DNA from: Limnomonas spitsbergensis
Lineage: Eukaryota > Chlorophyta > Chlorophyceae > Chlamydomonadales
Direction of reading: 5' to 3'
Length of the DNA stretch: 64,000 bases
Assembly: GCA_037349105.1 (NCBI GenBank)
Contig: JAYJMM010000114.1
Location: 3,463,501 to 3,527,500 of the forward strand
The position numbers were made by a program, and so were the translations under genes. Under the pieces are notes generated by a model that ran no database searches, was not told the origin of the DNA, and saw nothing but the letters and a program-made list of their open reading frames with translations. Of this stretch, positions 1-64,000 are shown piece by piece. Within the stretch, counting starts at the first letter, position 1. Each line of letters starts with the position of its first letter.

Positions 1-537
1 CCCTCCCAGTTAGAGACGCCGAAATGTGGGCAAAATTAACAGTGCCTGGATCCTAACATCCAGGTTAAGTCAAGCCCCACCCAAGTGGCCAAGCCCACGT
101 TGCACAAGGCATATAATCAGATGCCGCTGCTCGCGCAGCCAAAGAGGCGAAGACAGTGAAGAATGGCTACAACAGAAGAGCTGGATATGGTGGACAAAAC
201 ACCTGCAGACTGCAGTGGCGTCCATGGCCAAGGATCTGGGCAAGAAGCTGTTAAGAGGCAAGACCTCGCACAGTAACCAAGATATCGTGTGACCAGGGGC
301 ATGCGACATTAAGACATGCCATTATATGATGCAAATCAACAGTATTTCACCTTTCATCACTTCATCAGTTCATCAGTGATTCTACAGTGTTCGGCTGTTG
401 ATCAACACAACAGAATAACGGTTAAAAAGTTTAAATCACTCACTACTCAGGGTTCTACACTAAACCGTTACCAAGCAGTAGCAGGAGGCAAGACCCACCG
501 GGCAAGACCCAGAGAGCAGGTCCTGGGCCGAGGTCAT

Positions 538-705
538 TGACGTTACACCTCTGGGCCCTCCTAAAAAAAGGTTGGCCGCGTGGGCGCCCAAGTTAAAGGG
601 GCAGAAAAAAAAAGGAAAAGGGGTAAAAAAAAGTGAAGGGACAGACAAAAGGCTAGAAAGGAAAGGCAAAGGAAGTTCCAGTCTCTGAGAACGTGTACGC
701 CTCAA
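538..705 (-). mobile_element. 5'-truncated 3' end of a non-LTR retrotransposon
   Basis: On the minus strand this matches, with divergence, the last 170-200 bp of the element at 51263-52955: a pyrimidine-rich stretch with CTTCCTTTG and CCCTTCACTTT blocks, then GGCGCCCACGCGGCC, then GGGCCCAGAGGTGTAACGTCA as the terminus. The shared terminus across several loci is the evidence for a common 3' end. Confidence 0.75.
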
Positions 706-2279
706 CGATTTCTACCACGTCTTCCACAAAAGCTAGGACATCCCACCCAAGCTTGCCCCGGTACAACTCGAAGAAGTTTCTAGCACCGTTCGGAGGACCT
801 GCCCATCCCCGCTCCCTAAGTTGATCCTGCACGCTGGGGTATTAAAAGCAAGCATGCAATGCGTCCTCCACATGCTTGCCGTCTCCCCTAGCCCAACATC
901 AATGGCAGCACCGTCTGTCACGCTGCTGACCGCTGCGCCGTCCTCTAGTGTCAGCCGTGTTGACGGCGCCGAGCCGCAGCCTTCATTTTGTGCACACGCA
1001 AGCACACTCCCTTCGGCTGGTGCGGCCCCTGGCCTGCGCCTGCCGCAGGCTGGAACCAGGCGCGGAAGGCGGCCGCAGACCTGTGTTTAGTGGCAGGATC
1101 TCTGGGGTCCCCTCTGCCAGAGTGCCAGCTGCATCCAGCTGTGCCCGCTGGTATGCTGCATCAACTTACGCTAGCACCTCTGTGACAGGTGGCGGCTGCA
1201 GGTCAGTCACTGTCTGACGCAGATTGGGGACGGCTGATCACAGCTCTAGCTCCTCCAAGGAACCTAGCAAATCACTGCACCAAAAGCGCCCTCCGGTGCC
1301 CTGCCGGACAGCGATCTGTATGTCGGCCGCCATGGCTGACGCCATGAAGTGGACTGTCTTGCTGTTCTGCTGGTGTTACCGTTCTTCTTGCGTTGTAGAA
1401 GCGAAGTACATGCTGCCACCAACCTTGCTGTCACAGCTGGGTCTGCAACTCCCTGGGCCGAGGTCCTGGGCCTGTATCGGGTTTAATCTCCGCACAAGAT
1501 CCGGCAAGTAGCACGTGAGCAGATACTGGTTTCGTGGGCTGGTTGGTTGATGATGGTTAAATGAATCTATGCTGGTTTGGCCGGACGTATGCTGGTCGTT
1601 GAGAGGGCAGGGTCTTTGCCCCCCCCTGCATGGGCCCGTGCCCGTGGTTCCGACACCAGCACCTTAAACCGGAAGTTGGTTGCCACACAACCAACTAAAG
1701 ACTGCTCTTCCATCATCCATTGCCTGCGGAAATTACTTCGCTGTCCTGATTCAAAACTCCGAAATGGCAGTGACATGCCCATGCCTTATTGCCTTCGCCT
1801 GTGTAGTCTGCTTGGCTCCTTTCGTCGCCTCAATGAAGCCCCTACGAGGTATGGAGCGAGGACGTGTGTCCAGCAGCAGCGACAGCATCGAGGGGCTGTC
1901 GCACCCAGCGGCGTGTTTCGATCAGGTCAGAAAGAGACCCATCATGGTGCCGCATCTGAGTGATAAATCCCCTCCCCAAGACTGCAACGCTGACCCTCAT
2001 TCGCACAAGTTAAAAAACGCGGGACCTCACCACCTCCCAGTCCCCGGGCAGCATACCTCTAACGCCTGTAAAGTCATGCTTCTCTGCAGAAAATTGCCAA
2101 TCGTTTACATCGTATATCTACGCTGTGTCCAGGTATCCAAGTCTGAGTGTAAAGATTTCAGCGTCTGCACGTGGTGTACCTCCGACTCAAACTCGGACGG
2201 CTCCTGCTACCCGACCGCTTCAACAAAATCTCTGCCCAACCGTGGGTCACTATGCTTGTCACTGGGAGTGGCAGAGGGC

Positions 2280-2365
2280 GATACTCAGCAGGGGACCTAC
2301 CTAGCATGCTACCGGAATGCTAGGTAGCATGCTACCTAGTAGCATGGATTAACATGCTACCTGAT
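2280..2365. repeat. Palindromic AGCATGCT cluster
   Basis: A perfect 20 bp palindrome, CTAGGTAGCATGCTACCTAG, lies at 2320-2339. It is embedded in further copies of the same motif (about 2300-2312 and 2340-2365), so the strand can fold into several alternative hairpins. No adjoining gene explains it. Confidence 0.8.
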
Positions 2366-3174
2366 AGTCTCCTTTATGCAGCAAGCCCTCTTGTTTTGGA
2401 CACCGGCCATGAGCAAAGTAGCCAACCATGGTTTGGTGTCCATGGGCTAAGTGGTGGCCGCCCCCTTGTCTGCTGACCCTCTTACAGCAACACTGATCGA
2501 CAAACCATCTTGTGGTACTGGATCTTGGCATCTTGTCCAAGATCTTCGCCATACCTGTTAAAATACCAACCTTACTGACATTTCAGGTTTCTCATGTGAG
2601 ACACAACAGCAGCTAAAGGCCGTCGCTGCCACGGATGGGACCTGCGACTCCCGCCCTGAGGGTGATTGCACTGTGAGTCCAGTTCTGTTTAATGTGCATG
2701 AACCTGTGTCCGAATAGTTGGAAAGAGAGCATACTTGGCGGTTCACGAGCCAGCGTAGCGATCCTCAGGCAGTACATGATTATTGCCATTTCGATCATGC
2801 ATGGCCGCCTAGGTGGGGGGTGAGGGCATGCATGAGCTGTGTACGACTTATGGATTGGACAGGGGGCAAGGCATGCTGCAAGCCCATGCACATAATTGTT
2901 TCTTGTGCAGCGGGATTGCGGGAGTTTTCTCGACCAATTTTGGTGTGGCGGTGTGCTATCTATCGCTGACCCAAACCTCACAAGCATTTTTCCTGCCCAT
3001 GCAGTCGCCGGATTGCGTTTGGTGCACCAGCGCAGCCGTGGGGGGCGGCTGCTACACCACTGCTGAGGTTGGTCCCTCGTTTGCCTGCGATTGAAGGGGA
3101 TCAGAATCGGCAGTGCTTATTTGTATGACTTAGCAACTATTCAGCTGCAGTTCAGCTACTCACCGGCCTGCAAT

Positions 3175-3560
3175 CGGAAACCTCAGGCATGGCCTGCCAT
3201 GCTGCTTGGGCCGCAGGCCTTAGCCCAGTCCTGGTTTGGTCCTTCTTGGGCTTGTTGCTGCTAACCCGGTCCAGGCTAGGTCCAAATCAGACTTTTCGCT
3301 GCTGAGGGTTCGGCCCACCAAAGGTGGCCTTGTAGCTGGAAAAAGGAATACTGTGGATAGGATCAAGGATCTAGAAAGTGTAGTTAACATTATAATTGTT
3401 TTGGCAACTCACGCATGGTTCATGTCAGCTACACTCTGGGCTCTGGCCGTAGGCCCCAAGTGTGGCCACCCATCCTGCTTGGGCCGCTGACCGTAGGCCT
3501 GTCCAGGTGTGGGCCCAATCAGGCCTTTGCGGGCCGTGGGGCGGCCTGCCAATGGTGGCC
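3175..3560 (+). repeat. Two copies of the GGCCGTAGGCC interspersed repeat
   Basis: Two segments share a layout seen more than 15 times in the window: an AATTCAGCTAC-rich lead-in, then GCAGCAAGCCCTGCTTGGGC, then a GGCC-A-CCGGCCGTAGGCCGGTC palindrome-like core, then a CCCATCGGCCCAGTGGTGGC stretch. These two copies are partial and diverged. Other clear copies lie near 21640, 22590, 25680, 30360, 34590, 46060, 46570 and 50880. Confidence 0.6.
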
Positions 3561-6500
3561 TCATAGCTATAAATGAAACACTGGGCAATGGAACGGTCTG
3601 AAACCGGCAAATCAGGGAGGGCCAATAAAGGAAGGTTTTTGGGGGGCAGTACCACTGGGGCAAGCAGTGGGTTGTTCCATTATTATGTTATTCCAGGGTG
3701 ACTGGATAAATGTTGACCAATGCTGTATGGGATAGAGTCCGACCAATTTGTTGCAAATCCTGTAGCCACAACCACATGAGACCACGAGCGATATCTTGAC
3801 AAGAGGCTGCCCAGCATCCTCTAGTGCGGCTGTGTTGGATGCTGACTGGTGTTTATTCTAGAGCGCATCAGACTAGGTTTAGACTGGGCACCCACCATTG
3901 GACCGATGCGGACTTAACCTGGACAGGCCTACGGCTGGTAGCCCATGCAATTGGGCCCAGCATCCTCAACTTTTGCTTCTTGATATAATGACATGATGCT
4001 CCTGACCCCACGTTGGGCACTGGCTGGTAATTCCCTGCCCCATGTGCTCATTTGCTGCATGATAGCTTTTCCGATGCACTCCGGCCTCGCCCCTCTCCCT
4101 GACTCAGCCTTGTCCTGCTTGCATCAGGCAAAGCTCCTGCCCTCGGCTATTTTCAAGTGCAAGACCGCCCCGGTGGCATCTGAAGCATGAGTCAAAAGCC
4201 TGTTGCCATGGCCGACCTATCATGGCAATCACTGCGATGCAGCTGTCCCATTGGCTCGGCGATGGGTGTGACATGCTCGCGCAGCTGGGGCTATACAACC
4301 CCAGCTGTATGAGTCGCTGGTTCCCTGGAATTTATAGGCCTGGGCCATCGGTTTGTTGGGTCCAAGGCGTGTATGGGTCGTGAGGAGTCAGGCCATGTGC
4401 AATTGAGTTGTTGGGTCATGGGCAGGTTTAGGCGCTATGCAGTTGGGTCGTTGCGTCCCATGTATGTATGGGCCTTAAGCAGGGTCCCCGGCATATGTGA
4501 GCCTTCGGCAGTCGGTTTGGGCTGAAGGCAATCTAGTCGTTGGGTCCCCAAAGCATATATAGATGTATGGTTTACAAGCAGGTATGCTGGATATGCATGA
4601 GAGATGCAGGATGTGGACTGTTTGCATATGGGATGTAGCCGTGCTATGCAAGGCTTTTAGCAGGAAAGATGATGTACGTATGCTTGACGTGGAACGAGAG
4701 TCATCAAATCTGCTTCAACTCCGGTTTTTGCCGTAGAGATTTCAGTGGAAGAAATGTTAGTTGGTTAATGTGTGGTTAATGTGTAATTCCATGGGTGTCT
4801 CCGGAAGAAGGTTTTTTTAAATGGTATCTGGAAGGCGCATTGTCACCAACTTCGGCTGCGCTCACTGGGCTTGGCACTGCTGCTATACAGCCAGCTAGAA
4901 TTGCGCCACCCTCGTCATCATTGCGGCTATGCCTTGATTTAGGGCGCTTTATATGCAATCGAGCTGCGACGGTCTGGGCATGGTGCAGCAAGCCCTGTTG
5001 ATTGGACATGAGCCGCCTACCGGCCACAGCTTGGTCCCCAAAGGCTCATCAGTGGCCAGCGGCCCTCGCACACAACGTATCTAAGTGTGCACTGGAAGTA
5101 TATACTACTGACAGCAATACTTTCTTTCTTTCCAGTCTTGGATGATTATAGCCCATGATGAAGACTGAGATGTTTCACTCTTCCCTTTCCGGGCCATTCC
5201 CAACAGGCCCAGCCGTGTGGACTCCCGGCCGTTTGGCTGGTAGGGAGGGAAAATACCGTAAGAAAGGGGCAGACAGGATGAGGGGACTCCATTGCTGAGG
5301 GCCAACCTCTGGAGGGGAGGGTGAATCACCAGACTTCCTTTACGGTCTTTTGAATCTCCCTTTACCGGTACTCCTTTTCTATTACGGACTGCAGGTCGCT
5401 GGTGACCATCTCATGGTACCTTGGTAGTAACAATTGTTTTTTATAAACCAGTAAGCGTTGGTACCTGGTTGCAGTGCAATTCATAGGGCGTTACAACAAC
5501 ATTAAAGGTACATTAAGTCTGTAAGAAGCTTTGTGCATGACACATTGCTACGAAGGCTTTACTTATTCAAGTGGAGGCCCCAAAGGCCTGATCATGGCAG
5601 TCTAGCAGCCTGCCAAAAGGTGGCAAGAGCACATGCACAACTTCCCACATGGTGCCCATGCGTAGATCATGGCAGCAAGAACCAGTGTAACCCTTTTAAG
5701 CATGCCGCTGCCTTTGACCTATCAGATACTGAAGAGGGCTGTCGGATCAATCCTCTTCGTAGCCAATTAGTCGAGAATGCCGTATTGAAATCCTTGATTA
5801 AGCATCAGTTTACATGTCGGTAATAAATGCAATCTTTGAACAAACAGACCTTCCGGCATTTTTTTGTTTTGTTTCGGTCACACTTATGTAACAACGTAAA
5901 ATTTGGCAACACAAAATTCGAAGCATAAAACAGACGTCATTATGACATTCGTGGATTTTGGTGTACACACACATATTTTTGCACATACCTACTCCCTACA
6001 CATTGAGTCCAAAATACCTTTCAGACATGATTATATGGAAACCATGTACCTACACATAAAATGCTGCGACACATGGGCGTATGCAGGTCGTTGGTCACTC
6101 ACATGGCTCACTCATCAGGTTTCAGAGCCGTGATGCATGGCACAACTTGCAGACGCAAATCAAAGAGTGGCATGTGCGGCAAAACTCGTCCAAACTATTC
6201 TGGCAGCTACAGCCTACAGGGTTCTTCCGTACTTTTGCAGCACTAGAAGCAGCCTGGTTGGGTGTGAGACATGTCAACTGCGACACAGTTGTGACTATGC
6301 TTAAGTTCATACAAAGCGCCATCTCGTTGAAATCGTATCTAAGGCCGAGGTCTGAAAAACCGGCAAAAAATAATAATTTATTAAGTGGAGGGCGAGGCAA
6401 ACCTCCTTATCAAAATGATGTCTCCTTCAGAAAGAAACAAGCCCATACAAAAACGCAACAAGCTCGGTTCGGACCCATTCATCACCTCTGCACCATCACA

Positions 6501-6998
6501 TGATATCTGATGGGCAGTGGCGGAAAAACTGATCAGAACTAGCCACATCTGTGTGCAACTTCAAAATCCGGGTTGGCTTATAACTGGCAACAAAATTTGC
6601 AACCAAATCACGTGCTAACATACCTAGCAAGCTGCAAGACGCACATCAAACAACGCAACATGGAGGCCTCTATAGAACTCGACAGCACTTGCTTGCGGCC
6701 AGCCCGACAAATATACTCCTCTCCTGTGTAGGGCCCTTGACTGACCTTGGCCACCCGAAAACACGAATCAAGTCACCATTCATGCTCAATCATTAATAGA
6801 CCTCGCTGCGTCTGGCGAATTCTGGTTGCAATAGCCTGGCCTTGTCAACATTGAGTAGCCTGACCTGGCCAGCACTGATGAGCATGGCCCGATCCGACAA
6901 ATGCTGTTTGCAGTGGCCTGGCCTTGTCAATGTTGGCTAGCGTCGACCGGTCGGGCCGACAAGGTGATATCGCGCATCCCTCATCTCATGAGGGCCGC

Positions 6999-9092
6999 TC
7001 ACCTCCCGCCCATCCTCTGCACCTTGCGGTGAGGTGCTGCGCGCATGCCGCCAGCGCCACACCTGCCGCCCTGGTCAAACACCTCGCTCTCAGTTGTCAT
7101 GTCGTGGATGCTGGCACGCCGTTTCTCGCGCTTGTCCTTGGTGAGACCCAGGCGTAGGAAGTACTTCTGGGCGTGGCTGGCGACCTGCAGTGGAGGGCCA
7201 TGGGGCGCAAGGAGCAAGATTCAGTGCTGTTGATCATATGGTGAAGGCCAGATACAGTATGGCCTCTTGGGGAAACAGAGCATGCCTGTGGATCTCCGTA
7301 AATCCTATAAACCCTCCACTTGTGCTCACCTGGGTGGGCGTGCGTGTAATGACGACCTCGTTGGCGATGCTCCTCCAGTTCCTGAACAGACAGTAGATAT
7401 AGGCCATTCAGGGAGGCGTAAGGGCAGGGCCAGTGCTGCTCTCAGGGCACTCCTCAAAGCTTCAGCGAAAGGGGGACCTGGTCAGGATTAGGACCTCAAT
7501 GGCCAGAAGTAGCGGCCCGGCGTCTTGTCAGAGGGTATTCTGGTTTCTCTCACAACAATACAAAAAAAACGTGGTATGCATCATTCAGGATGGAGGCAGT
7601 GCACACCCAGGGTGCAGGCCTTACATAGGAGGCAGGTAGGTGTCAGTAAGGGCCAGAGGGGGCCACATCGGTGAGCTAGCAGCTAGGGCTGGGGAATTCA
7701 CCTTTTAATGAAATGTGGGTTCACATGAGCTACTGACCCTCAGCCGTTTGAGGTTCCTCCATCTCTTCTCAACTGTCTAGTCCAGGAGCTCGAGCAGACC
7801 GGGTCAGTCTAGACAGGGGGAAGCAGGAGGCTTGCAACGTGGAGGCGAGACTAGCTGCGACACGCGTCGCAAAGACAACCACGCACAGCGCGACACGTCA
7901 CAGGTAGCCGACTGCCCCAGAAGAAGGTACTACAAAAAACGGAGGCAATGTCCGTTCCACGCCCAGTCGGCCAACGTCCTTCCCTTCCCCAGGATTATTC
8001 CGCGGTTAAGGACGACCCCCTCGCCAAATGGCGCTGGAAAGACCATAGAGGACCAGACGTTCCAACGGCCATACTGTTGTAACCTCTTTCAAAGGACGCA
8101 CTCCTTGCCAAACTGCGCTCAACCCAAGAGGATACTCTCATATCACTAGCAAAGTGACGCACCCTTTGCCGAACTGCGCTAGACCCATGAGGAACAGGCG
8201 GTGCTCCTCCTCGGTCCAGGAGACGCCCTTGCGGCCATCTATGCTGCCCCCTGATGCCTTCGACTCGGTGACAGCCTTGGCTTTGGCCGATAGCTGTAAA
8301 AAGGATTGCAGCTGGGATTATCAGTGAAGATAGCGTGTGCTTGCCTGGTTCAGGCTGCAACAGGATGCCGCTGAGTGTCGCTACACTGGCAAGTGGAAAA
8401 GCTGGGGCAGTTGGTGGGTGGAAAGTAAGCGCATGCATGCATCCGCGCACGAGGGGACACACCGTGCGTTTGATGGTTTTAGGCGATGCTTTGCGATCGG
8501 AAGGAGCTCCGGCACTGATGCTTTCGAGGTCCTCCTGCGTAAATAGGGGCGTTTTAGCAAGCAGGGACTGTGAGCATCGAAGCAGAGGTACAGCTCGTGC
8601 AAATAGATAGTAATGCTACAAGTAAATAGAACATACGGTACCTCGAGAGAGCGGAAGTAGCTTTGCAGCTCGCTGACAGCCTTTTGGGGCAGACACGCTG
8701 ATATTTTCACCCACCTGTGGCAGACATGACACTAGTCAGATGTTATGTAGACCATGCGAGTGTCGCCAGCAACAGAGATCGCAAGTCATCAGGGTGCAAG
8801 CGTGCATCATATTGCTTACCTGTCGACGTCGTTGTAGTGTTGAGCAAGCAAAACCTCGAAGGCCTTGGTTTCCTCAAACCTGAGATGGGGGGGCATGGTG
8901 CACTTGACAGCTTCATACAAAGGAAGGGGGGTGGGTGCTGATTGACATTTTAAACAGGCAGAATACGAAGCGGTGGTGTAGAGTTTCGTTTTTGTGGTCG
9001 GGCAGGCTAGAGACAAGCTGTCTCAGCGGTAACAGCAGGTGCAGCACTCACGTCCATGCACAGTCGGCAAGTTTGACATGCTCGACAAACAT
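6999..9092 (-). CDS. DIVARICATA-type MYB transcription factor with two MYB-like domains and SHAQKYF motif
   Basis: Exons on the minus strand: 9092-9052, 8879-8820, 8714-8642, 8534-8463, 8293-8163, 7381-7330, 7184-6999; all introns GT-AG, phases agree, 615 nt, 204 aa, ATG at 9092 and TGA at 6999. The first MYB-like domain (about residues 13-60) begins [10 protein letters not shown] and contains a DRW motif and a QSYF near its end, as in the R1 domain of plant DIV proteins. The second (about 103-155) reads [16 protein letters not shown], then [10 protein letters not shown] and TRTPTQ, ending in SHAQKYF at about 146-152. These are hallmarks of the plant I-box/DIV MYB class, which binds DNA in the nucleus. 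The protein stops only about 50 residues after SHAQKYF, so it is short. No activation domain is obvious. Target genes cannot be inferred. Exon 5 is followed by degenerate copies of its own donor edge (8020-8162). Confidence 0.9.
8020..8180 (-). repeat. Donor-side junction array of MYB exon 5
   Basis: Three diverged copies, about 65-70 bp apart, of the end of exon 5 plus its 5' splice site. The real copy reads GCGCAGTTCGGCAAAGG|GTGCGT at 8163. Downstream copies on the minus strand keep the CCTCTTGGGTTGAGCGCAGT and TTTGGCAAGG or TTTGGCGAGG phrases, followed by AGTGCG or GGGTCG. Confidence 0.7.
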
Positions 9093-9587
9093 TTTCGGAG
9101 GAAATATCTGTTAACATAAAAGGCCACTACAACGGCGACCTTCGTAAAAGAGGTGAATCCCGTAGGGGTTCAGAGGCATTCTAGAAAACCTGAGAAGGGG
9201 CCTCCAGGCTGTCGCAGACGCGGACGCGGACGGGGGTGGGACCCCGATGGTTGGACCCTGCAGTCTGTCACGGTCGCTTGTTGCCGTTTACTCGCCGGTT
9301 TTACAAGGTCGGTGTCAATCAAACGATTTTCCTTTCCTGGATAAATTCCTGGTTAATGGGGGACGAAGGCGGGAGGCTATAAAATGTCACCTCGTACAGA
9401 GACTGAGCTGTGGCATAGCAGTCCAAGGAGGTGGATAGGGTGGTCGGGTGGATTCCCCAGCCCTGAAATCCATGCTGCACATCCTAGAGGGGCGCTTAGA
9501 AAGGCTGACACTGGAGAATGGCACAGCAGTCAGCGGTTTGAGGCATGCTCCTGCCAGCGATGCTGGGCTAAGGGAGATGGCAAGCAT

Positions 9588-9806
9588 GTTTAGAACGGTG
9601 CACATCCACTGGCCCTGCTGAACTCTCAGCCGCATGGGGCTGGTAGAGAATGACTAGGCTCAACTCCAGCTACCATGCACAGCCAAGACCATGGTGCAGC
9701 CATACCCCCCTCCTGTGTGAGGGGGCAGGAACATGGAACCCAGCGATCTAGACAGGGGGAGAGAGAAGATCGTGTGGTCGATCCCGCAACCTTTGGGTAT
9801 GGATCG
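9588..9806 (+). repeat. Dispersed repeat, copy 1 (second copy 35425-35645)
   Basis: Both copies start TTTAGAACGGTGCA and share, in order, GGGGCTGGTAG, CTAGGCTCAA-TCCAGCTACCATG, GGCAGGAACATGGAACCC, a GGGGGAGAGA-GAAGATCGT block and CTGGGTATGGAT-like end. Similarity stops at both sides, as for a transposed unit; no terminal inverted repeats or coding capacity were seen. Confidence 0.75.
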
Positions 9807-9994
9807 CAAGCATGTAGAGGACGCGCTACATGCTTGCGTCAATATGCCGTATCGTCCAGGAAACGCCAGGGGAGTGGGGGCGGGCAGGCCCCTCAAAGAC
9901 ATCGCCACAAGTTCCCACGAGTTGTTCCCAGGGCAGGCATGGGTAGGGGGCCCTAGGCCGATATCAGTGAGACGCAGACATTGCAGATGCTGGG

Positions 9995-10160
9995 CATTCC
10001 TTTTTATATCCTTATTTTCCAGCCTAGTATCTGCCCCATCACTTCCCCTTCGTATTCCCCCTTTCCTACCTAACCCAGTTTTTCCAACCGGGCAGGTGAC
10101 CAGGTGGGATTGGGCTCCCAATCGGCCTAGCCTATTTGAGCAGGGTCCAGAGGTGTTACG
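9995..10160 (+). mobile_element. 3' end fragment of the non-LTR retrotransposon family
   Basis: Pyrimidine-rich stretch followed by CGGCCTAGCCTATTTGAGCA and GGGTCCAGAGGTGTTACGTC, colinear with the terminus of the element at 52745-52955. Diverged, no coding sequence. Confidence 0.6.
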
Positions 10161-11285
10161 TCTGTGACACATCCTACAGGAAGGAAAACGGTTGGGAGAA
10201 GATAGAGCCCCCATGTTACTCAGGCAAACCGAAGGCCCACCACTACCGCTATGGGCCCAGATGTGTTGCGGCATTCATAAGAGTGTATGACCCATGAATG
10301 AAGAGCTACGCCCAAGAGGAAGTCCCTGCCCAGCCTTGCTCCTGGTGCCAAGCCCACCTCAAAAGCAAGCCTTGTTTCAAAATCAATCTGAGCAAGAGGC
10401 TTTCATGGTCCCAAGCGCACATTGGATTGGACCCTGTATCCTGTACGAAACGCTTTTGAGGCCGTGGAGATTCGAAAAAGGCCGTTTCTTTGCAGCACAG
10501 AATAGATAACAGTGTGTTTACGTCAAAAGTGCAACCAACTGCTGAACAATGCGCATGATATTTGATCGCCGTACTTCTGCCTCACAAGAAAATTAATAAC
10601 AAACAATTCATTCACCTCCTGATCAGGAAAAAAATCGGCCCCCCTGGTCGTAATATTTTGCCCCTCCTATGCTCATACACGGGTTTACCACGTGTCAAAG
10701 CTCATGCCATGCATCGGTTTATGTTCATGCGGCTTCTTGACCTCATGGCAATGTAGAAAACAAAGCAGGCCAGTCAATCCACATCCTCCGAAAAAATACC
10801 ACGCGTAAAGACAGCCCTCTGAAAGCGATACACAACGATTGCAACTGCTGGTGTTCCCATGTTCCGTCCAGAAGTGGAGAAACTCTCGCAAAATGCAGCG
10901 CGCCCCTTCAGCTTTGTATCGAGCCTTTTATAAAAATTGATTGTTGCACGCGCTTGGCCAACATATACGTCGCTCTACCCCCGCCAACTTACCAGCAGGC
11001 CTAAACAAAGAGCGTTAAGTGCTACGGAGCCTCGCAGGCCTTTAGCTACTAGATACGCAAAAATATCCACCAAACATTCCAATACAAACCAAACACTGTT
11101 ATTACAATGCACATAAGGTGCTCAGATCATGGCCCTTTAAATACGGAGCCCAGACTCGATGACCCCCCTTATACAGAATTTGCATGACGCAGCATATGGT
11201 GATTTGCCCTTTCCACCACCATCCGGATGATTTGAAGCTCGTTAGGGAGGACGGGGCTGCGAATAACAGGCGGACAGCAACACAA

Positions 11286-11390
11286 GGGAATATGAGCCAG
11301 AAGACATGATCAATGGAATGTGAGCCAGAAGACATGAGCAATGGAATATGAGCCAGAAGACATGAGCAAGAAATGTGAGCCAGAAGATGA
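11286..11390 (+). repeat. Short tandem repeat, about 29 bp unit
   Basis: Four units of the form ATGAGCCAGAAGACATGA-CAATGGAAT, just beyond the stop codon of the bZIP-like gene (so in its 3' UTR or flank). Confidence 0.8.
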
Positions 11391-11497
11391 CGTGGACCAG
11401 GGTCTCCGTCCCATTACAAGTGGGGTTTGAAGCAATCCATGTTTAATCACTCATTCTTCTGACCACAGCAGCCCCATGGAGGGAAGGACCAAACTCA

Positions 11498-14400
11498 CTA
11501 TGAGCAAACCACGAGAGAAGCAATCTGCTTGACAGTGAGCACGCGGTTGAAGAATACATCGGCTGCCAGGAATGTGACACACCTGATATGATGGAGGGGT
11601 TAGGGGTTAGGTTGCACACCTCATGATGGAGGGTTAAGGGTTCCAGGTGACCCACCTCATGAAGTCATAATGGAGGGTTAAGGGTTTGGGGTTCAGGCGA
11701 CACACTTGATGATGGAGGGGTAAGGGGTTTTAGGGTTTAGGTGACCCACCTCATGATGGAACTTTAGGGTTTAGGGTTCAGGACACACACCTGATGATAG
11801 AGGGGTTAGGGTTTTAGGGTTCATCTGCTGATCAAGGATAGAAAATTATTTCAGAGGGAATCTTGATGTTCAAAGGAGATGTTCAGGGTTGTCTCGGAAC
11901 TGAACCCTAATCCCACCTCTCGCTGTGTAACTTCTTGGCTACAGGGTTGTTCAGGGTTGTCCCTAAATCTGTACCCTAATCCCACCTCTTGCAGTGCAGG
12001 TTCTTGGGTTCAGGGTCAAAGGTTGTCCCTGAATCTGAACCCTAATCCCACCTCTTGCGGTGTAACTTCTTGGCTTCAGGGTTCAGGGTTGTCCCTGAAT
12101 TTGAATCCTAATCCCACCTCCTGCAAGCAGGTTCTTGGGTTCAGGATCAAGGGCTGTCCCTGAACCTGAACCCCAATTCCACCTCTTGCAAGCAGGTTCT
12201 TGGGTTAAGGGTCAAGGGTTGTGTGCTGATGCCTCATCCCAAACCCGATTCCCATCTCCCAAAGCAGGTTCTTGGTCTAAGGATCGAGGGTTGTCCCTGA
12301 ACCCGAGCGCGATTCCCACCTCTCGCGGTGCAGGTTCTTGGCGAGCTGCTCCATGCACGTGATGCTTTCTATGCTGATGCCGATGTCCGTCGTCAGGTGA
12401 GGTGACGAGTGGGAGCGTTGCACCACGTTGTGAAGCTGAGAGAGAAGCTGCTGCCGCTGAAGAAGGACCTGAAGGGACACAGAATCGCGGAGACGAGGGA
12501 GGCAGGGGTTCAGCAGTGTTGTACAGTGATGAATTGCGTCATACAGTCATTGAGTCATGTACAGTGAGGTACATTAACAAGCAATGTAGTACAGCATTGT
12601 AGCACAGTTGTTTTCAGTGTGGACCAGGGGACCAGGACACAGGCCTGTGAGGGGCTGCTGAGAGGCCTCCACTGTGGGAGCCTGCAGAGACAGAACCATG
12701 GCATGAACCATGGCATGCAGAGACAGAACCATGACCAGAACCATGGCATGAACCATGGCATGAACCATGGCATGCAGAGACAGAACCATGACCAGAACCA
12801 TGGCATGAACCATGGCATGCAGAGACAAAACCATGACCAGAACCATGGCATGAACCATGGCATGCAGAGACAGAACCATGACCAGAACCATGGCCTGAAC
12901 CATAGCCTACAGAGACAGAACCAAGGCCTGAACCATGGCCTACAGAGACAGAACCATGACCAGAACCATGGCCTGAACCATGGCCTACAGAGACAGAACC
13001 AAGGCCTGAACCATGGCCTACAGAGACAGAACCAAGGCCTGAACCATGGCCTACAGAGACAGAACCAAGGCCTGAACCATGGCCTACAGAGACAGAACCA
13101 AGGCCTGAACCATGGCCTACAGAGACAGAACCAAGGCCTGAACCATGGCCTACAGAGACAGAACCAAGGCCTGAACCATGGCCTACAGAGACAGAACCAT
13201 GGCATGAACCATGGCCTGAACCATGGCCTACAGAGACAGAACCAAGGCCTGAACCATGGCCTACAGAGACAGAACCAAGGCCTGAACCATGGCCTACAGA
13301 GACAGAACCAAGGCCTGAACCATGGCCTACAGAGACAGAACCAAGGCCTGAACCATGACCTACAGAGACAGAACCATGGCATGAACCATGGCCTGAACCA
13401 TAGCCTACAGAGACAGAACCAAGGCCTGAACCATGGCCTACAGAGACAGAACCAAGGCCTGAACCATGGCCTACAGAGACAGAACCAAGGCCTGAACCAT
13501 GGCCTACAGAGACAGAACCAAGGCCTGAACCATGGCCTACAGAGACAGAACCAAGGCCTGAACCATGGCCTACAGAGACAGAACCAAGGCCTGAACCATG
13601 GCCTACAGAGACAGAACCAAGGCCTGAACCATGGCATGCAGAGACAGAACCAAGGCCTGAACCATGGCCTACAGAGACAGAACCAAGGCCTGAACCATGG
13701 CCTGCAGAGACAGAACCAAGGCCTGAACCATGGCATGCAGAGACAGAACCAAGGCCTGAACCATGGCCTGCAGAGACAGAACCAAGGCCTGAACCATGGC
13801 CTACAGAGACAGAACCAAGGCCTGAACCATGGCCTACAGAGACAGAACCAAGGCCTGAACCATGGCATGCAGAGACAGAACCAAGGCCTGAACCATGGCA
13901 TGCAGAGACAGAACCAAGGCCTGAACCATGGCCTACAGAGACAGAACCATGGCCTGAACCATGGCCTACAGAGACAGAACCAAGGCCTGAACCATGGCCT
14001 GCAGAGACAGAACCATGGCCTGAACCATGGCCTGCAGAGACAGAACCATGGCCTGAACCATGGCCTGCAGAGACAGAACCAAGGCCTGAACCATGGCCTA
14101 CAGAGACAGAACCATGGCCTGAACCATGGCCTGCAGAGACAGAACCAAGGCCTGAACCATGGCCTACAGAGACAGAACCAAGGCCTGAACCATGGCCTAC
14201 AGAGACAGAACCAAGGCCTGAACCATGGCCTACAGAGACAGAACCAAGGCCTGAACCATGGCATGCAGAGACAGAACCAAGGCCTGAACCATGGCCTACA
14301 GAGACAGAACCATGGCCTGAACCATGGCATGCAGAGACAGAACCAAGGCCTGAACCATGGCCTACAGAGACAGAACCAAGGCCTGAACCATGGCATGCAG

Positions 14401-17400
14401 AGACAGAACCATGGCCTGAACCATGGCCTGCAGAGACAGAACCAAGGCCTGAACCATGGCCTGAACCATGGCATGAACCATGGCATGCAGAGACAGAACC
14501 AAGGCCTGAACCATGGCCTACAGAGACAGAACCAAGGCCTGAACCATGGCCTGAACCATGGCCTACAGAGACAGAACCAAGGCCTGAACCATGGCATGCA
14601 GAGACAGAACCATGGCCTGAACCATGGCCTACAGAGACAGAACCAAGGCCTGAACCATGGCCTACAGAGACAGAACCAAGGCCTGAACCATGGCATGCAG
14701 AGACAGAACCAAGGCCTGAACCATGGCTTGCGGAGACAGAACCAAGGCCTGAACCATGGCCTACAGAGACAGAACCATGACCAGAACCATGGCCTGAACC
14801 ATGGCCTACAGAGACAGAACCAAGGCCTGAACCATGGCCTGCAGAGACAGAACCATGGCCTGAACCATGGCCTGCAGAGACAGAACCAAGGCCTGAACCA
14901 TGGCTTGCGGAGACAGAACCATGACCAGAACTAAAGCCTGCAGAGACAGAACCATGGCCTGAACCATGGCCTGCAGAGACAGGACCATGGCCTACAGAGA
15001 CAGAACCATAACCAGAACCATGGCCTGCGGAGAAAGAACCATGGCCTGAACCGTAGCCTGCAGAGAGAGAACCATGACCAGAACCATGCCCAAAACCATG
15101 GCCAGCGGAGACATAACCATGACCAGAACCATGGCATGAACCATGGCCTACAGAGACAGAACCATGGCCTGAACCATGGCCTGCAGAGACAGAACCAAGG
15201 CATGAACCATGGCCTGCAGAGACAGAACCAAGGCCTGAACCATGGCCTACAGAGACAGAACCACGACCAGAACCATGGCCTGAACCATGGCATGCAGAGA
15301 CAGAACCATGACCAGAACCATGGCATGAACCATGGCATGCAGAGACAGAACCATGGCCTGAACCATGGCCTGAACCATGGCCTGAACCATAGCCTACAGA
15401 GACAGAACCATGACCAGAACCATGGCATGAACCATGGCCTGCAGAGACAGAACCAAGGCCTGAACCATGGCATGCAGAGACAGAACCAAGGCCTGAACCA
15501 TGGCCTGAACCATGGCCTACAGAGACAGAACCAAGGCCTGAACCATGGCCTGAACCATGACATGCAGAGACAGAACCATGACCAGAACCATGGCATGCAG
15601 AGACAGAACCAAGGCCTGAACCATGGCCTACAGTGACAGAACCAAGGCCTGAACCATGGCCTACAGAGACAGAACCATGGCCTGAACCATGGCCTACAGA
15701 GACAGAACCAAGGCCTGAACCATGGCCTACAGAGACAGAAGCAAGGCCTGAACCATGGCCTACAGAGACAGAACCAAGGCCTGAACCATGGCATGCAGAG
15801 ACAGAACCATGGCTTGAACCATAGCGTACAGAGACAAAACCATGACTATAACCATGGCCTGCTGCCATCATGGCCTCTCTGGCCAGCAGGCCCAGGCTGC
15901 AGTAGGACATGCTGCACCAGGATCCGGCTGCCACAGGCAGGGAGGCAGCTGGATAGAAGCTGGTGTGCCTTAAACATTACACTGTTGCTCAAGTTGGGCA
16001 GCTGAAGGCACTCAAGACCCGCATCAGTTCTTCACCAAAACCACAATTCAGGTCATAATTATTCAAACAAGGTCTCGCAAAAGGTGGATTCATTCATATA
16101 ATTTTTAATATTGCGTGCTGCAGCTGCTCACCCGTGCATTGCGTTCTTGGTTTAAGGTACAGAGTACAGACCCATAACTCTAAGTTATATATTCGTGTGC
16201 TGCAGCTGCTCACCCGCGAGTTCAGTTCCTGGCAAAGCCCATCCAGCATGACCGTGTCCATCAGCTGCTCCTCATCCAAGTTGCAGGAGGAGACAACCTA
16301 AGGAGGTCAGGAGGCACATGCTGCTTCAGTTAAGCCCCAGACCTTCAGCTAGGCCTACTGTTTTAATTCATGGCAATTTGAAATCCAGCTGCAATTTGCA
16401 GTCGGGCAAATCCTGCTAAGATTCAGATACGGTTCAGCTGCCAGTCAGGGCGATTTGCATGTTCGCCACAATTTGCAGCCACCCACCGGCCTGAGGTGGC
16501 CAAGCAGTGCCCAGGTGCAGCAAGCCATGTCACCAGGGGACACCGCCTGCAGGCCTGCCACAGTCTTATCACAGGGGGGGCGGCCTGATGGCTCAGTGAA
16601 CAGCAAAATACACACAGACTGGCAAAGGCGCACGTGCCGTGCTGGATTCAAACACAGTCAACTGGGCAGATGGGCAGAATGCGCCGTTGGCTTCAAACCG
16701 GGTAACCATCTCGGTGGACACGCACCTTCTCCCAATGCTGGGCGGGGACCTGGCCAACCCCTGTCTTGATCAGCAGAGCCTTGTTGAACTCAGGGTTCAG
16801 GAACTCCAGGTATTTCCCTGTGAAACAGGAGAGACCAGTGCCAATTACACTGTGCATAAGCCAGTCCCGCCTTCTTAAACATGGGGTTCAGGTACTCAAG
16901 GTGTTTCCCTGTGAAGGAGGAGGAGCGTTCATTATAATATGTATCCGACAGCACACGAGCACTGCCTTACTGAACACGGGTTTCAATGATTGGAGGCGTT
17001 TCCCTGTGGAGGTGGAGGAGCAGTCAGAGCAGGAGAGCCTGTCTTCCTTTCATAACGTACCAGACCACCGCTGTTGAACTCTGGATTTAACAAGTCAAGG
17101 TATTTGCCTGTGGAGGAGAAGAACCAGTGGATGGAGGGCAGATCCAGGTTCAAGTACTAATGGTGTTTTCTTGTGAGGGGGGGGGATTCGTGTTTCTTTG
17201 TGCGCCCCAGTCTTTATTCACAGCTCTTTATTGAACACGGGGCTCAAGAATTCAAGGTTCGGCCTGAGGAGGAGGAGGTCCAGTCGGAGGATGTTTCTTC
17301 ATTGCATTGGACAAAGCAGTTTTTGGTCTGCCAGTCCACCTTGCAGAAGGCCAAACCTTGACTGGCCTGTAGGCACAGGCCCAATCGACACAGCTGTCCA

Positions 17401-20400
17401 TGAATAAGGCCTCCAACGGAAGGCCTAGAAGCCACTGCTACGTACCTAAACTGCAGCAGAGCCAATGACCAAGAATAACTGCTGCAACTCACCGATGTCC
17501 GTCATCCCGCGAATCAAGAGCCGCAGTTGTAGGCACGCTTCTTCTTGTGTCAAGGACCCTGACCGGATCCCCCAGAGCGAAAGGTTCCCCGACGACTCAG
17601 GCTGCGGCTGTTGGTGGGCGATTACCAGGGCAGTGCAACTACCGCAGTTGGGCTGGCCAAGGGTCCTGCCTGACCCTAATGTCGAGGGGAAGCCGGCGGA
17701 GTCCAAATCGCAGGCGAGCAGCAGCCGCGAGATCTCCTCGACCACCTTCTCAAAGATCTTGCAGGCGCCGGCGACGTCCAGCTTCATGAGCTGTGGAAGT
17801 GGTCCGAAATTCAAAAAATCGAGTACAAGAATTCGCAAGGATTTGCTGTGGGGAGGCAAGAAGGGGAACATGAGGAGCAGAGGATGTGGAGAGTCTTAAA
17901 AGCATTTCTTGGGAGCCGTTGCCATGTCCCTGGAGCAACGCATCTGTAGCCCTACCGACATTCCCTTTCAAACATCAAACATGCCCCAAACAGTGCACGG
18001 CAACTGCGGGAATACCGCAAGCTTAAGAGTCATCCTTTTTCGATCATGGTAACGGATCCTGGGACATGGGATCCCCTTCCAAACATGCTCCATGTGACAG
18101 GCACCCCTTGCACAAGTGCTTACATCCATCATGGTCACAGACGCCAGCACAGGGTGTGCCGCCACTGGAGGCGCCTCGCCGACTAGGCGAGAGCTGACTA
18201 GCTTGGTCCATGATTGGATCTGCTCGTCCCGCACCTGCAAACGGTTAAGGGTCAAGGGTCAAACACTGAACCGGATCTGCTCATCACGCACCTACCACGG
18301 CATTAGGGTTAAAGGATTTACCCTCAACTGGCTCTACTCATCACACACCTGCGCATTGCAGAGCAGGAATCATGTCTGGCTTTCAGATTCTAGAGTGCCT
18401 GCGCTGCAGCAGGTTTCTGCTTGCAATTCAAACTCTCAAGCCCATATTGAATACGGTAACAGCATATGAGACATGTTACCAGTATTCATAAGGGTTTATC
18501 TTTTAGAATCAGGTATCCTATCTGACGTTTCGATTTCGAGAGGCCTGCGCAGCTAGGGGGCTCCCCCTGTACGCAGCACCAGGTTGCAATTCAAACTCTC
18601 AATCGTTATTGAATACAGTATCAGCCTGGTAACAGCATTTGAGACAGATTACCGGTATGTGTATGGGTTCATCATTTAGAGGCAGGAATCCAGTCTGAAA
18701 TTTCGACTTAGGGGCCTGCAAAGCAAAATAGGTTTCAGCAGGTTTCAGCTTGCAATTTAAGCTCTCAATTGTATTTTGAGCGCGGTACCCACGTATGAGA
18801 CAGGTTACCGACTTTCATCTGGGTTCATCATTTGAGAGGCAGGAATCTAGACTGACGCTTCTATTTGGGGTCCTGCGCAGCAACAGGTTCCAGCTTGTTA
18901 TTCAAACCAGCTTGTTATTCATACCAGGTTTCAGCTTGTTATTCAAACACTCCAGCGTATCTTGAATACAGTACCAACATCAAGGCAACATGTGAGAAAT
19001 AGAGAACCGGTACCATAATTCACATTTCACAGGTTCGACATTATAGGGAAAGGATTCCAGCCTGACATTTTGATTTGGGGACGCCTGCGCTGCAGGAAAA
19101 TGCACATTGTAACTCTAACTCTCAATCGTATCTTGAACACAGTACCAGCATGTGAAACATAGAGTAAGGGTATGCACAAGGGTTTATCATTTAATTTTTA
19201 GGCAAGAATCCAGTATGAGTAAAAAACTGAATCCTATTGTTTTTCTCTTTTTTCTCGCCTATTAAACAATCCGCTTTACTTGCATGTTTGTCCTGTTTTG
19301 ATTGAGGGAGCCTGTTCTGCAGCAGGTTGCAGCTTGCAATTCAAACTCTCGGATATTGAGTAAGGGACCAGCAAATGAGAAGCAGAGCACCAGTACTCAT
19401 ACAGGTTAACCCTTCTACAGGCAAGATTGCAGTCTGATGTTTCAATTTGGGGGCGCATGCGCTGCAGCAGGTTTCCGCATGCAATTCAAACTCTCAATCG
19501 TGAGTTGAATAGGGTACCAGCATATGAGTACACGGAGTACTGGATACCTGTATTCATGCAATCATATGGGTTCATCGTTTTACAGGAAGGAAAACAGTTA
19601 AGTTTCAATTCGGGGGTGCATGCACTGCAGCAGGCTGCAGCTTCCATTGCAAATTCTCAATCGTATTTTGAACGTGTTCACAGCATATGAGACACATGAG
19701 CCACGGATACTTGTATTCATACAATTATGAACAGGTTAATCATTTTAGAGGAAGCAATCCAGCCTGACGTTTCAATATGGGGGAGCATACGCTTCAGCAG
19801 GGTTTTTTTCTTGCGATTCAAACACTCCCGGATACGGTGTGTGAGGCATGAGGGGCCTTCAGAAAGGTTGATCCTTTGAGTATGAAGAACTGAGCAGACC
19901 TTGACCCCAGAAAGCCAGGTCAAGACCTGCTCATATCTTCGGGAAAAGAGGTGAGCAGACATTGACCCAAGCCAGACTACCACAAGCTGGCCAGATGACC
20001 AGGACTGGACACGCAACCCTTACATCCACCGATACCAGATCAAAGAAGTCAGGATAGGCGCCAGGTTCATGATGGGTAATGATTTTGTGTACAGGTGAGA
20101 AAATCTGTGTAGAATGTGAGGAAGATAATGGGGTAGAGGGTGAGTAAGCTGGTGTAGAGGGTGAGGAGCACAACCCCATCGAAAGTCATTGTACACATGT
20201 TGGAGGCCTTTCAAGGATGATCGAAGGCTACCAGCACACTGGTATCTAATGGAATTCCTTCTTAAAAAAAATCACGTGAGCACGCAGGAGCGGAGTACGC
20301 GTTCATGGACTCAAAACAGGAGGTAAGGTTCAGGGTTCGGGGTAACCAGCTAATACTCACCCTCCCTCTGCGTTGGCAAGGAAAGAGCAGGCTCACCAGG

Positions 20401-23269
20401 CCGAAATCGCCAAAAATGAATTGATAGGGGGGGGGGGACTTGACACTGAACAAACCTGGCAAAAATTGCTGAGCATTGGCTGCTGTCGTCTGACCCTCCG
20501 CTTGAGAGCTCTTTTGCAGGCTAGCTGAGAGCATGCGTTTTTTCACTCTCTTCTGCTCCCTATTTAGACATCGCAAGACTGCTGGACACACTTTGGACTT
20601 CATGAATATGCAAAAAAAAGAAAATGCGCGCAATAGGTGAGCAGGTAGCTGCACAAACCTGGACGGGAGTTCTGAGCATCTGCAGCCGTCGCATGAGGGC
20701 ATCCCCCTGGCTTGATAGGAAATTGGCAACTAGGTGGGAGCATCCCTTCTCCCCTCTCTGTTCGTCCCAGGACAGCTGGGCAGTCAAGCTTGAATGAACC
20801 CGCTAAGACAAGCAAAACAGACCTGGACGAAAGTACAGAGACCAGTAAAAATAAACTAGGACGACAGTGCTGAGACAAGCAAATCTTAGGCCAAACTTGA
20901 AACTTAACTGGATGAAAGCGCTGAGCATACACTACAATCGTCTGAGTTGGCTTTAAATAACGCTTTTGCTGGATAGCTGAGAGCTTGCGTTATTTTCTCT
21001 TCCCAATGCCCTCTACTATTCCTGGGACAAAGACAAGCAAATACAAACCTGGACAAAGACAAGCAAAACAATCCTGAAGCCTTCAATTCGCAAGGAGAAA
21101 AGCATCTGCTACCGTCGCCTGAACTTCAGGTTGAAAAGGCTTTTACAGACCAGCTGAGAGCATGCATTATTTGATTTCTTATTCCCATTTTCCCGGGACA
21201 ACTGGAAAAGCAAACAGACCTGGAAGAAAGCGCTGAGAATGCGCTTATTTTATCCTCTTCATGCCCTCTGTTTCCCCTGAAAAAACAAGAAACGTAGACA
21301 GAAGTACCAACATTCCAGCACCAACCTCGATAAATGTGCTGAGCATGCGCTGCCTGCGTCTGAGGGCATCGTTCTGCTTCTCCAGAGCTGCAGCCTGCGC
21401 GCGCTTCTCTTCCAGCAGGATCTCAAGCTCGTCAAACTTATTGTTCCTGTCCTTCGCCCGCTTGCAGTGCCGACTCCGATTCCCCTTCTTATCGCCAGGC
21501 AACACGGGCGGGGGCTGGGTCCGTTCCCCTAGGTTCAACGTCCCTTCGTGCGGCTCCTGACAAAAGAAGGACAGTGTTTACAGTTAAGAGCATGCCAAGC
21601 CGTATTCGAAGGCCGCCGGGCGGCCGCCACTGGGCCAACGGGGACCTTGACTGGCCTGCAGCCTAATGTACAAGCAAGCCCTGTTGGCCATAGGCCAGGT
21701 TGTAGCTGAAGCACACTAAAAGAAACGGTGCAGCACGAGCCTTCATCATTCCCCACAGGCACTCTAATGGAAGTGGTTTTGGTTCCAATTATTATCCGGC
21801 ATGGAACAAAATGTGCTAGCAAATAAGTCCCGACTTGGCCATGCTCCCATGCAAAGATATTGGCACTGGTCAGCTCAGCGCCCATGCTAAGAGGTTTGCA
21901 CCGGTCAGTCATGCGCCCATGCAAAGAGTTTGGCACTGGTCAGTCCAGCACCCATGCAAAGAGGTTTGCACCGGTCAATCATGCGCCCATGTAAAGATGC
22001 TGGCACTGGTTAACCATGCACCTATGCAAAGAGGATGGCACTGGTCAGCCATGCGCCCATGCAAAAAGGTTGCCACCAGTCAACCATGCTTCCGTGCAGA
22101 GATATTGACACTGGTCAGCCATGCTTCCGTGCAAAGATATGGGCACTGGACAGCCATGCGCCCATGCAAAGATATTGACACTGGCCAGTCATGCATCCAA
22201 GCAAAGATTTTGGCACAGGTCAGCCCAGCGCCCATACAAAGAGGTTAGCACTGGTCAGTCATGCGCCCATGCAAAGAAGTTTGCACTGGACAGCCATGCT
22301 CCCATGCAAAGATGATGGCACTGGCCATGCTCCCATGCAAAGATATTGGCACAGGTCAGCCCAGGGCCCATGCAAAAAAAATTGCACTGTTCAGTCATGC
22401 GCCTATGCATAGATGCTGGCACTGGTTAGCCATGCTCCCATGCAAAGAGGTTGGCATGGCAGGTGACTGGTCATCTTCCGTCCTGATAAACATTTATTTT
22501 TAATATACATGAGTTGAATGTCAGGCACTGCCTCAATCTTCTTATTACAGTGCTCTCCAGACCACCGGGGGGCTACCGGGCTGCCACACAGTGATGATTG
22601 GTCCCTAGCCTTGACCAGCCTATGTCCGGCAGCCCAAGCAACAGAGCTTGCTGCACCAAGCCTGACCAGCAATGGGACGTGACGCAGCTGAAGTGCAGCT
22701 GAAGCAACCCAAAATAAACAATGCTGCTTCACCTTTGAGGCTGCACCTGGCGCCTGAACTGGCATCTGTTGCTGCAGCTGCGTCACCATGTTCTGCAGCT
22801 GCATGAGCGTCTTTTGCAAATGAGGTGCCGCCGCCGCCGCGTCCTGAGGAGCGACCAACTGCTTCATCTGGAGGAGCAGCGATTGGATCTGCTGCATCTG
22901 CCCGGCGTCCTGGCGCTGAGTGGCTGGCTGGGAAGAAGGTCCAGGCCCGGTCCCGTAGTCACTGCTGCCTTGCCTCATGGCAGAAGTGTCCGTGGAGGAC
23001 ATGCCATACATATATGGCTGGGGCATGCCGTCAAGCTGAGCGAACATGCCGTCGAAATCGTCCAGCAGGATGGACAAGTCCGAAGCAACGTGGGGCGAGT
23101 GCATCTCGCCGGATGGAAAGGCACTTGTGAGGGCTGGCCGATCTTGGTGAACCCCAACGCTTGGATTTCTTGTAAAACACTCGAAGTCTCCAGGCCAGTC
23201 GTCAGATAGCGCATGGTCTGAAGCGCAACTCGATGTGGTTACCACAGGCCAGGTTGGCGTCGACGTCAT
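11498..23269 (-). CDS. bZIP-like transcriptional regulator
   Basis: Minus-strand exons: 23269-22733, 21556-21326, 18234-18124, 17790-17493, 16817-16750, 16297-16214, 12468-12320, 11582-11498; 1563 nt, 520 aa, all GT-AG and in phase, stop TAG at 11498. Residues 1-179 are a low-complexity N-terminus rich in Asp, Ser and Gln with a Gln-rich helix near 120-175. Residues 202-219 are basic (KKGNRSRHCKRAKDRNNK) and run into a leucine repeat with Leu at 223, 237, 244 and 251 (Lys at 230), then VRDEQIQSW. This is the bZIP layout, DNA binding plus dimerisation, in the nucleus. The usual N-x7-R basic signature is not exact (N-x6-R), so DNA specificity may differ. The C-terminal half (about 257-520) is mostly helical-looking with no family I recognise; it ends NRVLTVKQIASLVVCS. 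The gene is dominated by intron repeats: junction arrays flank exons 2, 3, 5, 6, 7 and 8, and intron 6 holds a 3.2 kb minisatellite. Alternative: a non-bZIP coiled-coil protein. Confidence 0.75.
11574..11800 (-). repeat. Acceptor-side junction array of bZIP-like exon 8
   Basis: The real acceptor is TATCAG|GTGTGTCAC at 11582. Upstream in the intron, five to six further units of about 45-55 bp carry the phrase GACACAC-CTGATGATGG or GACCCACCTCATGATGG (plus-strand reading) joined by TTAGGG-rich spacers. Each is a degenerate copy of intron end plus exon start. Confidence 0.8.
11895..12345 (-). repeat. Donor-side junction array of bZIP-like exon 7
   Basis: Seven copies, 64-73 bp apart (about 12315, 12251, 12178, 12113, 12046, 11981, 11912), of the exon 7 end and its 5' splice site. 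The real junction is AAGAACCTGCACCGCGAGAG|GTGGGA; copies keep AAGAACCTGC, a variable centre and GAG|GTGGGA-like ends, with telomere-like AGGGTT spacers. Confidence 0.9.
12690..15860. repeat. 33 bp minisatellite, about 95 units, inside bZIP-like intron 6
   Basis: The plus-strand unit is CTACAGAGACAGAACCAAGG followed by CCTGAACCATGGC, 33 bp, mixed with 12 bp sub-units such as AACCATGGCATG. Because 33 is a multiple of three and no unit has a stop, several frames on both strands stay open for 700-1100 codons. On the minus strand each unit ends TTCTGTCTCTGTAG|GCC, so it resembles a 3' splice site; I do not see that it copies the real acceptor at 12468. Exons on either side (16214 and 12468) join in phase across it, so it is treated as intronic. 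Confidence 0.95.
16110..16225 (-). repeat. Donor-side duplication of bZIP-like exon 6
   Basis: The exon 6 end and donor (minus strand GAACTCGCGG|GTGAGCAGCTGCAGCAC at 16214) are copied once downstream, at about 16117-16160, as AACGCAATGCACGG|GTGAGCAGCTGCAGCAC. Confidence 0.85.
16770..17290 (-). repeat. Acceptor-side junction array of bZIP-like exon 5
   Basis: Six units, 64-103 bp apart. The real junction on the minus strand is TTTCACAG|GGAAATACCTGGAG at 16817. Copies near 16899, 16996, 17099, 17163 and 17255 keep the CCTCCACAGGGAAA-CACC-TTGA pattern and the downstream CCTGAACCC-like phrase of the exon. Confidence 0.85.
18218..19860 (-). repeat. Acceptor-side arrays upstream of bZIP-like exon 3
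   Basis: Next to the exon, three copies (57-58 bp apart) of the real junction GCAG|GTGCGGGACGAGCAGATCC at 18234: the others start GTAG|GTGCGTGATGAG and GCAG|GTGTGTGATGAG. Farther upstream, from about 18360, about nine diverged units of roughly 145-225 bp carry CCTGCTGCAGCGCAGGC, TTGAATTGCAAGCTG-like and GAGAGTTTGAAT phrases; these are not clearly derived from an exon. Confidence 0.8.
20434..21330 (-). repeat. Donor-side junction array of bZIP-like exon 2
   Basis: The real exon end on the minus strand is GCGCATGCTCAGCACATTTA, then TCGAG|GTTGGT at 21326. About six degenerate units follow (near 21215, 21080, 20900, 20830, 20660, 20450), each with an ATGCTCAGC-like core, a loosely conserved exon tail and an AG|GTTTGT-type end, plus a GCATGCTCTCAGCT block. 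They could be decayed duplicates or weak alternative exon ends. Confidence 0.7.
21835..22465 (+). repeat. 35 bp tandem array in bZIP-like intron 1
   Basis: About 17 units of CATGCGCCCATGCAAAGAGG plus TTGGCACTGGTCAGT (35 bp with variants). No relation to the neighbouring exon edges was noticed, unlike most arrays here. Confidence 0.9.
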
Positions 23270-23863
23270 AGGATGCGCTAACTATGAAAGCAAACGCTGC
23301 ATTATTAAATATGCAATGAAGGGGAAGTGTTTTGACGAGACTGCGAAGGGCTTACCCGGGGGTGCTCACGAAGCCTAGGTTTATTACCTGTGTATCGTAC
23401 AAAATGAAAAGAGGCACTGGATGATGGATGAGCACAAATAGGTGTACCGGCAGGTTCAAAATGGAGTTCACAATTGATCGCCGTGGGGGCCGGGCGGTGA
23501 GCAAGTGCGTCCCAATATCCTCGTGGTTTAAACCATGCGTAAACCACGTAAACCTCCCTCGTCCAGGGAGTCACGTACTCACGTGGCGAGGAGTTCTTAC
23601 ATAGGGTGCAAAACCCTAAAATTACGCTCAACCTGCACTAAACCATGCACCAGTACATCTAAGACATCTAAGTATTCAGAGTGTGGATGAGGTGTGGATG
23701 CTCTTCGGTGCATTAATTTCTGTAATCTACCTTCTGAATGCTAAATATACCGACACCTCACGTCGGCCTCGTTCAAAGATCCGCCCACCAGCAGGGACGA
23801 TCGCTCGCAAAGCTGGTAGCAAGTTAGCGCGTGCAAAAGGGGGCCTAATCACGCCCTGCATAA
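23270..23863. promoter_or_regulatory. Divergent promoter region between bZIP-like and PACRG-like genes
   Basis: The start codons of the two genes are 594 bp apart and point away from each other, so both promoters and 5' UTRs must lie here. AT-rich patches occur near 23300-23320 and 23735-23755. I could not assign specific transcription-factor sites. Confidence 0.6.
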
Positions 23864-26800
23864 ATGGCAGAAACAAATTATAGCCCAAGGTTCCCTGCAG
23901 CGCCTGCGACATCTCCTTGGGATGGCTTCCAGATGAACCCTCCGGCACATGGCAGCCCGACAGGCGCAGGGCCGGGCGCAGGGCGAGACCCCAGTACTGC
24001 GAGGATGGCATGGGGTGGCGGGGCAGTGAATGGGCCACCCCTTGAAAACGGCATCAGGCACAACCAAGTGAGTACCATGCTTGCTGATACAAAGAATGGC
24101 TACCGTAGGTATAGGGGGGTCAAGTGTTTATATTAGTAGTGCGCACCAAGCTATCTTTCTTCCTCAGGCCTCTGGGCAGCCCCACCATTAGGCTAATGGA
24201 GACCAAACCTAGTCCGGCCCATCCACATAGACGTAGGCCGTGCCACAACCAAGCTTCAGCTGAAGCAACATAAAATGAACCAGTTCACCCAGCTGTAGGG
24301 GCATGGCAAGGTGTGGCGGTACAAAATTGAGCAGCGAAGCGACAGTACCTTCTCATTGGACTTAACGAATCCTTCAATAAGAGCATCAAGGACATGGCAG
24401 ACTACAGCCGAGACGCCGTAGTTCACACAAACACTGTCGATGGAATGAAGCTGAGCGGCTGAGCCCCGTCCATTTTCTTTGTCCTCCCAGGTTGAACACT
24501 GGAAGAGGCAGGAGGAGCCATCACCGGGGGCACGCGACCCTGCTGCCATCTCCAAGTGTGACTTTTGGGCTGGCTCCTTTTGCATCCCTGCATGTACAAA
24601 CCGTAGCCTGATCCCCAAGCCCTAAACCCCTGAACCCTAAACTTTTAACCCTAGACCCTGGCCCCTGTATCTAAGTCGGCGTTTTTGCTGGATACACTCA
24701 CTCCTTTGCTTTATTTGTTACTGCTGCATATGTTCAATATTTGGGTGGGCGACTGACTGATGGGGTGCCTGTGTCACGTTTTTGACGAGAATTGAGCCCC
24801 GTCCTCAACTGAGAGCAGTGCTGTGCAATTGCGCCGTAATTCAAAAATTGTGTACCAACAGGTAATTATTACGGTCCCCTACCTGTTAAAGTAGCTGAAA
24901 TTACGATGATTGAAACTCAGCTACGTAACATAGCCACCGTGAGGACCGTAGGCGGAACAGCACTGACTGAGATGCATCATCATTACCTGTTTTTTGTGTG
25001 TCTATTTTAGGGTGCCACAGCTACAATTCAGCTACATCACAGCCTACGGACGGGCTGGTCTGGTGTACAGGACCTGTTGCTTTGGCCTCTGACAGGTTGC
25101 CGGTTCAGGTTTAGGGTACCTCATTGGCCCAGTGGTGGCCGTGGCGGCCCCCAAAGGTGGTCTGGTCCGCGCTTACGTAGACTTGTGAATAACTGCCGCA
25201 GGTTCTCCGCATCCCCCTACCAGAAGGAAACGGCCATCCGAGCAGCGGAGCGTGCCATCCGTCCTTGGGCACCGTACGGCGCCGGCCTGGGCGAGCGCCA
25301 GGGAGCGGCCTTGGCCCACGTGGGGCCTGCCTCGTTTGCTGGGCTGAAGCAGGCAGTGGCTTCACAGCAGCAGGCTGCGGGGCCCAGGCCCCAGGAGGGG
25401 GACCAGGCGGCACAGGAGGCAACGCCCACAGCGCTCTATCATGTAGCGCCAGAGGCGGCTGAGGCCATCGGCATTGCAGCTGGCAGGGTGGGTCAACCAC
25501 ATTCTACTTCAGGGTGCTAGAGCTACGATTCAGCTACATCACAGCGGTTGTAGCTGAATCGTAGCTCTAGCGCCCATCACAGCGGTTGGCCGAGGGGATG
25601 TTCGAAGTATTTGTCAGGGAGCTTAAATTCTTCATTCCAATCGGGAATGTATGCATGTGCAGCAAACCTGCCACTTGGACCACCGGCCGTAGGCCGGTCA
25701 AAGTTTGGGCCCCATTGGCACAGTGGTGGCCAAGGGGGTGGCTGCCCAGCGACCTGCCGGAAATGACCTGGTGCACAGCAAATGAGCACCTAAGGTCGAC
25801 AGCTCCTGTGCTGAATGACCTCGTCCGGTCATCAAGCCCTATGAATGGGGGTCTAAGGTTTTCCCTTGGCGTTGTGAAAGCGCTGACCATGGGAAACGCT
25901 ATCCCGAAACGGGTTACCCATGGGAAAACTGTGAGCCCTGATCTTTAAGGTAGCTCAGGCGCATTCGATGGCAGCAGCTTGCTGCTGTGACCTCCTGCCC
26001 TCAATCTCAATGCCCTCGGCTATGGCAGCACTGCAAACATTTTATCAAGATCTGAACTGCCGTTTGCGGACGCATCACTCCTGCACCCTTTAGGCTCCCA
26101 ATGGGATGCACACAAGCTTATAATCTGTCCCTTCCTCACCCCATGTTAAATCCAATCTGCCTGCACTGGTCGCACGTGCTGGAACAGCCCAGGAGTCTGA
26201 TCCGCTGATCCTACCGGTACTACATGTCAATAGCATGCGACAGTTTTAGCTTCACAATTGTGCCCTTCCTGTCATCCCTTTTTAATCCAGCCTGCCTGCA
26301 CAGGTCGCACGTGCTGGAACAGCGCAGGTGTCTGCTCCTGACGCATGGTCGGCGGTCCCGCATGGAGTGGGGCGGCAGCTATGGCCGGTGAACCTCACGC
26401 TGCCCCCGCGCTACTGCACCGGCTGCAGAGGCAAGTCTCTAGTGTAGGATTTAGGGCATCAATCCTAAATCCTTAACCCTAAGCCATAACCCTAAGCATT
26501 AATGCACCTCATGCAGAGGCAAGTGTCTAGTTTAGGGTCTAGGGTATAAACCCTACACCATTAACCCTATGCATTAATGCACCGGCTGCAGAGGCAAGTG
26601 TCTAGTGTAGAATTTAGAATATGAACCCTATACCATAAACCCAAAAAGCATTAATGCAGTGGCTGCAGAGGCAAGTGTCTAGCTTAGGGTTTAGGGTATA
26701 AACCTTAAACCATAACCCTAAGCATTAATGCACCGGCTGTAGAGGCAAGTGTCTAGTTTAGGATTTAGGGTGTAAACCCTCAACCCTCAACCCTATAAAC

Positions 26801-29800
26801 ATTAATGCACCGGCTACAGAGGCAAAGGGTTGCGATGCAATTCCGGGAGTTCAGTGCCTCTCTGTTCCGGCCGGCTTACGCATTCAGGCATCTAGAGCCT
26901 TTCCTGTTGCGATTGAATCCAAAGTGCTTTCACAACAAGACAGGCATGCAAAGTTGTTACAATTTGAGCTGCACTGGGCCCTGCCAGCTGCAGGCTAGGA
27001 TGTAACTGAAGACCTAAAGTGCTCTTCATTTCCTCTAAATATAGCAGATGATTGCGTGCCGCAGGTGGCCATGACCCCGCCAATGAGCTCAATCCCAACT
27101 GGGAGCCATTCACCCCCCAAATCAGGCTGGAGAACCTACGGATGCTGAAGACTGCGTTCCAGGTGCTCTGCTCCGATACGCATGATTTGTAGATAGCTTA
27201 TGGGGGGTCAAGAGGGCTTAAGAGGGCTGCCTTGGCTTTCTCAGGTTAGAGGGTGTAAGACACGGGTGTAAGAGGGCCTCAGGATTGTATCAGGTGCTTT
27301 TCAGAGAGAGTTATCAAAGGCGCTTGTGAGGGTGTCCCGGGGGCTTAATTTTTTTGGGAGGAGCTATGGGCTTGTGAGAGTGTTTAGAGGGTTTCAGACC
27401 TTTATATATGTTTCCATGCTTCATGAAACATGGAGGCTTCTCTGGCATTCAGATTTTTACAGGATTGTACAGAGCTTACAGGAAAGAGGGATTTAATTGA
27501 GCTGAAGGCTTCTCCAACGTGCAGGTTTAACTGAGCTGAAGCCTTACCACCGTAGGCTGGTCTGCAGAAAAAGGAGGCAACAAACTTTTAAACAGCGTTA
27601 TTTCCAGCCGCTGTTCAAATTGTGCTGGTGGCATGAGAGGGGCAGCCGTGCGCTGACCGTGACAATGGCGGCCACATCTGTGGCTCGTCATATTATTTTG
27701 AGGTCTGTTGTCGGACACCGACTGACCCTTTGCCTGATTTCCTCCACCGCTGCTCAGACAGCGCTGGTGAAGGGTGAGCTGTGCGTTGAGCAGAACAGTG
27801 GCAGCCACATAAGACCCGTCCGGTGGCTGTGGGTCAGCAAGGAGGGCAACGAGGTCAAGCCCGACACCATGGGCGAGGCCGAGTTCGTGAAGCAAGTGAC
27901 GCTGATGTGTGGCGGTAAGCACTGTTCATGTGAGGAGGCTTCAGCTGCAATTCAGCTGCAGTTCAGCTGCAATTCAGCTGCAATTCAGCTGCAATTCAGC
28001 TGCAATTCAGAAGCAATTCAGCTGCAATTCAGCTGCACTTCAGCTGCACTTCAGCTGCAATTCAGCTGCAGTTCAGCTGCACTCCAGCTGCACTTCAGCT
28101 GCAATACAGCTGCAGTTCAGCTGCAATTCAGCTGCAGTTCAGCTACAATTCAGCTGCAGTTCAGCTGCAGTCCAGCAGTAAGTTAGGGTTCTTCAGCTGC
28201 CATTCAGCTACAAGTCAGCTGCAGTACAGCTGCAATTCAGCTACAATTCGGCTGCAGTTCAGCTGCAGCACGGGGATTCATGGCCAACCGCGGTCAAGGG
28301 TCTGACTCTGAGTGACAATCCAAACTTCCTTCAGCCAAATTCTGCTCTTCATTTCTTTTTGAATTCGTGTGATGAGCGTTTTTGCATTATCGTGAAAGCA
28401 GGTTTGAGAGAGGGCCACGAGCCATACCGGCACCTGGCGACGCACGCTGCACATGCCTTTCTTGCATCGAGATCGCCTCACCTGGTGGCTGCAGTACCGC
28501 GGCTTGTCAGGCCGCTGCGCCTCGGGCTGCAGACCTATGAACCGCACTTGATTGGCCACATGCTGCAGATGCTGCAAGGGTGCGTGGCACTGCTTATCAA
28601 GGGGGGGGTATACCTTGGCTACATTTCAGCTATGTTGCGGGCTGCAAGGGTGCGCGGCATTGTTTATTTGGGGGGAGATGCCTTGGCTACAGTTCAGCTA
28701 TGTTGCGGGCTGCAAGGGTGCGCGGCATTGTTTATTTGGGGGGAGATGCCTTGGTTACATTTCAGCTATGTTGCGGGCTGCAAGGGTGCGCGGCATTGTT
28801 TATTTGGGGGGAGATGCCTTGGCTACATTTCAGCTATGTTGCGGGCTGCAAGGGTGCGCGGCATTGTTTATTTGGGGGGAGATGCCTTGGCTACATTTCA
28901 GCTGTCGTGGGCTGCAAGGGTGCGCGGCATTGTTTATTTGGGGGGAGATGCCTTGGCTACATTTCAGCTATGTTGCGGGCTGCAAGGGTGCGCGGCATTG
29001 TTTATTTGGGGGGAGATGCCTTGGCTACATTTCAGCTATGTTGCGGGCTGCAAGGGTGCGCGGCATTGTTTATTTGGGGGGAGATGCCTTGGCTACATTT
29101 CAGCTATGTTGCGGGCTGCAAGGGTGCGCGGCATTGTTTATTTGGGGGGAGATGCCTTGGCTACATTTCAGCTGTCGTGGGCTGCAAGGGTGCGCGGCAT
29201 TGTTTATTTGGGGGGAGATGCCTTGGCTACAGTTCAGCTATGTTGCGGGCTGCAAGGGTGCGCGGCATTGTTTATTTGGGGGGAGATGCCTTGGCTACAT
29301 TTCAGCTATGTTGCGGGCTGCAAGGGTGTGCGGCATTGTTTATTTGGGGGGAGATGCCTTGGCTACAGTTCAGCTGTGTTGCGGGCTGCAAGGGTGTGCG
29401 GCATTGTTTATTTGGGGGGAGATGCCTTGGCTACAGTTCAGCTATGTTGCGGGCTGCAAGGGTGCGCGGCATTGTTTATTTGGGGGGAGATGCCTAGGAT
29501 ACATTTCAGCTATGTTGCGGGCTGCAAGGGTGCGCGGCATTGTTTATTTGGGGGGAGATGCCTTGGATACATTTCAGCTATGTTGCGGGCTGCAAGGGTG
29601 CGCGGCATTGTTTATTTGGGGGGAGATGCCTTGGCTACATTTCAGCTGTCGTGGGCTGCAAGGGTGCGCGGCATTGTTTATTTGGGGGGAGATGCCTTGG
29701 TTACATTTCAGCTATGTTGCGGGCTGCAAGGGTGCGCGGCATTGTTTATTTGGGGGGAGATGCCTTGGCTACATTTCAGCTATGTTGCGGGCTGCAAGGG

Positions 29801-32800
29801 TGCGCGGCATTGTTTATTTGGGGGGAGATGCCTTGGTTACATTTCAGCTATGTTGCGGGCTGCAAGGGTGTGCGGCATTGTTTATTTGGGGGGAGATGCC
29901 TTGGCTGCATTTCAGCTATGTTGCGGGCTGCAAGGGTGCGCGGCATTGTTTATTTGGGGGGAGATGCCTTGGCTACATTTCAGCTGTCGTGGGCTGCAAG
30001 GGTGCGCGGCATTGTTTATTTGGGGGGAGATGCCTTGGCTACAGTTCAGCTGTGTTGCGGGCTGCAAGGGTGTGCGGCATTGTTTATTTGGGGGGAGATG
30101 CCTTGGCTACATTTCAGCTATGTTGCGGGCTGCAAGGGTGCGCGGCATTGTTTATTTGGGGGGAGATGCCTTGGTTACAGTTCAGCTATGTTGCGGGCTG
30201 CAAGGGTGCGCGGCATTGTTTATTTGGGGGGAGATGCCTTGGTTACAGTTCAGCTATGTTGCGGGCTGCAAGGGTGCGCGGCATTGTTTATTTGGGGGGA
30301 GATGCCTTGGTTACAGTTCAGCTGTCGTGGGCTGTTGCCGGGGTCACCTGGTTCAGCAAGGACCGGCGGCCATAGGCCGGTTAGGATTGGTCCCAATCCG
30401 CCCAGAGGTGGCAGCCCGACAGCCCCCCATGGCCCACGGGTGATCTGGAGTGCATTGAGAATGACATTGGTGCGCGGCAGCTGCTGTATCTAGACCTGCC
30501 CTTGGATCTCAAGGAATCAAGCGTCCACCATCACAACCTGCCCTTCAAACAATGCCTGCTGTACAACCACAGCCCCAACCCTAGGGGGGGTCAGTCAGGT
30601 GACCTTTGCGAACCTAGAACTCAGCAAATACTGAACGCTTTTTATAATAAAAAATAGATGCTGTACAATTACCACGCCTGGCTTCCACGTGATAACTTTG
30701 TTCCTAAGTCAATATTGTCTTGCCAAGCCGCAGAAATTATGGTTTGAGGGCTGCTTGGTTGTGCCGTGTGTCCTGAATCAGGAGATGATGCCAACTGCCA
30801 ATGTTTGCATGGTGATATTGGTTCGAAAATTTACGGGGGGATTACCTTTTAAAGCTAAAACTCTAATCCTCTAAAACAAGACGGCGGAGGAAGTGTTATT
30901 GATGTGAGCCCAGCAGTCAAGACATGATGCCAAGCTGCCAACGTTGCATGACAATGATTTCATGATGTTGTTGATGACGCAGGCTCCTTCGCAGCCACCC
31001 CGGCGTAGGTCCCGCCCTGCAACCCTTCTACCCAAAGCTGCTCCCTTACATGGCCCTCTTCCGGCCTCGGAACTTCACGGTGAACCTCCCCCCGCCGTTC
31101 TGCCTGCCTCCGTGCGGCTCCTTCACCGGCCGGGGCACCGCGCCGGAGTCCGGCAGCCGCTCCTGTACTGTGTGCGGTGTGCCAGTGGACAAGGAGTACG
31201 ACAGCGGCCTCAAGGCAGAACAAGTGAGCAAGGGTGGGAGCCCGTGTCGGGGTAAAGAGTGGTTCAGCTACACTGCAGCTACAACCTGGACTGTGGCCGG
31301 CAAGTCTAGGTTCAGCAAAAACTCAGTTGCTTAGGCCGCCGGCCGTTGGTAGGTCAGGGTTGGGTCCCCATCGGCCCAGCGGTGGTTAGCGTGCTGCAAG
31401 CCAAAGGTGATCCGTTGAGGCGGTTGAGCGCTGAGAGCAACTCCAGGATCTAAGTGCTTCATGTAACGCCGGTTGTGAACAGGGTTTAGGGTTTGGGGTC
31501 CAAACTAAGCCCAAAGAGTAATTAAACCTCAAACCCCCTGAGTTCAGAGTTCCAACGTTGAGCGTCCGACTTTTTTTCACGAGAGATCCACTCAGTGCCC
31601 CCTAGATTACTCTATTTCCCTCCCTCCCAACTCCGTGGCAGGCCCACGAGGTCGCAAAGCCCCCCCCCCTCCCCGCAACCAAGTGGCAGGCCTGCAAAGC
31701 CAGGGCTGGCCATGCTCACCCACTACTTCACTCTGTGTTCCTCTCCTCCAACCGCAGGCCCGCACAGCCAGGGCAGGCAACGCTCCGCTTCAAAATTTCT
31801 GCCCACTGCCTTGAAATGTGTTTGCCTCAATTCCAACCCTGCCTGGCAAGCCCGCGCAGCCAAGGCAGGCAGGACACGCTCTGTCATAAAAGGTCTGCCC
31901 TCTGCCACAGTATCATGTGCCCCTCCCCTACCAACCCCACCAGACAGACCCGAACAGGCAGGGCAGACAACGCTGTGCATTAAAAGGTCTGCCCATTGCC
32001 TCAAAATCGTGCATTCCTCACCTCCCAACTCGCCATGCAGGTCCGTCCAGTCATGGCAGGCAGCGATCTGCAATGAAAAGAGTGATACTTGCCTATAAAT
32101 CGTGTGCCTCCCCTCCCAACCCAACCACAGGCATGCCCGGGCAGGCAACGCTGTACATTAAAAGGTCCACCCACTGCCTCAAAATTGTGCATTCCTCCCT
32201 CTATATCCCTCTTTATCCCTCTTTATCCCACTTTATCCCTCTTTACCCTCTGTATCCCTCTGTATCCCACCTGGCAGGCCCGTGCAGCCAGGGCAGGCAA
32301 TGCTCACTTGCTTGACAAGCGGGTGCAAAAGGCTGTCATCAAGCACCCAATCAAGGGCCGCATGTCCAAGAAGTAAGCCTGAGGGGTATGCTGGGTGAGG
32401 AAGTTGCTGGGAAGCTGTTTGGCGGCACGGAGGAAGCCGTTTGCCGCGTCAATTAAGCGTTTCGGCAAAGTACGGATTTAAGTATTTAACATCTTTGTTT
32501 TTGGCTAAAGACAATCGCTGCTTAGCGCTTCGCCTACTCTGTAGGCCAAGAATCCTAAACATTGCCCGGTCAGGAAATGTCAATCCGGGTATACATTAGG
32601 GTTGCCCTGTCTGTCCACATCGCCATTTTGCCTTCTCTGCCCATTCTCTCCTTTCCATCCTCTTCGTCCTTTCTGCCCTTTCCGCACGTTTTACCAATCT
32701 ATCCTTCTGACCTTTGTCCCCAGGTTCAATCTGAGTGATGTCATTGAAGAGACGCTGGAGTTGATGGTGACTCTAGGCGGCAAAGGAGCCTTGGACCTCG

Positions 32801-32847
32801 TTCAGAGGTCTGTACCTCGATTCTGTTATTTCAACCCTAAGGACTAG
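23864..32847 (+). CDS. PACRG-like protein (ParcG family), probable ciliary/microtubule protein
   Basis: Exons: 23864-24067, 25224-25487, 25583-25648, 26328-26430, 27065-27162, 27758-27914, 28402-28579, 30983-31223, 32278-32372, 32724-32847; 1530 nt, 509 aa, all phases close, stop TAG at 32845. Residues about 235-509 follow the PACRG/PACRGL fold order: KGELCVEQNSG, then VTLMCGGLREGHEPY, VPRLVRPLRLGLQT, VGPALQPFYPKLLPYM, and DVIEETLELM-TLGGKGAL near the C-terminus. PACRG sits at the inner junction of ciliary doublet microtubules; PACRGL is its less studied paralogue, and wording here is closer to PACRGL. Unusual: a roughly 230-residue N-terminal extension with no recognised domain, and an insertion with C-x3-C (396, 400) and C-x2-C (417, 420) that could bind a metal. 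Intron 4 starts AG|GCAAGT, a GC-AG intron; a GT donor one base on would break the frame. Junction arrays mark introns 3, 4, 7 and 8. Confidence 0.85.
26150..26345 (+). repeat. Acceptor-side duplication before PACRG-like exon 4
   Basis: The phrase CCTGCCTGCACAGGTCGCAC-GTGCTGGAACAG-GCAG|GTGTCTG at the real acceptor (26328) is preceded about 135 bp upstream by a near copy ending CAGCCCAG|GAGTCTG. Confidence 0.85.
26418..26828 (+). repeat. Tandem array of a GC 5' splice site (PACRG-like intron 4)
   Basis: Six units of about 77-85 bp. Each contains CACCGGCTGCAGAG|GCAAGT or a one- to three-base variant, joined by TTAGGGT/AACCCTA-type spacers and GCATTAATG. The first unit is the real end of exon 4 at 26430; the final unit near 26807 has decayed to ACAGAG|GCAAAG. 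Confidence 0.9.
27930..28265 (+). repeat. AATTCAGCTGC short tandem repeat in PACRG-like intron 6
   Basis: About 25 units of 12 bp, TTCAGCTGCAAT and close variants (GCAGT, GCACT), begin 15-20 bp after the exon 6 donor at 27914. The same CAGCTACAATTCAGC phrase occurs singly in many introns of the window. Confidence 0.95.
28571..30345 (+). repeat. 68 bp donor-side junction array, about 26 units (PACRG-like intron 7)
   Basis: The first unit is the real exon 7 end, ATGCTGCAAGG|GTGCGTGGCA at 28579. Then come about 26 nearly identical copies with GGGCTGCAAGG|GTGCGCGGCA, TTGTTTATTTGGGGGGAGAT, GCCTTGGCTACATTTCAGCT; a 65 bp variant (CTGTCGTGGGCTGC) recurs every few units. As 68 is not a multiple of three and the unit has no stop, all three plus frames stay open for 300-690 codons; these are not believed to be proteins. 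Confidence 0.95.
31620..32300 (+). repeat. Acceptor-side junction array before PACRG-like exon 9
   Basis: About eight diverged units of 80-100 bp. The real junction is TGGCAG|GCCCGTGCAGCCAG followed by GGCAGGCAATGCTCAC at 32278. Copies near 31637, 31690, 31757, 31845, 31940, 32035 and 32130 keep a CC-AAC lead, a CAGGC splice-like site and CAGCCAGGGCAGGCAACGCT-like exon start, separated by AAAAGGTCTGCCC-CTGCC. Confidence 0.85.
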
Positions 32848-33224
32848 CTTCTATTCTTGCCTTCCTTTCTTTCCTCTTGTGCCTTCTCCCTTGACTTTCC
32901 TAGCTGACTTAATGCTTGCCGACGTGGCCGAGCTTAATGTAAGCAAGGCCCAGAGATGTTAAATCTGTAACCCCAAAGGCTAGGCAGGGGGTGACATTGG
33001 ACAACTTGACAGTTAGCATGCGCGACTGCTTGTAGCCACCCCCCGCCTCCCTGCCTATTACATTCATTTTCCCATCCGATGCAAGGTCAAGTACCCAACG
33101 GCATGGCGATGCATCATAATGATGCGGAAGTTCTAAGGCCATTTGCCAGACTCATTCATTTTTCGTACCGATGTTCGTCCGACTAATCTAGATGGTGTCA
33201 GTGTTTCGTACCAAGGTACTCGGA

Positions 33225-33535
33225 GCTGCCTTTTAGTTTCTTCTTTTCTTCCATCTGAACAGTTGGGCGCCCACACGGCCAAGCCTGCTTGTGCATGGCC
33301 TAGAGGTGAAATGTCATTGACTAAGGCACTAGGAGCTGCTGAATTTGTACTGCCATTATTGTCATAATCTGCTTAACCATGTCTGGTTAACTGAGTTGGC
33401 AACTCTAAGCTGGTTTTCGCTTTCTGTCCTAGTGTATCAAGTGCCTGTACCGGTTTACGGGCACATGTCCCATGCATCAAGTGTGATGCTCTGTTGGACT
33501 GTAAAAACTTCAACAAAACTTCAACAAGCTGAACC
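33225..33535 (+). mobile_element. Two fragments of the non-LTR element 3' region
   Basis: 33225-33330 carries the terminal block (GGGCGCCCACACGGCCAAGC, then a degenerate CCTAGAGGTGAAATGTCATT). 33409-33535 carries an internal 3' UTR block almost identical to 52571-52690 (TTTTCGCTTTCTGTCCTAGT, then CCATGCATCAAGTGTGATGC). Their order is opposite to the long element, so they are separate insertions. Confidence 0.75.
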
Positions 33536-35424
33536 CAGTGCTGGCTCATGAATGTACAACAGAACGAGCAGAGATTGCACTTGGTTGCAAGCTGGAAGCA
33601 AGCCTGTACTTAGATAGCTGGTTCTGCCTGACACATTTGGGTGCTTCAACTACATTTAGCTACATCAAGGCCTGTGGTCGTGGGGGCCTAAAGCAGCAAG
33701 CGTTGAATCTTTGTGTCACGGTATATTACAGTATACGTGCCAGAACCGTTTAGGCCGCAGTTAGCGACCACGGAGACTTCGCAGCTTCCCTGCGAATCCT
33801 CCTTATTTGAATAGGAACCTAGAAACCCGCTTACGCCAGGGGTTTAGCTTTCCCGTACTCTGAATTTGGGTTTACTGATTCAATATATTTCTCGGCATCT
33901 GCCAAACTACTTACTTCGTCTCTTTCAAAAGGACAGACCTCTTATGTAACAAGCTCCGGCCGGCATCCAATGCATGAGGCCTGAGGTGTTCATAACGTCA
34001 GTACCTATATCAAGTCAAGACTAGCTCAACCTCCGCTGAGATAGCAGGAGAACAAGACCTCAGTTGAGGAAAGAGATCCCTGCAGAACAGTAGTTCGCAG
34101 TCTACGATCCCGTACCCTCACCGCGTGTGACGCGGTAAGTGCACCTGATATTGCCTAGCTGGAACGCGACCAGACGGCCTGAAGGCCTGCGCCAACCCTA
34201 GCAATTGCCTGACATACAAATACAAATCAAGAAGCTTAACTCGTTGAGCACCCGCAGCCAGTGAGTAGTCACGAAGTCTGCCCGTAGGCGCCTATCACTG
34301 TCGTGAGGGAGAAGTCCGCCACGGACCTGAAGCGCACATCTCGCAGTGAAGTAGTAGGGGCGGTACCCACGAGACAGGGACACCCAGACTTACCCCTAGG
34401 CAGAGAGACTTCCTGCTAGGGCTGAACCTTACAGTAGCCAGTTAACAGCTCTTGTCTGAAGTACAAGGAGCCTGTGTGTACGGTGATGTACCGTGTTTAT
34501 GAGTAGAAGGACACCTCTCTAAGGCGCCTTTACCGGAGATTACGGAGTTTACCATATTGGCGCGTTTACTGCTTTATGGTGCGACATTTGGCCTCTGACC
34601 GCAGGCCGGTCAAGGTTTCGTCCTGTTCGACTCGGGGTTGGCCGCCTAGCAGCCTGTCTGTGGCAGACTTGAGCGCAATAAAAGAACTGCTATCAGGCCC
34701 CAGGAATTGAATGATGCGCAGTGCCTCATCAGCCGCTGGGAATCCAGCTCCCACCTTCCCATTATATCATGTGGGGGGTCTTTCATCTTCCCATTCTATG
34801 AAGTTGGGGCTATTCTGCCTTCCCGTTCCTTCCTGTGGCTCTTCCATGTTCTCATTATGATGATCATAGTCTTTTCAGATTCAAATAACCACCGGGGAGT
34901 TGTCTTCCCAGCGGTTACCGTCGTTAGGGTGTTTTTCGCATAAAAATCGCGTCATATTTGAGCGTTAGTATGATTTTGTATAACAGCTGAATGTGTGTCG
35001 GCCTTCCTGCCTGTCCTTTGGCATGTTGCCTCTTGAACATCGGGATCTGTGATATGCGACATGCTCTTTTCAGAAAATACTTCATACCCAAAACCCATTC
35101 CATTGTAATGATCCATACCGGTATCTCTTAATGAAATAATGCAATGTTGGACACGGTGCTTGGCTTGCCAATGACCTGAAATGTGCAAGCAAGGGTTGTC
35201 TCTAGGGAACTGGGTGCCGATCGGGCGGGTCGCACTTGCCTGGTATTCCATGTTCCTAGATGGGGCCTGGGGCTGCATGGGATGGGTGACTACACTTGAT
35301 TACCTGGTCTTGTGTCTCAAGCAAAGTGCTCAATCAATGGCCGTGGCCATTCATGCATGCCCACGGTCAGCAGCTGCCCGTTGCGCATGGACTGCATGCC
35401 TGAAGAAAAAATCATCATGAAGGT

Positions 35425-35645
35425 TTAGAACGGTGCATACCCGCTAGGCTCTGCTGAATGCTCGTCCACGTGGGGCTGGTAGGTAATGTCTAGGCTCAAT
35501 TCCAGCTACCATGCTCTGCCTGGGCCATGGTGAAGCCATGCCCTCCGCCTATGTGAGGTGGCAGGAACATGGAACCCGGCGTTCTAGGCGGGGGGAGAGA
35601 AGATCGTCTGGCGTTCTCAATCCCTCAACCTCTGGGTATGGATGC
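35425..35645 (+). repeat. Dispersed repeat, copy 2
   Basis: Partner of the unit at 9588-9806; both run from TTTAGAACGGTGCA to a GGGTATGGAT end with about four fifths of positions alike by eye. Confidence 0.75.
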
Positions 35646-36599
35646 CACCAGCGTTATACCACAGGACCATCCACTTCTGGGGGATGTCATTAAATGGAGA
35701 GATGCAATCAGCGCGTCCACGTCATGCCAATGGTGCGAGGAGCGCTATATGTCATTCCTCTGATGTCAATACTTCCGTCAGAGCACCGCACCGTTCCGAA
35801 CTCCTGGTTTCCGGTCAGCTCAAAACCCAGCCACAACGGAGATCTTCGATTTGGCAAATATGGAAAACAAATCCAGCCACTGATACTCCACTGATACTGC
35901 TTCTACGAAGCCTGTTGGCCAACTGCTGGGATATCAATCCAACTATTTTAACAAATGCTTCCGTGTTGCTCAAGGATTGCTTCCATCACTAGGGTCCCAG
36001 CAACAGCCCCCCATGAAGGAAGAGGTGGCCCATGATCTGCTGGCAGTACACGTTTAATCTTGCTAGCTGGCACAAATCCACTGTACCAGATGAACCAAAG
36101 CTTGCGTCAGCTGGCACCCTGGTCGAAGGCTCTTCAAAAGCTCGTAGGACAGGTGGCACGATATGGCACGATATAGCACATGTGAAGCCGGAGTGTACTA
36201 TCAAGGCAGCAGAATATCACACAGATTAGGATTGTGTGACCATGCTCATGGGTGCATGCGTCGATGCTGCAACAGCAGCGACAACGAAAGCAACAACAGC
36301 AATTGTGTTGGCCCACTGGCGTTTCACAGGAGGCCACCGAGCCCAGCCAGTGCCCACGCATTCCTGTATGCCCCCGTCCCTATGAGAGCCCTCGCTTGCC
36401 TGCATGCCCTTGTTTTTGCATTTACCCAAGTGCCCTCACGTTCCAACGCGGCCTAGTACCTTCAAGCCCTCGCGTTCCTGCAGGCTCTGGTTCCTGCATA
36501 TACCGACATGCCCTCATATCTCCTTTCTTGCGCGCCTTTGTGTCCCTTTGGAGTCCCTTTCAGGCTTCTTTCAGACTCCTTTGGGGCTCCTTTCCGGCT

Positions 36600-37420
36600 A
36601 CCACCACCGCTTCAGGCCTATCACCACTGCTTTGAAACCGCCAGCATCACCCCGGGGCCACCACCACCTCTTCACGACCACCACAAGCGCTCCGTGGCGG
36701 CCATCGCACCCCCTGGACCACCTCCACCTCTTTGGGGCCGCCATCAGCCCATCACCGCTCTGGGACTGCCACAACCGCTCCGGGCTTTGGGACCGCCACC
36801 ACCACTCCATGACCACCCTCACCCCTCCGGGCCAACCACCACACTCAAAGACTGCCATAACCGATTCAACGCCTTGGGACCACCACCACCACCGCTCAAA
36901 CACCACCATCACCATTGCCAGACCACCATCACCGCCTCAAGAGCATCACCACCACTATGTACCCGCCAGCGCCGTTCTGCACCCGCCAGTGCTGCTCTGG
37001 GACCGCCATGGCCATTATGGGACTGCCATCGCGGCTCCGGGCTTTTGAGACCGCCACCGTCACCATCCCGGGAGCATCACCACCGCTCTGGGACCGCCAT
37101 CGCCTCTGTGAAACTGCCACCAGCGCTCCGGGACCCCCGCCACCATCCCTGCCCCGGGACTCCCACCACCGCTCGAGGACCTCCAGCACCACCCCAGGGC
37201 CACCACCACCACCACCCCTCCCTGGCCAGTGGCCACCATCACCACCCCGGCACCAGCATGACCACTCCATGAAATAGACCGCTCTGAGACTGCCACCATC
37301 GCCCCCCTGAGACCACCATCACCACCACCGCCGCGGGAATTGGGACCCCCACCCCCCATTACCACCATCATTGCCCTGGGACCCCATCACCGCGTCCGGG
37401 CATCAGGACCGCAGCACCCC
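36600..37420 (+). repeat. C-rich imperfect minisatellite
   Basis: Imperfect units of about 27-33 bp of the type GGGACCGCCACCACCGCTCC with many CCACCATCACC blocks. Strong C/G strand asymmetry. Lies just past the stop of the zinc-knuckle gene (its 3' flank). Open frames in it code only for Pro/His-rich or Gly/Trp-rich low-complexity strings. Confidence 0.85.
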
Positions 37421-37443
37421 ACCCCTCCGTTCCCACCACTCCA

Positions 37444-40400
37444 TCATCGCGTCCGAGGCGCCACGGCATATGGGTTGCTCTTATCCCGCCCCTCTTTGGG
37501 GGTGCTGCTGCCCCCTCTCGGTGGGCTAGACGGCCACGCCTGCTTCGGCGTCTTGAAGACCCCTCCCGAGCCCCGAGGGAAAGGAGGATCCTCACGCGCC
37601 TGGCGGTCCTGCTTGCCATGCGACCCGCTTTGCTGCTTGCCATGTGAAGGCTTGAGCCGTTTCCCATGCGACGAGGATTGGTGTTTCCCATGCGACGACG
37701 AGCCCGGCTGCCTCCCCTGGTCGTGCCGGTGCCTGTCCGCGTCCCCGGAGCGCTGCGGAGTATTTGAGGAGAGGCCCGCCCAAACGGGCGCCTCGCCTAG
37801 TTGCTTCTGCCGCTTGGAATCCCTGGAAGGCAGGGGGGGCGACAACATTTCTTATTTCGAAGCGCTTCAGCTACACTTCAGCTACAGCCCGGCTGGCCGT
37901 AGGCTGCGGCAGGGCTTGGTGCAACAAGCCTTGCCACTTCTGATCCCTGGAAGGCAGGGGAGACGATGGCATTGCATATTTTTGAAGTGCTTCAGCCACA
38001 TTTCAGCTACAAACCGGCCTGGGGAGACAATGGCATTGCTTATTTCAAATGCTTCAGCCACATACCAGCTACAAACCGGCCTGCGGCCAGCAGGCGAGAC
38101 GACAGCATTGTTTATTCGGAAGCGCTTTATCCAGACACCTATACTTCAGCTACAGCTCGTCCTTCAGCCGGCGGTGCTCGGTGCAACAAGCCCTGCCGCT
38201 AGCGCTGCTTTACGCTTCCTAGAATAGAAATGGGTAACCCTAACCCCCTTACCCCTGCCGCTAGCGCCGCTTTGGGCTTCCCAAAACGGAACGAGAGATA
38301 GGAGAAAAGGAGGACATAACGCAGGGCACACTGCTCATTTGCTGGGTTCTTCAACTACAATTCAGCTACATTGCAGCCGAAGGCCAGGACAGCCTGGTGT
38401 GCAGGAGGAGTGACATGTGAGAGAGGGTGCCAATGTGTAGGGTTTAGCATGTGCCATACCACCTTTGACCTCTAGGCAGCCTCTGCAGGGCCCAAGAGGA
38501 CTAAAAACCTTGACGAGCCTACTGCCAGTGGCCCAGACTGAAGGATTTTCTGAACCAGGCCCTCCCGGGTGTGCAGGTCTGTGAGGTAGCTGAACTGTAG
38601 CTGAAGCCCTGTAAGACAAAACATGATTTCAGGGTGAGGCCCATGGTAACGGAGTTTGGGAGGACCTAGAAAGGACTAATTGTGCCTTTAGGACTTTTGA
38701 AGTGAGGGCCTAGGTTGAGCAGGTTCAGGGGTTCATGTGAATCTGTTGTCTACAGCATTTAAATATTGTCGTACTGCTCAAGACACGCTCTCGCGTTTTC
38801 CCTCTTTATCTGAATCAGAACGGAAGGGCACTACGGTAACCTACCAGTATGCACCGGCAGTTACAACGCCCGGCATTTTCAGCCGTTAACAAACATACAC
38901 GGGTAGGGCGTGCGGTCCGCCTCATCCAGGGATTCGCCGGTGGTGGGGGGTGCCTGGGTCTGGCCCTTGGACACAGCCTTTTGCTCAGCAGCTCCGTCAG
39001 GACAAAGCCGCTGCTGAGTGAGTCCACTGGATCCAATCACCACAAGCCAGGGAGGGACGGAGCGGGGGTGGTGGGGGGGCACTCTTACCTGTCAACACTT
39101 CCGGGATAATCTGCTGAGTCGTGGCGGGAAAACCCCTTGCTCCCTTGTCGACCGTACGGCTTCCCTGCAGAGCCGAACTTCTGTGACGCAGTACCATCGT
39201 ACTGCTTCCTCGAGTCGTACTGGTCGCTGTATCGCGGCCTGAAGCCACCGTCCCGCTGATGGCCTGTCCGCCCAACCACCCTGGAACAGAGCAAGGAAGG
39301 GTGTGCCATTTCCAGTACGCATTTCAGGTGCAATCTTATTGAATTCCAGCTACGTTTCAGCTACTTTCATCTACACTTAGCTACATTTCAGCCACATTCA
39401 GCTACACACCTACCTGCGGACAAGGGGGCCTAGCTCAGTTGGCCCACTTTTGTTTGAGCCGTCAGTCATAGATCAAGCAGCACACAAAGTGCAAGCACCA
39501 GCTTTTCTCTCTCACAAATCTAGCAAACCTACATTCCAACAAGAAAAGGTGTCCAACCACTCTGCCTGCTCCATTCCCTGTACACCCTAGACACAAACCT
39601 ACCTGGCCTCAGCCCTCACTGCCCTCACTGCCCTCTAAATCGCATAAGAAAGCTTGATCCTTCCCGATGGGTTTAGAGTTTAGGGTTTAGGGTTTAGGGC
39701 AGCCTAAGCCCACAGAAATTCCAAATCCCGCTCCTTCAAACCGCATTCACGTCCCCCGTCTCCGCTCAGAAGCCAATGTCACCCTCTGCCCTACAACCTC
39801 ACACCCCTGCGGAGCGCAGTCTTCTTTTTTCTTTCTTCCTACCTTGCTGCAGCCGCAGCAGTCGGCCGCTGAATCTCTTCATCCTGCTACCTGCTATGCT
39901 TTCCCCGGTCGCTGACACTCTGCCTCCCGCTCCCTCGGACACGCTCTCATGCCACCCGTCCGCTCAGCAGCCAATGCAACCCTCAGCCCCACACCCCTGC
40001 GGAACGTAGTTACCTCCCTCCTTCCGCACCTTGCCGCGGCCGCAGCCGTCGCCCGCTGAAAATCTGCCTCCCGCTCCCTCTGCGCCGCCCGCATGTCCCC
40101 GGTCCGCTCCGCAGCCAGGTGTGGGCGAGACTCACGCGGGCATGCCTCACCGAGGTGCGATGAAGATCCACAGGAGTAGCAGGTCACGCGGGCAGGCAGC
40201 TGGGCGGGACATAGGCAAGTGGAGCGTTCGTTATAATGCGGGTGGGGCAGGTCATGAGTGGGAGTAGCAGGTCACGCGGGCAGGCAGCTGAACAGGGGGA
40301 CATGAAGTGGAGCGGGTAAGACAGTCGGTGGGTAGCTGGAGCATTGGTCATAATGTGGGTGGAGCAGGTCAAGAGCAGCAGGAGTAGGTCACGCGGGCAG

Positions 40401-43400
40401 GCAGCTGAACAGGGGGACTTACAAGACAAGTATTACCGTAGATTTGAATTGCCTCCTCTCGGGTACAAGAGTTCGATTCTTTTAATGCTGCTCTCGGGGC
40501 AAAATCAGTACGGTAGTCTAATGCGGCCCCCAGGGCAGATTTTATTTTTAATCTGCTCCCTGGGCATCGAAAGCACATGCCGGTAGGTATAATGAGGGTG
40601 GAGCGGGTTGAGCCTCATCAAAAGAGAGGCGGTGGAGTGAGTCAAGAGGTGTCAGGTAGCTGGGCATGTCAAAGAGACAAGGAGAGCGAGTGGAGCGAGT
40701 CAACAGATGCAGGAGTAGCAAGTCACACGGACGGGTGCCTGTGCCCACCCCCCACATACACAGGCACCCGCAACTACCTGCTCCCACCACCCACCTCCAC
40801 CACTCACTCCACCCCAATAGGGCGCTTTCTTGCCGCCCGCATGTCCGTAGCTTCCGCAGGGTAAACCCTTAACCCAAATCCCAATCACCGAGAACACTCT
40901 CTTGCAGTACATGCAGCCACAGCTTCGCAGGATTAACCCTAAACCCTTACCTTTAAACCCTTACCCCACACACCGAGGATTTTTGGCAGCACGCGTGACT
41001 GTAGCTTTGCAGGGTAAACCCTAAGCCCTTACCCCACTCACCGATGACACTTTCTTGCAGCACACATGTCTGCAGCTTCCGCAGGGTTTAGCCTAAAGCC
41101 TATCCACCTAACCCCACTCACTGACGGCGCTTTCTTGCAGCACACGTGTCCGAAGCTTCCACAAACGTAGCACTGGCACTTGGACAGGTCAGCTTCTAGG
41201 TAGCTCTCAGAACAACCTCCGTCATACCTAAAGCAGGGTTTAGGGGTTTAGGGTTTTGGGGTAAGGTTTGTGGATCAGGGGCAAGGCAAGGAACAACCTC
41301 CGTCATGCCTGAGGTAGGGTTAAGGGACAAGGTTTAGGGATCAGGATAAAGGCAAAGAAGAACCTCCGTCATGCCTGAGGTAGGGTAAAGGGACAAGGTT
41401 TAGGGGTCAGGATAAAGGCAAAGAACAACCTCCGTCATGCCTGAGGTAGGGTAAAGGGACAAGGTTTAGGGATCAGGATTAAGGCAAGGAACAACCTCCG
41501 TCCTACCTGAGGTAGGGTAAAGGAACAAGGTTTAGGGATCAGGATTAAGGCAAGGAACAACCTCCGTCATACCTGAGGTAGGGTTAAGGGACAAGGTTTA
41601 GGGATTAGGATTAAGGCAAGGAACAACCTCCGTCATACCTGAGGTAGGGTTAAGGGACAAGGTTTAGGGGCAAGGCTAAGCACGGGAGGAGGGCTGGAAG
41701 TGGGGGCAGAAGGTGGGGGCTTAAGATGTGGGGGCTCGTAATTTAGATATGTTGCAATTTCTATTCATCACAATTTATATCCGTTATGATACTCGTGACT
41801 TAAATTGATCATAATTTAATACCCATCATAGGGACACATTACATGCTGTTGCCGTCGGGGTACCGTACCAGCCAGCAACAACTTCCAGTCAGATCTATCT
41901 CAGGGATATAGGCATGTAGTACATGTTGCCTCCATGGGCAATGGCATAGGCATGCGCTGACCTGAAGTAGTCCGCCTTGTCGGCGCATGAGCACGAGGGG
42001 CTGGCGCAGCGGAGGCACCTGCCGTACCCCATCTCCCACGAGGCTGCCGTGACCTGGTTGGGGCAGTCCCTGGCCTTGTGCGCCGGCCGGCCGCATGTGA
42101 AGCACAGCTCTGCGGGGCAAAGAGAGGGCTCGGTGGCTTAGGGTCTAGGGGCATGTGGTCCGTAGACAGCTGATCCAAGGGTTAAGGGGCATGGGACCAC
42201 AGACGGCTGATCCGAGGGTTAAGGGTTTAGAATTTAGGGTTTAGGGGCATGTTGTCCATAGACAGCTGATTGGAGGCTGTCCAAACTTGGAGCAATGCCC
42301 TGCAGGGAGTGGAGGGAGGGATTGAAGGCCTTGGGTTTTAGGGGCATGGGACCATGGACAGCTGATCCGAGGGTTTAGGGTTAGGGGCATGGGACCACGG
42401 ACATTTGATCCGAGGGTTTAGGGTTTAGGGGCATGGGACCATGGTCAGCATATCCTAGGGTTTAGGGTTTAGGTGCATGGGACCACGGACAGCTGATCCG
42501 AGGGTTTAGGGTTAGGGGCATGGGACCACGGACATTTGATCCGAGGGTTTAGGGTTTAGGGGCATGGGACCATGGTCAGCATATCCTAGGGTTTAGGGTT
42601 TAGGTGCATGGGACCACGGACAGCTGATCCGAGGGTTTGGGGTTTAGGGGCATGGGACCAAGGACAGCTGATCTACAGGTTTAGGGTTTAGGGTAAGGGG
42701 TTCAGGGTTAAGGGCAAGGTACCACGAACAGCTGATCCGAGGGTTAAAGGTTAAGGGTTAGGGGTTCAGGTTTTAGGGGCATGGGACCATGGACAGCTGA
42801 TCCGAGGTGGGGAATCTCAAGGTTAAGGGGGCCGGGGCAAGGCAGCTTCATCACAGAATCATAGGTTTAATCAGTTTACGCTTCGCTTCAATTCCACTGT
42901 GCTGACTTGCTGCTGGGTCCCCCCACCGTGGGGTCTTGCAGGAATAATTGAGAAGCTTGACACTTACCAGCATGCCACTACTGGCCCTTCCTGACCTAAA
43001 TACTGGAAACATTTGGACCCCCTATAAAGGATCGTCAAATCGAAGTTTAGTATCGCCCCTCGCACGCGGGACAGTTCCTGAAGTACAGCCTCTCACCTGC
43101 GGAAAAGTTTCTGAAGCACCGCCCCTCACCCGCGGGACAGCCTCTGAAGTACCGCCCCACACCTGCAGGACGGCCCCTAAAGCACCGCCCCTTACCCGCG
43201 GGCCAGCCCCTGAAGTACAGCCTCTCACCTGCAGGACAGCCCCTGGCCTCGTGGCCAAACTGACAGCATAGGAAGCAGGGCTTCTGGCGTGTGGCAAAGG
43301 TGCACGCGGTGACACGGTGGCCTGCCTTTCCGCAGTTGAAACAGCGGCCGGAGTTGGTCTGCTCCATCGGGGCATCGTCGAAGTACCGAGGCTGCCTGAG

Positions 43401-46400
43401 CAGGGGGGCGTGGAAGGCGCAGGAGGAAGGCTGTTACAAGATGTAAGTTTTAATTAACCTTTCGAGCGCACAATAGGCCACTCTGGGAAGGATGTTCAAG
43501 TTTATGAGGCTACCTGAGGGGGGTAGGAGGCAGAGGGGAGAAGGCGGTTATGAGGTTCACATTTGAATTTCCAAGTGACCCCTCAGGGCCTGAAGTAACC
43601 CTGCAAGTGTGAAGTATACCAATTTGGGGGGGCATCTTATAAGTTATAAGGCTGCCTGAGCAGGAGGAGGTACAAGCCGGAGGAGAGAAGGCGGTTACGA
43701 GGTTGAAGTAACCTTCAAGTCGAGGGGGGCTAACGCGTGCTCACGAAGGCTGGCAATGCGCAGGAGCCTAGGAGAGAGAGTGACATCACACATGCTATTA
43801 AGAAAGAAAAGGGCTGCGGGCAAGGGTTACAAAAATCACATATACTCTCCCACCCCAGGACTGACCGGAGGCGTCCCAAACTGTAACACCTCACATCGGC
43901 CTCCAACTGGTGCCAACTGCTGTTCAAACCTCAGGGTGGCAACAGCTGTTCAAAACATGTGGGGCCTGCTGATCTTCAACCGCATGATCCAACCCAGCTC
44001 GTCCAAAACTAACACGTGGAAACAAACGATGACCCAAGGCGGGCTCCAAAACCTTTAACCTCCCCCTCCCCTACCACTGAACTATACCCCAGACCTTAAG
44101 CCACCAACAAACACTTCCTGAGGTACCCTGGAGGACCCCTGGGCGGGCTTTGAAACCTGAAACCTCCCCCTTCCCAACCGCTGAACCATACCCCAGACCT
44201 TAAGCCACAAACGAATACTTCCTGAGGTGACTCCAAGGCGGGCTTTAAAACCTTAAACCTCACCCCCACCGCTGAACCATACCCCAGACCTTAAGCCACA
44301 AACGATCACCTCCTGTCGTACCCTAGAGGACCACAAGGCGGGCATGAAAACCTTAAACCTCCCCCGCTCCCCCCCCGCTGAACCTGAACCCCAAGCCACC
44401 CCTCAGCAGGTTCCGCGCACCTGATGAGGCGTGACATCTCCACGTCCCGCGCAATCTCCTTTCCATCCCGGACGAGAGTAACACCAACAAGAGTAACCGC
44501 CTCTGCCGGTCCCGCCGCCGCACGGTCCTTGTCTCTCTGCAGATTCCCTTCAGCTTCCGAGTCCAATCCTGGTGTCGCTGCTGCTGCTGCTGCTGTTGCC
44601 CCAGCTGCGCCTGTCGTGCCTTCAGCTTCAGCGTCCGGTTCCGTCTTTTTGACCTTCTTTTTCTTGCGCCGCTTCTTCCTACTGCCGGTGGCAGGCGTAT
44701 CCTGCGCAAGAGGTGGCGAGGCGCTGTCAAGGCACTGGGAAGGCAGGCAGGGAGGAATATGGGGGGGACCCAGACCGTGGTGCAGGGGTCGATCTAAAAA
44801 AAGCCGCGTCTGGACACGGCCACATGCGTGCAACAAAACAGTAGGATCGAAACACTTCCTGCAATTTAATAGCAGTGTCAACACTCTTCCTCCTGACTCT
44901 TCCTGCAACGAAATATCAGCGCCGTCACTCTTCCTCTGACCATACATCAGCGCCGTCACTCTTCCTCTGACCATACATCAGCGCCGCCACTCTTCCTCTG
45001 ACCATACATCAGTGCCGTCACTCTTCCTCTGACCATACATCAGCGCCGTCACTCTTCCTCTGACCATACATCAGCACCGTCACTCTTCCTCTGACCATAC
45101 ATCAGTGCCGTCACTCTTTTCCAGCAAACAGCAATGCCACCACTCTTCCTGGGTTCATCAGAGGGGTTCAGGACAGGGCACCAGCCGATACGGATAGACA
45201 CTGACACAGGGTCAGGACTGCATGAAGACTGCAGGGCCATGGAGGGTGCAGGAGACATCATCTTTGTATGGTGGTTCAGCCGCAGCTCAGCTACATATCA
45301 CGGTGGTTCAGCCACAACTCAGCTACATATCACGGTGGCTTCAGCTTACAACTTATATACCGTAGTCACTGACGTGTTTCGTTGTTTTTAGAGTTCGTTG
45401 TTGCTTAAAAAGTCTCGCTGTTTTTGCGATTGCTTTGAGTCGTTGCCCCTTCACTTGAAAATTCCAGTCAGAAACATTTTTACAAGTGATTTCGTTGCTC
45501 CCTGATCAACGATCAAACAACGAAACACGTCCGTGACTCAGCTATATATCACAATGGCTTCAGCTAACAACTCAGCTACATATCACAATGGCTCCAGCTA
45601 ACAATTCAGCTACATATCACAATGGCTCCAGCTAACAATTCAGCTACATATCACAATGGCTTCAGCTAACAACTCAGCTACATATCACAATGGCTTCAGC
45701 TAACAACTCAGCTACATATCACAGTGGCTTCAGCTAACAACTCAGCTACATATCACAATGGCTTCAGCTAACAACTCAGCTACATATCACAATGGCTCCA
45801 GCTAACAATTCAGCTACATATCACAGTGGCTTCAGCTAACAACTCAGCTACATATCACAATGGATTCAGCTAACAACTCAGCTACATATCACAATGGCTT
45901 CAGCTAACAACTCAGCTACATATCACAGTGGCTTCAGCTAACAATTCAGCTACATATCACAGTGGCTTCAGCTAACAATTCAGCTACATATCACAGTGGA
46001 TTCAGCCGCAACTCAGCTACATTTCACCGCTGAGGGCCGTGGGGGGCCTGGTGCTGCAGGGTGTCTGTTGCTTGGGCCGCCGGCCGCCGGCCGGTCAAGG
46101 TCTGGGCCGCATCGGCCCTGCATTGTCCGCCGAGTGGCCTGCCAAACGTGGGAGGCCTTGTCACTTTGTTACAATGTTGCCACGCAGGGCATCCCAGGAT
46201 CCAGTCTCTATTCGCGGTCCGTGTGGCCAGGCCTCAAAGCTGAACGAGCTACCGTCCAGCTTCTCCTCAGAAAGGGAGGACGGCAGATTCAAACGGACGG
46301 TTGTTTTTAGAGGGAGGTAATCTTCCCGTACATTCTAGTTTTGCTACCAGAGGGCAGTATTATTTTGCGTGCATTATAGCGGTTGTCACTGGTCAGTGGG

Positions 46401-47594
46401 GTACGCGTCTCCCGTGCAGCATCGTAATACCTCCATCACAGAGACATGCCTGTGCTGGTGTTACCAACAGACACACTCACGTCCTGATGTTTGTTTATCG
46501 GGCTTCAGCTGCACTGTGGCTAAATCACGGCCTGCATCCGTGGGCCTCGTGCAGCAGGCCCTGCTTGGGCCACCGGCTGTAGGCCGCTCATGGAACAGCC
46601 GTCTGGTACCAATCCGCCAAGTGGTGGCCAGCCTGGCGGCCCCCCAAAAGTGGTATGGCGCACATTAAAGAACCGACCGGCAGCCATCAATCCCAATGAG
46701 GCGGCATGCTCCCTGCTTGGCTCGCTGCTGCAGATACTTAGGCAGCACAGCACATGGGCATATGGGGGACCAACGGTACAGCAGTTTTTGACCAGCTTTC
46801 GAGCGCAATGCGGGCATGGTGCATGGGCATGCCCACGGATGGGCATGTGTATGTCCATGGACTCCGGTAGCAAGAACATGCCCAGAGAATCAAGCAGTAC
46901 AGGTTATTCCTGCCTTTGTGCATTATTGATTCCCTTCCAGGGACCCCTGACACAGTGCGCCCTTTCCCTGTCGGTGCAATCGGTCAGGACCTCTGTTCCG
47001 GCCTGCTGAGCGGCCACTGGCCAGCAGCTTCAAGCAGCACTTGATTCCGTAGGTGCTGTGCACGGTACGACTAATGCAACACGGTGACGAGAACAATTTT
47101 GGGTCTTCGACTTGAAAGCAGTCGCTCAGCACTGAAATGAACCATGCGCATGAGCATGAGCACGAAAATTCGATACACGTGAACCAGAAATCATGCCTCT
47201 TACTGAAAATCTGAAAGTGTGATGAGCACTGACGAGCCAAGGGCTTGTGGAGGTCTGTCATTCATGCACCCGAACGGCCCCATGCCCCTCATGGCCTGCA
47301 CATCGCCCTTATTACCTGTAGCTCAGGTTCTTCCTCTCCCTCTTCCTCCTCTTCGAAGATCTCGGCATTCGAGGTGGATGCATCTGCGTCAGCTTTATGT
47401 CTACTTTTGTCTGCAGCGCCGCGTTTACGCGACTTCACCGCACCGGCTGCTTCGGTAACTGCAGCTGCGCCACCACCGCCCCCGCTGTCATCCGTGTCCA
47501 CTATCTCGATGAATTCCTCATCTAGTATCTCGATGACTTCCTCGTCCACCGGTGCCTTCGTGTCCACCTTTTTAACGCCCGAGGATCTACCCAT
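37444..47594 (-). CDS. CCHC zinc-knuckle RNA-binding protein (AIR/ZCCHC7-like)
   Basis: Minus-strand exons: 47594-47316, 44734-44421, 43395-43229, 42109-41962, 41227-41122, 40199-40030, 39280-39089, 39026-38901, 37822-37444; 1881 nt, 626 aa, all GT-AG and in phase, stop TGA at 37444. Residues 1-197 are acidic and Ala/Lys-rich with a KKRRKKKKVKK patch. QPRYFDD (199-205) leads into knuckles: C216-x2-C-x4-H-x4-C229, C238-x2-C-x4-H-x4-C251, C256-x2-C-x4-H-x4-C269, a variant with CLRC at 285 and further Cys, CYVCGSFGHVCC (322-333), and C345-x2-C-x4-H-x4-C358. This serial array after a RYF motif resembles plant CCHC proteins related to yeast AIR1/2 and human ZCCHC7, RNA-binding parts of the nuclear TRAMP surveillance complex. 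The C-terminus (359-626) is Ser/Gly/Lys-rich and disordered, with HGK repeats. Function in TRAMP is inferred from similarity only. Nearly every exon is bordered by junction arrays. Confidence 0.88.
37822..38290 (-). repeat. Acceptor-side duplications before zinc-knuckle exon 9
   Basis: The real junction (minus strand CTGCCTTCCAG|GGATTCCAAG at 37822) is echoed near 37940 (CTGCCTTCCAG|GGATCAGAAG) and by two CCTAGGAAGC-GCGCTAGCGGCA copies (about 38200, 38265). Between them four units share GAGACAATGGCATTGCTTAT, mixed with TTCAGCTACAA repeats. Confidence 0.7.
39840..40035 (-). repeat. Donor-side duplication of zinc-knuckle exon 6
   Basis: The last roughly 110 bp of exon 6 plus donor (GCGGCCGCGGCAAG|GTGCGG at 40030) is repeated about 180 bp downstream: GCTGCTGAGCGGACGGGTGG, then GGAGCGGGAGGCAGA, and finally GCGGCTGCAGCAAG|GTAGGA at about 39848. 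The copy contains a stop codon. Confidence 0.85.
40164..40750 (-). repeat. Acceptor-side junction array before zinc-knuckle exon 6
   Basis: The real acceptor on the minus strand is CGCCCAG|CTGCCTGCCCGCGTGACC at 40199. Upstream copies near 40285 and 40408 read CAG|CTGCCTGCCCGCGTGACC exactly and are followed by TGCTAC or TACTCC; weaker copies lie near 40600 and 40730. Units of about 85-125 bp. Confidence 0.85.
40840..41165 (-). repeat. Donor-side junction array of zinc-knuckle exon 5
   Basis: The real exon end is CGGACACGTGTGCTGCAAGA-AAGCGCCGTCA|GTGAGTGGGG at 41122. Four further copies of about 62-66 bp follow (near 41060, 41000, 40900, 40840), e.g. CAGACATGTGTGCTGCAAGA ending TCG|GTGAGTGGGG, with AACCC/GGGTT spacers. 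Confidence 0.9.
41205..41690 (-). repeat. Acceptor-side junction array before zinc-knuckle exon 5
   Basis: Seven units, mostly 66 bp. The real junction is CTTTAG|GTATGACGGAGGTTGTTC at 41227; the upstream copies read CTACCTCAG|GCATGACGGAGG or CAG|GTATGACGGAGGTTGTTC with the spacer CTTGTCCCTTAACC. Several copies have a better acceptor (CCTCAG) than the one joined in my model, so any could be used. Confidence 0.92.
42110..42830 (-). repeat. TTTAGGG-rich 60 bp tandem array upstream of zinc-knuckle exon 4
   Basis: About 11 units of GGGCATGGGACCATGGACAG, CTGATCCGAGGGTTTAGGG (plus-strand reading), 55-65 bp. On the minus strand each unit has GATCAG|CTGTCC, weakly like the real acceptor CGCAG|AGCTGTGC at 42109; derivation from the junction is possible, not proved. 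Confidence 0.85.
43047..43230 (-). repeat. In-frame 33 bp donor-side array of zinc-knuckle exon 3
   Basis: The exon end GGCTGTCCTGCAG|GTGAGAGG at 43229 is followed by five more 33 bp units, each with a splice-like point: GCGG|GTAAGG, GCAG|GTGTGG, GCGG|GTGAGG, GCAG|GTGAGA, then a decayed GCGTGCGA. All units are open in the exon frame and would each add 11 residues of the type GCPAGERLYFR. Confidence 0.93.
43384..43715 (-). repeat. Acceptor-side duplications before zinc-knuckle exon 3
   Basis: The acceptor CCCCTGCTCAG|GCAGCCTC at 43395 recurs upstream near 43655 (CTCCTGCTCAG|GCAGCCTT) and 43511 (CCCCCTCAG|GTAGCCTC), each with a shared AACCGCCTTCTC-CCTCC-like lead. Confidence 0.8.
44020..44430 (-). 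repeat. Tandem repeat of about 105 bp after zinc-knuckle exon 2
   Basis: Four units begin just beyond the donor at 44421. Shared phrases on the plus strand: ACCTTAAACCTCCCCC, GCTGAACCATACCCCAGACC, TTAAGCCACAAACGA, TTCCTGAGGT. The CCTCAG/ATCAG|G point in each unit may echo the exon end CTCATCAG|GTGCGC; uncertain. Confidence 0.75.
44940..45130 (-). repeat. 31 bp tandem repeat in zinc-knuckle intron 1
   Basis: Six units of CATACATCAGCGCCGTCACT-CTTCCTCTGAC, 31 bp, about 200 bp upstream of exon 2. No clear link to the exon edge. Confidence 0.95.
45285..46020 (+). repeat. 34 bp tandem array in zinc-knuckle intron 1
   Basis: About 15 units of CAGCTACATATCACAATGGC-TTCAGCTAACAACT (34 bp), interrupted at 45365-45537 by an inverted-repeat element. 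Built from the same CAGCTACA words that occur throughout the window's introns. Confidence 0.95.
45365..45537. mobile_element. 173 bp MITE-like element nested in the 34 bp array
   Basis: Terminal inverted repeats of 23 bp at 45365-45387 and 45515-45537 agree at 22 of 23 positions; their shared core is GACGTGTTTCGTTGTTT. The interior has no coding capacity. Target-site duplication unclear (ACT possible). Confidence 0.8.
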
Positions 47595-48339
47595 TCTAAA
47601 TATGATACATACTACAGCACCGGCAAGGATTTCTGGGCAGTGTGTTTAAAGGAATCCATTTGGCATCATCGTTGCATTATTCTTAGAGCACACGGGTATG
47701 ACCTGCGAGGACCACTGGCGAGGAATGCCGTTGTCGGAGAGAGTGTGGAAGTATGGGAATATTGAAATCGGCAGGCCCTTCTTTGAAAGAGGAACACAGA
47801 ACCTGGCACAGTGGTGCAGCAGGCCCTGTAAATCGTTTTTCTCGCACAGAAATTGAAACCTCTGCCCCACCCTGCGCAGCCAGGAGCTTGGATTCAGAGC
47901 TGCTTACCGACATTCGTGGACAGGGCAGAAAGCCAAAGACACGTGTGCGGCTGTGCGCCCTCCAAGTCCTCCATGCCGTTTTAAGAACTTTCTTCCCTCC
48001 TTCGGAATCCTTCAACTCCGCTTGAGGACATGATCTGCAGGTCAGGTGTTAAGAACACACCCCACCCGGGCACCCGGGCATGATGCAGGGTTATCTGCAA
48101 CGTCAATTATCATCAGGCTTCCCTCTGTGGCTAGACCTCACCGCGTCATCTTGAAAAATGTTTTTCAATGAGTTGAACTCACCACGCCATGTTGCAAAAT
48201 GTTTTCCAATGAGTTGGCCGCCCACACGTCCGGGATTTTCCAGCAAGGCTCAGAGCCCCGCAGGTGTAGCTCGGCCCTGGTGATCGTGTTCGTTGGCCCT
48301 TTCCTGCTGGGTCGACCATGAAGTTAATCACCTTAATCA

Positions 48340-49345
48340 AATACGGCCCACATCTAATACGGCGCTTTCGAGTGTAATACGGTACATTTTTGAATTAGGA
48401 TTACCGTACATTTTTTCGGGGGGGGGCGTACTTTTTTCGGGGGGGCCGTACTTAGGGGGACCGTACTTGGGTGCACCGTACTGAGGGGGGCCGTACTAAG
48501 GGGGACCGTAAGGAGTTTAATTGAATTAGGATGAACGTTACCGAATTATGTTTGCAGACCTTACGGGTGGTGGTTGAAATAGGATTACGGACTTTGTGGT
48601 TGTTTTGTGGATTCTGTTGACGTGTGTAGTAGGATCCGGCGTCAGGGGGAGCGTAGCTAGCTTATTGCTTGACTAAAATATGTGTCATGTGTCAGTTAAG
48701 TTAACACACACCGAACAAGTGGCGAACGCACAAACTTGTGACACTTTGCTGCTTTTGACGCAGTGCATGATAATGACGTTACACCTCTGGGCCCTGCTCA
48801 AGTAAGGCTCGGCCGCGTGGACGCCAAATGATACCAAAGCAAGATATTCTGATTACGAGGCATCATATTCCTCAGATATTTTCCACAAACTTGTACCTGA
48901 GGTGTCCTTGTTCTGGATCTTGCCAAAGGAACTTGTACCAGCTTGCACAGTTTTTTCTGTTCGCCCTGCTTGACTCTTTCGTGAAGGACTTCAAGGTGGC
49001 CGTGTTCACGATGTAACAACAATTTACTACGCCTCCTTTCCCGGCATCTAAGGCGGCGATCCTCGACGCAATGTGAAGGCCTGACAGTACCGGTCAGTGA
49101 ATTGATGTGTAATTAAATTAGTCGCCACTCAAAGTTTGCTAGGAATTTATCAATTTACGATATGGTCAAGGGGCCTATCACTGATGGAGGTCCCTGATGG
49201 AAGGGAATAAGGGTGCCCCACATCGAATAAGTGTGACCCCACATCGAACAAATGTGCCTCCGGACCACACTTTCCACACCGCGCACCTTCATCTAATACG
49301 GCCCACATCTAATACGGTGCTTTCTAATGTAATACGGTACCTAAA
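48340..49345 (+). repeat. Direct repeats and ACCGTACTT-rich tract
   Basis: AATACGGCCCACATCTAATA-CGG-GCTTTC-GTAATACGGTAC occurs at about 48341-48388 and 49295-49342, some 950 bp apart. Just after the first, 48405-48515 holds six short GGGGGACCGTACTT-like units. A non-LTR 3' end in reverse (48773-48827, TGACGTTACACCTCTGGGCC) lies between. Confidence 0.65.
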
Positions 49346-50040
49346 TGTTTACCGTATCAGGGTTGGACAGTGTTGATGACCTAAACTATATGACTCGCTT
49401 GTGACACTTTCTCGTCGTGCCTTTCTGCCGGTATTTTGAATAACACATTGGGTGGGTCAGGGAAGGGACGCCGGGCCCGGCGCCGGGGGAAATGGGCCGA
49501 ATGCCCATTTCTCCCGGTGAGCCAGCGAACCCCCTTCCGGCAAACCCCGGCGAAAATGGGGGTTTGGCTGACTACGCTCCCGGCGTCAGCCGGGGGTATT
49601 TTAAATTCTCCCACAGTCTCCCCGGCAAGAACTTCCTTCGAAATGACTGATATGCTGTCTATAGCAGCATGGAGGGATCTGTACCTGCCATTTTGTCCGT
49701 CCGTCTGTATGTTCGTTCCAAGGAATCGCCGATTATTATTCACCCGTATCCTGACGCCTGAGCCTGCTTGACATGTCGAAAGCTGTAACTCGTGGCACTG
49801 CGCTTTCTGATGGTGTTTTGCAAGCGTGTCGTTGCTCCACGTGCGTTCGAAATCTACTTTCGGCCGGGACACGCTTACGCCCATTACTAAGAGTCGCTCG
49901 CAAGAAAAGCAACGATTCCTTCATTTTATATTAATATCGGCACCATCATCATAAACAATTGCAAACTTGTGTACATCCCAGGTCACGAATGAATCTCACT
50001 CCATGTAGGCCTCTGGGGCTCCGGGCCTCGCTTGCTTAGG

Positions 50041-50460
50041 GGTCGGTCAGACTGCGTTACGTTTGAGGTTGCGTTTGGCAGTTGCGTTTGGGTTGCGTTT
50101 GGATTTAGCGTGAATCTGACGCTAAACTGGTCACACTGCGTTTGGGCAAGACGGCAGGGCAAGACGATGTATGTATGTCAGTCGTGGCACGACATGGTAC
50201 ATTTTTGTGCGAATTCCGTCTCCCAGCGACTCGGGGTTGATATTTCCTTGAATTGTAACATATATATTGTTCGTGTCCAGCTTAAGATCAAGCTTAAGTT
50301 GGAATTCATGAAAAATCTCAAACGCGAAAACTCAACCCCCCCCCCTGCGTTTGCGTTTCGCGTTTGGGCGCGTTGCGTTTGGCGTTTGGGTAGTGTGACC
50401 GGCGTCGCGTTTGCACTTTTTCGTGACGCAACCTCAAACGTAACGCAGTCTGACCGACCT
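50041..50460. mobile_element. 420 bp MITE with perfect 34 bp terminal inverted repeats
   Basis: 50041-50074 and 50426-50459 are exact inverted repeats of 34 bp, beginning GGTCGGTCAGACTGCGTTAC. CTTAGG flanks both sides (50035-50040 and 50461-50466), a likely 6 bp target-site duplication if one extra T belongs to the element. Subterminal regions are packed with GCGTTTG words, in the same sense at both ends. No transposase frame, so non-autonomous. Confidence 0.9.
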
Positions 50461-51262
50461 CTTAGGGCTCGTTCGGAAACGAAGTACTGATCCGTCCATT
50501 TGCGAATGACTGGCATGCGTAGCCAGACAGCTACGGAGCCCTGCCAATGCGTCAGTCCCACCTCCGCAGACGTCAGTCAGTTTTTTTTTGGAAGTGTGGA
50601 AAAAAATCCGTCCACACTGCCGGCCACTTTAGACCCCCGGCCGGCCTGGGCCGGCCAAAAAATATACCCTTCCCGGCAAAAACCGGCTACTTGGCTACCC
50701 CTCGGCCCGTCCCTGGGGTGGGTGGGTGACGCTGAGCCTGCCCCCTCATATCGACTTGCCCCGGTGCAGATGTTAAGCGTGCATCAGGGATTGCCTTCGG
50801 CTGGGCCGCTTGGCAACCACCAATGGGCCAGAAAATCTGGACCCATATGGATTATGGATTGGGGACCAGACCTTGCCCAGCCTACGGCCGGTGGCCCAAG
50901 CAGCAGGACCTCGGGAACCAGGCTCCGCTGCTGGCCATGGGCTACGAATCCACGGTGCAGCCGACTCGTGGGTGAATCACCCTGAAAGAAGCAATGCCTC
51001 GTGCCCACCTGAAATGAATTGCGTGCCTGCTGCATCAGACTGGCTGGCACGCCTGGGCACCCAGGCGCATGACGCGATGCAGCATTTTGATGACTAGGAC
51101 CCAGGGACAGACATGCAGCCGGCGGGGACCGCATGTGAACTGTTTAGGTATCGCCTCACTCAATGCATTTCCTGTCCTGGCGCATCTCCTGTCCATCTCC
51201 CATCTGGCTGACTCCTACCTCCCATCTCCTGTCCTGTAGTCATTTGGCATCTTTGTAGTCAT

Positions 51263-52435
51263 TTGGCATCTTTGTCTTATGACGGAAGCGTTCTTGATAT
51301 TAAGCCCTTTTTCATCTACTTGGGTATGTTATTTGATGAGGCAGAGGGTATGAAGGGAGCAGGTAGACGTTGTGTCAACAAAGGGAGGGCAGCTTTGTAT
51401 GCCATGGTCCGGAGATGTCATGAGCTTGACATACACAATGTTCACATCAAATGTCATATTTTTGACTCTTTAGTGAAGCCTATTCTGTTTTATGGGTGTG
51501 AAATTTGGGGACCAGGTCTCCTTGCGAAAGGAGTCGGCTTGACAGATACTGGTTTCTCTAGAGATTTGGAGGTAATTCACAAGGGTTTCCTTAGGCAGTG
51601 TCCGGGTCTTCGCAAGTCTGTGGCCGAGTATGTTCTCATGAGTGAACTGCACCGTGAACCCCTTATCTTAAGTCTTTTTCAGCAGACCCTGAGTTTTTGG
51701 AATAGAATTAATCTGAGGCCTGACAATGACCTTGTGAAAATGGCTGTGTGTTGTGATTTGGCGAAGGCTGGCACTTCACTTTGTTGGGCTGGTTTTCTGT
51801 CTACGATATTGATGACTCTGGGTATTGATTTATTGACTGCATCAGCCAATACCTCTTTGGATATTGAGGTCATTGTGAATTCAGCTAGGGATCAGTGGCT
51901 TTCCAAAATTTCCAGGGACATGCCACGTACGGCCCTGTCAGTACGTGCTACTCCTGACTCAGAACGCTTGGGGTTCAAATTGTTTACGTTCTCTAAGTGG
52001 TTCCAAATTAAGCGTGATGTGCAGGAGACATTCTGGTACAATTTGAGTAAGCCTAATATTATTTTTGCTGTAGCCCGGTATCGGATGGGGTCGCATTGGC
52101 TGAATGTTGAGACGGGGCGCTTTGAGAAACCCTGTGTGCCTCGTAGCGAGAGGATTTGTAGATGTTGCAATCTTAAATGTTGGGAGGATGAGCTTCACAT
52201 GATTTACTGCCCGTTCTATACAGACCTTCGTTTTCAGTTTAACCTTACTTTCTATAATTTCCTAGAGGACGAGGATGAGGCCATGAAACGGTACGCAAAT
52301 GGAGTGTGGGGCAAACTTAATGCAGCGGATTCTGCATATGTGTTCTGGAAGAAATTTGGTTGTTTTATCTTTCAGTGTATGATGAAAAGAGAGAATCATC
52401 TCAAAACTCTGCCAAAATTCCTGTCTCCCCCCTAA
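51263..52435 (+). pseudogene. Truncated LINE reverse-transcriptase C-terminus with zinc-binding motif
   Basis: An open frame of 390 codons with no internal ATG-independent evidence of a true start; the catalytic FADD-box part of the reverse transcriptase is missing, so it is a fragment. Residues about 19-30 (IYLGMLFDEAEG) and 73-85 (VKPILFYGCEIWG) are the conserved blocks that follow the palm/thumb in L1-like elements. Near residue 300 a CRCC...ELHMIYCPF stretch matches the C-x2-C...H-x3-C zf-RVT type zinc-binding region. The frame has no stops or frameshifts, so the insertion is probably recent. It lacks any endonuclease domain in this copy. Confidence 0.88.
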
Positions 52436-52955
52436 CTCTCTAGGCGGTGCTCAATCGAACTCTTTTGCACCCACGTCATGTTTTATGGCTGGGGCTTATC
52501 TTCTGCACTATAAGGTTCATTCCCACGCCACTGTCGTGGTTGTGTGCTAGTTGCTTGCCCAGGGGGGTCACTGGTTTTCGCTTTCTGTCCTAGTGTATCA
52601 AGTGCCTGTACCGGTTTACGGGCATATGTCCCATGCATCAAGTGTGATGCTCTGTTGGACTGTAAAAACTTCACAAAAACTTCACATGGGGCTGCTGTTG
52701 CACTTTGGCTTGCGGCTGGTTTGCAGGCGCAAGTCGCAGACGTCATACACCTGCGGGTTTTCAGAGGTTCGAAACTTCCTTTGTATTTTGTGTTTTCCGG
52801 CCTTTTGTTTTGTCCCTTCACTTTATTTCCCACTTTCTTCCCTTATCTTTCCTGCCCCCTTCTGTGTTTCTTTCCATCTTTCCTCCCAACTCTTTAGCTA
52901 GGCGCCCACGCGGCCGAGCCTTACTTGAGGAGGGCCCAGAGGTGTAACGTCATCG
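51263..52955 (+). mobile_element. 5'-truncated non-LTR (LINE-type) retrotransposon
   Basis: Holds the C-terminal third of a reverse-transcriptase polyprotein (51263-52435) and about 520 bp of 3' UTR. The 3' end is a pyrimidine-rich tract, then GGCGCCCACGCGGCCGAGCC, then GGGCCCAGAGGTGTAACGTC. No poly(A). At least six short copies of this 3' end occur in the window in both orientations, typical of 5' truncation during target-primed insertion. Confidence 0.88.
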
Positions 52956-54219
52956 ACCTGCGGGTGCCATGAGAACAGTTCAAGTTTGAAACTTGAACCG
53001 GTAAAATGATGCAGGTGCACCTTAGTAAATCCTTCTTGGCTGGGCTCATTCGATTCCTTTCAGTGTTCCAACATCCTCATGTGTGTCGGAAAATCTTCAA
53101 GGCATCCAACGATCCGGCAGCCTGAGCGAACATCCTATCCGGCAGGGTGTTCGTCTGCGGCATGATCTTCAAAGTCTGTTTATAAAAGCGTTTCCTTTGC
53201 TGATGCCACAACGAGGGGCCGATGAGATTTACGTGAGAGGCTGTCATTCCTTAGTCCCTTGCATTCCTCTTGACCTCACTCATTACGAGCGTTGTGTTGC
53301 ATAATAGCATACGGTATGCGGTGGGGACCGCACATGCTTTTTCTCCTTCAATTATTTCATTCAACCACTAGCCCCTTGCAAAGGTGGGCTTCATCCGTTC
53401 ACATGACTGAGGAACCAAGGGTGGAGCCTAAGGAAAGCAAGGCTTGGGCACCCTTCGACAAACAATATCACAGATTTTCTCACGACGTATGCCTGGGTGC
53501 ACCGCACGTATGGGTGGCTTGTACATTCTTTTTGGTTTCGGATCCAGTCTGTTTTGTGGTACTTCGAGAATGCCTGGCTAGCTCCAGGCATTCTTCTCTT
53601 CTTACTCAAGTAACCGAAGTTGAATCACCCTGCTACTGCAAACTGTTCTGGGATTAACGTCCACTTGCGATATTTCGGCCCTTTATCAAGGCTAGGACAC
53701 TACGGTACACCGATCGGAGATCTCTAGTTAATTCTACACTGATCCGTTCTCTCTAAGACCACTTCACCAAGTATCAAGACCTGGCAGCTACACTGTGCGA
53801 ATATCTCTAGCTAGACGTCACCTTATGCAGTGATGTGGCCAGGAAAACAGCATACAACAACAGACAATACAGCACGGGATAGCATGACAGCATGGTCGTC
53901 ATTGCCATGATGATCTGATGAGCACATCGGATGGCATGTCGTCCTCAGCCGACTCAACCCCATCCTCAGGGTGGGACAATTGGAGATATTCAATCGAATT
54001 ACACATTCCTATACTGCTGTGCCCTCTCATCCGGCATGACGTTCCTAGAAGGCTGTTTGATGCGCCCTTGCCTCGTAGTTGGGGTCTGATTGCTGCCGAC
54101 ACTCAACCTTTATGGCAACGAGTACTAGTTGGAGGTATAGAGAGAACTACAGTAAAGGAAGCTGTGATTTGAAGATCAGGGCGCGGTATGTAGACCGCAG
54201 CGAGCAATGCCGACAAATC

Positions 54220-54530
54220 GTGACGAAACTTGCGAAACCAGCCAACCTTGCGAAACCAGCGAACTGAAACTGGTGGTCCGAGGCCGGTTTCAGTTGGCGT
54301 GGTTCCACCGAACTGAACTGAACTGAAACCATGCGAAAACCACGCGAAACCACGCGAAACCGATGGATGTGAATCAGGTGTGAATCCGCTCTAAGCATGC
54401 GACGGCCGCAAGGTTCATATTTTCTGGTGTGAATTAGGTGAGACTGCAGGTTGCGAAACCAGTCGCCAAACTGACGAACTGAACTGAACCGAACTCGACG
54501 AACTGAACTAGGTGTGAATTGGCTCTAAGA
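54220..54530. repeat. GCGAAACC / GAACTGAACTGAA repeat-rich segment
   Basis: Many short copies of TTGCGAAACC and CCGAACTGAACTGAA, and the phrase GGTGTGAATCCGCTCTAAG near 54378 repeated as GGTGTGAATTGGCTCTAAG near 54510. Resembles a decayed short element; ends not defined. Confidence 0.5.
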
Positions 54531-55536
54531 GAGGAATCATCAGAGGTTAGTGCAGGAACCCGAGGATTAGTCGAGGATAACCTGTCTGCCAGCAGTTTAC
54601 CGCTCCTGCACACGCTAGTTAACTCCTATAAAGGGCACTTAGCACTCCAATAAGAGCACTTCTGTGCGCAGTGATACTCAAGGTCACTGTTGCCTCGTGA
54701 CAATTTGTCCTACCAAGTCCTACGGGCTGGAGACGGTAGGAAGTCCTGGACAGGCCCAGTCCTGTCACTGTATGACTGATTCCAGATATACTTATGTCTG
54801 TCTTGGCTGAGCCCGACAAGAGATAGGCACTATGATGATATGTACAGACAGAGGATGCCAAGCCATTGCCCATTATTGCTTGATTTGTGCTGGACAGGGC
54901 AACTACTGATACTGGTATCAAATTAAGAGGCAGATCAGGGATTTTGTTGACTAGCATGCAACATAGGTGAAGGTGCATCTGGCATGAATCGGATTTCGGG
55001 ATGTCACCTGAATGGCCCGCCAGTGAGTGCAGGCCAGTGAGGTCTGGGAATGGGAATGTCGGGGCCTGCCTGAGGAGTACGGCATTGACATGTTCAATTC
55101 TTTGCATGTCTCAAACACAATCTGTCAGATCTAGCGCAGGGTCTAGAGCAGCTTCGGTGACTCCCTGCACCTAGTTAGTAATTTTGAACGGGCTGGGAGG
55201 GACATCCGCTCCAAGCGCACTTGATGACTCGTAGCGCACCAAATGTCTTTTTCGCAGCAGAAGAATAATCAGACCACAAAATATGCAAACCTGAACCTGA
55301 ATGCGTCATTGACGTCAAAAACTGGCCAAAGCGCGGGGGGCCCCGGCTCTGGCCTGGGGCAAGGGGCTTCAACCCTCACGAAGGGTGGATTCCTCGTTCT
55401 CAGCAAGGTATACATCATGTCTGACACATCATTGTCGAACGCCGCTCACTGAGTATTTGATTAACTCAAGATCGTGGCGGCCATTCTTTTGCCCTCGGCC
55501 TCTGCATTTCCCCCTAAGATTGTGTGTTCCAAATCC

Positions 55537-58500
55537 ATGCAGCGCCCGAGGGCTGCCACCGGTGCTAAGCTTTCAGTGCCCAAGCCCGTAAACTTGCCAT
55601 CGATCAAGAAGGTACGATTTGTCAAAGCCAACATCCTGACCATCTTCCAAGCAGTCTCAGCTCATCAGAATAGGACGTAATATCGTGGTTCATTCGTGTA
55701 GGAGCATGCCGGGAATGATCCGACCACCCAGCTTGTCCCTGCGAGTGGAGGATCGGGGACGTGGACCAAGCCCGAAGAAGCAACCGCTGCTGAGTCTGCA
55801 TCCCAGCCGATAGTATCCTCGTCCACTTGGGCTTCAGCTCAGGGCGCAGGACCCTGGCAGCCTCCTGCAGGACCTCCCGCTACTGCTATTCCGACCGCGG
55901 CCCCGACATACCGAGGGCCCGCGGACCGCTTGCTCAATCCCTCTGAGTATCCCAGCTTGGCTGCCAGTGCCAACGCTGAGGCCACAGCTGCCGCACAGAG
56001 CCGGCTTGTCAAGCCGGGTCAGGATCAACGGGTGAGCTCGAGTCAAAAACCACTTAAGCCCGAATTCCACGCAGCAGCGATGCCCACGTCTGGATAGACC
56101 AGAGCAGTTCCTTTTTGACTGCACATCTATACAGCAGAAACGCTCAAATACATGGCGTTAAGCATGGCAGATGCGGGACACGTGAATGGTGACCTGTCAT
56201 GGCACCACGTAGGGCGCATGCCTGACTGTATTTGGCAGAAACCAGTCAGCTTGGGCCCGTGCGGTGCAGCTTCGAAGCATGTCAGTTGTCCAGAAATTTT
56301 ACGGGAGGATGCATGGAATCCTGGCCTTCTGGATGTCCTCTTCTTCCCATACCTCCCATACCTTGAGTGATCTCCTGGGCGTTTTTTCCCTGCAGGACTT
56401 GCGCTGGGCGGATGATGAACGAGCTGGAGCTGGAGCTGGAGCGGAGGGATGGAGAGGAGGGGGTGACTGGTGAGACTGAGAGCATGCTTGGTCATCCAGT
56501 GTTGTGTTCAAGGGAGGATGATTCGCCATGCAGCCCATGGTTGCACTTGATATGAGCACATAAAGGAAACCAAAAGCCATCCAGATGTGAGCTGGGTTAT
56601 GATGGGTTAAGGAAAAGGCTTGGAAGATGGGAGGTGCACCTCCGCCAAGCCATGTGGAGATTGTGGAGAGAACAGCATCTGCAAGGGAGGGGGATTGGTC
56701 GAAATGCATCATATTATGCATCATACGACCCTGTTTATGTGCGTTGCACCGACTCGGACGATTAGAACCTGACATCGTCCTTTTTTTGACGTCATCTTTT
56801 ACCGCAGGAGCCGGGCAGATGGCTTTGATGACGAGCGCTTTGTTGCCGACCGGCCCCCGGGCGGCTGGGGAGTGGAGGGCTACTCCCAGGGTGGCGATGC
56901 CCGCCATGGCCGATACGATTACGACGGGCCTTACGGGCCCAGGGGTGGTGGCTACGACGATGACGGCAGGGACGGTGGAGGCAGGGGAGGAGCCAGGGGG
57001 GGACATGGTGGCGGCGGTGGTAACTACGGTGGCGGCGGTGGTGGCAGCTATGACCAAGGGTACGGTCAGCCGCCAGCGCATGGGCCAGCCTACCACAACC
57101 AGCGCGCGGGGGGAGGCGGAGGAGGGGGCTACAACGACGCACACCACCCTCCGCCGCCCCCGCCCCCGCGACGGGGAGGCGGACACCAGGACCGATACGA
57201 CGGGCCGCAATCGGGGTACAACGGCGGCTATGACCCGTACGAGGACCGCGGGATCCTCCCTCCTCCGCCCCCTCAGCGCGGTGCACAGGTAGAATGATTG
57301 GATGTTCCAAGGGCCGGTTTCTCTCAGTGCATGTAGGAGGCATCGATGTTTCAGGCTCATCAAAGTGGATGTATCAGGCATCAGCCTTTTAGGGTCGGCT
57401 ACTCTTAGTCTTAGTGCAGTGCAGGTAGGCATTGGCAGTGTGCCTGGAGGCATTGGCAGTGCATGCAGGCGGCACCGGCATTTAGGGTCGGCTCTACGTC
57501 AGCGCAGCATCGGTGGATTGCCAGATACAGGGTCATGGCAATGTAGGGTTGAGGGCGCACATGGTCGGGGGGGTGGGGTGAAAGAGGCTTTTGAATTATG
57601 ATAGCATGAGAGCTCAATCTCCTTGGGGCGTGGGGTCCACGGAAACAGCATGGACCGGCTGAACATGTCAAGCCGCATGGTCGCTGGCTTTCTTGTTTCC
57701 TCCGCATTCTTTGACCCCACTGGATGCAAAGCCCTGTTTTGAAACCTCCTGATGCGTTTGGGCTGCACGAACTGAGGAGATCCCTACTCATTTCATTAAC
57801 CTGTTTGAAACCCCCCTGGTGCGTTTGGGCGACACGGACTGATGAGGTCCCCACTCTTTGCAAATATCTGTTCTGAAACCCTGTTGTGTTTGGGCCACAC
57901 AGCTGACGGGGAGCCCACTGGTTGCAAAGCCCATTGTTTGGGGGTTGCGCAGACTGAAGGTGACTACACTCGGAGCACAGTTGTTCTGAAACCCCATTGC
58001 GTCTGGGCTGTGAAGGCTGACGAGGACCCCACTTGATGCAAGTGCCTGTTCTGAAATCCCTGTCGTGTTTGGGCTTCACAGATTGAGGAGGCTGAGGAGG
58101 AGGACGACCCTGAGCGCCGCGCCTTCCAAGCGGAGCTGAGGCGGGTGGCGGCTGATCTAGAGCGGGTAGGTGCCCTGTAACCTGGATGCATTAACCCTGT
58201 CTCGTAGGAGGAGTTTAAGTGGCTGCGGACTTCGGAGAGGGGGGAGGTGTTCAGAGGTGGACAAGTGACTGTGGGGAATGGGAGGGGATAGGAGCAACAG
58301 GCAGGGGGGGGGAGGGAATGGGAATGGGCGGGAATGGGAGGAACTCGTAAGGAGGGAGGTGTTAAGAGTGGACAAGTGAGGTGATGGTTGCAGATTTGGG
58401 TGCTGTCTGTGTGTGAGCAGTCGTCGATGGGCATGAATAGCCCCTTTCTGTGAGCCTAGATTATGGCTCATGAACATCAAGGGGGTCTGGTCGGACTGAA

Positions 58501-61500
58501 GTGCTCCCGTGCTGAATGCCAGCGTTATGTGGAGTAGAAAACTTGACTACTCTATACAACTTTTTTCACATAAGAATTCTCCTGTGAAATTTACTAGGGC
58601 TGCATGCCCAATTTTAACAGAAGCTGAAGTTTTTTTTTGTCAGGGACCTGCCTGCAGATGTTTTCACCTGTCTTTCCCCAATCCTGCTTTCAGCGCAAGA
58701 ACGAGGAGCGCGGAGAAACAGGTTCGGACAAGCGCAGCGCTCCGCACCATGACAACGAAGACGCCTCGTCGTCGAGGTCCCGAGGGGACAGCCAGGCCGC
58801 GAGCGATGGCGAGGGACAGCCTGTGGTGAGCCTGGGGTTGAGGGATCTTGACCGTCCCGCGGCGGGTGGCCCAAGCAGCAGGCCCCTTGCTGCATCAAGC
58901 CCTGCCAGCGGTAGGGTTAAGGGTTAAGGGCATCTTAGCCTTAACCCTAAAGCCCAGGCAGCAGGCGCCATGCTGCACCAGGCCTTAGGTGGCGACGTAG
59001 CTAAATTGTAGCTGACTCACCCTGAAATAGAAATAGACAGTGGGCATCTCAGAGAGCAATATCTGCTGCGACTGCCTACGGATGGTGGCCCAAGCAGCAG
59101 GCGCCTTGCTGCACTAAGCCCTGCCAGCCGTAGGCCTGAAGATATAACTTCATTGCAGCGGAATCAGAGCCGCATCGTAGCTGAATAAAAGCTGCATGAT
59201 AGCGTCATTGCTGCAGAAGCAGAGCTGCTTTGTAGCTGAATTAAAGCTGCATGATAGCTTCATTGCAGCAGGATTAGAGCTGCTTTGTAGCTGCATGATA
59301 GCTGGATTTAGCTGCGTTTTAGCTGAAGCAGCCTGGAAGTATCCAGTGGTTGGAGCGGATCGACGCGCCGAGCTTGGACTGGCTGTTGCTTGCAATGTTT
59401 TGGTATTGGACCTTGGGTCTTTGTTTGGCTTTGGCCTCGGTCTCGTAGCTTTTGCCAGCCACCGGCCTGTACCTCTCCAGCATCTTGACGGATGTCTGAT
59501 GTTTCTTCTGCCCACCACCCCTGTCAGCAGCATGACACCGTACCTCATGGAATTGAAAGATGCGTTCCAGTGCTTCCCTGCGTCACGCTGACAGCACTGG
59601 CTTAGCTTACAGCAGTGACTCTGACAGCGGCTAAACCGCACCACTGCTACGCCGCTTGCTGAGTTTAGGGTTCAGAAACCCTTAATCCTGAACCCTTCAG
59701 GATTAAGAGTTTCTGAATCCTTTAATGAACAGCATTGACAATTTGACACTGACAGTGGCTGCACTGCACCAGTGCTACACTGGTTGTTGAGCTTGTGGCG
59801 GTGTCCATGGACGCATGTTCCCGCACCCAAGTGCTGTCCCATTGCCACCCTACAGCATGGCCGTTTTCAAATCTTGCATGGCGGCCACCATGCGTTACCC
59901 TTGGAGTCCCCTTTTGCCCCCATGCAGCATGGTCGCTCAAAGTCATGCCTCATGGCCTCCATGCAGCATGGCCGCTCAGAGTGTTGTCTCATTGCCTCCA
60001 TGCAGCATGGCCGCCCCACCAAGTCCCGCATGGCCCCCGCCGCCCGCGAGGGGCCTGAGGATGACCTGGAGAGGCAGCGCCGTGAGCGTGCGAGCGAGAA
60101 GCTTAAGCTGCTGGAGCTGCAGATGGCGGCGCGGACAACGGCGGCGGTCAGCGACGCGCCCCCCTGGAAGAAGCCCAAGGAGGAGGTGAGGCCGGGAGGG
60201 TGGGGCGCCCTCTTCTCATCTCTGGGCAAGCAGCGCTGTTTTTTTGATGTCGAGGTGCACGAGTTTGTTGCGCAGTCCATGCTACGAGCATCTGATTGGC
60301 AGACCTGGGGTGGGTCATCTGTATGACCTGGATACCTCTCTTAGTCCCTCCTTTTCAATTTTTTAACTTCCTTTTCCTTCTCTGTTTCTCTTCTCCTTTT
60401 TCTTCCCTTCCCTCCTTTCCTGCCCCTGATCCTCTGCCACGTGTCGCGTGCTTGCAGGAGGTTGAATGCGAGGAGGACCGCGAGGGACATCATCCGGCGC
60501 GGCTTGAGGCCCCGGACCAGGGTGAGGGAGGGGTGCAGGGCCACTTCCTCAGATCTAGATCTACAGTGCCCAGGGATCCCGTGCAACTTCCTCAGATCTA
60601 GATCTACTGTGCCCATGAGGCCCCGGACCAGGGTGAAGGACAGAGGGCTGCTGCCCCCCTGCTAGATGCCTCTGGCAGGCAGGCCCCCGGGCCCCCCTAG
60701 AGTTCTTGGATTTGTTCTGGGATTGGACCTTGTGGCATGGTGTCGCTGCGCTGCCAGTCTCTTCTAGCATGTCCCCTGTCCAAAACACCCGCATTCGCCC
60801 TGAAATGCCCTGATATGGCTCTGGACAATAACATTTCTCCTGTTGTTGCACAGGCAAAGCACCCACGCACGTTTCCTGACCCCCCAAGCACTCGGATCCG
60901 CCCTTAAGCTAAACCTAACCCTCCCCAGACTCCAAGATATGCTCTTGAAGCCTGCCTGAACCTTGCTTGCTTCCGCTGCACTCGCAGAACCCGCAGGCGT
61001 GCGACCTCCCCCCCCGGGCCTTGTCGGAGGGATCAGCAAGCACGGGGCAGGCCCCCAGCTTGGGCCTGCAGACAGTCAGGTCCTACCCCCGCCCCCGCCA
61101 CTGCCTCCGCCGCCGCCGCCGCCACGCCCGGGACCGCCCCAGCCTTTGTCTCAGGACATCCGGAACATGCCCCACCACCAGCAGCAGCAGCAACAACAGC
61201 ACGGCGGCCCAAGGGACGTGCCTGGGATACACGTCAGCAGCCAGCAGAAGCCACAGCAGCAGCAGCAAGTCCAGATCAAGCAGCAGCATCAGCAGCCGGT
61301 GCCTCATGCGCCACCTTTGACGCTCCTGCAGCACGCGCCGACGCAGCAGCGGCCGGTGCCAGCTGTGAGCCACCATCAACAGCAAGAGCCGCAGCGGCCG
61401 ATGCCGATGCCGGCCAGCAGCGCCCTTTTCGGGTCGTTTGACGACGATCTGCTCAAGGAGCTGAGCAAGGTGCCGCAGCCGGGGCGGCAGGTCTTGGTGG

Positions 61501-64000
61501 AGCAGCTGGGGAGGCAGGCCCAGGCGGAGCAGGACAGCAGGCGGCAGGCGCTGGTGGAGCAGGACAGCAGGTCCAAGCCTTGGAGGCCAGGTAATGGGCA
61601 GCTTCTCTTTGGCTTCTGAAGCCTGGAGTGAAGATGAGCTTGCAAGTTTGAATTCGTGGAATACACCATGCTGTGTCTCATGATTGGCTTGATGAAGCGG
61701 TGTGTTTATCGCCTCCATTTAATCAGTCGGTGTCTAGTGTCTACCCTCTCTCTCTGCTTGCGGCGCAATTGCGTTGCTGCTCACTCGTGGATCATCTTTT
61801 CTCAATGTAACAGTGCCGTGTATTTCACCTCTCACGCCTCTGGCAGCGCAGTGCGCCACGCCTGTGCTGCTGACCACTGAACAGTTTCTGACATAAAGCA
61901 CCTCTTCGCAGATGAGGGCAGTTGAATCATAGACATCCTTTTCTTTATTGAACAGCTATTTAAAATTTCAAATCTCCCGCCTCTTCGCAGCTGAAGGTGC
62001 CCCGCCCTCGCTGCTGACGCACGGAGCACCGCTGCATCAGCAGCAACCAGAGCATGTGGTGGAGGTCTTGAAAGAGAATGAGGATGGGTGGGTTTGAATG
62101 CGCGAATGGTTTATCTGGAACAGGAATGGGTAGAGACCTGTATTCTGAGTACCACAGACTTGAACGATGCGTCCTTTTGCCGCATATCATGATAACCGTA
62201 TGTACCATGTACTTCGCGTTGCCAATGTACTTCACTTACACTGGTAGTGCTGCTGTACTAGTCGTTTGTTTATAATAGTACTTCTGGATTCGGTGCTGAT
62301 CAAGTGATGACGTGGTCCAGAGCGTGGTAGTGGTGATACACCCTGAACTGATTCAATAGTGTGGCTTGCGTTTGTCATTTCGCGAAATGTATGCTCTGCA
62401 CCGTGGCACCTTGCAGCACGAAGGACCAGGTGTTTTTCACTGGCTTCGACACTTTCTACATGTTTTCACTTGCTTCCAATTGAAAGCCCTAGGGTTCACA
62501 AAATCCATTTCATGTAGAACCTGTTTTATACACAGTTCCCTCCTTGCACTCGTAGGGTCCCGGAGATACATTTCATCTAACCGTGTTATGCACCTTCCCC
62601 CCTTCAGTCCTAGGGGCCAGGAGCTTCCTGCCGGCAACCGCGGGGACCGTGGGCGCAACGGGCGGGGTGTCGCCATCAAGGGCGTCCGTGGGGGGGTTCC
62701 CTCCAGGGAAGCGTCAGCCTCCTCCGCCGAGGGCCTAAGTGGCAAACCGCGGGGCGCAGCAGGCAACGGCGAGCGGCCCGGCAGCGGCCCCTCCTCCCTG
62801 CGCGGCCGTGGGGGCAGCGGGGTGCGCGGCCACGCCCGGGGCAGCAACGGCCTGGCTGACAACGGGGTTGAAGGCGGTGGTGCAGACGCCTCGGTGGGTA
62901 TGTGGGGCGGAGGCGGAGGTGCACGCGGCGGGGATGGCCCAGGCGGGCGGGAGCCCGCCCGGGGCGGGCGTGCTCCATCGAATGTTCCGCCCCGCTCCGG
63001 CAACAACCACCGCCCCGTGCAGCTGCTTCAGCACCCTTCGGAGGCGGCGGCGGCTTCCGCCGCAGTGATGGCCGCAGTGGCGGACGTGGGCATGTTGCGG
63101 GTGCCGTTGGCAGCGTCGGGGGTGGAAGGCAGCTGGGTGGGCCCGGGGCCCGCAGCGCAGGCTCCAGCAGCCGCGCCCGGCAAGGTCGCCGCGGGAGGTG
63201 GACCGTCGCTGGCTGACCCAGTGGTTGAGTTTGATCGACAGGTAAAAAGATGTTTGGTCTTTGGTCTTTAGGGGTGCATAAAGAGGTTGAGAGCCGCATG
63301 CGGCGCAGATAAAGGAGGGGTGGCTTATTAAGGCTTACGTGAGTGATGGTGTACCATTGGAACATAAACACAAAATTGCACACGGTTAGGTGTCCCTAAA
63401 TCAGAATGATGGGTCTTGTTGTCCGATTGGACCTTCTGCTTTGAGGGTTGGATGCCTTTTGAACCCCAGTGCGCTTTCCTGTTTTCAACCTGTTGTCTGC
63501 TGGGACCTCCCGCCTTGATGGTTGGGCGCTTTCTGAACCCCAGCACGCCCCTCTGCCTCGGATAAAGGATGCAAACCCTTGCTTTGATGGTTGGACGCCT
63601 CCTGACCCCTGCGCGCCCACTCGTACACCCTGACCTGCTTTCAGGTGGGACCCAAGCCTGCACACGCGAGCTCCGCCCCAGATCTCCAGCCAGGGCACAT
63701 TGCGGTCGCCGCCAAGTCAGCGGCCTCGTTGAACAACGGCAGCCTGTTGGCGCTGCCCGCAGATCTTACCCTGGAGATGTCGCTGCCGCCTCCGCCTCAG
63801 CAGCAGCAACAGCAGCAGATGCGGCCGCCCATGGGTGGGTACTCTTCCGCTGGCTCGGCAGGCGGCGTAGGCGCTGTTCAGCAGCAACAACAACAGCAGC
63901 AGCATGTGGGGAGGGCCGTCGGTGGACCTTTTGGCTTCAGTTCCGGAGGCCCGCCCCCTGCTAGGCACGAGCCGACGCAGGGGCCGAGGGGCGGGGCGCC
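55537..64000 (+). CDS. BAT2/PRRC2 N-terminal domain protein, MOS1-like (3' end outside window)
   Basis: Exons: 55537-55611, 55702-56031, 56396-56469, 56808-57288, 58082-58165, 58694-58825, 60006-60185, 60458-60521, 60988-61590, 61991-62087, 62608-63241, 63645 to beyond 64000; at least 1036 aa, all GT-AG and in phase. The ATG at 55537 is the first in frame. Residues 10-45 read KLSVPKPVNLPSIKK, then GNDPTTQLVPASGGSGTW, and near 110 NPSEYPSLAA: this is the order of the BAT2 N-terminal domain (compare VPKPINLPS and DFPSLG in Arabidopsis MOS1, ANLPSLK and EEFPTL in animal PRRC2). Then DLRWADDER (136-144), a Gly/Tyr/Arg-rich RGG-like stretch (about 190-290), an ERQRRERASEKLKLLELQ coiled-coil segment (about 410-430; cf. 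the RARQRREEE helix of PRRC2/MOS1), Gln/Pro-rich tracts (500-620) and Gly/Arg-rich C-terminal parts. MOS1 controls expression of an immune receptor gene in Arabidopsis; PRRC2 proteins act in mRNA translation and granules. Role here is inferred: nuclear/cytoplasmic RNA regulation. Confidence 0.88.
57690..58095 (+). repeat. Acceptor-side junction array before MOS1-like exon 5
   Basis: About six units of 60-80 bp. The real junction is GTGTTTGGGCTTCACAG|ATTGAGGAGG at 58082. Copies upstream read TGCGTTTGGGCTGCACGAACTGAGGAG, TGTTTGGGCCACACAGCTGACG, TGGGCTGTGAAGGCTGACGAG and similar, each followed by CCCCACT-GATGCAA and GTTCTGAAACCC. Confidence 0.85.
59850..60010 (+). repeat. In-frame 39 bp acceptor-side array before MOS1-like exon 7
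   Basis: CCATGCAG|CATGG occurs at exact 39 bp steps (its first C at 59920/59959/59998) with the last one used as the acceptor at 60006; an older, diverged copy lies near 59850. The units are open in the exon frame, so use of an upstream acceptor would add 13 or 26 residues starting HGR. Confidence 0.85.
60508..60640 (+). repeat. Donor-side duplication of MOS1-like exon 8
   Basis: The exon end GAGGCCCCGGACCAGG|GTGAGG at 60521 is repeated at 60616 as GAGGCCCCGGACCAGG|GTGAAG. Between them CTTCCTCAGATCTAGATCTA occurs twice. Confidence 0.9.
62480..62620 (+). repeat. Acceptor-side duplication before MOS1-like exon 11
   Basis: Two to three diverged units of about 60-80 bp: CCCTAGGGTTC near 62488, CTCGTAG|GGTCCCGGAG near 62550 and the real CCTTCAG|TCCTAGGGGCCAG at 62608, linked by ATTTCATGTA/ATTTCATCTA and GTTTTAT/GTGTTAT phrases. 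Confidence 0.6.
63420..63655 (+). repeat. Acceptor-side junction array before MOS1-like exon 12
   Basis: Three diverged units of about 70-75 bp upstream of the real CTGCTTTCAG|GTGGGACCC at 63645: CTGCTTTGAG|GGTTGGATGC (63434), CCGCCTTGAT|GGTTGGGCGC (63512), TTGCTTTGAT|GGTTGGACGC (63582), each followed by CTGAACCCC-GCACGC-like text. Confidence 0.75.

Follow-up and report, generated by a model that had tools for sequence, protein, structure and literature searches.

Local tandem duplications, often spanning splice junctions, lengthen introns in the green alga Limnomonas spitsbergensis

Why should the introns of an alga contain tandem, degenerate copies of the very splice junctions that bound them? 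This question is raised by a 64-kb stretch of the genome of the chlorophyte Limnomonas spitsbergensis (contig JAYJMM010000114.1; GC content 53.4%; hereafter, the window), in which a first-pass annotation described such copies in five genes. The window belongs to an assembly of 260,226,709 bases in 124 contigs; the published genome of this species comprises, according to the accessible part of its description, 260.248 Mb in 124 contigs, with 54.15% GC.

Window positions 7000-64000 were read, and five genes were modelled (Table 1). For the PACRG gene, the query in both the homologue and the Pfam searches was an early hand model, partly wrong (one false exon included, one true exon missing), that scored 21.9 bits against PF10274, just below the cut-off of 22; the five PACRG-family homologues (P0001-P0005; identity 39-45%), one of which belongs to Haematococcus lacustris, all contain PF10274, and a homology model then took over from the hand model. 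Weak 5' exons of this gene (23791-24555) were left out of the counts. In the MYB gene, the MYB domain PF00249 runs on across the junction of the exon at 8163 in the hand-spliced protein. A Pfam search with the submitted pieces of genes A, Z and Q yielded no family at E <= 0.1; gene A presumably resembles a bZIP factor and gene Q PRRC2/BAT2, and the CCHC-like knuckles after which gene Z is named are likewise a presumed likeness, each of these three lacking a family match.

Within the window, 18 of the 64 exon edges of the five genes, 4 of them in the PACRG gene, have a strong copy (score of at least 16) in their own intron, compared with 4 of the 3052 pairings of an edge with the introns of other genes; the claim of own-edge copies at 18 or more exon edges thus stands. 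The PACRG intron that starts at 26431 has a GC donor (GCAAGT), and its array copies retain the GC. By eye, telomere-like CCCTAAA/TTTAGGG words are present in many array units of unrelated introns (26475-26825, 40860-42830).

Table 1. Gene models, junction copies and other intronic arrays in the window (positions are those of the window)
Feature	Position	Strand	Basis
MYB gene	about 7.1-8.3 kb	-	window gene model
Gene A	12.3-23.3 kb	-	model by reading only
PACRG gene	25.2-32.8 kb	+	exons set by homologues
PACRG-family exons	25202-25487, 26304-26430, 27065-27162, 27758-27914, 28402-28579, 30983-31223, 32278-32372, 32724-32844	+	homology-guided spliced alignment; 5' exons uncertain
Gene Z, CCHC-like knuckles (zinc-knuckle)	about 39-43.4 kb modelled	-	model by reading only
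Gene Q	55-64 kb	+	model by reading only
Donor-type copies, GGCAAAGG|GTGCGTC, spacing about 85 bp, after MYB exon 8163-8293	8020..8162	-	reading; score 22, p 0.017 vs foreign edges
Donor-type array, about 66-bp units, after gene A exon 12320-12468	11885..12319	-	TRF; score 22; gene model by reading
Donor-type copy after gene A exon 16214-16297	16110..16213	-	reading; score 24; gene model by reading
Acceptor-type degenerate copies before gene A exon 16726-16817	16818..17270	-	reading; score 24; gene model by reading
Acceptor-type copies before gene A exon 18124-18234	18235..18360	-	reading; score 20; gene model by reading
Donor-type degenerate copies, wide spacing, after gene A exon 21326-21556	20440..21325	-	reading; score 15, p 0.019, below cut-off of 16
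Acceptor-type copy, about 135 bp 5' of PACRG exon 26304	26141..26204	+	score 34; 35 exon + 28 intron bases, identity 86%, offset 135
Donor-type array, about 77-bp units, GC donor (GCAAGT) retained, after PACRG exon end 26430	26416..26825	+	TRF 26475-26825; reading; score 33
Donor-type array, about 26 units of 68 bp, GCTGCAAGG|GTGCG, after PACRG exon 28402-28579	28571..30323	+	TRF; score 23; genome search: sole locus
Acceptor-type degenerate array (about 93 bp) before PACRG exon 32278-32372	31740..32277	+	TRF 31863-32199; reading; score 22
Donor-type copies after gene Z exon 41126-41227	40860..41125	-	reading; score 29; gene model by reading
Acceptor-type array, 66-bp units, before gene Z exon 41126-41227	41228..41669	-	TRF 41249-41669; score 28; genome search: sole locus
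Donor-type array, 33-bp units, after gene Z exon 43229-43395	43054..43228	-	TRF 43054-43245; score 27; genome search: sole locus
Acceptor-type copies before gene Z exon 43229-43395	43396..43680	-	reading; score 17
Acceptor-type array (about 67 bp) before gene Q exon 58082-58165	57720..58081	+	TRF 57725-57881; score 16; gene model by reading
Acceptor-type 39-bp array before gene Q exon 60006-60185	59916..60005	+	TRF 59916-60014; score 25; gene model by reading
Donor-type copy after gene Q exon 60458-60521	60522..60640	+	reading; score 24; gene model by reading
Acceptor-type copy before gene Q exon 61991-62087	61900..61990	+	reading; score 16; gene model by reading
Acceptor-type copies before gene Q exon 62608-63241	62500..62607	+	reading; score 18; gene model by reading
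33-bp array, gene A intron, clear copy of neither edge	12691..15860		TRF; acceptor edge score 13, p 0.096; donor copy of that intron separate at 16110-16213
35-bp array, gene A intron, copy of neither edge	21838..22456		TRF; both edges of intron score 9

Other repeats are present in the window as well. A 390-aa open frame at 51263-52435, for which no Pfam family was detected above the cut-off, has at least 41 matches in the genome (one of them a 108-base piece) at 97-100% identity and hence represents a repeat family that spread recently; judging by eye, we take it to resemble the end of a LINE open frame. The stretches 33410-33520 and 52570-52680 are near-identical by eye, and because the latter directly follows the repeat frame, the former may be a truncated copy of its tail. 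A motif of CAGCTACA repeats, also noticed by eye, is found at 24880-25140, 31260-31400, 33650-33700, 37860-38160, 46020-46120 and 46500-46650; at several of these sites, a GGCCG..GGCCGGTCAAGG..CCCATCGGCCCAG-like stretch comes next. The motif is perhaps a dispersed repeat family located both within and between genes.

To avoid the bias of models made by eye, introns beyond the window were placed by homology, with repeats ignored. Searches of the genome itself produced 139 kinesin, 72 CCT/Cpn60 and 83 dynein DHC_N2 matches; the DNA around 30 kinesin matches, 30 CCT matches and some further stretches was processed with a spliced aligner that combined profiles built on the matched exons (on homologues in the case of PACRG) with a simple splice consensus. 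A set of 116 introns left out 7 introns shorter than 60 bp, 21 whose flanking exon piece was under 12 bp and 21 duplicates; after this set, 30 introns were added and 8 dropped, and the final set consists of 146 introns from four gene families (kinesin, CCT, dynein and PACRG), several of the loci being mutual paralogues.

In 47 of these 146 introns, the own donor or acceptor edge is copied (score of at least 16), including 37 of the 69 introns of at least 400 bp; by length, the rate is 0/17 at 60-150 bp, 3/29 at 150-250 bp, 7/31 at 250-400 bp, 14/38 at 400-600 bp, 12/18 at 600-1000 bp and 11/13 at 1000 bp or more. At scores of at least 18, copies were detected for 18 donors and 30 acceptors among own edges, compared with 9 and 13 of 21170 for foreign edges, so that own edges fare far better than other edges in the comparison that the first-pass annotation had set as its check. 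The alignment extends over at least four exon and four intron bases at 55 of the 58 edges scoring at least 16, and the duplicated blocks consist of intron and exon bases of one junction, that is, they are of the boundary-crossing type. These copies include a median of 35 exon bases at an offset of 118 bp, and the nearest copies 30 exon bases at 87 bp; 25 of 55 copies have an offset divisible by three. Copies are found at 36 acceptor edges vs 22 donor edges (p = 0.087). The junction-copy pattern recurs in genes on many contigs, as expected of the recurring process that had been proposed. In one arbitrarily chosen 4-kb stretch (L080), the putative end of an exon precedes 48 exact copies of a 23-base word in which the donor is included.

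An artefact of the assembly, or of gene models fitted to the copies, would be a concern for window genes A, Z and Q, which were modelled by eye after the copies had been seen. However, the 146-intron test was built from protein profiles and a simple splice consensus and was blind to repeats, the copies at the homology-placed edges are mostly diverged (identity 73-100%), and the published assembly derives, according to the accessible part of its description, from PacBio reads whose read-length L50 is about 33 kb; we therefore judge an artefact very improbable. Arrays at many junctions and paralogous introns of unlike length could also result from a mobile intron family, an introner-like element that inserts at splice sites. 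Such an element is contradicted by the restriction of all three array units tested to their own loci in a genome search (very common words and simple repeats were skipped) and by the confinement of foreign-intron matches scoring at least 18 to paralogue pairs in the 116-intron set; the units, moreover, hold local exon sequence. We hardly find a mobile family credible, in agreement with the earlier view that units are unlike between junctions.

The copies contribute to intron length. Repeats account for 36% of the 70,429 sampled intron bases, and the median length of the 146 introns is 599 bp with copies vs 277 bp without, whereas the unrepeated length is similar (274 vs 245 bp, p = 0.61); copy-bearing introns are longer by about their repeated bases. 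The possibility that copies are tolerated in long introns only was rejected given the equal unrepeated length and the 14 of 47 copy-bearing introns with less than 150 unrepeated bp. Across 15 hand-picked pairs of homologous introns of paralogues, length differences go with repeat-base differences (Spearman 0.79, p = 4e-4), the summed repeat-base difference being 2412 of 4427 bp; where the length difference exceeds 60 bp (10 pairs), repeats are more abundant in the longer intron in 8 pairs and absent from both introns, by the same measure, in the remaining 2. A trio of dynein paralogues shares five intron positions with unlike lengths: intron 3 spans 265 bp in C75 and 948 bp in C112, with extra copies of a unit of about 63 bp that begins 6 bp inside the donor and includes no exon bases, so that the array lies beside the junction and the junction itself is uncopied. 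Local tandem duplication lengthens introns in this alga, and the intron growth suggested by the first reading of the window is borne out.

Paralogues with common intron positions and mostly very unlike intron lengths are represented by L074, L075 and L076; C39/C99; C36/C119; and L072/L073, groups that are useful for dating duplications. L075 (the dynein heavy chain paralogue on C112) contains an in-frame TAG and is otherwise near-identical to the C75 copy, which points to either a decaying copy or a sequence error.

Does the splice junction itself trigger the duplication? Anchoring at splice sites was the original proposal; in such a case, some event there (breaks, microhomology such as AGGT, or co-transcriptional structures) would start the copying, and the excess of own-edge over foreign-edge copies, the richer acceptor side and the small exon share of the duplicated block are all in line with this. 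The coverage by local repeats, however, is flat, with no junction peak, in 37 introns, in 75 introns of at least 250 bp and in 24 introns of at least 700 bp (about 0.25-0.42 in the latter). In the 75 introns, scored in 24-bp windows against the own intron only, such that duplications wholly within exons would escape, donor-side coverage is 0.07-0.15 along the intron vs 0.11 at the edge, acceptor-side coverage is 0.13-0.23 along the intron vs 0.16 at the edge, and exon coverage is 0-0.013 at 54-60 bp inside and 0 from 66 bp; the repeat fraction in exon interiors is 0.0098 of 816 windows. Furthermore, of the 72 introns in which 40 or more bases are repeated, 28 lack a junction copy at the cut-off used, and the share of those with such a copy (44 introns, 0.61) is about as predicted by a simulation of random placement with the observed block sizes and one to three events (0.34-0.75), where the unit sizes were taken from junction-spanning arrays, which favours the fit; the mean number of repeat blocks per intron is 2.2. 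With no coverage peak and with random placement matching the observed rate, the junction is no evident anchor, contrary to the original proposal. Exon penetration is shallower than under uniform placement (median 0.37 of the offset, KS p = 3e-4, 56 of 58 edges), so that either selection or some placement bias is needed; selection against deep exon duplication would explain the small exon share, and a placement bias could do so as well. Because of this shallow reach, anchoring at the junction retains a small probability, but we consider it unlikely.

The copies could, alternatively, be functional rows of alternative splice sites selected for isoform diversity, an extension of the initial interpretation of the arrays as alternative sites. 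GT or GC is present in 90 of 104 donor copies, with a dinucleotide identity of 0.89 vs 0.81 in the context (raw values), and 64 of 119 donor copies score at least as high as the used site by the simple aligner score, a count strongly swayed by two arrays of more than 20 copies; by the same simple score, the used site is equalled by one or more decoys in 17 of 24 donor arrays. Against this, AG is present in 78 of 154 acceptor copies, the acceptor dinucleotide identity of 0.83 equals that of the context, 0.83 (in a tally of at most 40 copies per edge, with one acceptor array at 40 or more), exon frames into arrays show no extra openness relative to those into other introns (p = 0.23 and 0.29), and array length is very unlike between paralogues. 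Selection for open frames into arrays was accordingly rejected, and we regard functional rows as quite improbable; judging from these sequence features, there seems to be little indication that the copies are retained as splice sites. The PACRG 68-bp donor array (28580-30323) has a plus-strand stop frequency of 0.0006 per base vs 0.0356 in the window, with the exon frame open for 621 codons, a stop depletion that donor arrays as a class do not share.

In homology-supported exons, the copy used is the exon-proximal one, a choice that needs explaining given that many donor copies equal the used site by the simple score. Where the introns on both sides of an exon are long, splicing favours the sites that lie nearest across that exon (Carranza et al., PMC9225289, in the part accessible), and under such a preference, duplication of a junction would be harmless.

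Repeat density is 0.29 in introns, 0.05 in the flanks of seven LINE-like copies and 0-0.03 in four unmodelled window stretches. The contrast between introns of at least 250 bp (0.27) and the LINE flanks first suggested arrays specific to introns, an idea that was rejected because five arbitrary stretches have a mean density of 0.30 (range 0.08-0.88); the densest of these, L080, itself resembles a donor-type intron array. Given the uneven repeat density outside genes, the process may still be tied to introns or transcription. A stronger version, in which gene-linked junction duplication with an intron-side bias from a transcription or splicing step (suggested by the shallow exon penetration and the acceptor excess) is a main engine of intron length in this lineage, with decoys checked by exon definition and some released as regulated isoforms, seems doubtful to us; if true, dozens of equal decoy splice sites per intron would be held in check.

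The probable explanation, in our view, is that frequent local tandem duplication shapes introns, with blocks placed near randomly relative to splice sites, purged in exons and tolerated across edges. Short blocks would duplicate locally in tandem (the nearest junction copy lies at a median offset of about 87 bp), and some would expand into arrays, their placement being roughly random with respect to splice sites. Duplications inside exons would be purged and those inside introns would be neutral, whereas edge-crossing duplications would be tolerated while splicing stays with the exon-proximal copy, leaving spare junction copies to decay in the intron. Long introns, together with the recognition of exons as units (exon definition), would account for the choice of the exon-proximal copy. 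As duplicated blocks often straddle an exon edge, rows of spare splice sites would then arise in introns; we infer that random placement combined with purifying selection could be the whole cause.

As a source of the long introns seen in chlamydomonadalean algae, local duplication is a simple and testable proposal. 'Conspicuously long introns' have been described in this group (PMC8226300), and introns of 516 and 934 bp are given for two relatives (PMC11247165), in the accessible parts of both papers; the parts covered of the L. spitsbergensis genome paper put the mean intron length at 788 bp and unclassified repeats at 22.78% and do not mention such arrays. The arrays also provide a natural competition test of splice-site choice and a warning for gene finders, such introns being rich in plausible false junctions.

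Intronic minisatellites are locus-private tandem units whose copy number varies between related loci. The arrays described here resemble them in their head-to-tail, locus-specific units (TRF; 3/3 units) and in the copy-number difference between dyneins, but differ in that the units commonly span a splice site plus a median of 30-35 exon bases, and in the 36% load. Internal gene duplication was reportedly the subject of work by Gao and Lynch in 2009. In the potato RdRp gene, a single tandem genomic duplication over an intron-exon boundary made a new intron (PMC4974935, in the part accessible); the block, made up of 3' intron sequence and the adjoining 5' exon sequence, is like the acceptor-type copies here, but that case concerns one gene, one event and a new intron, whereas here the copies lie within introns, in 47/146, often as arrays. 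The Rogers model, as described in the same accessible part (PMC4974935), derives intron gain from duplication of an exonic AGGT segment and likewise invokes local tandem duplication involving splice signals; however, in that model an exon-internal duplication supplies both sites of a new intron, whereas the arrays of the dynein trio lie in introns of shared position. Competition of equal splice sites was addressed by Reed and Maniatis, as cited in the accessible part of PMC9225289, and that study itself, too, deals with near-equal sites competing in one pre-mRNA, using an alternative-splice-site database and minigenes, whereas the competitors here would be natural tandem copies in the genomic DNA, up to tens per intron. 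Introner elements, in which one element is copied into many genes (PMC9860276, in the part accessible), are likewise recurrent intron-associated repeats, unlike which the units tested here are locus-private. In the literature searched, mostly papers outside subscription journals, no report of junction-copy arrays of such breadth was found, and the precedents are single cases, in keeping with the novelty assumed at the outset. The arrays thus belong to a known kind, intronic tandem duplication; what appears to be new is their load, presumably unusually high in this genome, and that they often span splice junctions.
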